Source: Thereva unica (lineage: Eukaryota > Arthropoda > Insecta > Diptera > Therevidae). From it: DNA of 64,000 nucleotides. Both the position numbers and the translations under genes were made by a program. This document shows, in pieces, positions 1 to 64,000 of the stretch. The notes below the pieces were generated by a model. The model saw only the letters and a list, made by a program, of their open reading frames with translations, was not told the DNA's origin and made no database searches. The stretch covers positions 157,185,850-157,249,849 of the forward strand of contig OX465283.1 in the NCBI GenBank assembly GCA_949987705.1, in the 5' to 3' direction. The first letter of the stretch is position 1; every line of letters starts with the position of its first letter.

Positions 1-299
1 GCATGGGCGGACTACACACATAACGACTCGCGAGCTGGCTGTGAAAGTCTTGTTGATGATTTCGGTATTCAATTTTATCGACGTGCGAGTTTTGAAATTA
101 AGTGAAACAGTGGACGTCCTGCAAAATTGGGGGGATAGCCTTACGTGCAAACTCTTTTCGATATCTGGTACTGATTTGTTAGACCTGATAACGATCTAAC
201 ATCTAAAATCGCGGGGTTAATTTGTTAGTACGTAAGGATTTTAATGAATAAGGAGAGATTATTTTTGTAAGGAGGTGTTTGTTCTCACAACATTCTACA
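1..299. other. no recognised feature
   Basis: I see no gene, repeat boundary or RNA motif here. The next recognisable sequence is the decayed retrotransposon fragment that follows. Confidence 0.4.
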
Positions 300-1110
300 C
301 AACTCAAGCGCTCCCGGCAACCTTCCCTTAAAAAAGGAGGTTTAGGGAACAACCGAACGAAACACCATTACAACTTGTCGCCCTTTAAGATTGAGCCAAG
401 GTGTAATTCGAACATCCTGGCCTGGGTATAAAAGTTATGTTGACATCCCTTCAGTCTGATGGGTTATATAACCATGTGCGAAGGAAGCCCTGAATATTTT
501 GCATAGTAAGGGAGTGTATAGGTCATTCGCCTAATCTCCTTCCTAAAAGCTTCGTGATTGAACACGGTGTTTACTTCCAGGCAGCTTTGGTCACTCCAGA
601 AAAAGTGAACAGGGGCGGCGCTTTCATAGGTGCGAATGGTGCACTTGGACCGGGAGCAATTTCAGAAAATCTTCAAACAAAATTACAAAAGTGTTCCCGT
701 GACTTCGTATTCATCTATTAACGGAATTGCGTCTTTTTCCATTGCCCTTCACTGCGATCAAAACATGAAGAGCTGATGGGGCGCAATATCCCACCAGGCG
801 CGAAAAACCCAAGTGTCAGGCTGTTAACTGCCAAACAGAAGTTAGACTTTTATTTTTATCAATGCTTCTGCCTGCGAAGTGTGCTTGAAGCAATATTATC
901 AAGATTTCTTCCCTGGACTGCGTAAAAGAGCCATCGGTTTTCTTAATAGATCTGAGATCTACCGATGAACCCTTCAATAAAGCTTTGTAGATTTTTACTG
1001 AGTCTCGAATTTTTCCGAAGCCCTTGTAGAAATTTCTCCAGCTGTTCCTTTTTGCTCGTCTAATCGCCCTATTATAGGTATTATAATACCCGTTAATCAA
1101 GCCAGGCATG
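300..1110 (-). pseudogene. decayed R1/Jockey-type LINE reverse transcriptase fragment
   Basis: Read on the minus strand, positions 1109-816 give an open stretch with YNRAIRRAKRNSWRNFYKG followed by DGSFTQSREEILIILLQAHF. This is the endonuclease-RT linker typical of R1/Jockey-clade LINE ORF2 proteins (basic helix, then the SxEE...LLxxHF block). Further downstream on the same strand, near 450-400, the broken frame reads NITFIPRPG...SNYTLAQS, matching the RT motif normally written FIPKPGK..Y..AKS. Stops and frameshifts separate these islands, and no endonuclease or YADD core is present. It is a dead fragment. The clade is inferred from motif style only; a related copy lies at 35200-37260. Confidence 0.6.
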
Positions 1111-1690
1111 CTCTAGCATTTTCCCACTGTAAAACCAGCTATGGATCTTCACGGTTCCAAATGTTTCGATTTCTTTATCACCCTGATGGATGATGATGAT
1201 CTATCTGCCGGACGTTTTTGCATCTTCTAGATTATCTAAAAAAGATAGATACTATATCTTGTAGTGGGCATAAATAAGTTCAAATCGATCAGTTGCAATT
1301 GTCCTTTCTTTCAGTAGCGAACTTCCTCCTTTTGAGTCAACCCCTAAATAAATTTATTAAAAAAGAAAGACCACTGTAGACAGATTAGTTAAATTTACGA
1401 ATGTCATGAACTCACTATTTCTGAAATATCATATCTCTTATAAAATAATCTATATCAACGCGCAGACATTTAGGCGGCAATCAATGTGACACATGTCTGA
1501 TAGGTCAATGCTGAAATTAGTTTCGAATAAACCACACGTTTTCGATGAACTGTCGTCTATGCCGATTTTATCTCTTGTTCAACAACGCAGACGTTGCCGT
1601 AGTTAGGCCAGGCCAGTAGTTATTAATTCGTTTAAACAGTCTCGTTCCACATGTTGCTAAAATCGTAGACTTCGTCTCCCACTTTTTGAT
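1111..1690. other. no gene recognised; short GAT repeat
   Basis: AT-rich sequence. A GATGGATGATGATGAT run at about 1185-1201 resembles the microsatellite tail of RTE elements seen elsewhere in the window, but no adjoining RTE coding sequence can be read. Nothing else is recognisable. Confidence 0.3.
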
Positions 1691-1879
1691 TCAGTGAAAT
1701 ATATTCAAATTATTCAGAAAGACACGTTCAAAAAACACAAAAAAAATACCTCAATAAATTTTGTGCAGAATAAAAAAACTGCGAAGAAACTGTCTCGCTC
1801 AGCTGAATCGCCACCAGCTGTTTTGAGTTGGCGAATTCTCGGCGAAATTCTCGAAAATGTAGTCATATCCAAAAATTCT

Positions 1880-2555
1880 ATCTAGAGATAAACGCGTGCA
1901 AACAGCAACCACAAACGGGCGCGCACACACACACACCACATCCATCCGCAAATTTTCACTCCTCGCCACGAGAGCCCCACAATCTAGCGCTTCTGCAACG
2001 TGTGATGATAACATCCGATTTTCGCAAAAAAAACAAGAGCCATTCAGCAAAACCCCCACCGGCGGTGCTGGCATCGAGTCGGTCGTCATTATGCGTATTC
2101 CGTTCCGTCATGTAGTGGTGGTGTAGTGTGGTGTAAGCGCGCACATAACCGGAATATAACAATTTCAAGTTCAAGGTGAAGACCGAGCCACTCTCAAGTA
2201 GTTTTTTCTCACTCCGAAAATCTTTGGTGTAGTCGTAGTCGTCGTCGTCGTGTCGGCTGTCAGCAGCAGTCCCCCTTTTTCTTGGCATCTCCCGACGCTG
2301 GTGGTTCTCTTATTTAAATCCGTAGTGGTGGTGGCATGGTGTGTGTTTGCCAATGTTGGCTGCTCGCTTCGGCTGTGGAGAACCTTATGTTGCGTTGTGC
2401 TTTTTTTATGTTTTTTGCTCAGTGCAAAACGAAGTAAATATGTCCCCCTCGGGTGGGACTCAGACCGGTTTCCAATCAACATAAGCGCGACTGACGAAAG
2501 CCTTTTCAAGTTGCAGTGCAGCGGGCTGGCTGCAGAGCGCATACGAAAACTGCAG
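1880..2555 (+). other. possible non-coding 5' exon, GT/CG-rich, ending at a splice donor
   Basis: This stretch is richer in G/C and GTG/GTC repeats than its surroundings and has no transposon similarity I can see. It ends in CTGCAG|GTAAAT with the GT at 2556-2557, a fair insect donor. Open frames run through it, but they lack an ATG and read as low-complexity sequence, so I do not call a protein. It could be an upstream exon or promoter-proximal segment of the + strand miRNA host transcript, or of an unrelated gene. This is speculative. Confidence 0.25.
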
Positions 2556-2961
2556 GTAAATATAGAAAGAAAAAAAAGTGGACAGATTAATCCCCAGCTG
2601 TTCGTTCGTGTAAAAGTGTTCTGGAAGCTCGGCGCTGTGGGGCTTGATTCGTGCTGGCAGAAATCTTCTTTCACTTTTGTTGGGAGTGAAATGAATTTTT
2701 CGGGGACGGATTGGCTCCTTTCCAACGTGAAATTTCCTGACTATTCTTGAATGATTGCTGCAGGATTTTGGCATTCTTTCATGTTTTCAAGAAAGTTCGC
2801 TTTTGGCAGCAGCTTGTCTGGCGAAGAGAGGGGACACGGGGGAGTATGTGGTGTTTTTTAAGGAAAACTGTTTCAACATAAACAAAATACAAGGTTAGAC
2901 CAGAAATTGTTTGTTGTAGCCAAAATGAGGAAAGATTTTTAAGGAGAGTACGAGTACACTG

Positions 2962-2975
2962 CGCGACAAAAGTTT
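2962..2975. repeat. target-site duplication, 3' side of RTE-A
   Basis: The 14-mer CGCGACAAAAGTTT lies immediately outside the 3' end (minus strand) of the retrotransposon and is repeated exactly at 6261-6274. Confidence 0.9.
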
Positions 2976-5900
2976 CTTCTTCTTTCTTTATACTCCTTTA
3001 ATCCCTCATGGGACATAGGGCGGAAACAGTTGCCCTCCAGCGGACTCTGTTTTGCGCGACAGCTCTTAGCTCCGACCAGGATCTCCCAGTTGTTGCGGCT
3101 TCTTCTAGTAGGGTTCTCCTCCACGTTGTTCTAGGTCTTCCGACTCGACGGGAACCTTGCGGATTCCAGTCAAGGGCCTGTTTGGCTAGATTTTCGTTTT
3201 CGCGTCGCAAGGTGTGGCCAACCCAATTCCATTTCCTTCGCCTGATTTGATCGTCTATCCTTTCTTGGCCGGCACGGCGCCATAGTTCTTCGTTTGAAAT
3301 TCTATCTTGCCAGCGGATTTTTAGGATACGACGAAGGCATCTGTTGATGAAGACTTGTAGGCGCCCTGTGATGAATTGGGTGACTTTCCATGTTTCGCAA
3401 CCATACAAAAGAACTGCCTTAACGTTGGAGTTGAACAGCCGCAATTTGGTGTTAGTGGAAATCACCGTTGATCTCCATATGTGGGACAGGCATGCATAAG
3501 CGCCTCGTGCTTTATTTATTCTGGAACTGACGTCTTCTTCTGCCCCGCCATTTTCGGTAATAATGCTACCGAGGTAGCAGAATTTATTTACCAGTTCCAC
3601 GTCACGGTTATTCAGCGCTGTTCGTTCGTTGGTGTTTGCATTTATCCGCATTTCTTTAGTTTTAGTCGGATTTAGCCTTAAGCCTGCTGGACTACTTTCT
3701 GTTGCTAAATTGTTTAACATGTTTTTGAGGTCCTGGTGTCTGTGGGCCAGCAAACAGATATCATCGGCGTAGTCGAGATCCTTAAGGCGGTCTAACAAAC
3801 CCCATTGTATGCCGCCTGTTCTACTATCTAGAGCGCCGACAAGGATGTCATTTATTACTATAAGAAATAGTAAAGGCGAGAGTAGGCATCCTTGTCGTAC
3901 TCCTGAGCTCACCTCGAAGCTGTCGGATAATTTTCCATTATGGAGAACTCTGCATTTGGAATTGTTATATAGGGCTTTTATCAATTCTATTATTTTATCA
4001 GGCAGTCCACGTCGCCGTAGTGCCTGCCATATAAAGCTCCTATTGACCGAGTCGAACGCTTTCTCATAATCTACGAAAGCAAGGTAAAGGGGGGATCGGA
4101 ATTCAGTAGACTGCTCCACTATTATTCGTAAGGTGTTGATATGATCAATACATGAGCGGCCCTTCCTGAATCCGGCCTGCTGCCTCCTAAGCGTCCGGTC
4201 TACTGCCTCACTTACCCTAGATAGTAATATATGGGACAAAATTTTGCCCACAGTAGATAGTAAACAGATGCCTCTCCAGTTGTCGCATATTGTTAGGTCC
4301 CCCTTTTTTGGTATTTTGACTATGATACCTTCCGTCCAATCCTCCGGAAAGGTACAACAGGTGTTCCATGCTATTTGTAGGATTGGCTGAAGCGCATCTG
4401 CTATGAGGCTTGAGTCGGCTTTCAACAATTCTGGCGGGATGCCATCTTTCCCAGCTGCTTTACCATTGGCCATCGCATGAATTGCGGTTACTATTTCCGT
4501 CTTGGATGGGGCCCGGGTGGTGATTCGAATTGGCTGTGCATTGTTGCTGGTTTCCTGAGGTTCCTGTGTAAATGAACCATTCAGGGCGGCGAAGAAGTAA
4601 TCTCTCCATCTTTGGAGCTGCTCCTCGTCGCTGCACAGCAGCCTTCCATCCGCACTCTTAACGGCATGCTTTTTAGTAGAGTGCTTTCCCGAGAGCTGTT
4701 TAGTGATTTGGTACAGCACCTTACTGTTGCCTGTGTTTGCCGCGTTTTCCGCTTTTTCTGCGAGCTCATTTATCTGCTGCCTTTTATCACGCCGGACACT
4801 TCTCTTTACCTCCCGGTGTAATTGGGAGTATTCCCGTTCCAGTTGATAACGTATTTCAGGGTCGCTTGTAGAGTTTACTTTATTTTTGAGGGCTCTCCTG
4901 CGTTCTATTTTTTGCCAGGTTGTGTCCGAGATCCAGTGTTGCTGGTTTCTTTGGACATAACCGATGCTTGTTTCCGCAGCCGTCAATATTGCGCCCTTTG
5001 TTCTACTCCACAGCTCTTCAATATTTGTGTCGTCAGAAACGTTGTGCTGGTTTAGTATTAGTTGTAGATTTCCAGCAAATTCCCGCTTTTTAACGCTCTC
5101 CCGCAGAAGATCTACGTTGAATCGTCTACGGTTTATAGCATCGCGTTGTACGTTTCTGATTGCGGCGATTTTAAGGCGAATAGTTGCTACAACCAAATGG
5201 TGGTCGCTTCCAGTGTCTGCTCCCCTGAAACTCCTGACATCCTCAAGGATAGTTCTCCATCTGCGGCTGACGGCCACATGATCTATCTGATTTCTCGTCC
5301 TACCATCGGGCGATACCCAGGTCTCTTTGTTTATCTTCTTGTGACAAAAGTAAGTTCCACCTACCATAAGTTGGTGGGAGCTACAGAAGTCAACGAAAAG
5401 CTCACCATTGTTATTGGTACCTTGGCTTAGACCTTGATTTCCAATTGTGTGTTCAAGGCCGGTGTTGTCACGGCCGATCTGTGCGTTTAAGTCACCCATT
5501 AAAACAATGATGTCTCCCCTTGGAATAGAGCGAAAAACCTCATTCAGCCGCAAATAGAACTCGTCTTTGATGTCATCTTCAGCGTCCTCAGTTGGAGCAT
5601 AGCATTGGACTACCGTAGTACTTCTTAGTCTGGTACGCAGGCGCACGGTAATAATCCTTTCAGAAACTGGTGACCAGCTAATGAGGCTGGACCTGGCTTC
5701 TTTGGTGAGTATTACACCAACGCCACTCCTACGGCTTTCAGTTTCGTTTCTCCCAGAATATAAAAAGGACTCACCATTTGGGCAGATATGTTCCCCCGCA
5801 TCGGGCCATCTGGTCTCGCTAAGTCCCATGATCTTGATTTTATATCGATTCATCTCGTTGAGGACTTCATCCAGCCGTCCCTCAGCCAGCAGTGTTCTCA

Positions 5901-6260
5901 CATTCCATGATCCGATTCGTGTCCTTGTTCGAAAAGCAAAGGTCGTCGTCGTGTTGTCCATCCGGTTCCGAGGCATTGTTTGCCGATTCGTAGCAATGGT
6001 GTTTTTTATGGGAGCGGGTTGCTAACCCTCAGCCCAACCGACTTAAAACTCTGTTTTGTGGCGCAGAGAGTTCGCCATTCGCCCGTCTCCCGTTAGCTCC
6101 TTCCGAAGAAGTACCCCAGGGGGCACCGCGGGGAGGTGGGATTAGGACTTGCTAACAGGTCTGCTAGGTGTTTGTCTGCAGTGACTTTTCTCGGGTTTTG
6201 GCAGAGGTGGCAAATCGGGTACCACCACTTTCCGAGGTCTTTGTTAGCCGTTTGCCCCCC
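2976..6260 (-). mobile_element. complete RTE-like non-LTR retrotransposon (RTE-A), 3285 bp
   Basis: The element is bounded by a perfect 14-bp target-site duplication (2962-2975 and 6261-6274), the signature of target-primed reverse transcription. On the minus strand it has a 5' leader of about 284 bp (6260-5977), one long ORF (5976-2998) and a very short 3' UTR of roughly 22 bp ending in a GAA-rich microsatellite. A single endonuclease-RT ORF of about 1 kb residues, 3.3 kb total length, no RNase H and a microsatellite instead of poly(A) are hallmarks of the RTE clade. The ORF shows no stop or frameshift, so the copy looks recently inserted and possibly still competent. Truncated relatives lie at 13600-13787 and 39590-39960. 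The exact RTE subgroup (BovB, SR2-like or other) cannot be settled by eye. Confidence 0.93.
2998..5976 (-). CDS. RTE-type endonuclease / reverse transcriptase, intact
   Basis: A 992-residue protein that would nick chromosomal DNA and reverse-transcribe its own RNA at the nick. The start is an ATG (MPRNRMDN) and the end is LCPMRD-stop. Residues 20-266 form an AP-type endonuclease: SWNVRTL (Asn25), GLSETRW (Glu54), GDLNAQIG (Asp162, Asn164), IDHV (Asp232) and the terminal SDHH (Asp258, His259). A basic linker follows. The RT spans about residues 485-790: NGKAAGKDGIPPELLK, IPKKGD, FVDYEKAFDSV (Asp636), SGVRQGCLLSPLLF and DYADDI (Asp738, Asp739). The C-terminus carries the WNWVGHTLRR and GRPRTTWRR motifs common in this group. 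All catalytic residues I would expect are present. No ORF1 is visible upstream, which is normal for RTE. It is nested in a host region of unrelated debris. Confidence 0.95.
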   Translation of the reverse strand: MPRNRMDNTTTTFAFRTRTRIGSWNVRTLLAEGRLDEVLNEMNRYKIKIMGLSETRWPDAGEHICPNGESFLYSGRNETESRRSGVGVILTKEARSSLISWSPVSERIITVRLRTRLRSTTVVQCYAPTEDAEDDIKDEFYLRLNEVFRSIPRGDIIVLMGDLNAQIGRDNTGLEHTIGNQGLSQGTNNNGELFVDFCSSHQLMVGGTYFCHKKINKETWVSPDGRTRNQIDHVAVSRRWRTILEDVRSFRGADTGSDHHLVVATIRLKIAAIRNVQRDAINRRRFNVDLLRESVKKREFAGNLQLILNQHNVSDDTNIEELWSRTKGAILTAAETSIGYVQRNQQHWISDTTWQKIERRRALKNKVNSTSDPEIRYQLEREYSQLHREVKRSVRRDKRQQINELAEKAENAANTGNSKVLYQITKQLSGKHSTKKHAVKSADGRLLCSDEEQLQRWRDYFFAALNGSFTQEPQETSNNAQPIRITTRAPSKTEIVTAIHAMANGKAAGKDGIPPELLKADSSLIADALQPILQIAWNTCCTFPEDWTEGIIVKIPKKGDLTICDNWRGICLLSTVGKILSHILLSRVSEAVDRTLRRQQAGFRKGRSCIDHINTLRIIVEQSTEFRSPLYLAFVDYEKAFDSVNRSFIWQALRRRGLPDKIIELIKALYNNSKCRVLHNGKLSDSFEVSSGVRQGCLLSPLLFLIVINDILVGALDSRTGGIQWGLLDRLKDLDYADDICLLAHRHQDLKNMLNNLATESSPAGLRLNPTKTKEMRINANTNERTALNNRDVELVNKFCYLGSIITENGGAEEDVSSRINKARGAYACLSHIWRSTVISTNTKLRLFNSNVKAVLLYGCETWKVTQFITGRLQVFINRCLRRILKIRWQDRISNEELWRRAGQERIDDQIRRRKWNWVGHTLRRENENLAKQALDWNPQGSRRVGRPRTTWRRTLLEEAATTGRSWSELRAVAQNRVRWRATVSALCPMRD

Positions 6261-6274
6261 CGCGACAAAAGTTT
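6261..6274. repeat. target-site duplication, 5' side of RTE-A
   Basis: Exact second copy of the 14-mer found at 2962-2975. It abuts a run of six C (minus-strand G) at the 5' terminus of the element. Confidence 0.9.
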
Positions 6275-6599
6275 AACCTCAGGTAAAAAAATTGGGAAGC
6301 AGTTGAAGAGTGAAGTAATCGAGCGAATCACAACGTTGAAAGAATCAATAACTACCTTAAGGACATTGAGAATTACGGAAGGAAGCCGGTACCAGGAAGT
6401 CCACAGCAGCGCGAAAAAATAATAGAATCCTGTGAACAGCGGCCAGGGAAATTGGAACTGAGGTCGGATTAAATTCAAGTTAACGCACTGTGCATACAAT
6501 TTTAAAGTGTTTCCAAGCTCTAAATCGTCGCCTCAAGAAAAGGCCGCTGCTACTACCCAGACACAAGGAAAACGACCTGGCAAAAAACCCGACACCTTT

Positions 6600-7200
6600 A
6601 AAAGAAAACGTTTGAAAATTGACCACATCACAACGCTCCAAAAACTTCTCCCCCCAACAGGCGAACCTACAAGGCCAGTTGGATATTTCTGAACCCATGC
6701 CGAATGTGGCCCCAGTGAAGGGGTATTTTCGGGATTTCCATTCAATGAGGCAGTCGGAGCCCGCAAACCGCTGGCAGGCGACAATCGGGCAGGCGACATA
6801 AATCAGTCGATTTGAGAAGATGAGCAACGCAGCCCGAAAACGTTTTAATCGAATTCTGGAGGCTGGCTATTCCCATGTATAGGCTGCTGGGGTCTGTGTG
6901 GCGCCCGGCGAAAAAAGGATATCGAGGTAGACTCTTGAGCCGATAGTCGAACAGCCCAGCTCAAAGTTCAGAGCAACCCCGTGCCTAGGTATCGGTGCGC
7001 CCCTGTGATGGGCCAACTTAAGCCCTGGAAGGAGAAAGCCTCGTCGCTGTAGACGAGGACAAGCTTTCGCGCAGTCATGTTGTGGTCGGGTTCTTCCTTG
7101 AAGAAACAGAAAATCCCACTTACATTATGTGGGAAAGGATGAGGGTCCAAAACACGAGACTAAGAGTGTAGAAGCGGAGAGCACTACGCGAAGTACGCTG
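6600..7200 (+). pseudogene. retrotransposon ORF1 remnant with DUF4780-like domain
   Basis: Read in shifting + frames, this region has a lysine/proline/glutamine-rich segment, then SNAARKRFNRILEAGYSHV (about 6821-6880). It ends with EETENPTYIMWERMRVQNTRLRV (about 7095-7165). That arrangement matches ORF1 proteins of insect non-LTR elements: a short N-terminal ARKR...LLEAG helix, a disordered basic middle, and the DUF4780 domain with its E..ILxRLxxQNPGLxTxxWRV ending. Several stops and frameshifts make it non-functional. A better-preserved relative is at 43980-44970. DUF4780 is known as a domain of unknown function often found in transposon ORFs; an RNA-binding role is only inference. Confidence 0.45.
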
Positions 7201-8560
7201 CACACAATTCACAGAGGTGAATGTTTTCTGTGAACCAAATGTCTATTGATGAGCTGAGGCTGCCGGGTAGCTAAATTGGCTACAGGATTGATTAGGCAAT
7301 GCAGCATCAAGGCGGCAGAAAAGCCATGACCAAAGCTGAAACTTGCAATATCCCCTGAGCGACCATTTCCGCTCCAGAAGGGTAACCAACTGAGGCCTCG
7401 CACTCCGGGAATAGAAGAAGTAAGTTGCTCGGGCTTATGGTAGGGGAGCCTTTTTTAACTAGGACTCTCCACGCTCTGAACATCACTGGCAACTAGGGCA
7501 AGCTCTAATGCCCTATCATCCGATGCAACCAACCACATAGCCTCCAGAGAGGTTGGTGCTACTGGTGAAACGACGGGGATGCAGTTCTGGGAAAAAATAC
7601 CTCCCCCATTGCCGCTACAAACGGGGCGTGACCCTAAAACCACCACCGAAATTCTTAGGGGCAACCTTGAAGCCAAAAAAGCACGTCTATTGGGGGGGCA
7701 TAATCTCCCAAGGAAATAAACACTGCTTCCAATATGAAGCTTGCCAAGATAAATCTCCATCTCGCCTCTGGCTACAAGAAGTGGGCTGTTGAGCGGAGAA
7801 GCTGTTATGGACACAGTAATATACTAGGCGCGCTGCAACTGCTAATGGTAGCAGAGTCATCTGATCACACCGTATTCAGAACTAAAATGGAACCATTTTT
7901 TTGGTATCCAGATCCAAACAGAGGAATGGGAAAACCTTCTCAGAAGAACTATGGAATGGTTCTATACCCAGAATCCAAACCAGGCTTGGATAGAGGCGCT
8001 GGGTATTCTCCGCTTTGCTAATCTTACAAAAATACTATCGCCTGCTCATTTATACAAGTGTCATTTAGGCCGAACTTCTTTCGATCCTAAAGGCATGCCT
8101 AATAATACCGACAAATCCTAAGGCAGGAGCCAGGGTAATCTTGTTATCGAATAGGCAATTGTCTTCCGAGGCACTAAGCGTTCTCCAGAGGTACAAGAAG
8201 GCAGATCAATTGGCCAAACTAGAAGCAAATAGTATAGACACAACAGAGATATCAGCATGTACTGACCTCACTACAACAAGCAATGGATCCTGTCGATCCA
8301 CAAATATCCGTTACGCCACGACGCCGATGCTTTCCGTGTCAGTGGCTTCCGTGGTGAATTTTTAACTGACATTCACACAATACCGCCTTTCGATGTTCAA
8401 TTCTCAATGGCATCCGACATTTTAGTTTTGAAATTTGGACAGTGATCTCAAGTGCATCGTGGCATTTAGCGGAGAGAAAATGGATTTGTCACAGATGGAC
8501 TCTTCCGGAGGTGGTCGTATAGAGTGTATTTCAAATAAACTTTACCAAAAAATTTCTGTT
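7201..8560. other. unassigned decayed sequence, possible RNase H scrap
   Basis: No intact gene. Around 8165-8225 a + frame reads ALSVLQRYKKADQLAKLEA, which vaguely recalls the ADELARxGA end of LINE RNase H domains, but the catalytic Asp motifs are absent. The rest gives only short, non-ATG frames. Confidence 0.25.
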
Positions 8561-10190
8561 GAATTCTTACGGATACTTGAGGGGTACTGAGATCGACGAT
8601 GCCTTCCTGCATCGGATGTCTGGGAACATATCGCGCCTTTCTCAATTCGTTTGCATGGAATTATATCGGACCGATAATTTTTTTCACTGATACTACGGTG
8701 CTGCACTGAAGCCGTCAAGTTACGGATATGTGTGGTGGATCGAGCTTAATTGAACAATATTCAGGTTTTTATTTAGTGACGATCAAACATAGCCTTGCTC
8801 TTGCATTCTTGGTCTTGTTTTTGGGAAAGACCAAGGCCACCTATTACGTCTTATACTCAGGCACACCCCTGCCAGAATCACGGCAATCATCACGAGACAT
8901 TGACCCATAGGAGTAACAATGTTATTGCAGCGGTCCCACTAATTTTACGCATATGTGTTACCTACCAGCGGTTCTAGTGAAAACCACACCCTCGACTTTC
9001 GTGAACCCAAATTGCGTGAATTGGCCCCTGGTTGCTCGAGATATCCAAATATATTGAAAGGGTACACTACCAGTTTCGCAATTGGTAAAATTAGAATATT
9101 CCAGAAAAAGCTCATTTGTTTTTCTTACTTAAAAACCGCTCCAACAATGAATACGAATTTACAAGATTCGTGCTCAATTTCGCCCAGCCCAGACTATCAC
9201 GATTTTTATCTTCGTTTGGTCCAAAATAGAATTTGCACTTTAACAGTGCCTGTGTGCGGAGAGTTCTCGTATTATTCCCCAGCTAGTTTCGTTTCGTCCT
9301 AACATTACGATTTTATCAGATAATTTCCGTTTAGCCAACATAAATCTAACGTCAGCACATTTTCACTACGAAATTTCACCTCGCACAATCCAATTGTGGT
9401 CTGGGCTGTTTTATAGCCGAACATCGTTACCATTAAGCAACGGCCAGAGATAAGCAGGCAACAACCCTGTCTATCCTCTATGCTCACGGAAAGGCTTGGG
9501 TTGTTGCTAGTGTTACTGCTTATGTGCAGTGTCTTGATGGAGCGCCTCTTGTAATCCAGGATGTTGATGTTGATGAGTTTAAAGCCGACACAAGAAGGAC
9601 TTCATAGACATCACATAATACGAGCTTAGACCAAATTTTGCTAATCTACTACAAATTCCTGATAATATTTTTGTTTGTGCTTTTTTATCAATCGTATTTT
9701 AACGATGAACACGACGATGTGAAAATAAAATGAATTCAACAAGGTCGAGGATAAAATAAAAATCTATAAATGAAGATTTTAACAATAAATGTGTTTAGTC
9801 TCTAGGGGACTGAGTGAAAACAGCAAAAGCTGCAGCTGCAATAATCCTTATCGCATTCGAACAAGTGCAACAAATTAATTAAAATCGGAGCGAGTAGAAT
9901 TGGCTTTAGAGGTCGAGCCAATTCTTTTCGCATATGCGTTTTAAGTGGCGATTAGATACGGGGAGACTAAGAGATTGCGAGGAGTTTTAAGTAATCTGGA
10001 AAATGGTTATTAGGCTTTTATACTATTTTGCATAGTAATCAATTATTAGTTTGACGGAGCCAATGCTTACTGAATTCGGAAGATGTGGCAGAACTGATTT
10101 CGTATCCCGTGTGAATGTACGACGTATTTGTAGTTGGAGACTGACATTCGACTCTCTGTCTTTTCTGCAACGGTTCCATGGCACATCGAA
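8561..10190. other. no recognised feature
   Basis: AT-rich sequence with many stops on both strands. I could not recognise a protein motif, element boundary or RNA hairpin in it. Confidence 0.4.
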
Positions 10191-10197
10191 AGATTAA

Positions 10198-10999
10198 AGG
10201 CCAGTATACATCCCAGCCTCAAAGTGGAAGCGCAAATCTGAACTCCTTTATCGCATAGAAGATAGCATGGTTTTGTCTCTGTTTCACCAAAGTGGCAACA
10301 GAAAACGGCAGCCTCAAAGTAGAGCTCTATTCTACTTTAAGACCAGTTTACATCTCAGCCTCAAAGTGGAAGCGCAAATCTGAATTCTTTTATCGCATAC
10401 AAGATAGCATGGTTCTGTCTTTATTTCACCAAAGTCGCAACAGAAAACAGCAGCCTCAAAGTAGAGCTCTATTCTACTTTACGAATGCGAAGTCCAAAAA
10501 AAAGCTTTTAGTTTCGTTAAATTTAAGTATTCTAATGCCTACTAGATGTCACTTTCGCGGTTTCTTGCGGTTTTGTTAGAAGTTTTTGCATATTTACCTT
10601 GTTTTCGACAGTTTAAAAAATCGAAAACGAAATGTGGAAATGTTTGAAACTAAAAAAAAAGCTTTGCAGCTCCTTAAATTATTTTCTCTGCGACAATGCT
10701 AAAAATTTTACGTTTGACAGTTGTAAAAAGTTTCGAACTTTCGACGAAACTTTGCGCTTGTATTTTGTACAGGGCCACTTTATTTTTCCACTTTGAGTCT
10801 GGGATGTAAACTCCCCTTTACGAATGCGAAGTCCAAAAAAAGGCTTTGCAGCTCTCTGAAATTGTTTTCTCTGCAACAGTTCAAAAATTTTACGTTTGAC
10901 AGTTGTAAAAAGTTTCGAGCTTCCGACGAAACTTTGCGCTTGTATTTTGTACAGCGCCACTTTGTTCTTCCACTTTGAGTCTGGGATGTAAACTTCCCT
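10198..10999. mobile_element. 802-bp inverted-repeat DNA element with duplicated ends, TAA target site
   Basis: The ends pair as imperfect inverted repeats: AGGCCAGTATACATCCCAG on the left and the reverse complement of CTGGGATGTAAACTTCCCT on the right. TAA is duplicated directly outside (10195-10197 and 11000-11002), as in PIF/Harbinger-type insertions. Each side also contains an internal duplication. On the left a unit of about 145 bp is repeated (starting near 10199 and 10344). On the right a unit of about 170 bp is repeated (starting near 10655 and 10830, each ending in CACTTTGAGTCTGGGATGTAAACT). No transposase is encoded, so it depends on another element. The superfamily rests on the 3-bp TAA duplication alone. 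Confidence 0.75.
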
Positions 11000-11002
11000 T
11001 AA

Positions 11003-11230
11003 AAATTGACGAAATAGAAGCAGCATTTCAACACACCATGAATAGAGCCCTAGAAAGAAGAACCATCCCCAACTACAATGAGTATTGATGAAAAATGGGA
11101 GAAGCTCGAAGAATGTAGCAGAAGAAATCCTGTAGTGAGTGGTTCGACGAGAGCAATAAAAAAACGCATCGATACCACCTTACTACATCCACGAGAGCAA
11201 ATTATGACCTTTTTAGTTTAATTCTTCAAG
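11003..11230 (+). pseudogene. RTE-type linker fragment
   Basis: In + frames the sequence reads IDEIEAAFQHTMNRALERR and, a little further on, SEWFDESNKKTHRY with stops between. This recalls the linker between endonuclease and RT in RTE-like proteins, where NEWFDEEC is a frequent motif. It is short and broken and carries no catalytic domain. The adjacent 802-bp element ends just before it. Confidence 0.4.
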
Positions 11231-11400
11231 GATCTACTAAGCCCGGGGAGCTCGCTGAACTCTCCAGTCTGCCGGACGTTTTCTCCAGAAAAGTTTACGT
11301 AGCAAGCGGTTATCATCCATTCGACAAACATATTCAAAAACACGGTAGTCGACGTTTTTGTATGTCTTGTTCAATCAATGCCTGTTGATCTCACCTTTGT

Positions 11401-11666
11401 CTAACTGTCTCGTTTCGAAGGCGATCGCGGGGTGACACACGGAAAATCTGCCTCAAGCATCGCATTTAGAAGACTTCGAGTTTGTTGACGTCCGCCTTCA
11501 GCAGTGTCCACGTTTCCGATCCATATAGAAGAATCGGAACGATCAACGTTCGGTGAAGGCGAACTTTCGTTTTGATGGTAATATTTGTTCGTTTCCATAT
11601 GCACCACTTGCGGTTTTGAACGTCAGCCGTCGATGTCACGTTCTTTACTTCAATCAATGATCCCAA
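11401..11666 (-). pseudogene. RTE-type RT C-terminal fragment
   Basis: On the minus strand the frame reads RLHRTLIVPILLYGSETWTLLKADVNKLEVF. This is the conserved post-RT block of RTE/CR1-like LINEs (normally LY...V.PVLLYGSETWTL...LE.F). It is followed by a second, frame-shifted island. No RT core survives here. Its orientation is opposite to the linker fragment at 11003-11230, so the two are probably from different insertions. Confidence 0.65.
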
Positions 11667-12029
11667 ATATTATATCTTTACAAGTTTATTTTTAATATGC
11701 ATTAAACTGTCTTACTTCTCGGGGCTCACCGACCTCAATTCAATAATATGCGGTGCTTTCCACATAAGTTTCTTCATCGACTAGAGTCCAGTTCATGTTT
11801 TGTGCGTGCTTGAAATTGTTGTTATTTTTTTTTTGTTAGAAGTTAGAAACTCAATTATTCCAGTTGATTACTCTTTTTGGAGCGAGCTTTTACATTGAAC
11901 TTCAGATCGAGTCCAGTTGGTTGAACTGAGGTCTGCTTTATCCTCAGTTTAATATGTGAAAATTGAATGTGAACTGAGTTTATTTTAAAGTTCAGTTTAC
12001 CAATTTGCTCGAAATTCGAATGTATATTC

Positions 12030-12270
12030 ATATTTTGCAATCCCACCTCGCCTAATTTCAAGTTGGAAATTATGGTTCTTCAAAAGAAGTGAGAAATGTC
12101 TCTCCTGTATGAAATTTCACTCCCTCGAGGAATGTAAGAAATGTTTCTCCAGTTCGTGTTTACAATCTCACCTCGTCGCAGTTCAAATTGGATATTTTAC
12201 TGTGGCAAAAGCAATAAGAATTGTTGCTCCTCAAGTAATTTACAACCACACCTCGCCTCATTTATTTCGA
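12030..12270. repeat. degenerate tandem repeat
   Basis: Three imperfect units begin with CAATCCCACCTCG, CAATCTCACCTCG and CAACCACACCTCG, at about 12039, 12162 and 12242. Each contains a diverged AGTTG/AATTGG and TTCTCCAG/TGCTCCTC section. The period is irregular (about 80-125 bp). No coding signal is convincing in it. Confidence 0.4.
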
Positions 12271-12419
12271 TACACGCTCGTATACCAGGAGAAAATTGTT
12301 CTTGAACTGGGACATTTCATAGAACTCAAGCCTCAGTACATTTACCATTGTGTAAGGGACAAATGTACTGCCTCGTGTAAGTCCGGCGTAACTCTACTCC
12401 TGACCTCCCTGTATGTCAA

Positions 12420-12969
12420 CAGTTCATGAAAGCAGGGCTAGTGTGTGCTCCGAGGGCACCTCAGTGCCACTTCGGCTGTCCTTGCTTTGGCCCTCTGGTG
12501 GATTCAGAAACTTCTGGGTATGAACCCTTTACCCAGTAGGATGGTCATTGCGCCTCTCCCTCTTTTTCCTCTGTGGTCCTGCTCTCATAGAGTCCTATGA
12601 CCGCTGTGTTCTTTTAGGCAACACACCAGACGAGCCGCCATGTAACAGCTCTGTTTAATTATATAGGAGCTTTCTAATGGGCCCGCAAACTTGGGATAGA
12701 GCGGCGGCTACCTATGTAGGTCTATTTCTTGGCTTTCCAGGTTGCTGACCGCCGTTTTCCCTTCGGTGTATTGGAAAGAAATTTGCCAGAGCCCTCCTTG
12801 CTTTGGCCCTTTCCAGCCTAATTGGTGGATAAAAATCCCATGAGTATAGTAGTAAGAGAAGGTTCATCCTGACAAAGCCTTTATATGAGGATAAGGTCAG
12901 AGGTGATCTTTAAACGACAATGTAAAAGCTACCCACTCTGCCAGGCTGTCTTCGACACGATAACTTGGC
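12420..12969. other. unassigned, with a duplicated motif
   Basis: No gene. The motif TCCTTGCTTTGGCCCT occurs twice (near 12478 and 12798) about 320 bp apart, suggesting an internal duplication in a repeat whose family I cannot name. It lies directly 3' (minus strand) of an endonuclease remnant and may belong to the same element. Confidence 0.3.
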
Positions 12970-13240
12970 TTGGTAGGCACGATCATATTAGCCCATCCCT
13001 ATACATGATAGGCTTCATTCTTTTGCTGATCTTAAAACCTATCCCGAGCAGATGGTGTTTTGCCTGACAGCTAAAATACATATCATATTCAGGTTTTTGC
13101 AAGACACCATTCCCTGTTCATCGAATCTCCTTGGTGACGGTTATGTCAGCTTTATATTTTGACAGGGTATCAACTAGATAGATGTTATGCAGCTTGAGTT
13201 CTGACAGAGCTCGTATGTTCCATGAGAATTCTTAAATCTT
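12970..13240 (-). pseudogene. RTE-type endonuclease N-terminal fragment
   Basis: On the minus strand, with one stop replaced, the frame reads LSELKLHNIYLVDTLSKYKADITVTKEIR followed by TGNGVLQKPEYDMYFSC. This is the start of an RTE-like AP endonuclease, where the family usually shows WNVRSL...L...L.KYKxDIxAIQEIRW.G.G. The Glu of the EIR motif is present. The fragment then decays, and no RT domain follows. It does not match RTE-A in this window, so it represents another family. Confidence 0.55.
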
Positions 13241-13324
13241 ATTTATTTACTCGCAAGCTTGGTAGTGCTTAATAGCCTGGAGTGAGCTAAAGGAACTATT
13301 ACCCTTTTACAAAATCCTTACAGC

Positions 13325-13509
13325 CATGGTACAATAATTACATGGTAAGCTCACAAGGGCCTCGTGACGTCACTCAGATCGTAGTTTCCAAAGGAAGGAA
13401 GCTCTCTCGTGCCGTCACTCAGATCTTTTCTCATATAAAAATGGTAGAAGCTTTTCAAGATGGAAACAGAAATTTTCCTTGGGAGCCTACCTTGTATTAT
13501 TGTACCATG
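13325..13509. mobile_element. 185-bp hAT-like MITE with 8-bp target duplication
   Basis: CATGGTACAATAAT at the left end is perfectly inverted as ATTATTGTACCATG at the right end. Similarity continues inwards (ACATGGTAAGCTC on the left, GAGCCTACCTTGT on the right). The 8-mer CTTACAGC is duplicated immediately outside (13317-13324 and 13510-13517). Eight-bp duplications are typical of hAT transposons. Internally, a CGTGxCGTCACTCAGATC block appears twice. It has no coding capacity. Confidence 0.85.
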
Positions 13510-13599
13510 CTTACAGCTATTTATAGTCCTAACTTATCCTACTTCGTTCATTAAATCTATGTTACATAACTATTCCTACATTCAATCTACTTGTTATAC

Positions 13600-13787
13600 T
13601 TCTTCTTCTTCTTTACGCTCCTTTAATCCCTCATGGGACATAGGGAGGAAAAAGTTGCCCTCCAGCGGACTCTGTTTTGCGCGACAGCTCTCAGCTTCCA
13701 CCAGGATCTCTCAGTTGTTGCGGCTTCTGCTAGTACGATTCTCCTCCACGTTGTTCTAGGTCTTCCTACTCCACGGGATCCTTGCGG
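13600..13787 (-). mobile_element. 5'-truncated RTE-A copy (188 bp)
   Basis: This is the 3' end of RTE-A: the frame ends NRVRWRATFSSLCPMRD and the 3' tail is a GAA run, exactly as in the full element at 2976-6260. The 11-mer ACTTGTTATAC is duplicated on both sides (13589-13599 and 13788-13798). It is therefore a dead-on-arrival insertion truncated by incomplete reverse transcription. It confirms the 3' boundary of the family. Confidence 0.92.
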
Positions 13788-13799
13788 ACTTGTTATACA

Positions 13800-14587
13800 G
13801 TAACTCATAATTTCTTAACAATTGTCAAATCAAGTTTTATTACAGTGTTTCTCATAGTGGGCTCCTTATATCCTACACGACAGCGAACAAAATTGCACTA
13901 GTTTTCTGTTTTCTGGTTTTACATGTTAATATTGAAAAACGATTCGAAACAAGTATCAGCGGGTGTCAAGTTCTTCGAAAATCGTAACATGATCTTCCTA
14001 AAATCATCAAGCTTAATTGAATAAGTCACGTTTCCATCTGCACATTTAAAAACCTATAAAAATCCCTCTTCCACAGACAACATATGATATGCGGCAAAAA
14101 TACCACACACACACACCTATGCATTGTTCCATCTGCATTCCAAGCTTAATTTTTCCGCAAATCCCGCGTTCAGTTCAAACAAAAAACATGAATTTTTCTT
14201 CTTCTTCTAAAGAGCTCTTCTGTGTTCACCTTCTTGATCATATGGTATTCTTCTAAATCTGTTTCTTTCGTTTCGTTTCTTGAAAAATAAAATTCCATCG
14301 CATCTTAATAATGATGAATCTCGAGAGCGCCTCCTGCTACAAAATGTATCCACTTCCTTCTACTTCTACTACACAAGTTCAGCACCGCTTGACGTGTACT
14401 ATTCGTTCTCAGATTCTCAGATTATGTAATCACACGATAATTATATGAAAAATATCTCCTACGTAATTTATTTGCACAAGCTGCTCTCTTATATAATCAT
14501 GAGAAACGATGTTTATGTACAACGATAAATATAAAAAAATATAAAATAACACTCATGTGGATTATTGTTCTCTTTTGTTTATTGCAG
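13800..14587. other. no gene recognised
   Basis: AT-rich sequence with an ACACACACAC run near 14107 and a CTTCTTCTTCT run near 14198. It ends in a strong polypyrimidine/AG splice acceptor (TCTCTTTTGTTTATTGCAG, AG at 14586-14587). Confidence 0.4.
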
Positions 14588-14843
14588 AAAATGGAAGCAC
14601 GTCACTTTCTGAGGTCGGGCTACTCCACACAATATGAGGCAATCGTGAACTTTAAATCGAGGGAATGAAACACAATAAGAACGAACGCACGAACTCATTC
14701 CACCGCAGCCACGTTTTCTTGCTTGCTGCTATATTCCGTCGTGGAACGAAAACGAAAAGTGAGAAAGGGTTGAGAGTTACTCATCTATATTTGCTTTTAA
14801 GACTGTACATGCGCACCATGGATCAACTTGAACTTGAAAAACG
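14588..14843 (+). other. candidate internal exon, possibly of the miRNA host transcript
   Basis: A 256-bp block sits between a very good acceptor (long pyrimidine tract then CAG, ending at 14587) and a consensus donor ACG|GTGAGT (GT at 14844-14845). It reads MEARHFLRSGYSTQYEAIV... to a stop in one frame and is open to the donor in another, with no recognisable domain. It lies 5.3 kb upstream of mir-317 on the same strand, so a non-coding exon of the primary miRNA transcript is a reasonable guess. Splice signals of this quality also occur by chance. Confidence 0.35.
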
Positions 14844-14849
14844 GTGAGT

Positions 14850-15955
14850 CAAATCGATAATGATGAAGACTATCAGGCTGCAAAATATAAACGACACAAT
14901 TACATGCACACACTCGCGTAGAACACGCTCGAACGCAACCCCCCCCCCCCTGCGTTATGCACAGAAACATGTCCACTGTTTATAAGCGCACACCTATTTA
15001 GAGCTTTTAGTGCAAAAAAATGTAAAGCAAGAAAGTGTGTCACTTTCGACTGAGCAGGGGCGCTCCGATCGGGGGAAAGGTGTCCGTCCGGTATGTACGG
15101 GCTAAGAGGCGGTAGATAGGGTAGAGAATATAGAATAGTGGTGGTGTTTGTTAGGGATAGTGCTGCGAGAAATTCTGGAACTTATCTCGCAAGTTTTCAT
15201 TGTAAAAAGCTAACTTGCTCCGCCCACAGGTAATTACATAAATGCTTTTTAATAATTTGAAAAGAGCTTTAGGAGTTAGTGCTGCCAGATGTTACTTTTT
15301 CGAAATAATAGAATTACAATCTTCTTATTTTTTTATCGATAGAAATTGAGTTACGAAACTGTCGAAATTGTATCAGTTATGATTACAGATAATTTTGTTA
15401 TGTACTTAAACTTTATTCCATAAAGGAAATTGTCGTGGGCGATATAGACAACATTTTCTTACAGAAGTGGCCTTTGTTCAATTCAGTTAGGGCTTTTAGG
15501 ACTCTATACACGTGTCTGGGATTACATTATTTACGAATAAAGGATGTCGTAGTATTTTTTATGCAGGAAAGTCATCATTTGGGTTAATCTTTTCTGCAAC
15601 CATAGTTTTTTTTTTGTCTACATGCTTTTGGCTGTGACTGCTCTAAGAGCATTGCTGTGGAAATCCTTGCTATAAATAAATAAAAATATGTCGGGATTAC
15701 CGAGCCGTGAAATGCAATGCAATATGTTGTGCCGGTGATTATGACAGCGGAACAATCCAAAAAAAATAATGGAATAAGAACGGTTTTGTGCTTTTGTGTT
15801 ACTTGTGGATTTCAAGTGGATAAACTAGTGTTTTGGGAAGTAGATTTGCAAGAAAACTATTTAATAGTATTTTGGGATATTATAGTGAATATTTTTTTAT
15901 GGATGAATAAGACATTAGCTGTGTTTTTAATGAACTAGATAGCTGTTTCGCATAC
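14850..15955. other. no gene recognised; poly-C tract
   Basis: Contains a run of about 12 C at 14939-14950. Only short AT-rich frames are present. No repeat family or RNA recognised. Confidence 0.4.
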
Positions 15956-15959
15956 AAAT

Positions 15960-16505
15960 CTGAAAATCCGGGTTTTATTGGGGCTTATATACAGGTCATT
16001 TCGAAATTTTAAAATTCCCTACTTTTCGGAATGTGGGAAACTTGGTAGCACTAAACGACATTAGAAAAATGACATCTGGTCCTAAAAAGACTTTGTTGGC
16101 AGTTTTGTGAGTGCTTAGTTGTATTTGAGCGCGGGTCAAAGATGGACACCACAGCATACAGAAAATACGCCATATTTTACAGTTTTTCTTCGATAAAGGT
16201 GAAAACGCAAGCCAGGCGGCTGAAATGTGATTAGTGTTTATGGACCTGATACGGTAATAACGTAAAATTTTGGTTTCGTCGATTCCCTTCCGGTAATTTC
16301 AATATCAAAGATGCACCACGCTTTGGAAGGCCAATGGTCGAAAATTTCGATAACATCATGGCAAATAGTCATGTCCGACAGTCATATAAACACTGTTTCG
16401 ATTGCTCAGGAGTTAAACATTGTACAAAAAACTTTTTGTAGAACCATTTGTATAAGGCGGGATACAAAAAGAAGCTGGAAATATGGATGCCATACGAGTT
16501 AACGC
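15960..16505 (+). pseudogene. mariner-type transposase N-terminus, decayed
   Basis: A + strand reading with frameshifts gives IRHILQFFFDKGENASQAAE, then FPSGNFNIKDAPRFGRPMVE, then NHLYKAGYKKKLEIWMPYELTPKNLM. These are the hallmarks of mariner transposases, in order: the FxxGxxAxxA first helix-turn-helix, the F..GxxxxxDxPRxGRP linker, and the L...G...xxxxWVPHELTxxN second motif. The DDD catalytic domain is missing because the sequence switches to RTE-C at about 16510. The upstream 15960-16130 part (GGGTTTTA...GGGG...TACAGG) resembles the repeat at 34480-34860 and may be the element's 5' end. Confidence 0.75.
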
Positions 16506-16509
16506 CGAA

Positions 16510-17725
16510 AAACCTTATGGAGATGGGCAGAGCATTTCGAGGAACTACTACAAATGAACGCAGAGCAGGGCACATTGGTATCCGAAATGTACAGAACATG
16601 AATGCGGATGGTGAGAATGACAGCACAGCAGCGCCTACCATAAAAGAAGTACGCCAAGCATTGCGACCATTAAAAAATAATAAGGCATCAGGGTCTGACA
16701 GTATACCTACAGAACTTATTAATCAAGGCGGAATGGAAACTATCCAAAAACTGCTGAAGTAATAGTGGAAATCTGGAGACGGAGAGAAATGCCTGATGAG
16801 TGAAACGAGGGCATAGTATGTCCCTTACACAAAAAAGGAGATCCTCTATCCTGCAGCAACTATAGAGGAGTAACGCTTTTGAACACAACATACGTTAGTT
16901 TTTCACGTGTACTCTATAACAGGCTACAACCATACGTGAAAAGAATATTAGGAGAGTATCAATGCGGTTTTCGTCTTGGAAGATCTACAACAGACCAGGT
17001 ATTTGTACTTAAAGAAACCCTATAAAAGGCTGTTGAATTTAACATAAACATCCACATGTTATACATCGACTATGTGCCCAAAAATGCCAGAAGTAGCAAA
17101 TAAAACATAACGGTAGACATCTATAATATACAAGTAGTAGATGAGATGACGTTTATAACAAAAAGTAATGATACCTCGGCCGAAATCAGAAGACGAATAG
17201 CACTGGCTAATAAATACTACTTTGGTCTGCGCTAGCACCTGATATTTCAAGGAAGACAAAATTGGCACATTTACACAACACTAAAACTAATAAGGTCTGT
17301 CCTACTATATGGTTCGGAAGTGTGGACGTGAAAAATCGAGGCGAACCATTGATAGGAAGATTTAAAAAGAGAATCCTTCGTTCGATCCACAAGGAAATAC
17401 AGGTTAATAGCGTTTGGGTGAGAAGATACAACTCAGAGTTGTATGAAATCAGTAAGATTCCAAACATTATTAAACTGATCAAAATAAACAGACTTCGATG
17501 GATTGGTCATATCCAACAAGGTTGGAAACGGAACCCGACAGATAGTACGGGGAGAGTATCACCAGGAAAACAGAGACCAGGTCGGCCTAAGAAAGGATAT
17601 ATAGATGACGTCGAGGATGACTTAAAACAGTTGGATAGAAGAAACTGGAAAAGTCCAGGCCAAGAATCGAAAAACATGGAGGCGAATGCCAAGGCCAACA
17701 ATGGGCTGTGGAGCTCCTGATGATG
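16510..17725 (+). pseudogene. RTE-C non-LTR retrotransposon copy, 5'-truncated and frame-shifted
   Basis: The RT start is readable as IKEVRQALRPLKNNKASGSDSIPTELI, followed by an SNYRGVTLLNT-like block (about 16856-16890) and RVLYNRLQPYVKRILGEYQCGFRLGRSTTDQ. The catalytic YADD region is deleted. The final 152 codons (17262-17720) are open: RRYNSELYEI, then NRLRWIGHIQ and RPGRPKKGYIDDVEDDL, the C-terminal block of RTE-like proteins. The 3' end is a short GAT repeat (TGATGATGATT). It interrupts a mariner transposase; a CCGAAAA 7-mer on both sides may be the target duplication. A second copy lies at 51245-52230. Confidence 0.75.
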
Positions 17726-17829
17726 ATTCCGAAAACTTCGGGAAACAGTCAGTTATAAAGCGGCAAGTGGACGCTAATCCATTACCAGCAAGAACCGATG
17801 ACGTAGATGAAAGGAAGAAATCGACCAAC

Positions 17830-18010
17830 TCACTGGCCTGCGAGATCTCCCGATTTTACTGCTAGGGATTTTCTACCATAGTTTCTTCCGCAGCCGGTGT
17901 TTCCGAGCTCATATAACATTTCAGAGTGTAAACGCAAGGTTCATCGACACCTACTCATGCACCCTCCAGACTCCTAATCTATCCTCTCTATTCTATCCTT
18001 CAAATCAAGC
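17830..18010 (+). pseudogene. CR1-like LINE 3' terminus
   Basis: The broken frame carries the C-terminal CR1-type block, here diverged as SSAAGVSELI*HFRV*TQGSSTPT, followed by a 3' UTR ending near ATTGCACCATGAATCG. The same sequence is much better preserved at 62725-62945 (LWNDLSQSVFPSSYNIQ...). The two share the CCGAGCTCATA and ATTGCACCATGA anchors, which identifies this as the same family. Confidence 0.55.
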
Positions 18011-18084
18011 TTATTACTATATATTGCACCATGAATCGAACGACATGACGCAACGACAACTCTCTTGACGTAAACCGAAACTCT

Positions 18085-18745
18085 CTTGACAACGTTTGTT
18101 TCCTATTGCTGCTTGACTTCTCTAAAGACTTTGATAGCGTCAATCACTTTCTGCTTTTGCTGAAACTCTCCTCTCGTTTTCATTTTTCTCCTGCTGCTGT
18201 CAAACATCCTCTGGATCCTCTGTTATTCAGCTTCTTTATTAGCGATTTTCCTTCAATGATTCTTAGAGTCATATGTACGCTGACGATGTGCAGCTTTATA
18301 TCTCAGCTTCCAATGATCAAATTCAAAGATGTGTGGAGGGGCTTGCTGCTGACCTACGTCGTGTTTCTTGCTGGTCGATCTCAAACTTACTTCAAATCAA
18401 TCCTTTGAAGCCTTATTGTATCTTTTTCTCTCATTCTGCCACTCTTCGTCCTAACCTCTCCATTATCGCTTTAAATGGGGTCCCTTAAGTTTGTGTTGAG
18501 TAGGTAAGCAATCTAGGAGTTATCTTGAATTGCGAAATGATCCGGTGTGATCATGTTAGTTCTATCATTCGTAAAACATACGAGCAACTGTCGAAACCTA
18601 GGTTCCATTGTGGTTTGTTCAGTAAGACTCTCTGTATGTACTTAGTGAAAGCACTGATTTTACCTCTTCTAATTCAAAACCCAAATTTTCGAGCCTGTGA
18701 TCATATCGGCATCTGTCAGCAATTGTTTATCATGAATTTAACATA
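18085..18745 (+). pseudogene. CR1/L2-like reverse transcriptase fragment
   Basis: The + frames read LLDFSKDFDSVNHFLLLLKLS, then DPLLFSFFISDFPS, then MYADDVQLYISASNDQIQRCVEGL and LLQINPLKPYCIFF. These are the catalytic core motifs of CR1/L2-group RTs (first Asp in DFSKxFD, YADD in YADDVQLY). The usual QGS-LGP segment is deleted and two frameshifts are needed. A further frame gives LGVILNCEMIRCDHVSSI, the next conserved CR1 block. The fragment is cut off by the insertion at 18749. It is not functional. Confidence 0.8.
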
Positions 18746-18748
18746 TTA

Positions 18749-19386
18749 AGCCTAGTATCCTGTTCGTGCGGAATTCAGGCTCCCCTTTAAAATGCATGTA
18801 AAAAAAGTGTGCGGAATTCAGGTCAGAGGCCGGTCTGAATTCCGTCCACAAAGTTTAGTATCCTGTTCTTGCGGAATTCAGACCTGTAAAAAAGCTTTGT
18901 ACTCTAGATAATAGATGGCTTTTTTTCTGAGTGGAGACTTTTAATTTCATTTTCCGCAGGACACTTAGCTCAAGAAATGTATTTTCTATTTTCATGAGCG
19001 GAAATTTTGACAGTTCATTTTTGCTTTTCCAAAAAAAGTGTGACATTAGCAAATGTACGTGTCAATAAAAATTATTTAATTATAATTTGAAAAAACGCCC
19101 TTTCAATCTTCTTTTTTTCAAATAGGGATTTACCCGATAGGCAGGCGGTTTTCTCTACTTCTTTTTTTTAATCTTATAATACCGTAGAAGCGCCATAAAA
19201 TACATTGTCATAATTTTTACTTTTGTACGCATTTTCAAATTATCCAACTGTCCAAACTGTCCAAACAGTCATTTTTACATCAGTCAGATCTACATTGTCT
19301 ACAAAACTCTCCCAGCTAAGCGGAATTCAGACTAATAATATAGATTCTCTACAGAGCGGAATTCCGCACGAACAGGATACTAGGCT
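18749..19386. mobile_element. 638-bp TIR element, TTA target site (PIF/Harbinger-like MITE)
   Basis: The terminal inverted repeats are about 28 bp and near perfect: left AGCCTAGTATCCTGTTCGTG..., right ...CACGAACAGGATACTAGGCT. TTA is duplicated outside (18746-18748 and 19387-19389). A diverged third copy of the terminus (TTTAGTATCCTGTTCTTGCGG) lies in direct orientation at about 18856, so the left end has been duplicated internally. GGAATTCAG and its complement recur several times. No ORF of note. A 3-bp TTA/TAA duplication suggests mobilisation by a PIF/Harbinger transposase. Confidence 0.85.
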
Positions 19387-19389
19387 TTA

Positions 19390-20140
19390 TATAAAATTTC
19401 AAAACTAACATTGTTTAAAAACGTGCGCACTAAATATTTAATAAATACATAAAATATATCCGTGCACCAAACGAACTTCAACTGTCACATTTTTAATAAC
19501 ACTTTTTAACACTTCTTGTCATTCATCATTCAGCACTAATGTCAACCACATAAAAAAGAGCTTGGATTTATCTATAAATATTCCTCATTAATAACTTGTC
19601 GGACACCAGTTTCTACTTCTTGATTGCTTAATTTTCTTAAATGCTTATGTAAAAAACTCATAAATGAGAACTTTGATTGTCTGAATTTCAATAGTATCTT
19701 TTCCATAATCGTAGAAGTTATGAGGCTTAAGCAAATGAAAATAAAAAGCCATAAATCAGACCATTACCGGATACTTTTTGTATTAACATAGGAAAATTAG
19801 TCGAACTCTCTTCAAAGGTATCAAATTTCATAAATAACTTTTGTGATAATTCACGATTTATTTTGACATAAATGAAATTTGGACGTTCCAGTGAACAAAG
19901 CATTTTTGTTTCAGCCGAATTTTTTAATATTATTATTATTTGTTCACAAATACGTAATGAATACATTTTTTCCTCATAATTTAGAATATCTAATCCTTAT
20001 AAGAAGCTTCTTACAAAAACAAAATGCAAAAAAATTAATTTAATTTAAAAAAAAATCACGTTTTTATCCAAAAAATTAAATAATAAATAAAATTTATTTT
20101 TGTTTCAGCCTAAGAGTATGCAAAGAAAACGATCATTTAT
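19390..20140. other. no gene recognised, flank of mir-317
   Basis: Very AT-rich sequence without recognisable transposon similarity directly upstream of the mir-317 hairpin. A TTTTTGTTTCAG acceptor-like sequence lies at 20098-20109, about 50 nt before the hairpin. Confidence 0.4.
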
Positions 20141-20291
20141 CAGACTCTTGCGCCTGTGTTACTGGGATACACTCTGTGCTCGCTCTGCTTTATTGTAGTG
20201 AACACAGCTGGTGGTATCTCAGTTGCACTTTGTGCATTTTCTTCATGCAGCCGAAACGAGGGAGGAGTGGACCGGGGCAGCGTGCAGCCAG
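20110..20291 (+). other. candidate pri-miRNA exon containing mir-317
   Basis: A block from an acceptor (TTTTTGTTTCAG ending at 20109) to a donor CAG|GTGAGT (GT at 20292-20293) encloses the mir-317 hairpin. If used, the hairpin would be exonic, which is uncommon but known for insect pri-miRNAs. This is inference from splice motifs only. Confidence 0.35.
20148..20240 (+). ncRNA. microRNA mir-317 hairpin
   Basis: The 3p arm at 20199-20223 matches insect miR-317 as I remember it over all 25 nt (seed GAACACA, then GCTGGTGGTATC). The 5p arm at 20163-20184 starts TGGGATACAC and pairs with it, leaving a loop of about 14 nt. In flies miR-317 is transcribed with miR-277 and miR-34 in this order, and both follow on the same strand here. 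The mature RNA is loaded into Argonaute and represses mRNAs in the cytoplasm. A consensus donor CCAG|GTGAGT lies at 20291-20292, so the hairpin probably sits in or next to an exon of the primary transcript. No insertion disrupts the hairpin. Hairpin limits are estimated from pairing. Confidence 0.97.
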
Positions 20292-20299
20292 GTGAGTTG

Positions 20300-20717
20300 C
20301 TCAATTTGTATTTGTTTTTGTATTTTCAATTAAGTTTCTTCAAGCAAGATAACAAGATATTCCTAAAGATATGCAAAGGAGCTTCTTTTTTAATAAAATT
20401 TTAAATCGGGTCTTTTCTTCTGTGATTGCTTTTTCCGGTGTAGTGAAAGAAGGTATTTTCTTATTCTATGACAGGCGAAATGATAAAGAAATCTTTTTTT
20501 AAATATCAGTTGATATACAAATGGAAATTCTCCCATCATGATAGAATGAACACAGGTCTTTCGGTTATTTTGATCCATTCAGAACTTTGTTACCGAAAGC
20601 AGCCTTCACTTAAAGATTTTTTTATATAAAAACCAAGCCTAGTAATCACCGTCTGTCACAGCGGTCTGTTCATTTTGCTATGTTTAGTAAGCTTAGTTTG
20701 AAGGATAAAAAAGAAAA
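20300..20717. other. no gene recognised
   Basis: AT-rich intergenic or intronic sequence downstream of mir-317; no motif recognised. Confidence 0.4.
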
Positions 20718-21165
20718 TCAAAGGTACGAGGGCGTTTGGGTGTGCTCGAGTAGATGTCGATGAATCTTACGTTTGAAATCTAAGATATTGTGCGAATTCG
20801 GAAATGGTGACTGTACTGTGGGTTGTTCTATTTTTGAGAGGGCTGCTAGATTCCTGCTGTAGCTAAAAGAGTCCATGGAGGCACAAAAAGGTCTATCGCC
20901 CATGAGTGATGGCGAGGTTATGCACCTTTGTGCAGACATGCCAAGGTGATTTTTGAGACGCCTCTCCAGATGGACGAGTTGTATTTAAGACAGGGCCGAT
21001 AGGACTTATAGATTGCAGCCGGGAGACTGGGAAGAAAGGAACTTGGAACTCGTAAAATACCCAAGGCATTGGGATGCATTTTTTACGATTTGTAATGTGA
21101 TCATTCGATCGCAGATCTTCATTTAAAGTTACCCCTATGTAGAATGTTACGAGTTGGGTCAACTG
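20718..21165 (-). pseudogene. CR1-like LINE C-terminal fragment
   Basis: The minus strand reads FYIGVTLNEDLRSNDHITN near 21150-21090, matching the LGVTLNEDLxWxxHI block after the RT core. It then reads PTVQSPFPNSHNILDFKRKIHRHLLEHTQ (about 20815-20730), the final CR1 block of the type (P..N.HNK.DF.R.IHRHLL). Frames are shifted between the two. The RT catalytic core is not included. It represents a 5'-truncated, decayed copy lying within 0.5 kb downstream of mir-317. Confidence 0.7.
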
Positions 21166-21364
21166 TTAGATTCTCATTGTCATTGCTGCTCGTACGGCCT
21201 CTTGGTGGCGTGCCGCAATAGTTTTCCAGCAGCTTTCTCGTCGTGTCCAGCATACACAACGGTCTGCAAGACGTTGATCAGTACAAATCTCGCGGTCTTC
21301 CAGCAACCAGGAAATTCGCGCGCCTTCAGACACGAGTTGTGCATCTCTAGCAAAAGAGAAGAAT

Positions 21365-22615
21365 GACTGAAAGCTTCTTCTTCTATTTTAACTGTTCTAC
21401 AACCGGGATCCGGTCTTGGCCCCAAGTAACTGTTCTCTCCACCGGTCCCGGTTCTAAGCCGATGTCACCCAGTTTGACATACCTAAGCTCTGAGCGTCCT
21501 GGTCTACGCCGTCCTTCCAGCGTAAGTTGGGTCACCCTCGCTGTCGCACCCCATCGGTTTTATCGGACTGGAAGTTACTACCCTCAATATTTTTGCTGGA
21601 AGGCCGGAAAAGACTACTCACCATATCGTCCAAAGTAGCCGGATCCCTGGGGCACCCTTGATGTTCCTAGCTTCTTCGTGACGATCCTGTACCCGCATGA
21701 GAGCCTTCCAGCATTTTCGCTGCCTAAACTTGATGGCTTGTTTCAGAGATATCTTGCCCGCTTGGAACGTTGCGGCCAAATAGGCTTTGTAGATATCGCA
21801 AACTTTCGCCCTCTGTACCTGTCGACGGAGACGCATGCACGTCCTGGATTTCTGCGATCTCGTCCGTCCACTAGTAAGCAGGGAGGCCTCGACCCGTATC
21901 TCGGCACTGCTTCTTCACAAGTATTTTGTAACATTTGCATTTTCTGTGCGATCATCCGTTCTACTGAGAGCTGGCCGCACATCACGTATCTGGAACATGT
22001 ACTGGTGATCAGTGTAGTCTTCGATCACCTTCCAATCTACCACTGGTGTTCGTTGCTGCCAGGTGTTCGTTGGCTAGGAAGATATCTGAGATGTGACCCT
22101 ATGGTCCGGCCTTCTGAAGGCTGGCGTGGAACCGGTGTTGCGCACCATTAGCCCAAGCCGGGACATCATGTCACATTCGATAACGCGTTGAAGTCACCAG
22201 CGACCTCCTGAAGTGCGTTCTCTGGACTATCCAGTTTAGAGCCATATTTTGTAGGATAGCGGCAAATAGGATCTACGCGGAACTCAACAACGTTGGCTCG
22301 ACATTTAGCAATACATTAAAATGCCCATCAAGATTCCTTTCAGATAATCATCTTCCGTATCTGCAACGTCGTCATACCACGAATGATTCTTTTGTTTAAC
22401 TCCTGCGCCTGGTGCGGCATTCGTTCTCTGTATTGTACGAGATTTTTCCTCCAGGCTTCCGTTTTCCGTCTATTTTATTTTTTTTTTTTTATTTGTTCCG
22501 ATGTCCACAACTTCTTCCTAATGGGGTCAGCAGTACTAATGACAGTATTTTTAAGCCGTGCCCAGCTCCCGTCTTTTGATAGCTCCCGCGACCTGAAAAA
22601 AATATAAGTATGTTA
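21365..22615 (-). pseudogene. RTE-B retrotransposon copy, internally replaced
   Basis: The 3' end (21365-21640) shares the block GGGATCCGGTC...CTGTTCTCTCCACCGG and the encoded RPDPGCRTVK with RTE-B copies at 24790 and 58966, and ends in a GAAGAAG tail. The 5' part (22235-22615) matches 25690-25960 of the other copy, for example TTTTGTAGGATAGCGG and TCCTGCGCCTGGTGCGGC. Between them lies an unrelated R1-type fragment (21640-22230). The RT core is absent, so this copy is dead. Confidence 0.7.
21640..22230 (-). pseudogene. R1-clade LINE endonuclease/linker fragment
   Basis: On the minus strand, beginning near 22215, the frame reads VAGDFNALS, then RNTGSTPAFRRP and SQIYLANEHL with stops. This resembles the R1/I-type endonuclease pattern GDFNAWSxxWG, NxGxxPTFR. 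Downstream come PVYWWTDEIAEI-like sequence and LRRQVQRAKVCDIYKAYLAATFQAGKISLKQAIKFRQRKCWKALM, the R1 linker. RT is not included. It interrupts an RTE-B copy in the same orientation, so it is either a nested insertion or a rearrangement. Confidence 0.65.
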
Positions 22616-22619
22616 TGAA

Positions 22620-24785
22620 TAGACACATTCAACTTCCAAGACATTGTAGTAGTTGCTTAAATTCCACCGAAATAAGCCAAATTAGTAAAATTCTAAGCAC
22701 TTTTTGAATAGTTCACGCATGCGCTTGTATTTTTTACTTGCTTACACTTCACCAAAAGCGTTTTTATGATTTTTAACGACTCCACGATTAGTTTTATTTA
22801 CAAAAACTAATTTTTACTACACTAATTAAACAAATAGTGACCAGGTTCTATTAAATCGCAAAAAAACCCTTCAACAATCGACTAACCTTAACACCCAATG
22901 CGAACCAATTGACAGAACTGGTCTAAAAATGTCAAATAAGTGTTGGCAACTACTCTAGAAAATATTTTTTCAATGACCTTCTCACGGGATTTCAATACGA
23001 GAACGTTTTAGTGCGTTTGTTTAATAATATTTACAGTAAATAGTTTTGTAATTGCAAATTGGGGGGTGTTTTTATAAATATATAAAAACTAATCGAATGC
23101 GCGGCTTACGAAAGATCAATTTTACTTTCCCCAAACCATTTCCATACATTCCATCAAGGTCCACAGTCTGTTCACTTCGTATATTTTACCTGTTCCTTGC
23201 ACGTAGAACGTTTTCTTTAGACAGTTTGAATCATTCATTTCGTCTTATGCAAATATATAATCCTCAAGGGCACACTATCGTCTCCCAATATTGAACCCGA
23301 ACGCATATTTTCAACAATCAAGAAAACTTACAGGAATTCATAATATTCAAGGTTTTCTTTTTAGAATTTCTTTGCAGCGTCTTTTTTACTGCATAGGAAT
23401 GCAGTAAGTGTGACGAATTAGTTCAAAACTCAGTAATTAGGGTAAATTATCTACTAGATAGTAATTAATGCGATTTACTGACACAAAAAAACAACATAAC
23501 ACGTCACGGCAGACCTCAAACAGCGAGAAGCATAACAAAAAATCTGCACTCGGGCACTGCACGCATTTCAGCTTAGACGAAGATTCAGACTGGAAAAATT
23601 GCTTCCAAGACGTCTCGCGTCTGAACGAAGAAAACTTGGCGTCTCCTTTCAAAATCATTTTTGCTGAATCGATGAACAATCGCGGCTTTCATACAGCGAG
23701 AAAATTATAATTAGATAATTCACCGAGCGTTGTTAAAGTATCTAATGAAGAAAGGAGGCTGTCTGTCAAGCCACCCTGATGCCCATGCGCGCTGTCATTG
23801 AAGTCGCCTCAAATCGCACCTTTAGGGGCCTGCCAAGAACACGAGTCAAGTTTATCACAAATCGACGAAATGCATCCAATTTTGCTTGTGCCGAGGGGCA
23901 GCAACGGGGGGGGGGGGGCTATGGTCTTAGCGCATTGTGGGGTATTTTTTGACTGCGTTTTTATGTATAAATTTAGGCTGACATAGTTTCGTTTCGGAAT
24001 CTAGTTCACCGAGAGAATGGGCGAACGAGACTTTAGTGATTACCGCATCTTTTGCCTTTTTTAAAATGAATTTACGTAACGACTTCTGATATCGATTCTT
24101 GGTAATCAGGTGCATTGCGATGAATTTTCCTGTTCATTTAGCAAGTGGCAAAGGTATTTAGGGGACAAATATTTTGTATGGGGGATGGGGGTTAATTCAA
24201 TGGTGATTTTAAATGTTTATAAACGACTGATTAAAAATGTATTTTGGTGCAATATTTCACTGTTAAGTGATATATTTAAATGCTGGAACGACAAAAACAG
24301 CTCAGCAAAACGAAAAAATGATTTTATGCAATATTCGCGTATGTAAAAAATAGCAGTGATGTGATAAATAGATGTTCAAATAGGTCGAAATTGCTTTTCA
24401 TGTTGGGCCTAGAGTTTGACTCCCAATTTTTCTATTTAATATACGAATTTGCTAGACTTATGGTCCGGTCCGTCTACACCATCCATCCACTATGTTCACA
24501 TTATCTACATATTCAAGCAATTGTACAGAGTGTACATATTGCTATTGACGCATTTATCTGCACTGACGTTTTCCTTATAACACAATCTAGGGCGAAGATG
24601 CAAAAAATGGGGCCAGTCTTTGTCGTATTTCGAACTGTTACTGGATTTTTTCGCAAGTGATTCGAGATTGAGATTCGTTGCGCATTCTATCAGTTGCACC
24701 AGCTTTGGGGCCACCTAATTCTGATAAGATCTCGATCGAGAGATCTCTCTTTTTATAGAGTCATATCCCTGTTAAAATTCGACAA
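22620..24785. other. no gene recognised; poly-G tract
   Basis: About 2.2 kb of mostly AT-rich sequence. A run of 11 G lies at about 23906-23916. The frame at 23468-23710 is 80 codons but has no recognisable domain and weak coding character. I cannot assign a repeat family. Confidence 0.4.
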
Positions 24786-24789
24786 CTAT

Positions 24790-26430
24790 CTTCTTCTTCT
24801 TTAACGGTTCCACAACCGGGATCCGGTCCTCGCCTCTCGCAACTGTTCTCTCCACCGGTCCCGATGTCATCCAGTTTGGCATCCCTAAGCTCTGAGCGTT
24901 CTGGTCTACGCAATCCTTCCAGAGAAGGTTGGGTCTCCCTCGATGTCGCACCACATAGGTCTTATCGCAGAGAACTTTCCGAGCAGGCTCATCTTCACTC
25001 ATACGTTCCATGCTATTATCGGCTGCTACTATTGACCCAAGGTAGGTAAATGATTTTATCACGTTAAACTCGTGTTCCTCTACCTTGATTGTGGGATCAA
25101 TGTTAGGTGTTTTTGTAGGCGAGGCCACCATGTACTTTGTTTTGCTTTCGTTAATGTGCAGTCCCAGATTTCTTGCCGCCTGCTCAACCTGAGTGAAATC
25201 TTCTTGTACAACTGTTGCTGTTCTTCCAATGAAGTCATTGTCATCTGCATAGGCCAGTAATTGGATGGACTTGTGGAAGATTGTGCCTCTTGATGTCTCA
25301 CCTGAATCTCGGATAACTCTCTCCAACGCCAAGTTGAAAAGAAGGAAAGCCAGACCGTCCCCTTGTCGGAGTCCATTATAGATGTTGATTGGTCTGGACG
25401 GTGTCCCGGATACCTTTACTGTGCTTGTCACATTGGTCATGGTCAACCTACATAGTCTTGTCAGTTTGTTGGGGATGCCGTATTCTCTCATGGGTTTGTA
25501 GAGTTCTACTCTGGCTATGCTATCATAGGCGGCTTTAAGGTTTATGAAGAGATGTTGAATTGACTTTTTAAACTCTAGAAATTTTTCCATAGCCTGCCTC
25601 AAGGTGAAATTCTGATCGGTCGTTAATTTGCCTGGGCTGAAGCCACACTGGTATTGGCCTATGATGTTGCTGGCGTATGGGGCCATTCTGTTTTGTAGGA
25701 TAGCGGATAATATCTTATACACGGTACTCAACAACGTTATAGCAATTCATGAAAGTGTTCTTCCCATCGCTCCAAGAGGCCTTTAGGATCGCTGATCAGA
25801 TTCCCTTCTTAGTCCTTGCAGTATGTGCAGCTTGGTGTGGATTGCGTCATACTGTGGACTTTTTAGTAGTAATCCCGCTCCTGGTGCGGCCGTCGCTCTC
25901 TGTACTGTTTTAGTTCACAGACGAGATTTTTCTCTCAGGCTTCCTTTTTTCGTCTGTGAATTGTCTTTGTTCCTTTTCTGAGCTCTTTATAGTTCTCTTC
26001 GCGTGCCCGTGTTTTCTGAAACTGCTGCATTGCTCGGCACGCAGCATTCTTACGTTCACTTGCAAGCTTGCATTCATTATCGAACCAGTCGTTCCGATCT
26101 CTACGACTTCTGCCTAAGATGGAATCAGCATAAGATTTATACTTTGGTAGGGTATCGCCCAGATGTTGTGTAGCTCGCGTTCTGAACATTCCATGAGAAA
26201 ATTCGTAAATCGTTTTGCCTTTTTCGTTGCCGCGGTGGTCTTCGTTGATTCCAGAGGCATGATGCTCGTTCCGTAATAATTGTTTTTTCCGGGTGAGGTT
26301 ATTAGCCTCACGCCAACCTTACTAGGAATCCTGCCTATCCGCTCTCATAGAATAGTTACCAGTAGCGACAGCCACAGAGATTATGATCGCACTTCCATCA
26401 GTCCGGGTTTCGCAGAGAGCATAAAATTGG
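24790..26430 (-). pseudogene. RTE-B retrotransposon with internal deletions, RT core mostly open
   Basis: A 320-codon open frame (25734-24772) contains TVYKILSAILQNRM, QCGFSPGKLTTDQ, HLFINLKAAYDS (the usual Asp is Asn), NGLRQGDGLAFLLFN, LAYADDNDF and GLHINESKTKYM. It then jumps to the GRPNLLWKDC and DRIPVVEPLKKKK end, so the region after the RT is partly deleted. Upstream, ILGRSRRDRNDWFDNEC (26130-26080) is the linker, while most of the endonuclease is missing between 26290 and 26150. Positions 26280-26430 match the 5' leader seen in + orientation at 43715-43850. The missing domains and the Asp-to-Asn change make it inactive. The 3' tail is a GAAGAAG repeat. Confidence 0.85.
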
Positions 26431-26567
26431 TCATTGCAATTGAGAAATGCATAGAAACTTTGCAGTGTCTTTCCTCTTCGAGTAAGTTTTCCAGAGTTTG
26501 CTCTTCAGGTTTTTGCTAATGATTGACATTTCATATAACAAATTCACAACTTTGACATTTCCCATTT

Positions 26568-26677
26568 GGGGTCGTACACATATTACGTAATCATCAAAGG
26601 GGTGGGGGGTTGTCAAGAATATGATTACGCTTGATTACTTGGGGTGAGGGGGTCCTTGGCATATGATTACGTAATCA
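26568..26677. repeat. left terminal and subterminal repeat block
   Basis: From the outside inwards: the terminal repeat ending in ATTACGTAATCA, a G-rich stretch (GGGGTGGGGGG), GATTACGCTTGATTAC at 26623-26638, a second G-rich stretch, and the palindrome TGATTACGTAATCA at 26664-26677. The same order of parts recurs in the same orientation at the right end. Confidence 0.85.
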
Positions 26678-26941
26678 ATCTAAAAGCGTTTCTTTACTGA
26701 TTTTTTTTTTTTTTTAAATTTCGCGCGCAAATGTTCCAAATAATGATTTTCTTTCTAAATTCCCTTTAAAAACCTAAAATGTCTCGAATGTCTCGAAATT
26801 CCCGGAATATTTAGCTCGACACGTCTCGAGACCCGAGACTTTAAAAACCTCGGGTCCCTAGTCAGTACAAACCTACGTTTTGATCAAGTGTTTATGTTGT
26901 GACGATTTTATATTTAAGACTTTGTTAATCGAACAAAAACA

Positions 26942-29577
26942 ATGGCCAACCGGGATGTTCTCTTTCAATCGTTTTTTAAGTCTTATCAAGCACGATTCCC
27001 CGAAAAAAAAGGGAATGTGTGTCAAAAAGAAGTGACATTGTTATGGAAAACGGGAAAAGAGGAAAAAAAAAATCCTGGCGAGTTCGAAAAGTATATTCAG
27101 CATTTAATTTCGTCATACGAACAATATTGTGCCCAAAGGAAAGCCAAAAACACGTTATTTTTTTTGACGACACAAAAGGTAAAGGAAACTAATATGTATA
27201 TTTCGGACTATATTTTTCTAAATTTTTTATGCCTTTTTTCTAGAAAAGGGGTAGTATAAATACTGCGGAAAAAGATGATTCGATTGTGCAGACAAAGGAC
27301 AGTGATGATTCTGCTAAAAATTATCCTAACGCAGCGATCGTAGACGATTTGCCCGAATCAGGCAGTGACGTCAATGTTCCAAAAAAACTCTTCGCTAAAC
27401 CTGCACAAAAAAAGGCGGAAGAAAATATTATTTCTTTGACAAAACAAGTGTCTGCATTGAATGATGCTTTGAATTCTATGCCATCCGAAGAAGTCAGATT
27501 GGAGCTTGAAAAGAGTAGAAGAGCTTTGGAACAGGAGCAGAAGAGCCTCAAACGCAAAAAACAAATCGCTGAAGCGCAGCGAAAATTTCGTGATATAAAG
27601 AAATCCAAAATGTCTGCCCTTGTTGAGGAAATCCCAGAAGCTCAAAAATTTGTGAAGAAGCATCCATCGGCTGGAAGACCCTCAATCGAAGAAAATCAGC
27701 CCTTTCTCCATAAAGTTATCATGGATATTGCCATGTTTGGGAGTGCTGCTGATGAACGAAGACGCAGCAATATTGTGAGGAGTGTTAGAACTTTATCAGA
27801 TCTTCACCAAGAGCTCGAAACTCAAGGTTTCATTTTGAGCAGGTACGACGTCTTTATTTCTCGTTTAACATCTAAATTTCATGATTCATATCAATGATAA
27901 TTGATATAACAGATTAAAATATCTTCATTTAATTACTACAATTCTTTGATTTTTAAATTAATTACTGTTCTACAGGACTTCAACGTATCTACGTTTGCTT
28001 CCAAAAAATTCGAGAACCATCGAAGGACAACGACATATTAGAACCGTTCCTGTAAAACTCATTCGTGCACAACCAGAGCAACATCGTCATCATATTGATA
28101 GTCGTTTTGCGACTGCGTCAATTAAATACTTGGAAGGTTTGGCTGCAGTTCTCGGTCCGAAGCAAGTTTTTTTTCTTTCGCAAGACGACAAAGCGAGAGT
28201 ACCAATTGGTCTCACAGCAGCTAATAAACAAGCTCCGCTCCTGATGCACGTGGAGTATAAAGTCAAGCTCCGGGATCATGATTGGGTGATTGCCCCAAAG
28301 CATAAATTAATCCCATCAGTTTACGGGGGCGTGACTGTAAATCCTGAAGAAATTGGAAATCCTAAGGCTGTTGGCTATTCAGGTCCCACTTACGTTGCGA
28401 TTAGGAGTGGAAAACATTGTTCTTCGACTGCAGCTAGTCATGCAAAAGATTTTAACACTTTGTTAAATCTTGATGCCTTCAAAAGTATCGCGAAGACTGA
28501 ACAAGGAGAAGTCAAACCAGTTGTTATTATGACATCTGATGGTGGACCAGATGAGAATCCAAGATATTCCAAAGTTATTTACTATGCTATTGAACATTTC
28601 AAAAACTATAATCTTGATGCAATTTTCATTGCGACAAATGCACCAGGAAGGAGCGCATACAACCGAGTCGAAAGAAGGATGGCTCCGTTGAGTCGCGCAT
28701 TAGCGGGTTTGATTCTTCCACACGACAAATACGGTAGCCACTTGAATGATCAAGGGAAAACTGTAGATGCTGTTTTGGAAGAGAAAAATTTCCAAAACGC
28801 GGGAGAAGTGTTAGCTACAATCTGGAACGAAATGCACATTGACGAATACCCTGTGACCGCACAATACGTGCTTCCCAACGAAGCAGAGAAAGAGCTGCAA
28901 GAAACAGATCCTTACTGGTATGAAAACCATGTTCGCGAGAGTCAATATTTCCTTCAAATCGTGAAATGCCGTTCTGAAAAATGTTGCGGAAAGTTCAGAA
29001 GTGGTCTACTGAAAATCCTGCCAGAACGATTTTTCCCACCACCTGTACGTGTCACTCAGAGTGCTGATGATTTGATTGTTGGAAATGATGATAAAAGCCA
29101 CTTTCTCGACCTTGTGACTCGTAGAGCTCTCGATTTGCCACTGAATGAAGACAAGAAGTATTTACAGGTATAATTTATTAAATACTATTTGGAAAATTAC
29201 ATAATTTGAAATAGTTGCATTAATAATTGTTTCGTTTTAAGGTTCGTTATGATCTGTTTTGTCCATCCATGGCAACTCAATTGCAGAAACGCATTTGCAA
29301 AATTTGTGGTTTGTACTTTGCTTCACAAAAGTCTGTCAAGCAGCACTCAAAAGTTCACAAGAAAGGACCCTATGATTTGAATGACACTCGGAAAGAAATT
29401 GTGCGTATAACTGCACGACGTAATAGCGAAGTCCTCGTCATTGAAGAAAATTCGGAATCGGAATCAGAAAAAGACATTGTTATGCAGCCGGGCATGAACC
29501 AGACGGTAGATATTCCAATCATCGCCGATTTGACAGAATGGCTCAAAAATCCATTTGAAGCTGTAAACGAAAATTAA
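26942..29577 (+). CDS. DDE-like transposase with C2H2 finger, four exons (787 aa)
   Basis: The probable product cuts and joins the element's own ends in the nucleus. Exons 26942-27178, 27244-27842, 27976-29167 and 29242-29577 join with GT-AG introns of 65, 133 and 74 bp. All phases match, and the start context AACAATGG is good. Residues 134-195 look like a coiled coil rich in E/K/R. Residues 222-285 (GRPSIEENQP...RRRSN...LSRTSTYLRLLP) look like a DNA-binding helix-turn-helix. The RNase H-like core has candidate acids in FLSQDDKARVPIG (Asp349/350), IMTSDGGPDENPRY (Asp467) and APGRSAYNRVERR (Glu511). The C-terminus has one C2H2 finger (C695, C698, H711, H715). No stop or frameshift occurs. Family membership is not certain; the domain order is read by eye. 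Confidence 0.9.
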
Positions 29578-29667
29578 AGAATACAAAAAAAAATCTAAAA
29601 ATGTAATAAAAATAATCAAAAATACATGCAAAATGTAGTTTTGCTTCACCAGTGGAATTAATTTCAA

Positions 29668-29787
29668 TGATTACGTAATCATAATGGGGGTGGGGGGGGT
29701 TTAGCTAAATGATTACGCTTGATTACATTGGGGGGGAGGGTATCAAAAATGGGCGAAAAAGTGATTACGTAATATGTGTATGACCCC
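29668..29787. repeat. right terminal and subterminal repeat block
   Basis: The palindrome TGATTACGTAATCA (29668-29681) is followed by G-rich sequence, GATTACGCTTGATTAC (29711-29726), G-rich sequence again, and the terminal repeat from 29762. The asymmetric middle motif and G-runs are on the same strand as in the left block, so the two subterminal regions are direct copies, while only the outer 26 bp are inverted. Confidence 0.85.
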
Positions 29788-29790
29788 TTT

Positions 29791-30890
29791 CCAACACAAT
29801 GCTTGTGGTGGAATTCTAGTAATGAATGTTCTGATTTTTCACTAAGAATCTGAAACAGCTGATTTGTCACAAGATTCGTCTCAAGATTAATGTTGCCATA
29901 ATTGTTAATGATATTTGACCCGTCACACCTAAGAATTGGGCTATTAGATTGAACTTGGGTAAGCTTCCCATAATCCTTGAAAACGTTTCCTTGACATCTT
30001 TGCACTCTGCGTTTTGTATGTCATCTGCCAAGGCCACTATTTGAATGATTCTTATAAAGATGCTATATTTGCTCCATTAAGATCTGCTTTTCTCATTATT
30101 GTTTCCAGAGCAATGTTTCAAAAGTATTGGTGAAATCTTTAACGGGGTTAAATTTATAACAGAATTTTTAAATTTATTTTTTATTTTAAATTATAATATT
30201 TTTGTAATTATTTTAATTAAGGATAAATATTAGATTGCAGCATAATCAATCTATCAACAACACATCAAAATAGTGCAATTCAAAATCATATATATTAGTG
30301 ACATATAATGCATGTAAGTACATAAATATATACATACATATATAAACTAAAAATAAAACAAAATCAATCTTTCAAGTATTTACTAATTAAATTAAGACCG
30401 AAAAAAAATAAAAAAAAAATAAATAAATTACACATCCGGTTCTTATACAATTATTATTCTTACTATACTAATAAAATTTATTCTTTTAAATACTTCTCTA
30501 TTTATACATACATACATACATATGTATCAATATTTCCGTGTGAAAATACAAACATAATAATTTTTTTTTTGTTATATTTTTAAAATGGTGCAACTATCTA
30601 TCGTCGCTGCTGCACCGCACGTAAAATAAATTTTTCTAATGCTGATTATAAACTTTAATATCAACACTTGTGCATTGCGCTTTAAAATAAAATAAAATGC
30701 AGTACGAGTTTTATGTATGTGTGTGTATGTAAAAAAAAGAGTACTTTTTAAGCTTATTTTTCTATGTATGAAGAAAAATAGTTTTCTATGCCAAGTTTAA
30801 ATTTTTTTTTGTTTTTGAGCAACTTTTACTTTAGTAGTGTTGTTGCATATATATGTATAACTGACGTATCCCCCCCCCCACTTTTCTCTT
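29791..30890. other. AT-rich, no gene; CATA/TATG microsatellites
   Basis: Contains CATACATACATACATA-type tracts (about 30330-30345 and 30505-30525) and many A/T runs. No transposon family or coding region recognised. A polypyrimidine/AG acceptor (CTTTTCTCTTACAG) ends it at 30894. Confidence 0.5.
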
Positions 30891-30969
30891 ACAGTACACA
30901 CACACAATCTAAAACTGCAATCAATTTCACAATTTCTATGCGATTTTACCTTGCAATTTTCGTTTCTAG

Positions 30970-31051
30970 AAAAGAGCTTTTTCGAAATTTTCCTTCTAAA
31001 GCACGCGGACGATGACGATCGTTCGTCCCACTGACAGAAGCAAAACCGTTG
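30970..31051 (+). other. candidate exon ending at a consensus donor
   Basis: This block follows an acceptor TTTCGTTTCTAG (AG at 30968-30969; an alternative acceptor ends at 30894). It ends with CCGTTG|GTAAGT (GT at 31052-31053). It is locally rich in CpG (ACGCGGACGATGACGATCGTTCG). A short frame MTIVRPTDRSKTVG runs into the donor, but such a small peptide cannot be identified. It may be a first coding exon or a non-coding exon of the miRNA host transcript. It stands out because the surrounding kilobases are A/T tracts. Confidence 0.35.
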
Positions 31052-31055
31052 GTAA

Positions 31056-34000
31056 GTTTCGTGCACTCGAAATATGTATAAAAGTAAAGTTATTGCACAA
31101 TGCAAAATTATGTATGTTTGTGTGCATGTAAATAATAGAGAGGTTGTGTATTTGTTGTTAGAAAAAGTCGCTGCAAGATTTTTTCTCGAAAAGTTTCGAT
31201 TTCTTAAGTTTTTCTTGAATGTAGGTGTGTTTTCTCTTAGAACTTTTCAACTGTCATTGAATTTTCTCTCTGCCATTTTTTTTTTTTGATATTGTCGTTT
31301 TGCTGTTTTTTTTTTACAATTATAAAATTTTTCTTCCTACCCTAATCATATGTTCACATGAATCATATGGTCAGAGAGCGCGCACACACAACTGGTATAA
31401 AAATTGTGTTTTTTAGACCAGTAAAAATCCACATATCACGTGATATTTCTGCATGAACGTAAAGAGAGACGCGCAGTGGTGTAGTTGATATTTGCTCATT
31501 TGTTGGTGGGATTTTTATGATGTAAGAGGTGTGCTGCAAGGTTTTTTTCATATCGAGTATTGTGGTCGGACGTTCTCTCTCTACTGGCTCGCGTCGTCCG
31601 TCGGGCAAGTTGCGTTCCTCTTTTTTTCTTCATACGAGTATAATTTAATGTTGTATATGAAACTTTATTTGGCAAAACTTTTGATTATACTTTTTTTTTT
31701 AAATATATATATGCCTTCTGTACTTACACACAGTACCGCGCCGTGAAGTTTAGTTGGTTTTAAGTGTTTGATCTCGTCGGAATCGAATTTTGTGTCTTGT
31801 AAACGCGGCCAACTTCAATTTCTTGTTGTGTTGTGTTTCACTTCCACAGAGGCTCTCTTTGTGGGAGCTTTGAAAATTTTTTAAGTTTTTTTTTATTTAT
31901 TTTTATCTAAATACATTTTTTTTTGTACTCTGTACACTTCTCTAGAGTATTTATTATTGCTAGGAGATATCCGTTGCAATTTCGTTAGACGGTCAGTGTT
32001 AATTTATTCAGCAAATCGGCAACAACTTTTTGAACGTTGATTTATCTGATAAGACATAAAGCAATAAAATCGAAATATCGTTACAATTTTTTTGTTAATA
32101 TTGATTAACGAATCTCGAATATTGGATTAAATAATAATAATATTATAGTGTGGAGTTTTAACAATAATATTTTTTTTTATTGTTTTTTTTTTTAGATAAA
32201 AAAACGAAATAAGAAGGAATAAATATTGTGTGACTATAGAGAAATAAGTTTAAATTTTATATTACAAATATTGAATAAGTGTGGATAGTATTGTTTAACA
32301 AAAAAAAAAGAAAATATCTTTTTTAACGTAACGCAAAACTCTCAAAAACGTGAAGCAATGTTATATTTAAGAAAAAAATAGAAACTTTATATAGTATCTA
32401 TATTTTTCTCTCCCCCCTTTGAAGGTTGTTGGTTTTTGTTATAGAGAGTTGCAGTAAGACTTATGCAATTGCACATGCTTTGCCAAAAAAAAAAAATACA
32501 CCACCAACAATAACAACGACAGCTCTAGAACAAGTGCATTGCGAAACATTTAATTTTTTTGTTGTTGTTTTTGCATTTAGGTGACATGTAATTCTATGAA
32601 CAAATTCTATTTTTATAAAATATATGTAGTATGGCGTGTGTACATGAGGTGATATTTCTATATAAATAGTGGTGTTTGTATAAAATGCTTGTGGCTGCAT
32701 TTTTCTAATTTTCTTCTAAACTACTGCGCTGTTGTTGTTGTTGTTATAATGTCGTTGAGCATTGCCATTTTTAATTGCAGTATGGTGCAAAAAAATTTGT
32801 AGTTAGATCGGTCCGGGCGTTCAAAGGGAGGGAAAGATGGTAGAAGGTGTTGCAGAAGCAACTGTTGGATTTTTTATCTTTAATTTTTATAATTCACGGG
32901 TAGAAAGATATTTTATCTTTGAGTTAACCAGTATTTTTGTTGTTGTATCGTTTTAGATAATTAATTAGTAGCGGTATATCTTATGTGTAAATGCAGCTTT
33001 ATTATTAATATAATTCTGTGGATCAAGAGTTATTGAATAAAAGAAAATCCACTGCATTTTCGGTTATTTAATGTCTTATAAATGTATGCCACTGCAGGGA
33101 AATGCTATCGTTGCTGTTGTTGTTGTTGTTATTACATTCGGTTTTATTCAGGCCTAAAATTTTGTTGGCTTTTATCCAATTGTATCTCGTTGCTTAACTC
33201 GGAAGAACTTTAGATTTTATGAGATGGTTGTGTAGAAGTTTTCTGTGGCTTTTTATTTTATTTTAATTTTATTTATTTTTGTGAATGTTTTTACATTCTC
33301 TCATTTTGTTTTTAGAATAGTCGGGAAAAGTAATAGGGGTTTTTTTTGTTGTTTCGTTTTTGAATTACATCTCTTATACAATAAACCTATAAAGTTATAT
33401 TGGGAATTTATATTAAAAAAAAAATAAAAATACACTTTTATTTATTAAATATTTGTAAATAACGGAAATTTTCTCTTATTACTCAAAAATAGTGTTTTTT
33501 TATAAATAGGGGGTTTGTTTTCTGGCACAAAACTAACAATTCCGTTGCATTTTTAGATACTTCATATTTTTGTTAAAAAATCGAACATAAAATCGATAGT
33601 TTCAATTAAATATAAACTTTTACTTAAATTAAAATTTACATGATGTATACTTCTGCATATGTACTTACCCCCTATATATACATAATACTCTTGTGCATGT
33701 TGTAAAAACCTCTTGCACTGGCACTGTGTATATGACTTTGGCAGGTTTTTAAATGGGAACATACTTTAATTTAATGATGGATAAAAATAGATATACTTTA
33801 AATTTATATTTTATGCTATGAGAAGAATTATTTGACTGCATTCAAACAAAATCGTTTTTATTTTTCGTGTGGTTTTAGTTTTTGAAATAAAAATTTGTAT
33901 ATATGTATGTATGTATGCACTTTTAAAGGAAACAGATCAAGGTTAAGAAGGAAATTTTTATATGAATAAGCAACAAAAATGTCGAAGTAAATAAGAAAGA

Positions 34001-34460
34001 AAGGTTACTTTATAAATTGGGTGAAGGTTATTGGTTATTTTTGTTGTTGGTGTTGTAGAATTTTTTTTTTAAAGGATGACCCTCGATAGTTTTTATAGTT
34101 AAGATGTTTGTTTGAGCGGTATTTGCATTTTTTTTTAAGCACATACTAATTAGTGTTAGGTTCATTTATTCTATTGCATAACTAATTAGTAAAAGTGTGA
34201 GGTATGTGCATTTTGTGTCTTTAGAATATTGGAAATTATAATTTATACAAACAATTATAGTTCTTTTCATAATGCTCTTGATATTTAGTTTTCTCTACAA
34301 CCAACTTCTAGTACATACTGACACTTTGTTCTTCGTCTTCTAGTCTCCTTTATGGGCCGACCCCATCCAGTGGTTTCAGACACTACTTCGTCTCTCATTT
34401 TTTACTTGAATGTTTTTAATCTTCATTAATTCCTATGCACCTCAGTGGTGATTTATAGCT
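31056..34460. other. no gene recognised; transposon-poor, AT-rich region
   Basis: About 3.4 kb with no recognised transposon. GTT/TTG microsatellites occur at 32731-32747 and 33113-33133, and ATGT repeats at about 33902-33918. The segment 31360-31860 is less AT-rich and includes GCGCGCACACACAACTGG and GCGCCGTGAAGTTTAGTTGG, which could be promoter-like, but no core element is decisive. Confidence 0.4.
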
Positions 34461-34479
34461 GTTTTTTAATGTACTACAA

Positions 34480-34860
34480 TAGTTCTTCTCCACACAAAAG
34501 TGAAAACCCAAGTTTTACCGGGGTCTCTGTACAGGCCAAGGAGAAACTTTAAAAGTCCCCTACATTTCATAATGTGCCGAACTTCACGGCAGTAGGAGAA
34601 ATGTAAGCAAGCCATTTCGTTGATGACCCCAAAGTTAAGACTTAGTAGTTTACAAAACGAAAGCTTCAGGTATATAATTTGACATACCAACCATATTTTC
34701 GCGGCCATTTTGAATTTCGGTAATATTTCAGCGGCCATTTTGAATTTTTCAAGACCGGGCTTCGAGGTACAGCCTGGAAGACCCTCATGGACCTTCATGC
34801 AAAATTTCGAAGCTCTGCGAAGACTTTCAACGGAGTTCAACATGACAGCTCCATCTAGGA
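34480..34860. repeat. dispersed repeat with GGCCATTTTGAATTT modules
   Basis: Contains GGCCATTTTGAATTTCGGTA (34709-34728) and a second GCGGCCATTTTGAATTT at 34731-34747. The same module occurs at about 54820 and 54928 in the window. The left part (AGTTTTACCGGGG...TACAGG...TTTAAAAGTCCCCTAC) resembles 15970-16030 next to the mariner fragment. This may therefore be a mariner-related terminal repeat. An open minus-strand frame through it is low-quality and not called. Confidence 0.45.
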
Positions 34861-35199
34861 GTGGCCTTAGAAAGTCATAGAATAGCCGTTCTTTCTGTTA
34901 ATGTAAATAGCACATGATTAAAATTGTGCCGTGCCAATTGTTCTCAGCTTCCAATCGTATGAACCTTCTGCATAAGAATATGAAAGAAACAGAAGATGTT
35001 GTTTGATTCCCCTAGTGGAAGCAACACTGAAATAGAGATGTTAGTATTAGTGTCGATAAAGCAATTTGCACTAAGATTGCACTCCGTTAAAAAAAGCGGG
35101 AATCTTGCAATTTAATTGGGCTAATTTTGTGGTATTCATATTGGCTATCAATGAATTTTTGTATGAAGTGGTCAATTGAAACAACTTACGTGCTATCAC

Positions 35200-37260
35200 C
35201 CCAGTATTTTGGGGCTCCCTCAATCCATCAAGGAAAGGTGAACCAAGATCCCTCTTTTCCTAGCAAGGGGCGGACTTGTACAGCGAATATGGGAGACAGT
35301 TTCTTCCCCATCTTCATTACCACAACTGGCGGGCCAAAGGGACAGTGACCGGTCAGCACCTTCACTACATAGCTTATCTCTTTTTTGTTCAGCTGAACAA
35401 GAGTTTTTTAACGCTTTGGGTCCAAAGTCTGCCATATTGTATGAAGAGTGCAACACACTGTTGCTGTGGTCCATTTCAGCCCGGCTCGAGCTAAGCTGAT
35501 TTTTCTGACAACTAGTTTTTAGATGGCGAAGGGCATTCCCATCTGGGTTACTTCGGTTGTCTATCTAGCAAGCTTATCTGCCCTGTGTCCAGGAACCCAA
35601 CACAGAGTTATATCAAACTGATCTCACACAGAGACTTGCGGCAGTTCAGAACGGTCGTGGATGTTGTAACGAGAGAATTAAGAGCCTTGAGGGACGCCTG
35701 GCTATCTGACAGTAACTTCCCAAATCTCAGTAACTTCCGCCTGGAAGACGCTGCAATGGTCGGGTAGACGAAAAGAGGTATCTATATTCAATGCATCGGA
35801 AAAGATACCACAATTTACCCTGCTCCCAATTTTTGAGCAATCTGTATATATATACATAATGGCCCCTGTGCTGAAAGTTGAGTCGTCACGACACGACAAG
35901 TCGTTTGAGTTGAAGAAAGCGACATTTCAGTAGAATCACGAATTTCAGTACAGGGGCGTTAACTCAACTTAGCATTTCATACTCTAGACCCTTATGCTGA
36001 AAGTCGTAATTCGACTGAAACGTCACTTGACTCCCTTGGTGCTATCAACACTTCGTGTACTGTTATATTCCAAAGGAGCGGCGATAGGACCCCACCTTGC
36101 GGTGTGCTTCTTCCAACCCATCTGACTTCTTCTGAAAGCCCCAGACCAGACTTTATGACCCCGCACTTCAGCAGCTGATCAATAAAGGGCTGGGACCATC
36201 CGTCAACACATAGACGTTGGAGTGCCCCTGTGACCGCAGAAGATTCAACATTTTTGAAAGCAACATCAATATCTGAAAAAGCAGCCAAAATGAATCTCTT
36301 GCATTCAAGGGGTTTTTCAATAACCGCTATCAGGGAGTGGAGAGCAGTGTCTACCCATTTACCTTTCATGTAGGCATGCTGCACGGGAGAAAGCAATTTT
36401 CTACTGCTTAATATGAATCTCCACACAAGTCTTTCGAGGATCTTGAGGAAAACGGATGTGAGACATATAAGCTTCAAGTCCTTTGGATTATAGTAGGAGA
36501 TTTTACCCGCTTTCGGAATGAAAGCCACCTTTGCTAACCTCCAGGACTTTGGGATGTAGCTTAGGCGAATGGAAGTCCTATAGATGGTTGCAAGCCAGTC
36601 CAGAATCAGGCCAGCGGCTTCCTGAATTTAATAAGTCCGGTGCAAGTGTTTTATAAGTCTTGAAGCCTTCTGTGGTCCATAGGAGTAATTCCTTGCTTAT
36701 CAGTCTGTCGATAGTACCTAAATTATATTTATTAGTTGGGCTCTCAAAACCTGTTTCTACGGATGTCGAGCCAGGAAAATGAGTATCGAGCAAGAGTTTC
36801 GATGACTCCTGACGCCTTGTGGTCCTTGTATCATCTGCTTCTTGCAGCAATTCTTGCCACATTAGGCTTTTCGAGAGAACTTTTCTAAGTCTTGCGGTGT
36901 TCGAAAAAACCTTATATTGTCTCAAAAAAGGTCTTCCAGGATTCCCTCTTTGACTTACGCAGTTCGAAGTTGAATTCTCTGAGACGTTCTTTATAGTTAT
37001 CACCACTTTCAGACCTTAGCTTGAGAGGCTTACTGTTTCACCAAGGAAGTTTGGTTTATTTCCTAATGGAACAGGCCGCTTCCAATGTATTATTTAGGAG
37101 GTTGCTGAGATTCCTCATCTGATATTCGGGATCTTCAGCGTTCCATAAATGGGTGCGAACATCCTCGGCAAGTGATCTTTCCACTACTTGTCTTATATAC
37201 GCCCCAATCTGTGTTTCGGACATTCCTGTTGCCAGGGGCGTTCTTCACAGTTGAGCACAT
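35200..37260 (-). pseudogene. R1/Jockey-type LINE ORF2 remnant, linker to RNase H
   Basis: Domains are readable in order on the minus strand despite many frameshifts. NRNVRNTDWGVY (about 37215) is the end of the endonuclease, and QESSKLLLDTHFPGS (about 36795) is the linker. AFIPKAGKISYYNPKDLKLICLTSVFLKILERL is RT motif 1-2, and AYMKGKWVDTALHSLI and FSDIDVAFKNVESS follow, the second carrying the RT Asp region. STPQGGVLSPLLWN is the PQG motif, although the YADD block is lost at about 35990. YTDCSKIGSRVNCGIF and LPDHCSVFQAEVT are RNase H. EETVSHIRCTSPPLARKRG is the conserved C-terminal zinc-knuckle-like block. An RNase H-bearing, PKAGK-type ORF2 is typical of R1/Jockey-group elements. The copy is dead. 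Confidence 0.85.
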
Positions 37261-37379
37261 ACTCACATTTAAAAGAATGACTGTGGTCAGAAAAGGCGTA
37301 AAATGAACAAACTTTCTTATTAAGATTTGGGCCAATTTTACACGATGAAACACGAAACGAAACAAAGTTTCCTGCAATC

Positions 37380-39240
37380 GGTGATTCTGTTTTGGAGTTT
37401 CCTCTAAAATTTCATTTCTGTCTACACGTGTAAACTCTTGCAGTAAATAATTCGCAAAATGATAAAACTGTTAAAATGTAGATTTCAGAACGTAATGTGT
37501 ATCGAACATCGAATCTTTTCAAGAAATTGTTGGAATCTTCAGTTCCTCTAATCTGGCATCTTTTGCAAAAAATAGACTAGTTCGACTTCTCTATTTTACC
37601 CATGGCTATTAAAAGACGGACTTCACTCATTCCAGTATACAATGTGTCAATATGAAAACATAAAAATATGCGGTTTATAAGATGACATCCAGTGTACAGA
37701 TGTGACATGCCACGCTTAAAGCACAGAAAAAAATGTGCTATTTATAATAAATTTTTCCTCCAAAGCAAAATCTTTAAAGCGTACTTCTCACAGCCCAGAT
37801 TCAAGTGGTAATTAGCGCGAAGACTCCACAGCCAACTCGAAATATGCTTTGAACTCGACCAGAAAGCTTTTGCTCCTATTTTTTTCACTACCACCATATT
37901 TTTACTACCGACGACAAAAATTTTCTGCAGCCACAAATAATAATAAATAATCAATTGGGCAACATAAGTTGGCATAAACGATTTGTTGCTCAGATTTGCT
38001 CAATTTTTCTTTTTTATTTTTCTGGTGAATAAAAAGAGCAATTTCTTATTTGTGCATAATTCTGCCTCATCAGCAGAGTCGGATTATTGTAACAAGCTCA
38101 CTTCATGCATTCATCATGTGAGCAGAGAGTACTAGACACGCCTCAGTCCTCCTCACAGATTAAGCAACTTTTTAGCGCGTTGGCGTTTTTTATAGAAGAG
38201 GTAGATCTGTCCCAAAGCTACTCCAATGTTAAATGCTATTTTGTACTCTTGAACTGTCGTCTATTCACTCGGTTGGAACAAAATACATTCTGTGACGTAT
38301 CCAGCTTAAGATTCAAAAAAAAAATAAACAACAGAGTAAACATTTTCAAAATTCTTTTGGGTAAATTATGATCGAAATGCGACTTTAAGATTGGAACAAT
38401 TTTATTTAAAGGTGAGATGAGACAGAATTTCTTTCTTTTTTTTATTTTTAAATTAAATTCAAGTGAAATTGAGGAAATTTAAATTGTGTTTAACCTTGAA
38501 AGTTGTTAATTTGTTGTAGGAAATCTTGGCGCTGGTTGTGGGAGATCTTGGGTCAATGGCACAAGGGATTAAATTCCACTAGTGCTTTTACAATATGCAC
38601 ATTTGCAATCCAGCTAGCACTTGCCTCAGATACAATAGAATTTTAAACAAGTAAAACTCGTGCAGAATTCCGTTATTAGAAAATTGTTTTATGCAACAGA
38701 GAATGTTCACGAAACTTGCTTCAACATTATTGTTTTTGCAAGCAGAACAAACTTTGGAATAACTGCATAATTAAGAAATTTCACAAAATTGAGGAATAGC
38801 ATAAATTGGCCAGAACGTATTTTTCGGATACAACAACAATGCTGACGTCCTTATTAACTCCGATCTGTTAATCAAAAATTGTCGTTGCCAAGTAGTCTGT
38901 TGCAATATTTTCTAATTATTGTTTCTATTGCACTCAAAATAGAGGGACCTGTTGCAAGATTCTATTGAGATGATAGTTTGCTTTCTTTGAAGCTATGTCT
39001 TGATCTAACTCGCTGTACTATCCCAAAAACTGTACTACGAAGGATTTTCCGAAAACATTCCTCTTTTCACTCATAAAAGCTAGCTACCCTCTTCACGGGA
39101 GCCTACCGATTTTAATTTTACTCACGACCTCTATGTTGCAATAGTGCTGTTGTAGGTCTCTGTCTGTAGACTAAACTAGGCTTTGTTGGTTGTGCGTTGC
39201 GTGCAGTCCCAGTTTCCATGCCGTCCGATCAATTTGGGCA
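37380..39240. other. no gene recognised
   Basis: AT-rich sequence with short random frames. I recognise neither an element boundary nor a protein motif, apart from what may be decayed RTE sequence beginning near 39170. Confidence 0.4.
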
Positions 39241-39261
39241 TAAGCGCCTGCAGAGCCATCC

Positions 39262-39560
39262 ATCCATCCAATGGCGCTACAGCCCTAATCGAGCCTTGGC
39301 CTCCTCTAGGGAATTTCTCCAAGTTTGACGGTTCCTTGCAGCAGCTCTCCAGTTCCGAATATTGAGCATTGCCTCTGCGTCAGCCGTCACAGTCTATCCA
39401 TCTCCTCTGCAAAGCCTTTGGTGATCGAAAACGATGTCGATGTCGTATGCGCAAGCTAGTGGGTGCAGAATTGTACCTCTTAATGTAACAACCGATCTCA
39501 CATTGCTAACTCCAACGCTAGGATGAACTCATTTTTGAAATCCATTTTATACGCGAATTA
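39262..39560 (-). pseudogene. RTE-E retrotransposon 3' end with GGAT tail
   Basis: The minus strand reads IRNWRAAARNRQTWRNSLEEAK then ARLGL-stop, the extreme C-terminus of an RTE-like protein. It is followed by a short 3' UTR (TGTAGCGCCATT) and a GGATGGATGGATGG tail (plus strand CCATCCATCCATCC at 39262-39275). The tail and C-terminal sequence differ from RTE-A, B and C, so this is a further family. Upstream sequence to about 39560 contains only traces. Confidence 0.7.
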
Positions 39561-39589
39561 GTCAGATTGATTGTGATGAACTTACATAC

Positions 39590-39960
39590 AGTTGCCCTCC
39601 AGCGGATTCTGCTTTGAGCAACACCTGTCAGCTCCGTCCAGGATTTCATAGCTGTTTCGGCCTCTGCTAAAAGGGTTCTCCTTCACATTGTTCTAGGTCT
39701 TCCAACTTGACGGATTCCAGTCAAGGAGAGCCTGTTTGGCTAGATTCTCGTTTTCAAGTCGCAAGGTATAGACAATCCAATTCCATTTTCTTCGTCTGAT
39801 TTCGTCGTCTATCCTTTCTTGGTTGGCACGGCGCCATACTTCATTTGTAATTCTATCTTGCCAGCGGAATTTTAAGATATGACGTAAATATCTGTTGATG
39901 GAAACTTGTAGGCGCTTTGTGATAAATTGGGTTGTCTTTCTAAGTTTCGCAACCATGCAA
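39590..39960 (-). pseudogene. RTE-A fragment, decayed
   Basis: The minus strand reads VAKLRKTTQFITKRLQVSINRYLRHILKFRWQDRITNEVWRR and then RRKWNWIVYTLRLENENLAKQAL. This is closely similar to the C-terminal third of the intact RTE-A protein (TQFITGRLQVFINRCLRRILKIRWQDRIS). It lacks the final bases and the GAA tail and has frameshifts after the open stretch. It is therefore older than the 13600 copy. Confidence 0.85.
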
Positions 39961-40715
39961 AAGTTCCAGCCTTAACATTGGAATTGAACAGCCTCAAATT
40001 ATTCCCTTACGCTTTATTGATAGTCAAAGAGGTTAAGAGCATGAGTCGGTATTTCAGGTCGATTAAGAGGCTCCAAAAATTCCACAGGATAATGCACAGC
40101 GTCTTCTCTCTCCATTACTATATTCACAAATTCATACGATAGTTGTTGATGTAATTGGCTGAGACGTTTGTTGGAATGAGACTTTTGCTTCTACTCCAAG
40201 CTGATGGATATCATGATATATTCTACCAGTCAACGTGATCAAGTTTCCAACATTATCACCAAGGATATCGGGAATATTCATTCTTAGTTCTACTTTCCGT
40301 CACTTAAATCAATGAGTAGCTTTGAAAATCCTTCTGCTTTTAAGTTATAATGACGATGAATATGCACGTTAAACTTTCAGGCCATCATAAGCCCGTTAAA
40401 AAACCAAGTAGCTGGTTTTCGCACGTTGTAAGACTATTTTTTTTTACCCTGGCGTATTTCTCGTAATACAAGTAATGTCTGTCTAAAGTCACAGGACAAT
40501 AAGACAGTTAGTACTCCCAAAAGTTGGTTACAACCTCTAATGTTTTGGAGCGTCCTGCTCAAAGCCTCAATACTTTGCTTAAAGAAGTTTTCACTCTCCG
40601 CAAAATTTCGTCCAAAAATCCCAAACAACCTCGAATGTCTTATTTTCATCGTTTTCACTATTTCCTTTCGATTAACTTGTTTCGAAAAATTCACTTATTA
40701 TTTTCGAATTTTTCA
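39961..40715. other. no gene recognised
   Basis: Short frames only; no motif or repeat family recognised. Confidence 0.4.
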
Positions 40716-40721
40716 ATTTGT

Positions 40722-41112
40722 AGGCCAGACCGCTCGGTAGCCTAGAGAGGAAGGCGTTTGCCTACCAACTCAGAGGACCCGGGTTGGAATCTCGGCAGCC
40801 CCACGGTCATTCGCCTTTTCTACTTCCCACCTACATAACTTTCCGTCTTTCTTCTTTACATTCCTGATTCCTCCTGACATAGCCTTCCTTAGCATTTCCC
40901 CGCTCCACTAAAACAAGCGCATGCCATCGGTTGGTTGATGAGATTCAACTCGTTTCAGGAGGCATAACACTCTAGCGCGTTGTTTCTCAATGCCCCGATG
41001 GCAAAGTCGCGATAGTAATGGTTGGGAGTAGGTGGAATAAAAATATCGCAGCTAGGTTGTGGCAGTTCCTTCCTCCGGGCCTTTCCTGAGCCTCTAGTCT
41101 TTCACATAAAAA
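40722..41112 (+). mobile_element. tRNA-derived SINE (probable)
   Basis: A tRNA-like head carries an RNA polymerase III A box at 40738-40750 (TAGCCTAGAGAGG) and a B box at about 40782-40792 (GGTTGGAATCT). They are separated by a distance normal for a tRNA (GCGTTTGCCTACCAACTCAGAGGACCC). It is followed by an unrelated body and an A-rich stretch (CACATAAAAAAATT) near 41103-41116. No tRNA cloverleaf is complete, so it is not a functional tRNA. The 3' limit is uncertain and no target duplication was identified. Confidence 0.6.
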
Positions 41113-41116
41113 AATT

Positions 41117-43590
41117 ATCAGCCTTAAGGTGGATTTACATATTGGGCATTTTTCCGTCGCCCCGTATCACAGCTGATCATTTCTGTCATTGGGATCATTT
41201 GTGACGAATTCTATCGCAGCCAAAAACAATCGTGACATTTGACTCACTGACTCAATATCAAACAAAACAACAACAACTAAACTAACAAATAAACAATTTT
41301 AATAAAACCTCTTTTTACGTCCACGCAAAATCAAACAAATCCAAATCACAAAACATTTCAGTTACACATAACCTCAAATACTTACAATCAGCTGATTCTA
41401 TCACTCTCACAGAAAAAGTTGCAGTTTGTTCAGCTCTCTACCAAGACGTAAAATGTCGCAGAGAATGTTTCATATTGGTCGAAATTGTAAAAAAGAGCGG
41501 CGCGACAGAAAATACGTCGGATAATATTTCGTTCAAAAACCGCAAGAATTAAACTTAACTAAAATTGAACAGCTGATACAAATGTCAATAACGTCAGAAC
41601 TGCATAACCTCAATTCAATGGAATTACAGCTGATTGCTACGTTTACATGAAATCAATCCAGTTTTATTATAATTTGGGTGAAACTGAACTTTTTTTTCTC
41701 AATTTTAAAACGATGTGGTAAACTAAGAAATTTGCACGTCATTTGGACTGGTTTGCCCGCTTGTTTCGTTTCTTGTCACTGTGTTGATTCAATTATCCCC
41801 TTTTGATCTGCAATAACAGCACTGCAGTTTATCATTTGAAACACGTGACTGGTTTGAAACTTCACTTAATCTCTTTGTTCACGGGTTAAAATTTTAAATG
41901 ACCAAGGAAGAGCGTTGGACATACATATTTATAAGAATGTGCGCGAATTACTTAAAATGTGGCGATCATTCAAAATAATTTGAGTAACAAATTTGAAATA
42001 TTTGGGGGGAGGGAGGGTTATTCAAATTTATATGAACTTCCTGATCTGTCGCCTTTATTCACAAATGAAGAATTTTTCACGAGTTCCGCCTTTTACTATG
42101 GATTAACCCAAGATCACGTGGATCGTCTCACATGTGCGTAGACACAAAACGCTAGCTTCCATCATGAGTATTCTTTGGAGTAATGCAAAACTCGCGTCGA
42201 AGCAGCTTCTTATATGCAAAGTCGCCTCGTACCACATCTTGTATTCTATACATATTGTCTCCATAGAGCAAACATCATCACAACGACGCATTCCCAGCTT
42301 CAGCAGCCACAAATCTTCTTTAACCTTCGCGGTAAGATCAAGTGTAAAAGGCTAACAGCCTAACAAATATTTCTGATATCAGCGAAATTCTCGACATTAT
42401 TTCTTTGATAATTTCTTGTTTTATTTACACACTAGCGAATGCAGATAACGAACGTCTGGAATTAACTTGATAAGCTTCGATGAGTAATAAAAACTCCTAC
42501 TCGATCCGCAGATTTCCTTGGATAGCGCTGCGCCGATGGTTGGTTACAAGTAATCCGAGAGTACACTTCCCTACTTCCCCATTTTTGACCATTATGGTCT
42601 CATATTCATATTTTTAATCATGTAGGCCTCGCATGGTAATGGGCGGTTAAGTAGTTGAAGCTACATGCAAAAAAAAGAAAAAGAAAAGGCTACGAGTACA
42701 CCGATTTCGAATCCCCACATATTCCAAGTGAGTGATTTTAGAGCGGTCCGCGCTGCGCTAGTTTATAATGCAGCTCAGCGCTTTGATGTAATCGGAGCAT
42801 GATTGCCGTTTTTGCTTTGACCTTGATGTAATTTTCTTCGTGTTGGATTAAAACGGCTGCGCTAGAGCGCTTACACTTGCTTACAACTTTGTGGAGGATT
42901 ATTTATGGAAATTTTATTCGATTAATTTCAAATGGAGAATTTTTGTGCGGTAATATATAGTGGGAAAAAAGAGAATTTTTTAAGAGAAACGGAATGCCGC
43001 GTGTGAGTAAGTGGTGTGGTGTGGTAAAACACGTGAGCTGTGCTCATGCGAGTGGTTTTTTCCCAGTTTTATCCGGCAAATGTGTGTGAAAGACTATTAT
43101 GTAAAGCTATTTATATATTTACAATCTCAAGGACTAGTTCTTGTTGTAAGTTTTGTTAATTAGATAATGGAGTATGAAGCCTGCATCGTTGTTACGACAA
43201 CATGTTTTCAAGTCAAGTTTGTTGGTTTAATCGTAATCTTTCCAATAAATTGCAGAATTTCTTGAACGTTCACCGTGCGTGCCTCAAGTGATTTGAAATA
43301 AAAATATTCCTATGAAATAGGTTAAAATTATGTCGACTACAAGACCTTTACATACAGTGGCTGAAAATAGTACCCAGATACTAAGTCCAAACGAATTTAT
43401 TTTTGTTTGATTGTATTTATTGCAAATTAATTAACTCTTAAAACATTAGTTTTCTTCTAAACTAGTATAAATTTAACGAACCGACAATTACATTTCAAAG
43501 CTAAACGTGGGCGTGCTTTGCATACTTTACCAATCTACTGCAAATGTTCTTGGATGATCAATCAAATTTGGTTAAGAACATTGGACAGTC
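41117..43590. other. no gene recognised
   Basis: About 2.5 kb. It contains AATCAGCTGATT- and ATAACCTCA-type motifs (41350-41640) that recur in MITE-like sequence but without a detectable inverted partner. It also contains an A-rich tract at 42668-42690 and CACGTGAG/ACGTGGA motifs. Nothing is assignable. Confidence 0.35.
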
Positions 43591-43599
43591 CGACGATTG

Positions 43600-43900
43600 T
43601 CAGACACGGGCTTCCTTCCACTACTGGTCTTAGCAAGTCATTGTCTAAAGTAGATTCACTCACTCATCAGCGGAAAAGGGGTTAATATGTAGCATAACAT
43701 ACACGTGCCACAACTGTTTTGGACTGATGGAAAGGCGATCATAACCTCCTAGCGGTGGCCACTGGTAACTAACCTATGAGAAGGAATAGACTTATATGAT
43801 CCCTATCAAGTAAAGTTGGCGTGAGGCTAATAACCTCATCCGGAAAAAAGAATTATGATGAACAACATTTGTGACGTTCAATGTAAGAGTCGTCTAGCTC
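43600..43900 (+). pseudogene. RTE-B 5' leader fragment
   Basis: The segment GACTGATGGAAAGGCGATCATAA...TGGCGTGAGGCTAATAACCTC is the reverse complement of 26290-26420 at the 5' end of the RTE-B copy. It is followed by ATTTGTGACGTTCAATGTAAG, which resembles the first endonuclease codons (TFNVR). Only the leader and a few codons survive. Confidence 0.6.
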
Positions 43901-43979
43901 CGTATTTTAGAGTATTGGAGGTTAATTTGCTTGGAAGTCGCATTTTGTCGTATCTTTCGCTGAGGGGATGGAGCGGCTC

Positions 43980-44970
43980 TATAGATGCACTATAAGTGCA
44001 ATTATAGTGCACTTCTGGAGCTCTTTTGGTTTTGCAGCGAGGGATGTGACGGAGTGTGACTCCAAGTGTTTTAAGTGTGGAGCTGCATCGCTTTTGCAGT
44101 GAACGACACTTGTTTCGAGAGGCCAGGACCGGTTCCCCGAAGCAGGCCTTTCAACTGCATTCAGGCAGATCCCCAGTGTCTCAAAAGACTCAAAAGAGGC
44201 TAACGAAACCACCTTGCCTTCCGGCTCCAAGGGCCACCAGCAAGTGTGAAGCACCAAGAGCAACGCAGCGCCGAAAGAATCCTTGCTCGATTCGAGGTAG
44301 TTGCATAGGGTGAAATAACTGAGAGGCAACAAGCCGTAATAAGGTGGGCGTGAATATTTCGCAAACTGGCAACCCAACACCAGAGCTCCGGAGGTCGCTT
44401 GAGGAACCGAATCACCCTTAGGCTAATCGTAGTAGGAAAAGTAACAATCTACTTCCCCTACTACTAAAACCTTTAGCCAAGTGCTGGAAGATCAGATCGT
44501 GATCGCCGTTATCGTCGGAAGTAGTTCAGACGGCACCATTCTGCCTGATAAGTGCAGGAAAATTGAGGTATGCCTCGCGACGATTTTCCTTCCAGTTCGT
44601 CAGGAGCATCGTGCCACTGCTCCTCACTATCGCAATGGCAGATGGCGTCAGAGCCGCGTGAAGCTTTTCGCATGTGCCGATCACAGATCTGTCGATCTCT
44701 TGAAAATAACTATATCCAGAATCGGGGAAGGCTGGTCAGGCTCTAGCCTCAAGGTTGTTATGAGGCAGGAGATCCCGAGTCAATGGAAAGCGCGTTGCTG
44801 CATCTCAGCAGAACCAGCCGAACCTCAGGCTATTCTGGATATTATTCGGTTGAGTAACCCACAACTACATGCGTCATCGTGGAAGCTTACGAGGATCCGA
44901 AAAAGAATGGTAAGGAAATTTCATAGGAAATGGTCCAAGCTTTTCAATTTTGTAAAAAAAAAGTATTGAT
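43980..44970 (+). pseudogene. retrotransposon ORF1 with DUF4780-like domain, partly open
   Basis: The last 162 codons (44481-44969) are open and read LEDQIVIAVIVGSSSDGTI at the start. SLKVVMRQEIPSQWKARCCI, ILDIIRLSNPQLHASSWKL and a basic end follow. This matches the DUF4780 pattern: an IAVIDxSxxDG start, WxGxxLxVVxxxEIP, then ILxxLxxxNPxLxxxxWxxxR. No ATG opens this frame. Upstream (44056-44313) another frame is rich in basic residues and proline, as expected for the disordered N-terminal part of such ORF1s, and ERILARFEVVA then ITERQQAVIRWA add typical linkers. The likely role is nucleic-acid binding for a non-LTR element. It is disrupted and has no neighbouring ORF2. Confidence 0.55.
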
Positions 44971-44974
44971 TAAC

Positions 44975-46345
44975 TACGTATTTTTCAGAGAAAAGGGTGG
45001 TTTAAGTTGAAATTTTAGTGAAATAATTTTTTTTTTACTTTGACGACTCATGACTCCGGACGTTGGTGGGTTAAAACCTTGACTTTTACAGTTTTAGATA
45101 GGTGGGAGTATTCTGCGTAGATTGTTGCCCTATTCATGAATAATAGTCACAAAAATACAGGGTAATATGTAAACCTTTACCAAAAAAATTTCAAAACGCC
45201 CTAGCGGCTAAACCGTTGCAATTTCCTATTTTGACTTCGTTGCCACAGCTCAAAGTGAGGTTATGTTCGAATGTACACATCAACTTAAACCCGGATCAGT
45301 TCAATAGACCGTTCGGTTACAGCACATAAACACTCTCACAAATGAACTGCTCCCTCCAGAAAAATGCATGCACATATCATAATGGTCGAATTTTCTCAAA
45401 ATGATCGTTAGTCTACATAACGGTGTTTGCCGTCAGAGTTACAAAATGTCCATTTGGAATAGTATTCAATAGACCGGCAACAATTCCTTATGTTTGTCTA
45501 TTTCAATGAAATTGATCTACCCGGGGCAAACATATTTAACATTATTTTAAAACGATCTTAAAAACCAGAACATTCCCTTAACAATATAAATTTCATCACT
45601 ATATCTAAAATCGCACGCATGGACTGACTCTTTCTTGATAGAAGCAATTTCTATTAATTAATTTTGTATTTTCACAAAATTTTCAATTAAAAATAATTAT
45701 GCTTAATTATGACACAATTTAAAACTACCAGATTATAACTGTCACTTTTAATGAATACCACACAACAATATGTACTGTTCCACTTTCTATATGCATTTTC
45801 ACTGTTCTAAATTCCACAGTTTTGCTTGTTTATAAAAACCATTAAGATGAAAATGTGCTCTATCGGACATTCATCACGCAATGCTGTTTTAACATTTTGT
45901 GCAATGAAATGATCTCGACTTTCATAAAACTTTTCAATAATTAAAACTCATTGTTGAGATGCGTACACAGAGTGCGGTTGAAGTTATCCCCTGCGTTGGA
46001 TACACGAAACGCTTTCAGATGAAGATGAACTCACGCACTGTCAAAATAGTACGAAATTCATTTTAGACATTTGGTGGGATTCTAGTTGTTGTGTTTTCTT
46101 TATCTAAAAAAAAATTGAAATAAAGTTATGCTAAACATGATATGCATAGAATTTGAACTTGTTTATTCTTGTATTTATTTCAATTTACTTTTATTAAATT
46201 TGTTCTGGTCGTAGCCATGTTGTTAAAAGAGCGATATGTTACAACCACACTCGGATTAAATACACTGAGTGCTGGAGGCTCACACATGGTTTGGCAAATC
46301 TTATCGGTTTCCTGTGCCATATGGTAATACAATGAATGGATATTG
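44975..46345. other. no gene recognised
   Basis: AT-rich sequence with homopolymer runs. No domain, element end or RNA identified. Confidence 0.4.
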
Positions 46346-46349
46346 ATTT

Positions 46350-46620
46350 TAGAACTAGTTATGTCTGTCGATCTTCAGAGCTACACATTCGTCCATGGCT
46401 ACCTCAGCTTGTGTAAAACAATGCCTTAGAAATCTCCAGCGTCTTAGATATCGTAATCGACAGCCTATACCAATTCTCAAATCAGTTTTCGAGCCGCCTG
46501 TATACCAAGCCATAGATCCAAAAGGTGCGATCCATACTACCGGCCTTTTACCTGCAGTCATCAAAGAACTCCCTTGCATTAACAATGGCCCACTAGAAGA
46601 ATTTTGATGGCAGCACAAAC
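46350..46620 (-). pseudogene. LINE RNase H fragment
   Basis: The minus strand reads GSMAWYTGGSKTDLRIGIGCR and, after a frame change, FTQAEVAMDECVAL. These correspond to the first and second RNase H motifs of R1/Jockey/I elements (YTDGSKT..G.G and FQAEx.AIxEC). The catalytic Asp of YTDGS is Gly here. It is a short dead fragment, 1.6 kb upstream of mir-277. Confidence 0.6.
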
Positions 46621-46624
46621 TTTC

Positions 46625-48220
46625 AGGCTTAATATTGTAGAGAATATGTTAGGTCAGGTAACAAAGATCAATAGTTGGAAGAAACTTTGAATTAGTAGAC
46701 TAAATTTCATTCTGGTCTGCTAATCTGGAAAGGAAAGTGACTTTTTCTGATACAATTTTCTACGCATGGCTGATCAATAGGATGATCGATGGATTTTATT
46801 TGAAGTATCTGCTTGGACGATGAATTTCGTTCGAGACATTTATCTTCCGCCATTTTTCAAGTTTGGAAATAAACAAAAGTCACATGGAACAAAAAGGTGA
46901 TAAATACGGTGGATATTGTAATAGTTGGAACTTGTTTTCATAATTTTCGCCTTCGAAACTGCGGAGGTATGCGGTCGCCCATTGACTTTCCCAAGTTAGG
47001 AAACTTTCTTGATGTTCATCCGATATATGTACATGATTTCATGTGCATCTCAAAAAACTGCGACCAACACTTTGTCGATTGAATAGATCGACCGTCTTTG
47101 TCTTCTACGCAGCCGCCACTACTTTTGAAAGCAATGAATAACTCGCCAGAATTGGCTGGCCTTATACGATCGTACACTGAACAGACACCGAACGAACCAA
47201 CTAGGTTTATGGGGAAGGCGTATGGGCAGACTATTTCAAACGATATTTTCAGCAGAATTTTGACAGCTCCTGCGGTGCTAGGACACGAATTCAAAAGATA
47301 ATTTCAAAAAGCAACACCAAAAAGCCTATTAGTATTGACTAGTTCGTTCGTTGGAGTTCGCCCGAGTAAAAGCTCTTTCAAAAAACTTCATCAGACTTCA
47401 AAAGAGAATTAACGAACCTAAGTTTAGTTCGCTCAGCCGCTTATGTAAATTCATCCATTGAACTTTTGAATTACTCCGCCCAATTTGATTCATATGTAGA
47501 TTAAATCGTCATAGATTTTGTCCAATCAGTTCGAAGGTAGTTACTTCGCGGCCACGTTTAAACTCATTTACAAGCTCATATGAGCTTATGCGTCATGAAC
47601 TCACTGATGATCCCTTTCGACGTTAAGTCTTTTGTTTAATCATCGCAAAACATTCATTTTTCATAGCTGACAATTTAACAGGAGTCTAGTGACAGTTCAC
47701 GCTTACTGAAAGCTTATATTGACGCTGCAAGCGTCATCTCGTTAATTTTCAAAGGACCGATATAAAGAAACAAGCAATATCCCTTAATGAATATTAGTTA
47801 TAAAACGCACAATTATTTATCATTAATTATTTTAAGTATTATAGTACATTCACTCTAGTTGGATAGATACACAAACTTATGTTAAGAAACTTTTTTTGTA
47901 CAAAATCATAGTCCCAGCAATTCGCTTTTTTTAATCAAAATCAATCTTCGAAATCTAGAAACATTGCTTCACGTTTCCCCCACCAATAATAAATAGTATG
48001 TAATAATAATGCGAATATTAAATTCTCACAATATAGTCACACAATTGTACCACCAAAAAAATAATTTATCACTAATATAATTATTGTAAAATTTTCGAAC
48101 GTTTTAAGTTGTTGCTAATATTTGCTGAATATAAAAAGGCAGAGTTAAAATAAAAAGTTACGGTGGCGTCGTTTATGATTAGTGGACGTTCGATGAGTCG
48201 TTTGGGTGCAAAATACATTT
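46625..48220. other. no gene recognised, upstream flank of mir-277
   Basis: No transposon is recognised. Increasingly AT-rich towards the mir-277 hairpin. Confidence 0.4.
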
Positions 48221-48229
48221 ATTACATAA

Positions 48230-48320
48230 GTTTTGGAGTGCGTGTCAGGTGTGCATTTACATTTTTGTATATTTGGTTGTAAATGCACTATCTGGTACGA
48301 CATTCCATGACAGACACTCT
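48230..48320 (+). ncRNA. microRNA mir-277 hairpin
   Basis: The 3p arm at 48280-48302 matches insect miR-277 as I remember it over 23 nt (seed AAATGCA, then CTATCTGGTACG). The 5p arm at 48241-48261 (CGTGTCAGG...) pairs with it. The inner stem is GTGCATTTACA/TGTAAATGCAC with a loop of about 16 nt. The downstream ACATTCCA also agrees with the fly precursor as I recall it. In Drosophila miR-277 acts mainly on branched-chain amino-acid catabolism genes and is loaded largely into AGO2. The 5p arm carries base changes relative to Drosophila as I remember it, which fits a related but different species. Flanks are unique AT-rich sequence. Confidence 0.98.
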
Positions 48321-48324
48321 GCGG

Positions 48325-49285
48325 TTAAATTAGTCTTAAATATTTTTATTTGAATTTTTAAATTTTGTAATTGAAAAAAAAAGAAAACATTTTTTTTAAT
48401 ATATTTTGGAAATATTTCTTGTCTTTTATTTCATTGATTACACCAATTGTTCGTTGTGTTTGGAACGCCTTTTTACTTAACTACGTTGTAGAATTAAGAA
48501 GATGGTACCAGAATTGTTCTAGAGGATTCGATTGATAACATCATGTAAAGGGTTTACAGAAATAAATTGGTCAATGGACTCGGAATATTGGACTCACTTG
48601 ATCCAGTCGTCCTGTAGAAGTTCGGTTCATGTGATAGACAAAGTGGGCTTTGCATAACACTAGATCGTGCTATCTTTGTAGAGCTTTCTGTGCTAATTTC
48701 AGAAATAAAATTCTTAGCCCGAAACAGGCACAAATTGCATCAAAACGCCTATTTGACACCCCAATGAGATACAGTACGCTTGAGTTAAAATTCGTATTTT
48801 CCAAATGCAGCCCGCTGCAGGCACGTATCAAAGACGCGCAGAATAGTCCAGGTGAAGCGCGATACCCTCAAACTTTTCTAAACTAAAATTTAAAATGAAA
48901 ATAATAAAGATAGATTAGAGCCTCGTGCGTAAACCAATAGTGATACTTTCAATATTAATGAGACACATCTAAAAACGAATTAAATCGTATTTATATTGAG
49001 TATCATGTTGATCGATTACGACACACATTCATACCTCTAAGAGTGGCGTGCATAACTCTTTCGCGGAAGCATTTTAAAATGTCTGTGCCTGTAGCAGGAG
49101 CGTGCATGCGCAGTGTGCCAGATGTATTTTTTAATTTTTTGGAATCTGGAGCATCTAGAATCCCTCCAACGGTATCAATTTCTAGTCGACTCTAGTCGAT
49201 TCCTCCCTTCTCCAACGAGGGTTTAGTAGATTTGCGGCCGTGCCAATGATGCCTGCAAAACAGTTTTTGGATGGATTTGTAGAGG
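48325..49285. other. no gene recognised between mir-277 and gypsy remnant
   Basis: AT-rich sequence with short frames. GTCGACTCTAGTCGATTCC (49186-49203 region) is a small imperfect direct repeat of CTAGTCGA. No family assignment. Confidence 0.4.
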
Positions 49286-49289
49286 ATTG

Positions 49290-49760
49290 CACATTTGCTA
49301 TTACACCTGAATCTCAAGAAGACCTCATTGATTCCCTGTATGTTCTCAGCAAACAGATATTTGCTTCAGAAGCATGATTCCTTAAATTTTCATGATAATA
49401 AATCTCCAATTGAAGCTTTCAAGCTTCCGAATAATAGATTTGACCATACCCATATGGTTATAGTGGGACCCCTACTCCCATTTCGTGGATACTCTTATAT
49501 CTTAACGATAGTCGATAGATTCCCACGCTGGCCTGAAGCATGCCTAAATCGAGACATGTTAGCTTCAACAGTGGCAAAAGATTCGTCACAGAATTCGTCC
49601 CACTTGAGATCACAACAGGTACGCAGCTCAAATCGAAACTGTTCAATGAAGTTGCTAAATTACTCTAATTACTCATCGAATTCGGACGACCACCTATCAT
49701 CCACAGGAAAACGGGATGGTTAAACGGCAACTAAAAACATTCTTAATGGTGAGGGACAGT
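49290..49760 (+). pseudogene. Ty3/gypsy integrase fragment
   Basis: The + frame reads FHDNKSPIEAFKLPNNRFDHTHMVIVGPLLPFRGYSYILTIVDRFPRWPEA. This has the DIVGPLP and LTxVDRFxRWPEA motifs of gypsy-type integrase (the first catalytic Asp lies in IVDRF; the preceding D of HIDIVG is lost). After a frameshift, IEFGRPPIIHRKTGW corresponds to the R..AYHPQxNG motif. Protease, RT and LTRs are not found nearby. It is a dead integrase scrap lying between mir-277 and mir-34. Confidence 0.8.
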
Positions 49761-49938
49761 AAGGCAATACATCCCAGACAACCTGTTTAAAAGAATGTCT
49801 ACGTGTCAGGAGCCCTAAAGAACGCCTAGCACGTTTTCATACGAGCCGGTCGTGTTCGGAAACTTTTCGAACCTCCATATGAAGTAATCAAACGATTTCG
49901 AAAACATTTCGTTGCCAAATTGAACGGATCGAATAATA

Positions 49939-50167
49939 GGTGGTATTCTCGTTGGCGGGTGACGTGACTACGAAGTACGCGGTAGTATGAAACTGTCGAT
50001 AGTAACACACGTATCGAGGAATATGTCACTTCACACGTAACCTTGCGACAATAAAATACGAAATTTGTCGATTTGCTCGCCAGAAATCTGTTAGACTAAC
50101 AATGAGAATACCAATTTGAGTTCGAAGTGACACAATTGTCACGTCACCCGACAACGAGAATAAGGCC
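49939..50167. mobile_element. short inverted-repeat MITE (about 229 bp)
   Basis: TATTCTCGTTGGCGGGTGAC (from 49944) is inverted as GTCACCCGACAACGAGAATA (to 50162), allowing two differences. GAGAATACC, the complement of the left tip, also occurs internally near 50104. A related end (CATCACTCGACAACGAAAAT) lies alone at about 55738-55757. I could not define a clear target duplication, so the superfamily is open. It has no coding capacity. Confidence 0.6.
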
Positions 50168-50169
50168 GA

Positions 50170-51240
50170 ATATATTGAATGGCGATGAAGAAGAATCTGC
50201 GTTTAAACACGATCATTGACATATTGAAGAATCATCAGGATTTTCATTTTTGCAGCTGAAATATATTATTAATTTAGTTTGTGTTAATGTAATAAAATAA
50301 CGTTTAAAAAATAAATGATAATTAAACTAAAACGTTCTTTTGATAATTTTGATAAATAAAATAAAAAAGTACTATATAATGTTTACAAGATGACGGAGAC
50401 ATCAATTCCAAATGGGGACGTTCTTTGAAATATGTTCAGCTCGTGATTTTTTTGGTATAAATGATCGGCCAAATCAATCTTCAATCCAAAGATGTAATGT
50501 GATCTAAAACCATTCGATTTTATTTTATTTTGAAAAGTCGAGTGTATGCCAATAATCCACAAACAGCAAATGAACAATACTCAAGTTGCAATTCGTGAAA
50601 TAACTTCAGCAACATGTCGAAAAGTTAATGGAAATTTCGATATTCGAATTGATTGATGCCTGCAGACGCATTCGGGATGGACATTGGTTTGTTCAACGTA
50701 TAATTGAAATGGAATGGAAAACGGCTTGAAAATTTGCACAAAGTTTGCGTTTTAATAAAATTAACATGTGGGGCACATAGAGAAGTTAGAGAGAAATTGA
50801 CTTACAGTAACTCAAAAATGTGTTGCAATATTCTGGATATTATTGGTTTTGTAACAATTATTCAAATTATTTGTCCTAAACTAATTACGCAAAGATTGGA
50901 CGCTGGATGACTAGGATAATGTAGTTTTTAGTAAAATAAGAAGAAGAAAAGCAAAACAACTATTTCAATTAATTGGCAAAGGCTGTCATGTTCCTACCGT
51001 CTAATTTTTGGCTATTCCCGAAACTTAAACCGCTGCGAGGACGTCGTTTCAACAAGTTTTTGAAGAAGGGATAACTTTGAAGGGGATGAAATAAATTTAG
51101 AAGAATCATAAGCCGTTTGTGTTTTATTTAAAAAGTTTTACTAATTTTCGATCGCGGTAGATCAAGTCGACTTTATCGTAGTCTATAGTGTGAACCGTAA
51201 TGGTTTTTTGAAGCTGTAGAGAAACTAAACACCTAGTAGA
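50170..51240. other. no gene recognised
   Basis: AT-rich sequence; nothing recognisable until RTE-C similarity begins at about 51245. Confidence 0.4.
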
Positions 51241-51244
51241 ACTG

Positions 51245-52230
51245 CCGAAAATTGCAAAGGTGTAAAGTCAGAATAGATGCAGCAATCAGAATAAATAATA
51301 GAGGGTTAAGGCAAGGTGACAAACTCTGCTGCTTGTTATTCAAGGCGGTCCTGGAAAGTGCGGTTATATCTTTCACAAACCGGCGACCAATATTCAGCAT
51401 CGTAACGACGAAAACCGACGACGCAAATTTTATTAACGTTGTTACGACGAAAACTCAAATAGAGAATCACCTGTCAGCCGATAGATTAATGCAAGAAGTT
51501 TACTTTTGAGGGTTTTTGCCACTGCTATACGGTATCAGCTGATTTTATTTTTATTTGAAAATTAATAAAAAATGTTACGTTTCCAGATAAGCCGATTCAA
51601 GACTGTGGCGGGTGAACAGCAGCATAACAAGGATATAAATATTTTTTTAAATTTTCGTTCAGTGACATACTTCACTACAAATCCACTTGTTAGAACGGGA
51701 AAGTTATAACAAAAGACAATGATACGTCATTGTATCAAGAAAAACCAAATTTAAACTTTACACAATATTAATAAGAAGGTCTTACTATAGGTTTCGGAGT
51801 GTGGGCATTGATGAACGCAGACGAAGCATCGGAGGAATGGTTCGGAAGTAAAATCCTGCCTTCGGTTTCTAAAGGAATACAGATAGATGGCATTTGGAGA
51901 AAAAGATACAACTCAGAGTTGTTTGAAACCAAATCGTAAAATTCCGAATTGGTCAAAGTGATCAGAATAAACAGACTAGAGGGATTGGTCATGCCGAACG
52001 AGGTACGGAACGGAATTCGACAAAAATAGTGCTGGGGAAAGGTAAAGACAAGAAAATGGAGGGTAGAGCACCCTAAGAAAAGATATGTAGACTACACCGA
52101 AGAAGAAATAAGATAATTAAGAAAAGAAAACTGAAAAAGACGGGCCAGACATCGAAAATCATGGAGGCGAGCCCTGGAGTAAGCCATGGCCAACCAATAG
52201 GTTTTGGACCTCTGGATGATGATGATAGAT
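51245..52230 (+). pseudogene. RTE-C retrotransposon copy, decayed
   Basis: Starts within the RT: INNRGLRQGDKLCCLLFKAVLES (the GLRQGD motif). After deletions it continues with RKRYNSELFETK (about 51900-51935), RINRLEGLVMPNE and HPKKRYVDYTEEEI. These align with RRYNSELYEI, KINRLRWIGHIQ and RPKKGYIDDVEDDL of the RTE-C copy at 16510. It ends in LWMMM, that is the GATGATGATGAT tail at 52213-52225. Frameshifts are numerous. It lies in the mir-277 to mir-34 interval. Confidence 0.7.
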
Positions 52231-52234
52231 ATTA

Positions 52235-53064
52235 GTAATATGTTTTGCTATGGAAGAAAATAAAATAAAATTTCAGAGCTTAATTCCTTTTTACATTTGC
52301 GCCTTGGACTAGATTCAATTGCAATAGAACGCTAGTTAGTTACGCACGCACTCCGCAATATTCAGCAAATGAACGTCTGTAGCTGAAGAAGTCAATTGCG
52401 CACGCAAAGTGAATTATTGACAGCACTCTTAGTTTATAGTTAATATATTTTATATTTGTCATTTTTAAAACAATTCAATTTTAAATTCAAAATAAAAATG
52501 TGAAAAATAAATGCAAGGATCTGTTTTTCTTCTTATTTAATTTAACTTTTAGATGATGATCACAATTGAATCAGGAAGATTTGAAGGTACATAGAAGATG
52601 AAGAAGATAAAATTATTAAAAATTATTATTCTTTTTATTCAATCAACAACAAAACTAATCTTTTTATCAAAAATATTATCTTGCTTATAAAAGGCTTGGA
52701 TAAATGCAGGACTTAAGAGGAAATGTAGCAAAGACAAGATCAGAGATATTTTCTATAATTTTTAAAGTAAGAAAATATTTCCCCGAAAACTATGCAAATA
52801 CAAGCAAGATGTATGCAATTTCGAAATAATAACAAAATATGAGCGTTTTTTTTGTTTATGATTTTACTTGTACATTGCATCTCAAAAATGGAAATGATGA
52901 TGTCTAAATATCGTTATTCTCTGCAATGCAACAATTTAAAAATGCCTTAATAGATATTAAAGTATGTATGTATAAATAATAAAATAAACAGTTTTTTCGC
53001 AGCTTTAATATTTTCATTTGTTTGCTTAATATATGTATTCAATGTAAATCTTTATTTTTCACAG
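52235..53064. other. no gene recognised, upstream flank of mir-34
   Basis: AT-rich sequence without a transposon match. It ends in the acceptor CTTTATTTTTCACAG (AG at 53063-53064). Confidence 0.4.
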
Positions 53065-53189
53065 AAATTGGCTCATAATTTTAAAATTAAAATTGGATTT
53101 GTCCTGAAAACATATTTTTATTAAAATTCATTCTACGCAATTTTCAGTGATTAAAATTGCAATCCAAGGGGACAAGGTCAAAATATCAG
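53065..53189 (+). other. candidate non-coding exon directly upstream of mir-34
   Basis: The block is bounded by acceptor TTTATTTTTCACAG (ending 53064) or, alternatively, CGCAATTTTCAG (ending 53147). On the other side is a perfect consensus donor ATCAG|GTAAGT (GT at 53190-53191). The mir-34 hairpin begins about 55 nt into the following intron, an arrangement expected for an intronic miRNA in a long non-coding host RNA. No coding frame of note. Confidence 0.5.
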
Positions 53190-53239
53190 GTAAGTAATCA
53201 AATTGCTCTTTTTCGCTGCTAAAAGAAAATTCAATTTTT

Positions 53240-53336
53240 GCAATACGGCTCTGCGCTTTGGCAGTGTGGTTAGCTGGTTGTGTGCATTTAAACAACAGCC
53301 ACTATCCGCCCTGCCGCTGCGACAAGCTTGATTCGA
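53240..53336 (+). ncRNA. microRNA mir-34 hairpin
   Basis: The 5p arm at 53259-53282 matches fly miR-34 as I remember it over 24 nt (seed GGCAGTG, then GGTTAGCTGG). The 3p arm from about 53296 (CAGCCACTATC...CTGCCGC) pairs with it, leaving a short loop (GCATTTAAACAA). The bases after the 3p arm (GCGACAAGC) also agree with the Drosophila precursor as I recall it. miR-34 is the ancient bilaterian member of the cluster; in flies it is linked to neuronal ageing and ecdysone/juvenile-hormone timing. The loop differs from Drosophila while both arms are conserved. It lies 5 kb downstream of mir-277 on the same strand. Confidence 0.98.
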
Positions 53337-53671
53337 CAAATAATTTAATGAAAATATTAAAAAAACAATAATTTCGAAAATACTGTACAAAAGGGAAAAG
53401 AAAAATCTATAAATTAATCGTTAAAGAATATGCAATAGCAACCAGAAATTCTCCGCTAGAGGGAAATTTCTTCCAACGTTACTGTACTGATATGTGCAAT
53501 ACAAAAAAGGTGTTAAATACTGGGTGCACCAGCAGCGCGACCAGTTGTGAATAGGAAAAGCAAAATAATAATAGTATTGTAATAAATTTATATTTTTATT
53601 TTTGTTCAATAAAAATAGATAACTCATCAGAAAAATGAGAAAAATATAATCATTTTATATTTGAGTCGAAG

Positions 53672-54310
53672 ATGGATCTAACCCTTGACCGAAGGCAGAC
53701 AAGGTTACCTAATCTCCTGGTTTGGAAGGCCAAGGAAGAAAACGCCCTGGCAAAAACTATACTAAGAGTCAAATCGTCGCAATTGCTGCACGTAAAAAGT
53801 GTATTACATCAGCAGAAGCAGGGGAAAGCGTGGAGACCTATATTAACCATGTGGTTCTGCCAGAAAAGTTAGTTTATTTCTTCAGCTATTACAGCTAAAA
53901 TTGAACGAGAAACGAAGCATTGCATCTCATCTTGATAATTTCTCGAGCATTGTCGAGAAATTTAATTGAATTGGTATCAAATTAGAGAATACTGAAGGGG
54001 GTTTACTAAAGTCCTACGAGAGTTTCGAGGTTGCTATCGAGTCGATAGATGTCCTGTCTAGTATTACTAACCTAAAAATCAAATTTCTGGATGGTGGACC
54101 CCGAAAGAAAACAGAAACGCAACCAGAGGAAAGCGGTCTAAACGAAGTTAACGAACGACACACCGTAAAATCAATATCATCAGAAGTGATAACGGCAGAG
54201 AATATGTGAACCGTGAATTCTCGAACCACCTAAAGTAATATGGAATAAAACATCAGTTAACAGTGCTACACACACCTCGGTAGAATGGTGTTGCGAAATG
54301 TGCCAACCTT
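53672..54310 (+). pseudogene. Ty1/copia remnant: gag joined to integrase
   Basis: Frame-shifted + reading gives TILRVKSSQLLHVKS, then LNERRSIASHLDNFSSIVEKF and GGLLKSYESFEVAIESIDVL. These are copia-type Gag (UBN2-like) signatures (ARATI...S.L.HV, SxxSHLxxFxxIVEKL, LPESYEVxVTALE). Within 80 bp this is followed by IIRSDNGREYVNREFSNHL and YGIKHQLTVLHTPR, the integrase block RSDNGxEY...GIxHQxTxPYTPxQNG. The zinc knuckle, protease and start of integrase are therefore deleted. No LTR was recognised. Non-functional; it begins about 340 bp after mir-34. Confidence 0.8.
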
Positions 54311-54679
54311 CACTGCCCCTTCTTACTTAGGGTTCGTCCCGAACACAGCTTCCTTCCAGGCCCCGTTTTTACCGATCTAACCTTTATGGATGCGATAGAT
54401 GATATCCCTTAACCTCGTGATGACAGTGGAGGGTCTCTTCCATTTCCTTTTTAGTTATGGCGATTTGCCTTTTATTCGTCGAGTAGAAAACTCGACTCGA
54501 TCGCATTATTTAAATCCAGATCGGTTGGAACCCCTTAGACCCTGTGGCAAACTTCTCAGCAAAAGAGGAATTCACCAGGATACACTATGGTCTATGTTCT
54601 TCCATTCGGAACTGAAGATTTTTCGATTTCCCAACTCTTGAACAACCTACATACAGCTGACCGTGAAATGACACTTATT

Positions 54680-55075
54680 TGGCAAAATTCTTTCGCCATA
54701 TTGGTCCCGAAATTTAAAATTTATAAGTTTTGATCATAAATTTCTTATTTGCTACCTTAAAAACGTTCAGATATCGATTTGCATTGCAATCGGAATACAA
54801 TTGCAAAAATTCATCCGCCATATTGGCGCGGCCATTTTGAATTTATAAGTTCTGATCATAAATTCGTCATGTTAAAGTTCTGATCATAGTTTTCATGGAA
54901 ATCGGAAGACAGTAGGCAAATTCAATTGGCCACTTTGAATTTCGGTCATATTTCGGCGGCCAAGCATATATACAGCAACTTTCTTTTATTAATATAGATT
55001 TTTACCAATAACTTCACTAGTCACTAGTGGCCGCCATATTAGATTTAAAATGACGGCACACAGCTTACACAGAAA
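54680..55075. repeat. dispersed repeat with GGCCATTTTGAATTT modules
   Basis: Contains imperfect repeats of GGCCATTTTGAATTTATAAG and TTCTGATCATAAATT, and GGCCACTTTGAATTTCGGTC, matching 34709-34747. It ends around ATTAATATAGATTTTTA. It is non-coding and probably the remains of a DNA element family; the boundaries are not defined. Confidence 0.45.
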
Positions 55076-55079
55076 ATTT

Positions 55080-56265
55080 TTGTTCTTCTTTCCTCTTTGA
55101 CGTTTCTTTTCCAACTGTCGATACCAACAAAGATCTCGACAAAAATAAAATTCATTAATGCAAGTTTGGCGTGCGCACAGACTACATTAAAGCAAATGAA
55201 AAAAACTTGCGTATGCATAAACTTCAGAAATTCAAACATGCAAACCGCATGAAAGCAAACACTGCAAGTACTTTCGGAAGCTTGGGCTGTTGCTTATGAA
55301 GAAGAAAACTGTAACGTCACAACCTGTGGTGCCAATAGCTTTAAAGATGACTGGATTTCAGTAAGTAAATTTATAATCATTATAGTTATTATTTATTGTT
55401 AATAAATTTAAGGAGCAGTGAAAATTATGTCATCTGGAGCTGGGCTGTTAAAATAACAGTGGCAGTACAAATTTTGACTCAAATGATAATCACATTTCCA
55501 AAAATGGTGCATGTTTATAAATGCAAGATTGTATGCATGCGCAAGTAAATTTGCCATGTGTAGTTGACAATCAAGTACGCATGTTGCGCAGGCAAGTAGG
55601 TATTAGTGAAAACATCCATCACTTCACACACCATCACTTTGACAATCAAAACACAACACTTCTCGATGCAGACGCCAGGAGTCACTTAGACCGACAATAA
55701 AAATGTGACATTAAAACCAATACGATTGCTCACGATACATCACTCGACAACGAAAATAGAGGCCATAATAAAACAAAAATGAAAATCTTAATCAAAACAT
55801 CAATATTTTATAAAAGCACATTTTGTTTATTTTCTACAAGAAGTTAATATTATAATACATTAATTCTTAAAAATTGCTTAAATTTAATAATAATAATAAT
55901 TAAATTTAATAATAATAATAAATGGAACCGAAACAAACAAAAAAAATGTATATATGTATTCGTGTGTACATAAAAATTAAAACATAATTAAGATATGAAA
56001 AAAATTTTACTAGAGAACAGTAATCATAATTACATAATTAATTAATTTTCCTATTTTTGTTTTTTTTTTTCATCATCATTTTTTATTTTTTGTGTTTTGG
56101 TTCATTGTTTACATTCAACCTCATCTTACACAGAATTTGTTTTAATTTTTTTTTTAAATTTTCATTTTTTATTTTTTTATTCGCTATTTAAATTAGTTTT
56201 TTTTCTCGTTATTTATCAATTTTTATAAATTGTTTTTTTTTAGCTTTGTAAATGGTTTTTTGGCC
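55080..56265. other. AT-rich, no gene; isolated MITE end
   Basis: Long A/T tracts and an AATAATAAT microsatellite (about 55886-55921). At 55738-55757 it carries a diverged copy of one end of the MITE found at 49939-50167. Confidence 0.45.
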
Positions 56266-56270
56266 TTTTA

Positions 56271-56702
56271 CCCCGTTTATGACTAGGTTGAAAAGTTGAG
56301 TCCAGGTTGAGTTGAAATTTTCAATTGATGTCGAGCTGAGTTCACTTTGGATTGAAATAGAGTTGAACTGAGATATCAAAACATAACCTCGAATTTTTTT
56401 ATGAAATTCTCATTTATAGATACGAAAAATTTCAGAACGAAATAAATTTTTGTTCCTGTGCCAAAAAAAAACACCGAACAAACAAAACTAAAGTCGAAAG
56501 CGCACTTCACGGATGGTAAACAAACAAAACAAATGTCACTTCAACCTAATTTCAACTCAACCCGCGTATATGAATCAATATATCAACTCGATCCAGGTAG
56601 GAGAGCTGAGTTGGGTTGATTGGACCCAGTTTCAACTCGACATCCGTTTATGACTGGGTTGAACCCAGGTTGAACCTAGGTTGAACCTAGTCTTAAACGG
56701 GG
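56271..56702. mobile_element. 432-bp MITE flanked by TA
   Basis: CCCCGTTTATGACTAGGTTG at the left is inverted as AACCTAGTCTTAAACGGGG at the right with few mismatches. TA occurs directly outside on both sides (56269-56270 and 56703-56704), as in Tc1/mariner-type insertions. If the TA is counted inside the element, the flanking repeat would instead be TTT. The right end contains three GGTTGAACC(C/T)AG units in tandem (about 56657-56691), and the left end contains diverged GGTTGA units. No coding capacity. Confidence 0.75.
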
Positions 56703-56945
56703 TATTTGAAAAGGCAGAATTATATCAACAAATTTTTGTGTGTGTGTATTTTTGTTGTTTATTCCCAATTCACTCAAACATTTAAACAAGATCATGTTTT
56801 TTTTATTTATTTATAGATAATATTACTTTTCTAGATTACCTGGAAATCAGTCACGAGATAAAATTCATTTTTTTTTTAATTTTTTTTATATATTTATAAA
56901 ATTTTGAAACCAAAATAAAGTAAAAATAAATATTTGCTCCAATAA

Positions 56946-58119
56946 GTCTAAGCTCCCATGACAACAAAAAAGGTGCCCCATCGAACACCTCAAAACAATA
57001 AAGTGAGATTGGCTGAAAAACATGTAAAAAACATGGAACGCCCGCCAGACTAGTAAAAATTTGGTAATTGCTATTTTTTATGAATTTTTGAATTTCGTTA
57101 AAAAACAATGATTTTTCTTTACAAAACACCTGTTTGAAATTTATACAATTTGTAGTAAATAATGAACAATTTTTGAAAAAATTGGTCTGTCTGACAATTT
57201 TTGTTAATTAGCTTCTGACAGACCTTATGTTATAAATTCTTTTTTTTATATAAAAATGCACTTCATAACACCTCCTTGATTTTTGTTTTAAATAAAGTTT
57301 AAGATCTCTTCTGCCTATTAAAACTTGTCTGGCTGGCCATTTTTGTTAATAAATTTGTCAGACTGAATTTTGAATGCGCAGCATCAATCAAGATTGAACA
57401 AAGAAGTTCGACAGAAAATGAAATTGGAACGAGAAGCATACTGGAATAACGTTGCGGCCAATATGGAAAAAGCGGCGTCGAAGCACGAGTACCAGACGCT
57501 GTACCAGACAATCCGTCGGTGAGGCGGCAAAACAGCATCAACAAACGACGACATCAAAAAATCGGATGGAACTTTTGTGATTTCTCCCCATGAGCGCCTG
57601 CAGCGGTGGAGAGAATTCTTTCACCAGCTGTACAACCACGATCCCCCGTAAGGTCCAGCATCCGAACCGCCGAACAGCGACGAATCAGGGCATTCAAAAT
57701 TCAGTCTGACAAATTTATTAACAAAAATCGCCAGCCAGACAAGTTTTAATAGGCAGAAGAGATCTTAAACTTTATTTAAAACAAAAATCAAGGAGGTGTT
57801 ATGAAGTGCATTTTTATAAAAAAAAAGAATTTATAACATAAGGTCTGTCAGAAGCTAATTAACAAAAATTGTCAGACAGACCAATTTTTTCAAAAAAGGT
57901 TCATTATTTACTACAAATTGTATAAATTTCAAACAGGTGTTTTGAAAAGTAAAATCATTGTTTTTAAACAAAATTCAAAAATTCATAAAAAATAGCAATT
58001 AACAAATTTTTACTAGTCTGGCGGGTATTATATGTTTTTTACATGCTTTTCAGCCAATCTCACACTTTATTGTTTTGAGGTGTTCGATGGGGCAAATTTT
58101 TTGTCATGGGAGCTTAGAC
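56946..58119. mobile_element. 1174-bp long-inverted-repeat (foldback-type) element with captured LINE fragment
   Basis: The arms 56946-57377 and 57690-58119 (about 430 bp each) are inverted copies with only scattered differences. They start GTCTAAGCTCCCATGAC and end GTCATGGGAGCTTAGAC. TAA is duplicated outside (56943-56945 and 58120-58122). The arms contain related internal modules (GGTCTGTCTGACAATTTTTG, TGTCTGGCTGGCCATTTTTG). The 312-bp loop is not repeat but part of an RTE ORF. No transposase is present. The TAA duplication suggests PIF/Harbinger-type mobilisation. If transcribed, the arms would fold into a long double-stranded RNA. Confidence 0.9.
57378..57689 (+). pseudogene. captured RTE linker fragment in the loop of the foldback element
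   Basis: One + frame, broken by a single TGA, reads RQKMKLEREAYWNNVAANME, then KHEYQTLYQTIRR, stop, GGKTASTNDDIKKSDGTFV and PHERLQRWREFFHQLYNHD. This is the endonuclease-RT linker of an RTE-like protein: the Y..I....GK block, then KxxDGxx..xxxERLQRWxEFFxxLxN. It differs from the matching part of RTE-A (LYQITKQLSGK...EEQLQRWRDYFFAALN), so the source is another family. Both edges coincide with the arm ends, which points to capture by the element rather than a later insertion. Confidence 0.8.
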
Positions 58120-58124
58120 TAAAT

Positions 58125-58960
58125 CTTTTTAATTATTTAAAAAAAAACTCATTCGTGTTCTCTTATTCATCATAACCATTCAAAAGTTAGTAAACTTTTT
58201 TTTTTTTTAAATTTTTGTTTTATTAAGAAATTAAAGTTTTTATTTTTTTCATTTTTTTTTATTATTTTACTTTGTTTTTTTTTATTAATAATCATCTTAC
58301 ATTTTACACAACTTCTCGTTACAACTTTTACAACAATTAAGACGAAAATATGTTTTTTTCCATTTTAATTTTTTTTAATCAAACAATTATGTAAATTGCC
58401 TATGCCATAATTTTTTATGTAAAATGTTGTTTTGTTTTTATTTTTTCATTTATTTAATAATTAAATCTATAAGAAAATTATTGTTGTAAAATAAATATGA
58501 TGGAATTAAAAATATATATTATGTATAAAAAAAAGAAATCTAACAATTATTGTTTGATTTATTTATTTTTGTTTTTTTAAATTTAGAAATGTTTTTATTT
58601 ATTTATTTTATACAAATGATCACAGGTACAAGAAATCAATCTTAAGCATAAATTTATTTAAATGATTTTTTTTAAATATACATACAAATATATGAATTCG
58701 GTGCAAATATACAAAAATTCTAATTAATGTTGGTACATAATGTAAGAAAATGTTGATAAATTTTGTGAAGTATATTATTATATTAAATAATAATATCTTT
58801 TCAACTGGTTTAATGATGTATATGTCACTGTACAAAAACTACTTTTGCAATTTTATAAAGGAGTGAATCTTAGCTAATTTCATATGATGATGACAATTAA
58901 AAGTTTGTCAAAAGTTGTGGTTCAATAATATTAAATATTCGATCTTTTCCGAACTTAAAT
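58125..58960. other. very AT-rich, no gene
   Basis: Poly-T/poly-A tracts and random short frames only. Confidence 0.5.
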
Positions 58961-58965
58961 AATTC

Positions 58966-60466
58966 TTATATCTCCTTCTTCTTCTTTAACAGCTCTACAA
59001 TTGGGATCCGGTCCTGGCCTCTCGCAACTGTTCTCTTCACCGGTCCCGATTCTGATCCAGTTTGGACGATCTCATCCATTTTGGCATCCCTAAGCTCTAA
59101 GCGTCCTGGTCTACGCCATCCTTTCAGCGAAGGTTGGGCCTCCCACGGCTGTCGCACCCCATAGGTCTTGCCGCAGAGAACTTTCCGAGCAGGCTCATCT
59201 TCAGTCATACAAGCTAGATGCCCTGCCCTAGAAGCCTACCGAGCTTTACTTTCTTCACAACATCTATGTATGTCACGATAGCGCTCTTAGATCTCGTCAT
59301 TGTAGAGTCTCCGGAATCGTCCTTCCTCACACACGGGGCCAACAATCCTCCGAAGTATTTTCCTCTCAAACACGCCCAAGAGGTTTGAGTGCTTTTTGCT
59401 AAGCATCCACGTTTCGCATGCATATTTGAGAACCGGTAAGACCATCGTCTTATATAGTAAAAGTTTAGACGTTATGGGTAGATGCTTGGAACATTGACAG
59501 ACTGTAGTAGGCTTTGTTGGCTTTTAGCAGTCGTGCGCGTATTGCGGCTTCCATGATATTGTCGGCTGCTACTATTGCCCCAAGGTAGGTAAGCGATTTT
59601 ACCACTTCAAACTCGTGTTCCTCTACCTTGATTGTGGGACCAATGTAAGGTGTTCTTGTAGACGAGGCCACCATGTACTTTGTTGTGCTTCCGTTCATGT
59701 ACAGTCCCAGATTTCCTGCCCCTTGCTCAATATGAGTGAAACATTCTTGTAAAGCGGTTGTTGTTCTTCGAATGATGTCAATGTCGTCTGCAAAAGCCAG
59801 TAATTGAGTGGACTTGTGGAGGATTGTGCCCCTTGATGTCACGCCCAAATCTCGGATCACTTTCTCCAACGCCAGGCTAAAAAGGAGGCAGGCCAGACCG
59901 TCCCCTTGTCGGAGTCCATTATAGATATTGATTGGTTTGGACAGTGTTCCGGGTACCTTTACTTGGCTTGTTACATTGGTCATGATCAACCTACATACAT
60001 AGTCTTGTCAATTTGTTGGGGATGCCGAATTCTCTCATGGCTTTGTAGAGTTCTACTCTGGCTATGTTATCATAGGCGGCTTTAAAGTCTATGAAGAGGT
60101 GTTGAATTGAGTTTTGAAACTCTAGACATTTTTCCATAGCCTGCCTCAAGGTGAAAATCTGGGGCCGGTTCGTGTATGTCGAAAACGAAAAATTTTTTTC
60201 GTCTCGGGTTCGCGTAAGTCGAAAAAATTGAAAATTTTCGACTGAAGCCGACGAAAGGCACTCGAAAGGTCTTGGGTTATCGAGTTTTTACATTAGGACA
60301 CGAACAATTTTCTTTCGACTTACGCGAACGCTAAAATTTTCGTCGCCAAAATTTTTCGACTTCAATTTTTTTTCGTTCGACTATCGTCGTTCGCCATACA
60401 CGAACCCGCCCCTGATCAGTCGTTGATTTGCCTGGGCTGAAGCTACACTGGTATTGGCCTATGATG
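58966..60466 (-). pseudogene. RTE-B retrotransposon copy, 5'-truncated, split by a MITE
   Basis: From the 5' side on the minus strand: GQYQC... (about 60450), the region split by the MITE at 60162-60411, FKAAYDNIARVELYK (about 60090-60045), MIMTNVTSQVKVPG, YNGLRQGDGLACLLFSLALEKVI, LLAFADDIDII (FADD instead of YADD), GLYMNGSTTKYM and VEEHEFEVVKSLTYLG. These are followed by frame-shifted C-terminal blocks and DRIPIVELLKKKK. The 3' tail is GAAGAAGG (58975-58983). The 174-codon open stretch 59989-59465 is the best conserved. It is more complete after the RT than the copy at 24790 but lacks endonuclease and linker. Non-functional. Confidence 0.85.
60162..60411. mobile_element. 250-bp palindromic MITE inserted in RTE-B
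   Basis: The termini GGGCCGGTTCGTGTATGTCG and CGCCATACACGAACCCGCCC are inverted repeats with two mismatches. CTG flanks both sides (60159-60161 and 60412-60414). The uninterrupted RTE-B copy at about 25603-25633 reads AAATTCTGATCGGTCG with a single CTG, so the empty site is visible and confirms the boundaries (a 2-bp TG duplication fits equally). An inner inverted pair, TTCGCGTAAGTCGAAA and TTTCGACTTACGCGAA, makes a second nested palindrome. No coding capacity. Confidence 0.88.
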
Positions 60467-60660
60467 TTCTATCTTAATATATAAAATTTACGTGGCACGA
60501 TGTTCGTACACGTTAATCTCCGAAACCGCACATACGAACTTGAGTTTTTTCCCACCTTTTGGTGATGGCAATTGTTTTTTCCTTTTTGTTGCATTAAAGC
60601 AACAATGGCTGAACCCTTAAAAAACAAGGGTGAGGCGTCCTAACGGGGGCAGTCGGTCAG
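60467..60660. repeat. unassigned repeat-like sequence
   Basis: Begins at the point where RTE-B similarity stops (CTATCTTAATATATAAAATTT...). The opening resembles widespread insect repeat ends of the ATCTATATATAAAA kind. No partner end or coding region is visible. Confidence 0.3.
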
Positions 60661-60683
60661 GTAAAATTATATTGTGCGGTGAT

Positions 60684-60954
60684 CAACTCGATTGAGCGAA
60701 ATTTATAAAGCCTAACAGGGCCAGTACTAGTTTTTTTTATAAATTAAATTGTGAGAACTATCAGCCGATTAAATTGTGTTTATTGAACGAATTATATATG
60801 TACAAAGGCCAGTATTAGTTTTTTATTTAAACTATTTAAGGTAATAAAAAAGGGGGGGGGGGCAGGTGGCCTTCTAAACCAAAAAACACTCCCTTGTCCT
60901 GGTGCAGCCCACAACCAATCAGGCCACAACAAATTTTGGTGGCAGCGGTGGGAT
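60684..60954 (+). mobile_element. possible LTR end and tRNA-Leu-type primer-binding site
   Basis: At 60937-60954 the 18-mer TGGTGGCAGCGGTGGGAT begins with TGG and is the kind of sequence complementary to the 3' end of a leucine tRNA. Such primer-binding sites lie just inside the 5' LTR of gypsy/BEL-type elements. The preceding CA (60930-60931) could be an LTR end. A start near TGTGCGGTGATC (60684) is only a guess, and no second LTR was found in the window. Confidence 0.35.
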
Positions 60955-60983
60955 TACGCAAAAAGAAATCCAGTGTCCAGCTA

Positions 60984-61144
60984 TGGATAATCCGACCATG
61001 GAGATCCCGTCTACGCCCGACACCATTGAGGAGTGTGAAGCGGAGATTCAACGACTAAGAGGACCAGCCGAAGAGGAAGACGTAACCGCAGACTTCACCT
61101 ACTATACCGCACTAACAAAACAAATCATACTACTGACCAAGTAA
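60984..61144 (+). CDS. short ORF downstream of the putative primer-binding site
   Basis: An ATG opens a 53-codon frame (MDNPTMEIPSTPDTIEECEA...YTALTKQIILLTK) that is rich in acidic residues and could be the N-terminus of a retroelement Gag/ORF1. The stop lies within ACCAA|GTAAGT, a good splice donor, so the frame could alternatively be an exon joined to something downstream. I do not recognise a domain. Its position 30 bp after a candidate tRNA-primer site favours an LTR-element gag start. Confidence 0.35.
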
Positions 61145-61149
61145 GTCCG

Positions 61150-62720
61150 TTTTTTTTTCTCTCCTCCTTTATTAAATTTCCGCGCAAAATATTCGAAATA
61201 TGTCAATTCACTCAGTGTCATCCCATATGAAAAATTGTTTATCATTAGTAGCACAATTAAAGGAAAGCCTATACTAATTATTTAAAATAAAAAAAAATGA
61301 TAAATTTATATCTATATATACACCCAAATCTGTTTTTACGCGTGTGATTAATGTATGAGTGTATCTTAAAAAACGGGATATAAATACATAAACAAAATTT
61401 ATGTTATCTTCTTTTCGATCTGCAAGAAATTGCCCAAAAAGCGTCTCTTTACTGTGGAATACTGTGGAAAGCTGAGAAAAAATCTGGAAAAACACATTCC
61501 AGGCCACACAGAAATTTAAGGTATGATTTGCACATAAGGGAATCCATCAATAGCAGGGTGCGATAGTATATTTATATCGATATTTTTTTCCAAGATCCCA
61601 AGATGGCTGATTGTGGTACCCACGACTTGTATGGGATTATATATCTCTATAGATATTATATAAAAACGTATACCCGTCGGTTTTTGCTCGGGCGGACAGG
61701 ACTGTCAGCTAGTAAACTATAAATGAGAAAAAAAAGGAGAAAGAATTGTAGAAATAAGTGTACTTTTATAAATCTCTAGGCCAATGGTGGACAAAAGCGG
61801 TTCCAATTAAATTTCTCAATATAATATCAATATCAGAATCCTTATATTCCAAGAGAAGCATAGAAAAAATGATGTGGGTTTTTTATTTTCACATGAATTT
61901 CACATAGTTCTTTTACACCGTGATCCAGATCAGATCAGCCTAGCATAAAAGAACGAACTGGATCACGGAAGAATTATTATTATTATTATTTTTTTTTTTT
62001 TTCAAAGTTGTAGTTCTGATTTTTGAACTGTCAGTCATGAACTGTCTGTTTTAAAGTGTTGGTTTTCGCGTTTTCATTTGCTAAAAAAAATGAATTTGGA
62101 CGAATTACAACCTATTGAAGTTCGTAAAATTAAATAAATTTTATATTTGCTGTCTTTTACCAATTTATAATTATAGATGCTTTGGATTGATTCTGAGGAT
62201 GACGTCGTTTCAAGTGAATTTTTGAGTGTAGATTCTCCGATTCCTCATCAGAAGAATTATTTTATGAAAGTCATCACAAAAATTGAAATGTTGCAAAAGT
62301 TATTTATAGTGATAGCGATTTTAAAAAATCATTTGCTATTGGTGATTTGGCCAATATAACTAACTTAGTTTTTTAATAACGCGCGGAGCAGAGGGCGAAA
62401 AAAAGTTGAAGCTCAAAAGGAATTATATATGATTTTGTGGTACATGGCCAATCTTCCTGGCTAGTTAAACTTAGTCATGAATATATATAAAATGGCCTTA
62501 ATGACAGAACCTGGCAGGAAATTCTAGAGCATTTGAGAGGAATTGTAAACAACATGGACCTAGACCAGATAGTTGCATAGCAAAGGAGGATACTTATGCA
62601 GTGGACAATCAAGAATCCGGAGCTGAGGAGAGGTGATAGTGGAGATGTGTAAGTATATGATAATAAACCGATTCATCGAGAGAACCTTACTGGAAATGCA
62701 GGAGCACCTACCCTCTTGTC
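61150..62720. other. no gene recognised; one short hairpin
   Basis: AT-rich sequence with a TTATTATTATT run (61975-61990). CCGTGATCCAG (61918-61928) and CTGGATCACGG (61958-61968) form a perfect 11-bp stem with a 29-nt loop. No family assigned. Confidence 0.45.
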
Positions 62721-62724
62721 ATAT

Positions 62725-62945
62725 CAAGATATGAATTCGTTTGTGAATAGAACAACTCGACTCTGGAATGATCTCTCGCAGTCAGTATTTCCGAGCTCAT
62801 ACAACATCCAAGAGTTCAAACGCAGGGTTCATCACCACCTTCTTCAATACCCCCCCGTACCTTTATAACCCCCCCCCCTCCCCCGTCCTAAGCTTACTGC
62901 TAGACATTGCACCATGACGTGACAAATGACATGACGGACTAGTAG
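62725..62945 (+). pseudogene. CR1-like LINE 3' terminus
   Basis: The + frame reads NRTTRLWNDLSQSVFPSSYN then IQEFKRRVHHHLLQY, the conserved end of CR1-type ORF2 proteins. It is followed by a C-rich stretch (CCCCCCC runs at 62844 and 62868) and a 3' UTR with ATTGCACCATGACG. It shares these anchors with 17830-18010. Only the extreme 3' end is present, as expected for 5'-truncated insertions. Confidence 0.8.
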
Positions 62946-62989
62946 TACAAAGGGTGACTCCTGAGCTTAGCACTGCCACATAAAAAAAA

Positions 62990-64000
62990 AAAGACGAAGC
63001 CAGGCTAGAAAAATTGATAGAGGAGCTGAGGGAAAAAAATTTCCCTAGCTCCCCACACCGAAAGCTACGAAGCCGATGCCGGCACAACAACAGCAGCAGC
63101 AACAACAAGCTAAGAACAAACCCCAGCAGCAACAGCAGCAGCAACAGAAGCAGCAGCAGCAATCACAGCCGCAGCAGCGGGCAGAAAAACATCAACAAAA
63201 GGAGAAGGTACTTCCCATTAATATTTTCCACCAAAAACCGGTGGATACTATTAGATTGGCAAAACAGGTACTTAAACATACCAATTTCTACATTAGAAGA
63301 TTTAGTGGTAATAAGCATGCTCTAATTTTAAATAACTTATTAGAGCATAAGAAAATTAAAACTTTTTTGTAGAGAGCAAATACCCAAAATTTCACATTTA
63401 CCGCTAAGGGCGAAAAAACCCAAAGCGTATTACTTAAGGGACTTGATCCCGGTTTTGATCCTCAGGAGATTTTAGAGGAACTAGAATCCTTTAAGGTTAA
63501 TCACCTTAAATTTACTGCGGTAAAAAAACTTACTACCGCACACTCGCGAAGCTTAGAGAGGCAACTGCCTATTTTCCTGATCCAATTGACTCCCGAGAGC
63601 AAGCTAGGTAATTTAAAAACAATTAAATATATAAGCTTCCATGTAGTGTCATGGGAGAAATTAAACAAAAAAGACATCCTTCAATGCTTGCGATGTCAAA
63701 GATTTGGGCACGCCGCAGCTAACAGCCAAATGGCATTTAGATGCGTGAAGTGCGAGAACAATCACAAACCTGGTGAATGTGCTCTAGGTAAAGAAAAATT
63801 AGCTGATAAAAGCAAGCTGTTCTGTGTACTCTGCAGATCAAATGGACATCCTGCTAGTTATAGAGGATGCCCAAAATATGCAGAGTTCAAAAAAAGAATA
63901 CAAATGCGTAAAGAGGAAATCCAGACTCAAAAAGCGCAAAAGAGCAAATTGATAAACAATTTTGTAAGGCCTGGAATGTCCTTTGCCCAAATGGCAGCGG
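62990..64000 (+). pseudogene. Jockey-type LINE ORF1 (Gag-like), runs off the window
   Basis: The frame starts with a short coiled-coil segment (ARLEKLIEELREKNFP), shifts at about 63070 into a polyglutamine tract, and continues as FYIRRFSGNKHALILNNLLE. It has one in-frame TAG at 63370-63372, then is open to the window end. Downstream are VLLKGLDPGFDPQEILEEL, KLTTAHSRSLERQLPIFLIQL (the PRE domain that precedes zinc knuckles) and CLRCQRFGHAAANSQMAFRC. The last is a CCHC knuckle in which the third Cys position is Ser. CVKCENNHKPGEC and CVLCRSNGHPASYRGCPKY are the next knuckles. This is the RNA-binding ORF1 of Jockey-group LINEs. ORF2 should follow beyond 64000. Confidence 0.88.

Follow-up and report, generated by a model that had tools for sequence, protein, structure and literature searches.

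A 33-kb mir-317/mir-277/mir-34 cluster in Thereva unica with splice donor consensus sites beside mir-317 and mir-34

Results

Three conserved hairpins on one strand

The window, i.e. the complete 64,000-nucleotide stretch of Thereva unica DNA analysed here (contig OX465283.1, positions 157,185,850 to 157,249,849), contains three matches above the Rfam gathering threshold (cmscan, 4227 families), mir-317, mir-277 and mir-34, all on the + strand (Table 1). Each match covers its profile completely: mir-317 with 68.9 bits (cut-off 56; profile positions 1-93 of 93), mir-277 with 79.7 bits (cut-off 43; 1-90 of 90) and mir-34 with 59.0 bits (cut-off 53.4; 1-72 of 72). Relaxing the search to E<=1 added nothing but antisense matches to mir-277 and mir-34, below cut-off and at the positions of these two hairpins. 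The cluster spans 33,173 bases, with 27,991 bases between mir-317 and mir-277 and 4,938 bases between mir-277 and mir-34. The gene order 317-277-34 is that of Drosophila, and judged by its sequence the locus is orthologous to the mir-317/mir-277/mir-34 cluster of flies.

Rfam, folds and coordinates thus bear out the identity, strand, order, hairpins and spacing given in the first-pass annotation, and the letters re-read at the mature arms agree with it as well. At miR-277 and miR-317 the sequence is letter for letter that printed for the beetle Diabrotica (PMC9170749), and the printed silkworm miR-34 shares 24 of 25 letters with the corresponding stretch (PMC2435238). Folding, which had been proposed as a check, gave in each case one stable hairpin whose stem holds the mature arm: -39.7 kcal/mol for mir-317 (z -5.45), -38.6 kcal/mol for mir-277 (z -6.17) and -37.8 kcal/mol for mir-34 (z -4.34), an equally good fold being reached by 0 of 200 shuffles of each. 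When both strands of the window were scanned in steps of 5 for 90-nt single-hairpin folds of 22 or more pairs, and overlapping folds were merged, mir-34 ranked second, mir-277 fourth and mir-317 fifth. The most stable hairpin (56626-56715) overlaps an 11-base tandem repeat, has no Rfam match and was set aside.

A single place in the 910-Mb genome exceeds the Rfam cut-off for mir-277, and a single one does so for mir-34 (54 and 63 best candidates scored, respectively); a 161-nt mir-317 probe likewise has one place. None of the hairpins has its 300-nt flanks copied anywhere else in the 264 kb examined. Searching the viral collection with the exact mature miRNA sequences, and the prokaryote collection with exact mature miR-277, gave no match.

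Table 1. Coordinates of features in and around the cluster (window numbering)
Feature	Position	Strand	Basis or remark
mir-317 precursor	20151..20235	+	Rfam RF00720; miR-317-3p 20199-20223
mir-277 precursor	48227..48313	+	Rfam RF00730; miR-277-3p 48280-48302
mir-34 precursor	53252..53323	+	Rfam RF00456; miR-34-5p 53259-53282
5' splice-site consensus CAG|GTGAGT	20289..20297	+	last exon base 20291
5' splice-site consensus CAG|GTAAGT	53187..53195	+	last exon base 53189
Candidate exon A, long form	20109..20291	+	putative; whole mir-317 hairpin inside
Candidate exon A, short form	20251..20291	+	putative; acceptor just 3' of hairpin, mir-317 then intronic
Candidate exon B	53065..53189	+	putative; directly 5' of mir-34
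Putative 32,773-nt intron, exon A to B	20292..53064	+	splice-site model; mir-277 inside
Possible further upstream exon (weak)	14588..14843	+	rank 3 of 93 exon-like pairs
Reverse-transcriptase element fragment	24775..26291	-	RVT_1 6.6e-27 at 24775-25746; in putative intron
Broken TE-like element	27244..29574	+	three open pieces in different frames; one weak C2H2, below cut-off
Reverse-transcriptase fragment	35995..36627	-	RVT_1 6.4e-11
DUF4780 ORF	44445..44966	+	PF16012 1.2e-11
Dispersed repeats between mir-277 and mir-34	49384-49927; 51185-51357; 51735-52241	.	genome copies
HEXIM ORF	98.8 kb	+	flank Pfam scan
CBM_14/collagen frame	142-151 kb	-	flank Pfam scan

Mobile elements in the gaps

As stated in the first-pass annotation, the cluster is the sole clear host locus of the window; this holds within a Pfam scan that took in 40 of 51 stop-to-stop ORFs with 100 aa or more, and three further ORFs. 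Sub-cut-off matches to DUF3584, C2H2 and V_ATPase_I and a weak match to Glyc_hyd_38C_2 were rejected as chance or remains of transposable elements. A search of 14 of the 20 flank loci gave no further Rfam family. The HEXIM ORF of the flank points to a brachyceran fly.

The two gaps had been described as filled with at least ten transposon families. Mobile elements are indeed present, but this number was not reproduced: we find about four coding elements plus repeats. The reverse-transcriptase fragment at 24775..26291 has at least 39 other genome places (40 scored, itself included), its copies being 87-93% identical up to 25741 and 80-82% at the far end, and of 7993 candidates scored, 894 are related to the 403-aa piece of the broken element at E<=0.001. 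For the repeats between mir-277 and mir-34, at least 39 other places (40 scored), about 68-82% identical, comprise 5 for 49384-49927 and 34 for 51735-52241. Domain-free repeats are also present in 20.3-53.2 kb. As a lower bound, at least 15% of the first gap and at least 10% of the second have another copy inside the 264 kb. The gaps would have grown through mobile-element insertion, and the 33 kb that hold the cluster are probably intronic DNA with old jumping genes.

Two perfect splice donor consensus sites

The perfect 5' splice site CAGGTRAGT occurs only twice in the window, both strands searched, and both copies lie on the + strand, one 56 nt 3' of the mir-317 match and one 62 nt 5' of the mir-34 match. 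According to splice matrices not trained on the genome studied, the donor near mir-34 ranks 1 and the donor near mir-317 ranks 2 of 6729 GT sites, 2 bits ahead of rank 3. Shuffled windows hold 0.48 copies of the motif on average, and 6 of 100 hold two or more. Under random placement on two strands the chance that both donors fall on the + strand, inside a hairpin or no more than 63 nt from one, is 2.8e-5, and the chance that they do so beside different hairpins is 1.75e-5 by the same uniform-placement model, with the 63-nt limit chosen post hoc. By proximity, mir-34 would belong with miRNAs coupled to a 5' splice site (miR-211 type), the top-ranked donor consensus lying upstream of it. Judged by consensus and position, both donors are very probably real. 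A pair of identical donor contexts 55 kb and 63 kb ahead of the window sits in a duplicated segment and was therefore excluded from the gene.

Candidate exons

Two acceptors could precede the mir-317 donor, at 20109 (rank 186 of 7083 AG sites) and at 20251 (rank 66), neither with a YTRAY branch-like site in the preceding 60 nt. The four candidate acceptors rank 28, 66, 186 and 333 of 7083, none of them outstanding, and such a branch-like site within 60 nt is found for one of the four, at 53065 (TTAAT at -39). Among 93 exon-like acceptor-donor pairs in the 264 kb (both strands), exon B ranks 2 and the short form of exon A ranks 8. First-order Markov sequences of 264 kb (20 simulations) produce a pair of exon B quality 0.35 times on average and one as good as short exon A 1.2 times. 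Of the ten best pairs, four are on the - strand, two more lie inside the upstream duplication and four are on the + strand between -20 and +54 kb (P 0.04, weak and post hoc). The best pair of all, 61 nt at -19957 to -19897, would make an attractive upstream exon and shows no link to the cluster; the first 448 of 700 bases of its surroundings are without a second genome place (40 scored of 238 candidates). Exon A was rejected as coding: one frame is open through all 60 codons, but a stop follows in exon B.

Because strong donors lie 3' of mir-317 and 5' of mir-34, a spliced noncoding host gene is suggested. That a single intron joins exon A to exon B appears moderately probable from the splice-site model, and a primary transcript of more than 33 kb is plausible. 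Polyadenylation-signal hexamers (AWTAAA) on the + strand number 58 in the first gap, 15 of them with a U/GU element, against 49.6 expected from crude composition, and 24 in the second, 7 of them with a U/GU element, against 8.4 expected on the same crude basis.

Discussion

The Drosophila melanogaster locus, with the lncRNAs Peony/CR45054 and CR43459, has the same miRNA families, direction and noncoding surroundings, and Peony has an intron and a large second exon upstream of miR-317. In T. unica, by comparison, the cluster extends over 33 kb that contain mobile elements, and putative donors stand by mir-317 and mir-34. Fmr1 lies at the Drosophila locus (PMC5125713), whereas within 100 kb of the cluster described here a KH probe gave only chance-level tblastn matches (best E 1.7, 264 kb); a genome search with Pfam Tudor_FRX1, an Fmr1 marker, gave no match, with controls equally silent, and is uninformative. 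A table for Lepidoptera (Grapholita, with Danaus as reference), as we read its flattened form, groups miR-34 and miR-277 at 10 kb and adds miR-317 only at the 50-kb setting (PMC5291412), so the wide mir-317 gap is not unique.

The mobile elements nearby might suggest that the three hairpins are only look-alikes, either pseudogenised or of transposon origin. Unaltered mature letters, full-length covariance-model matches and one genome place per hairpin leave this reading next to no probability, and on these grounds the identity of the three as mir-317, mir-277 and mir-34 is practically certain. In honey bee, the three miRNAs likewise lie together in one intron, intron 3 of the Rpb8 orthologue (PMC2394756), which is a precedent for nesting in a protein-coding host. 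Here the only Rpb8 match is an open frame (141 of 141 profile positions) elsewhere in the genome, on contig C2, the window being on C3; tblastn with an Rpb8 probe found nothing in the 264 kb, and the clear non-TE genes in the scanned flank frames (20 of 99) are HEXIM and CBM_14/collagen. Rpb8 is thereby rejected as the host, and a coding host in general, already disfavoured, is highly improbable. The donors, in turn, might be chance matches or unused, with the hairpins in unspliced transcripts: a consensus match does not prove use, only one of the four acceptors has a branch-like site, and shuffling did occasionally produce two such 9-mers. Yet that they should stand beside two of the three hairpins, on the correct strand, is improbable within the uniform model and its post hoc limit, and acceptors lie 41-183 nt upstream; we regard chance or disuse as very unlikely.

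More weight must be given to the number of transcription units. The first-pass annotation took it as established that the three miRNAs are one co-transcribed cluster in Drosophila, which is too strong, as the matter is disputed (PMC6066331, PMC11482908). Zhou et al. (2018) describe five isoforms that differ in where they start and end, one of which spans mir-277 alone, and attribute the Drosophila differences to alternative start and end sites, not to splicing (PMC6066331). Carney and Shcherbata place miR-317 in the lncRNA Peony and derive miR-277 and miR-34 from the ncRNA CR43459; they argue that miR-317 and CR43459 are not co-expressed in testes and ovaries, and report that in a miR-317 knock-out CR43459 is unchanged though Peony rises, with separate start sites (PMC11482908). 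On the model of the Drosophila gonads, T. unica could thus have a Peony-like lncRNA with miR-317 and a CR43459-like RNA with mir-277 and mir-34, the latter driven by a separate promoter within the 28-kb gap. The independent behaviour of Peony and CR43459 (PMC11482908), a Drosophila start site located after mir-317 and an end site located before mir-34 (PMC6066331), and the hexamers in both gaps argue for two units. Against them stand the long TSS1/2 isoforms, which dominate in Drosophila testes and ovaries (PMC6066331), and the strong donor right 3' of mir-317, which suggests that transcription and splicing carry on past this hairpin. Two units appear somewhat unlikely here; one-unit and two-unit arrangements can coexist.

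We favour a spliced + strand noncoding host gene whose exon A would end 56 nt past the mir-317 match and whose exon B would end 62 nt before the mir-34 match, so that mir-34 opens the next intron and mir-277 lies inside the 32.8-kb intron between the two exons. The hairpins would be processed in the usual way, by the established miRNA pathway of Drosha/Pasha followed by Dicer-1. U1 bound at the two strong donors would promote cropping of mir-317 and mir-34, as extrapolated from mammalian work, while mir-277, far from a comparable donor, would rely on other promoters or on plain intron processing. The intronic hairpin of miR-211 in melastatin, like mir-34 here, has a 5' splice site upstream, and mutation of that site lowered cropping and Drosha recruitment while mutation of the 3' splice site did not (PMC3197686). 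That system is mammalian, with a protein-coding host and coupling tested experimentally, whereas coupling here is predicted only. The donor-flanked pair is also the pair whose cropping Zhou et al. suggest may be more efficient than that of miR-277, and the miR-317/miR-34 ratio is similar across all tissues and stages they show (PMC6066331). By analogy, donor-helped cropping of mir-317 and mir-34 is possible rather than probable. The explanation taken whole, an orthologous cluster in a spliced host with donor-aided cropping and gaps expanded by transposable elements, seems reasonably likely to us.

A more far-reaching version, one splice-organised gene in which exon borders, and not promoters alone, set miRNA output, is rather doubtful. 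In such a gene the two optimal U1 sites would raise mir-317 and mir-34 cropping together, mir-277, deep in the intron, would be free to be driven alone, and the alternative acceptors at 20109 and 20251 would switch the mir-317 hairpin between exon and intron. Lying between two candidate acceptors, mir-317 resembles exonic or splice-site-overlapping miRNAs such as miR-198 in FSTL1 (PMC11347158), and its cropping would therefore destroy or pre-empt the spliced exon; a difference is that its hairpin does not overlap the putative donor. Endogenous splice-overlapping miRNAs leave splicing undisturbed, according to work cited in PMC11347158.

In Drosophila, members of the cluster have roles in ageing, ecdysone signalling and innate immunity (PMC6066331, PMC5125713); they are expressed unequally, for reasons still debated. 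What is new here is the donor consensus beside mir-317 and mir-34, and we offer the splice architecture as a hypothesis. The adjacency of two hairpins to the strongest splice signals of the window may affect the yield of each miRNA. A 33-kb version of the cluster, in which the hairpins and two donor consensus sites stand out, is a natural experiment on the sequences that the locus needs. If the donors are conserved, a splice-organised gene would explain the tight coupling of miR-317 and miR-34 and the separate behaviour of miR-277 in Drosophila.

Results

The cluster is a real, orthologous and ordinary microRNA cluster in an expanded locus. In a whole-window Rfam scan, matches at the gathering threshold comprised exactly three families, on the + strand and where the first-pass annotation had put them, with its mature-arm coordinates correct to the single base for all three microRNAs. 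Up to E 1, the only extra matches were antisense mir-277 and mir-34, below cut-off. On folding, each hairpin beat 200/200 shuffles, and among single-hairpin 90-mers with at least 22 pairs (overlaps merged, both strands of the window) mir-34, mir-277 and mir-317 ranked 2, 4 and 5 in stability. The most stable one overlies an 11-base tandem repeat and has no Rfam match. The letters of miR-277 and miR-317 are identical to the beetle sequences printed in PMC9170749, and miR-34 shares 24/25 letters with the silkworm sequence printed in PMC2435238. The window occupies C3:157185850-157249849. Across the genome (910,112,553 bases, 930 contigs) mir-277 and mir-34 each have a single place above the family cut-off (54 and 63 candidates scored); a 161-nt mir-317 probe has a single place.

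Features of the cluster region in window coordinates (L, loci in the flanking sequence)
Feature	Position	Strand	Remark
mir-317	20151-20235	+
mir-277	48227-48313	+
mir-34	53252-53323	+
Donor CAG/GTRAGT	20291 (last exon base)	+	56 nt 3' of mir-317 match; rank 2/6729
Donor CAG/GTRAGT	53189 (last exon base)	+	62 nt 5' of mir-34 match; rank 1/6729
Acceptor	20109	+	rank 186/7083
Acceptor	20251	+	rank 66/7083
Acceptor	53065	+	rank 28/7083
Acceptor	53148	+	rank 333/7083
Reverse-transcriptase ORF	24775-25746		in gap
TE-like frames	27244-29574 (27.2-29.6 kb)		in gap
Reverse-transcriptase ORF	35995-36627		in gap
DUF4780 ORF	44445-44966		in gap
Open frame, 1007 aa	2998-6021	-	endonuclease, reverse transcriptase, DUF6451
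Tandem duplications	10197-10481, 10653-11000		142 and 182 bases, ~2 copies each, 91-92% matches
Most stable hairpin	56626-56715
Duplicated segments (L005/L006)	~-63.2 and -55.3 kb		7.85 kb apart
Exon-like stretch, 61 nt (L010:43-103)	-19957 to -19897	+	rank 1/93
HEXIM-like ORF (L015:4805-5668)	~98.8 kb	+
CBM_14/collagen frame (L019:8414-10000, L020:1-7377)	~142-151 kb	-	at least 2459 codons

The donor motif CAG/GTRAGT occurs at two sites in 64 kb, both strands counted, beside mir-317 and mir-34. With a generic donor matrix these lead all 6729 GT sites, rank 3 scoring 2 bits lower. At least two such motifs occurred in 6/100 shuffled windows, which counts against the donor pair. Under uniform placement on two strands, with the distance set post hoc, the probability that both lie on the + strand, in or at most 63 nt from the hairpins, is 2.8e-5, and that they lie beside different hairpins on that strand 1.75e-5. 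No ratchet-like sites were found on the + strand.

A YTRAY branch-like site lies within 60 nt of acceptor 53065; acceptors 20109, 20251 and 53148 have none within that distance. Scoring of exon-like pairs (acceptor-donor distance 30-300 nt) across the 264 kb of window and flanks gave 93 pairs, 64 on the + strand, with 53065-53189 at rank 2 and 20251-20291 at rank 8. Since pairs equalling these arise at means of 0.35 and 1.2 per simulation (20 first-order Markov simulations), the pairs alone are not compelling; unlike them, their position adjoining the hairpins is. The top 10 comprises six pairs on the + strand, two of them inside a far-upstream duplication, and four on the - strand. The duplicated segments have identical 400-base contexts around CAG/GTAAGT and further splice-like sites, and are a duplicated gene or element. 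The top-ranked L010 stretch has a strong acceptor and donor, lies in surroundings that appear only once among the genome places scored, and is possibly an upstream exon of the microRNA host.

The gaps had been described as filled with at least ten transposon families. Within the 264 kb, other copies account for 15% of the mir-317-to-mir-277 gap and 10% of the mir-277-to-mir-34 gap, and the 300 nt on each side of every hairpin are free of such copies; mobile elements in the gaps are therefore supported, also by the domain ORFs, whereas the count of ten is not. Pfam was run on 83 frames open for at least 70 aa and gave one further match, a weak Glyc_hyd_38C_2. The main piece of 27244-29574 has 894 relatives at E<=0.001; among the best 120, named ones come from insects, molluscs, bryozoans, a rotifer and a crustacean, and most lack a Pfam domain. 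This protein family has a coil, C2H2 and a DGGPDEN stretch that reads as transposase-like. For the element at 24.8-26.3 kb, 39 of the 40 places scored lie elsewhere in the genome; identity is 87-93% over the main stretch and 80-82% at the far end. The repeats between mir-277 and mir-34 look older, because their identity to 39 other places among 40 scored is ~68-82%. The 1007-aa frame is a non-LTR-type element.

The Rfam scan of the flanks (14/20 loci) gave zero families at threshold. Pfam on 20/99 flank frames (at least 130 aa) gave HEXIM and a CBM_14/collagen frame, otherwise mobile-element domains. Of the frames scanned, the HEXIM-like ORF is the closest clear downstream host coding gene. 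Behind four unnamed proteins, its highest-placed named relatives come from Ceratitis (71% identity, 58% of query) and Condylostylus (67%, 54%), and the named ones next in order are flies too (best 120 of 350), which points to a brachyceran fly. The other frame has at least nine chitin-binding CBM_14 domains and collagen repeats.

Discussion

In the honey bee, Rpb8 is given as host of the cluster (PMC2394756), whereas here it lies on a contig other than the cluster's. Wide spacing is not unique, because with the Danaus reference it takes the 50-kb setting for miR-317 to group with miR-34 and miR-277 (PMC5291412, as its flattened table reads).

Co-transcription in Drosophila had been called established; the wording is too strong, because Zhou et al. 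(PMC6066331) describe, besides long isoforms, one with mir-277 only, and Carney and Shcherbata argue that Peony is the source of miR-317 and, in testes and ovaries, is separate from CR43459 (miR-277, miR-34) (PMC11482908). A primary transcript of >33 kb is thus a prediction here. Measured against a crude composition estimate, poly(A)-signal hexamers are about as frequent as expected in the first gap (58, with 49.6 expected) and more frequent in the second (24, with 8.4 expected), so that a transcript end between mir-277 and mir-34 would be allowed.

If both donors were used, mir-277 would lie inside a 32,773-nt intron (acceptor 53065), and mir-34 would start 62 nt into the next intron. With acceptor 20109 mir-317 would be exonic; with 20251 it would be intronic, with 15 nt between the end of its match and the end of the intron, and the usual branch-point region, ~18-40 nt upstream of an acceptor, would fall within its hairpin. 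With either acceptor, a transcript cropped at mir-317 could not also keep a stable spliced exon ending at 20291.

In the miR-211 study (PMC3197686), cropping of an intronic hairpin is promoted by the 5' splice site of its intron and not by the 3' splice site. The Drosophila pattern of Zhou et al., a similar miR-317:miR-34 ratio across the tissues and stages they show with both perhaps cropped more efficiently than miR-277, suggestively matches the predicted donor placement; they attribute the differences to alternative starts and ends. Titles and abstracts of the open-licence papers listed in literature searches yielded no treatment of splice donors beside these hairpins, and the arrangement would be worth a quick comparison with other flies.
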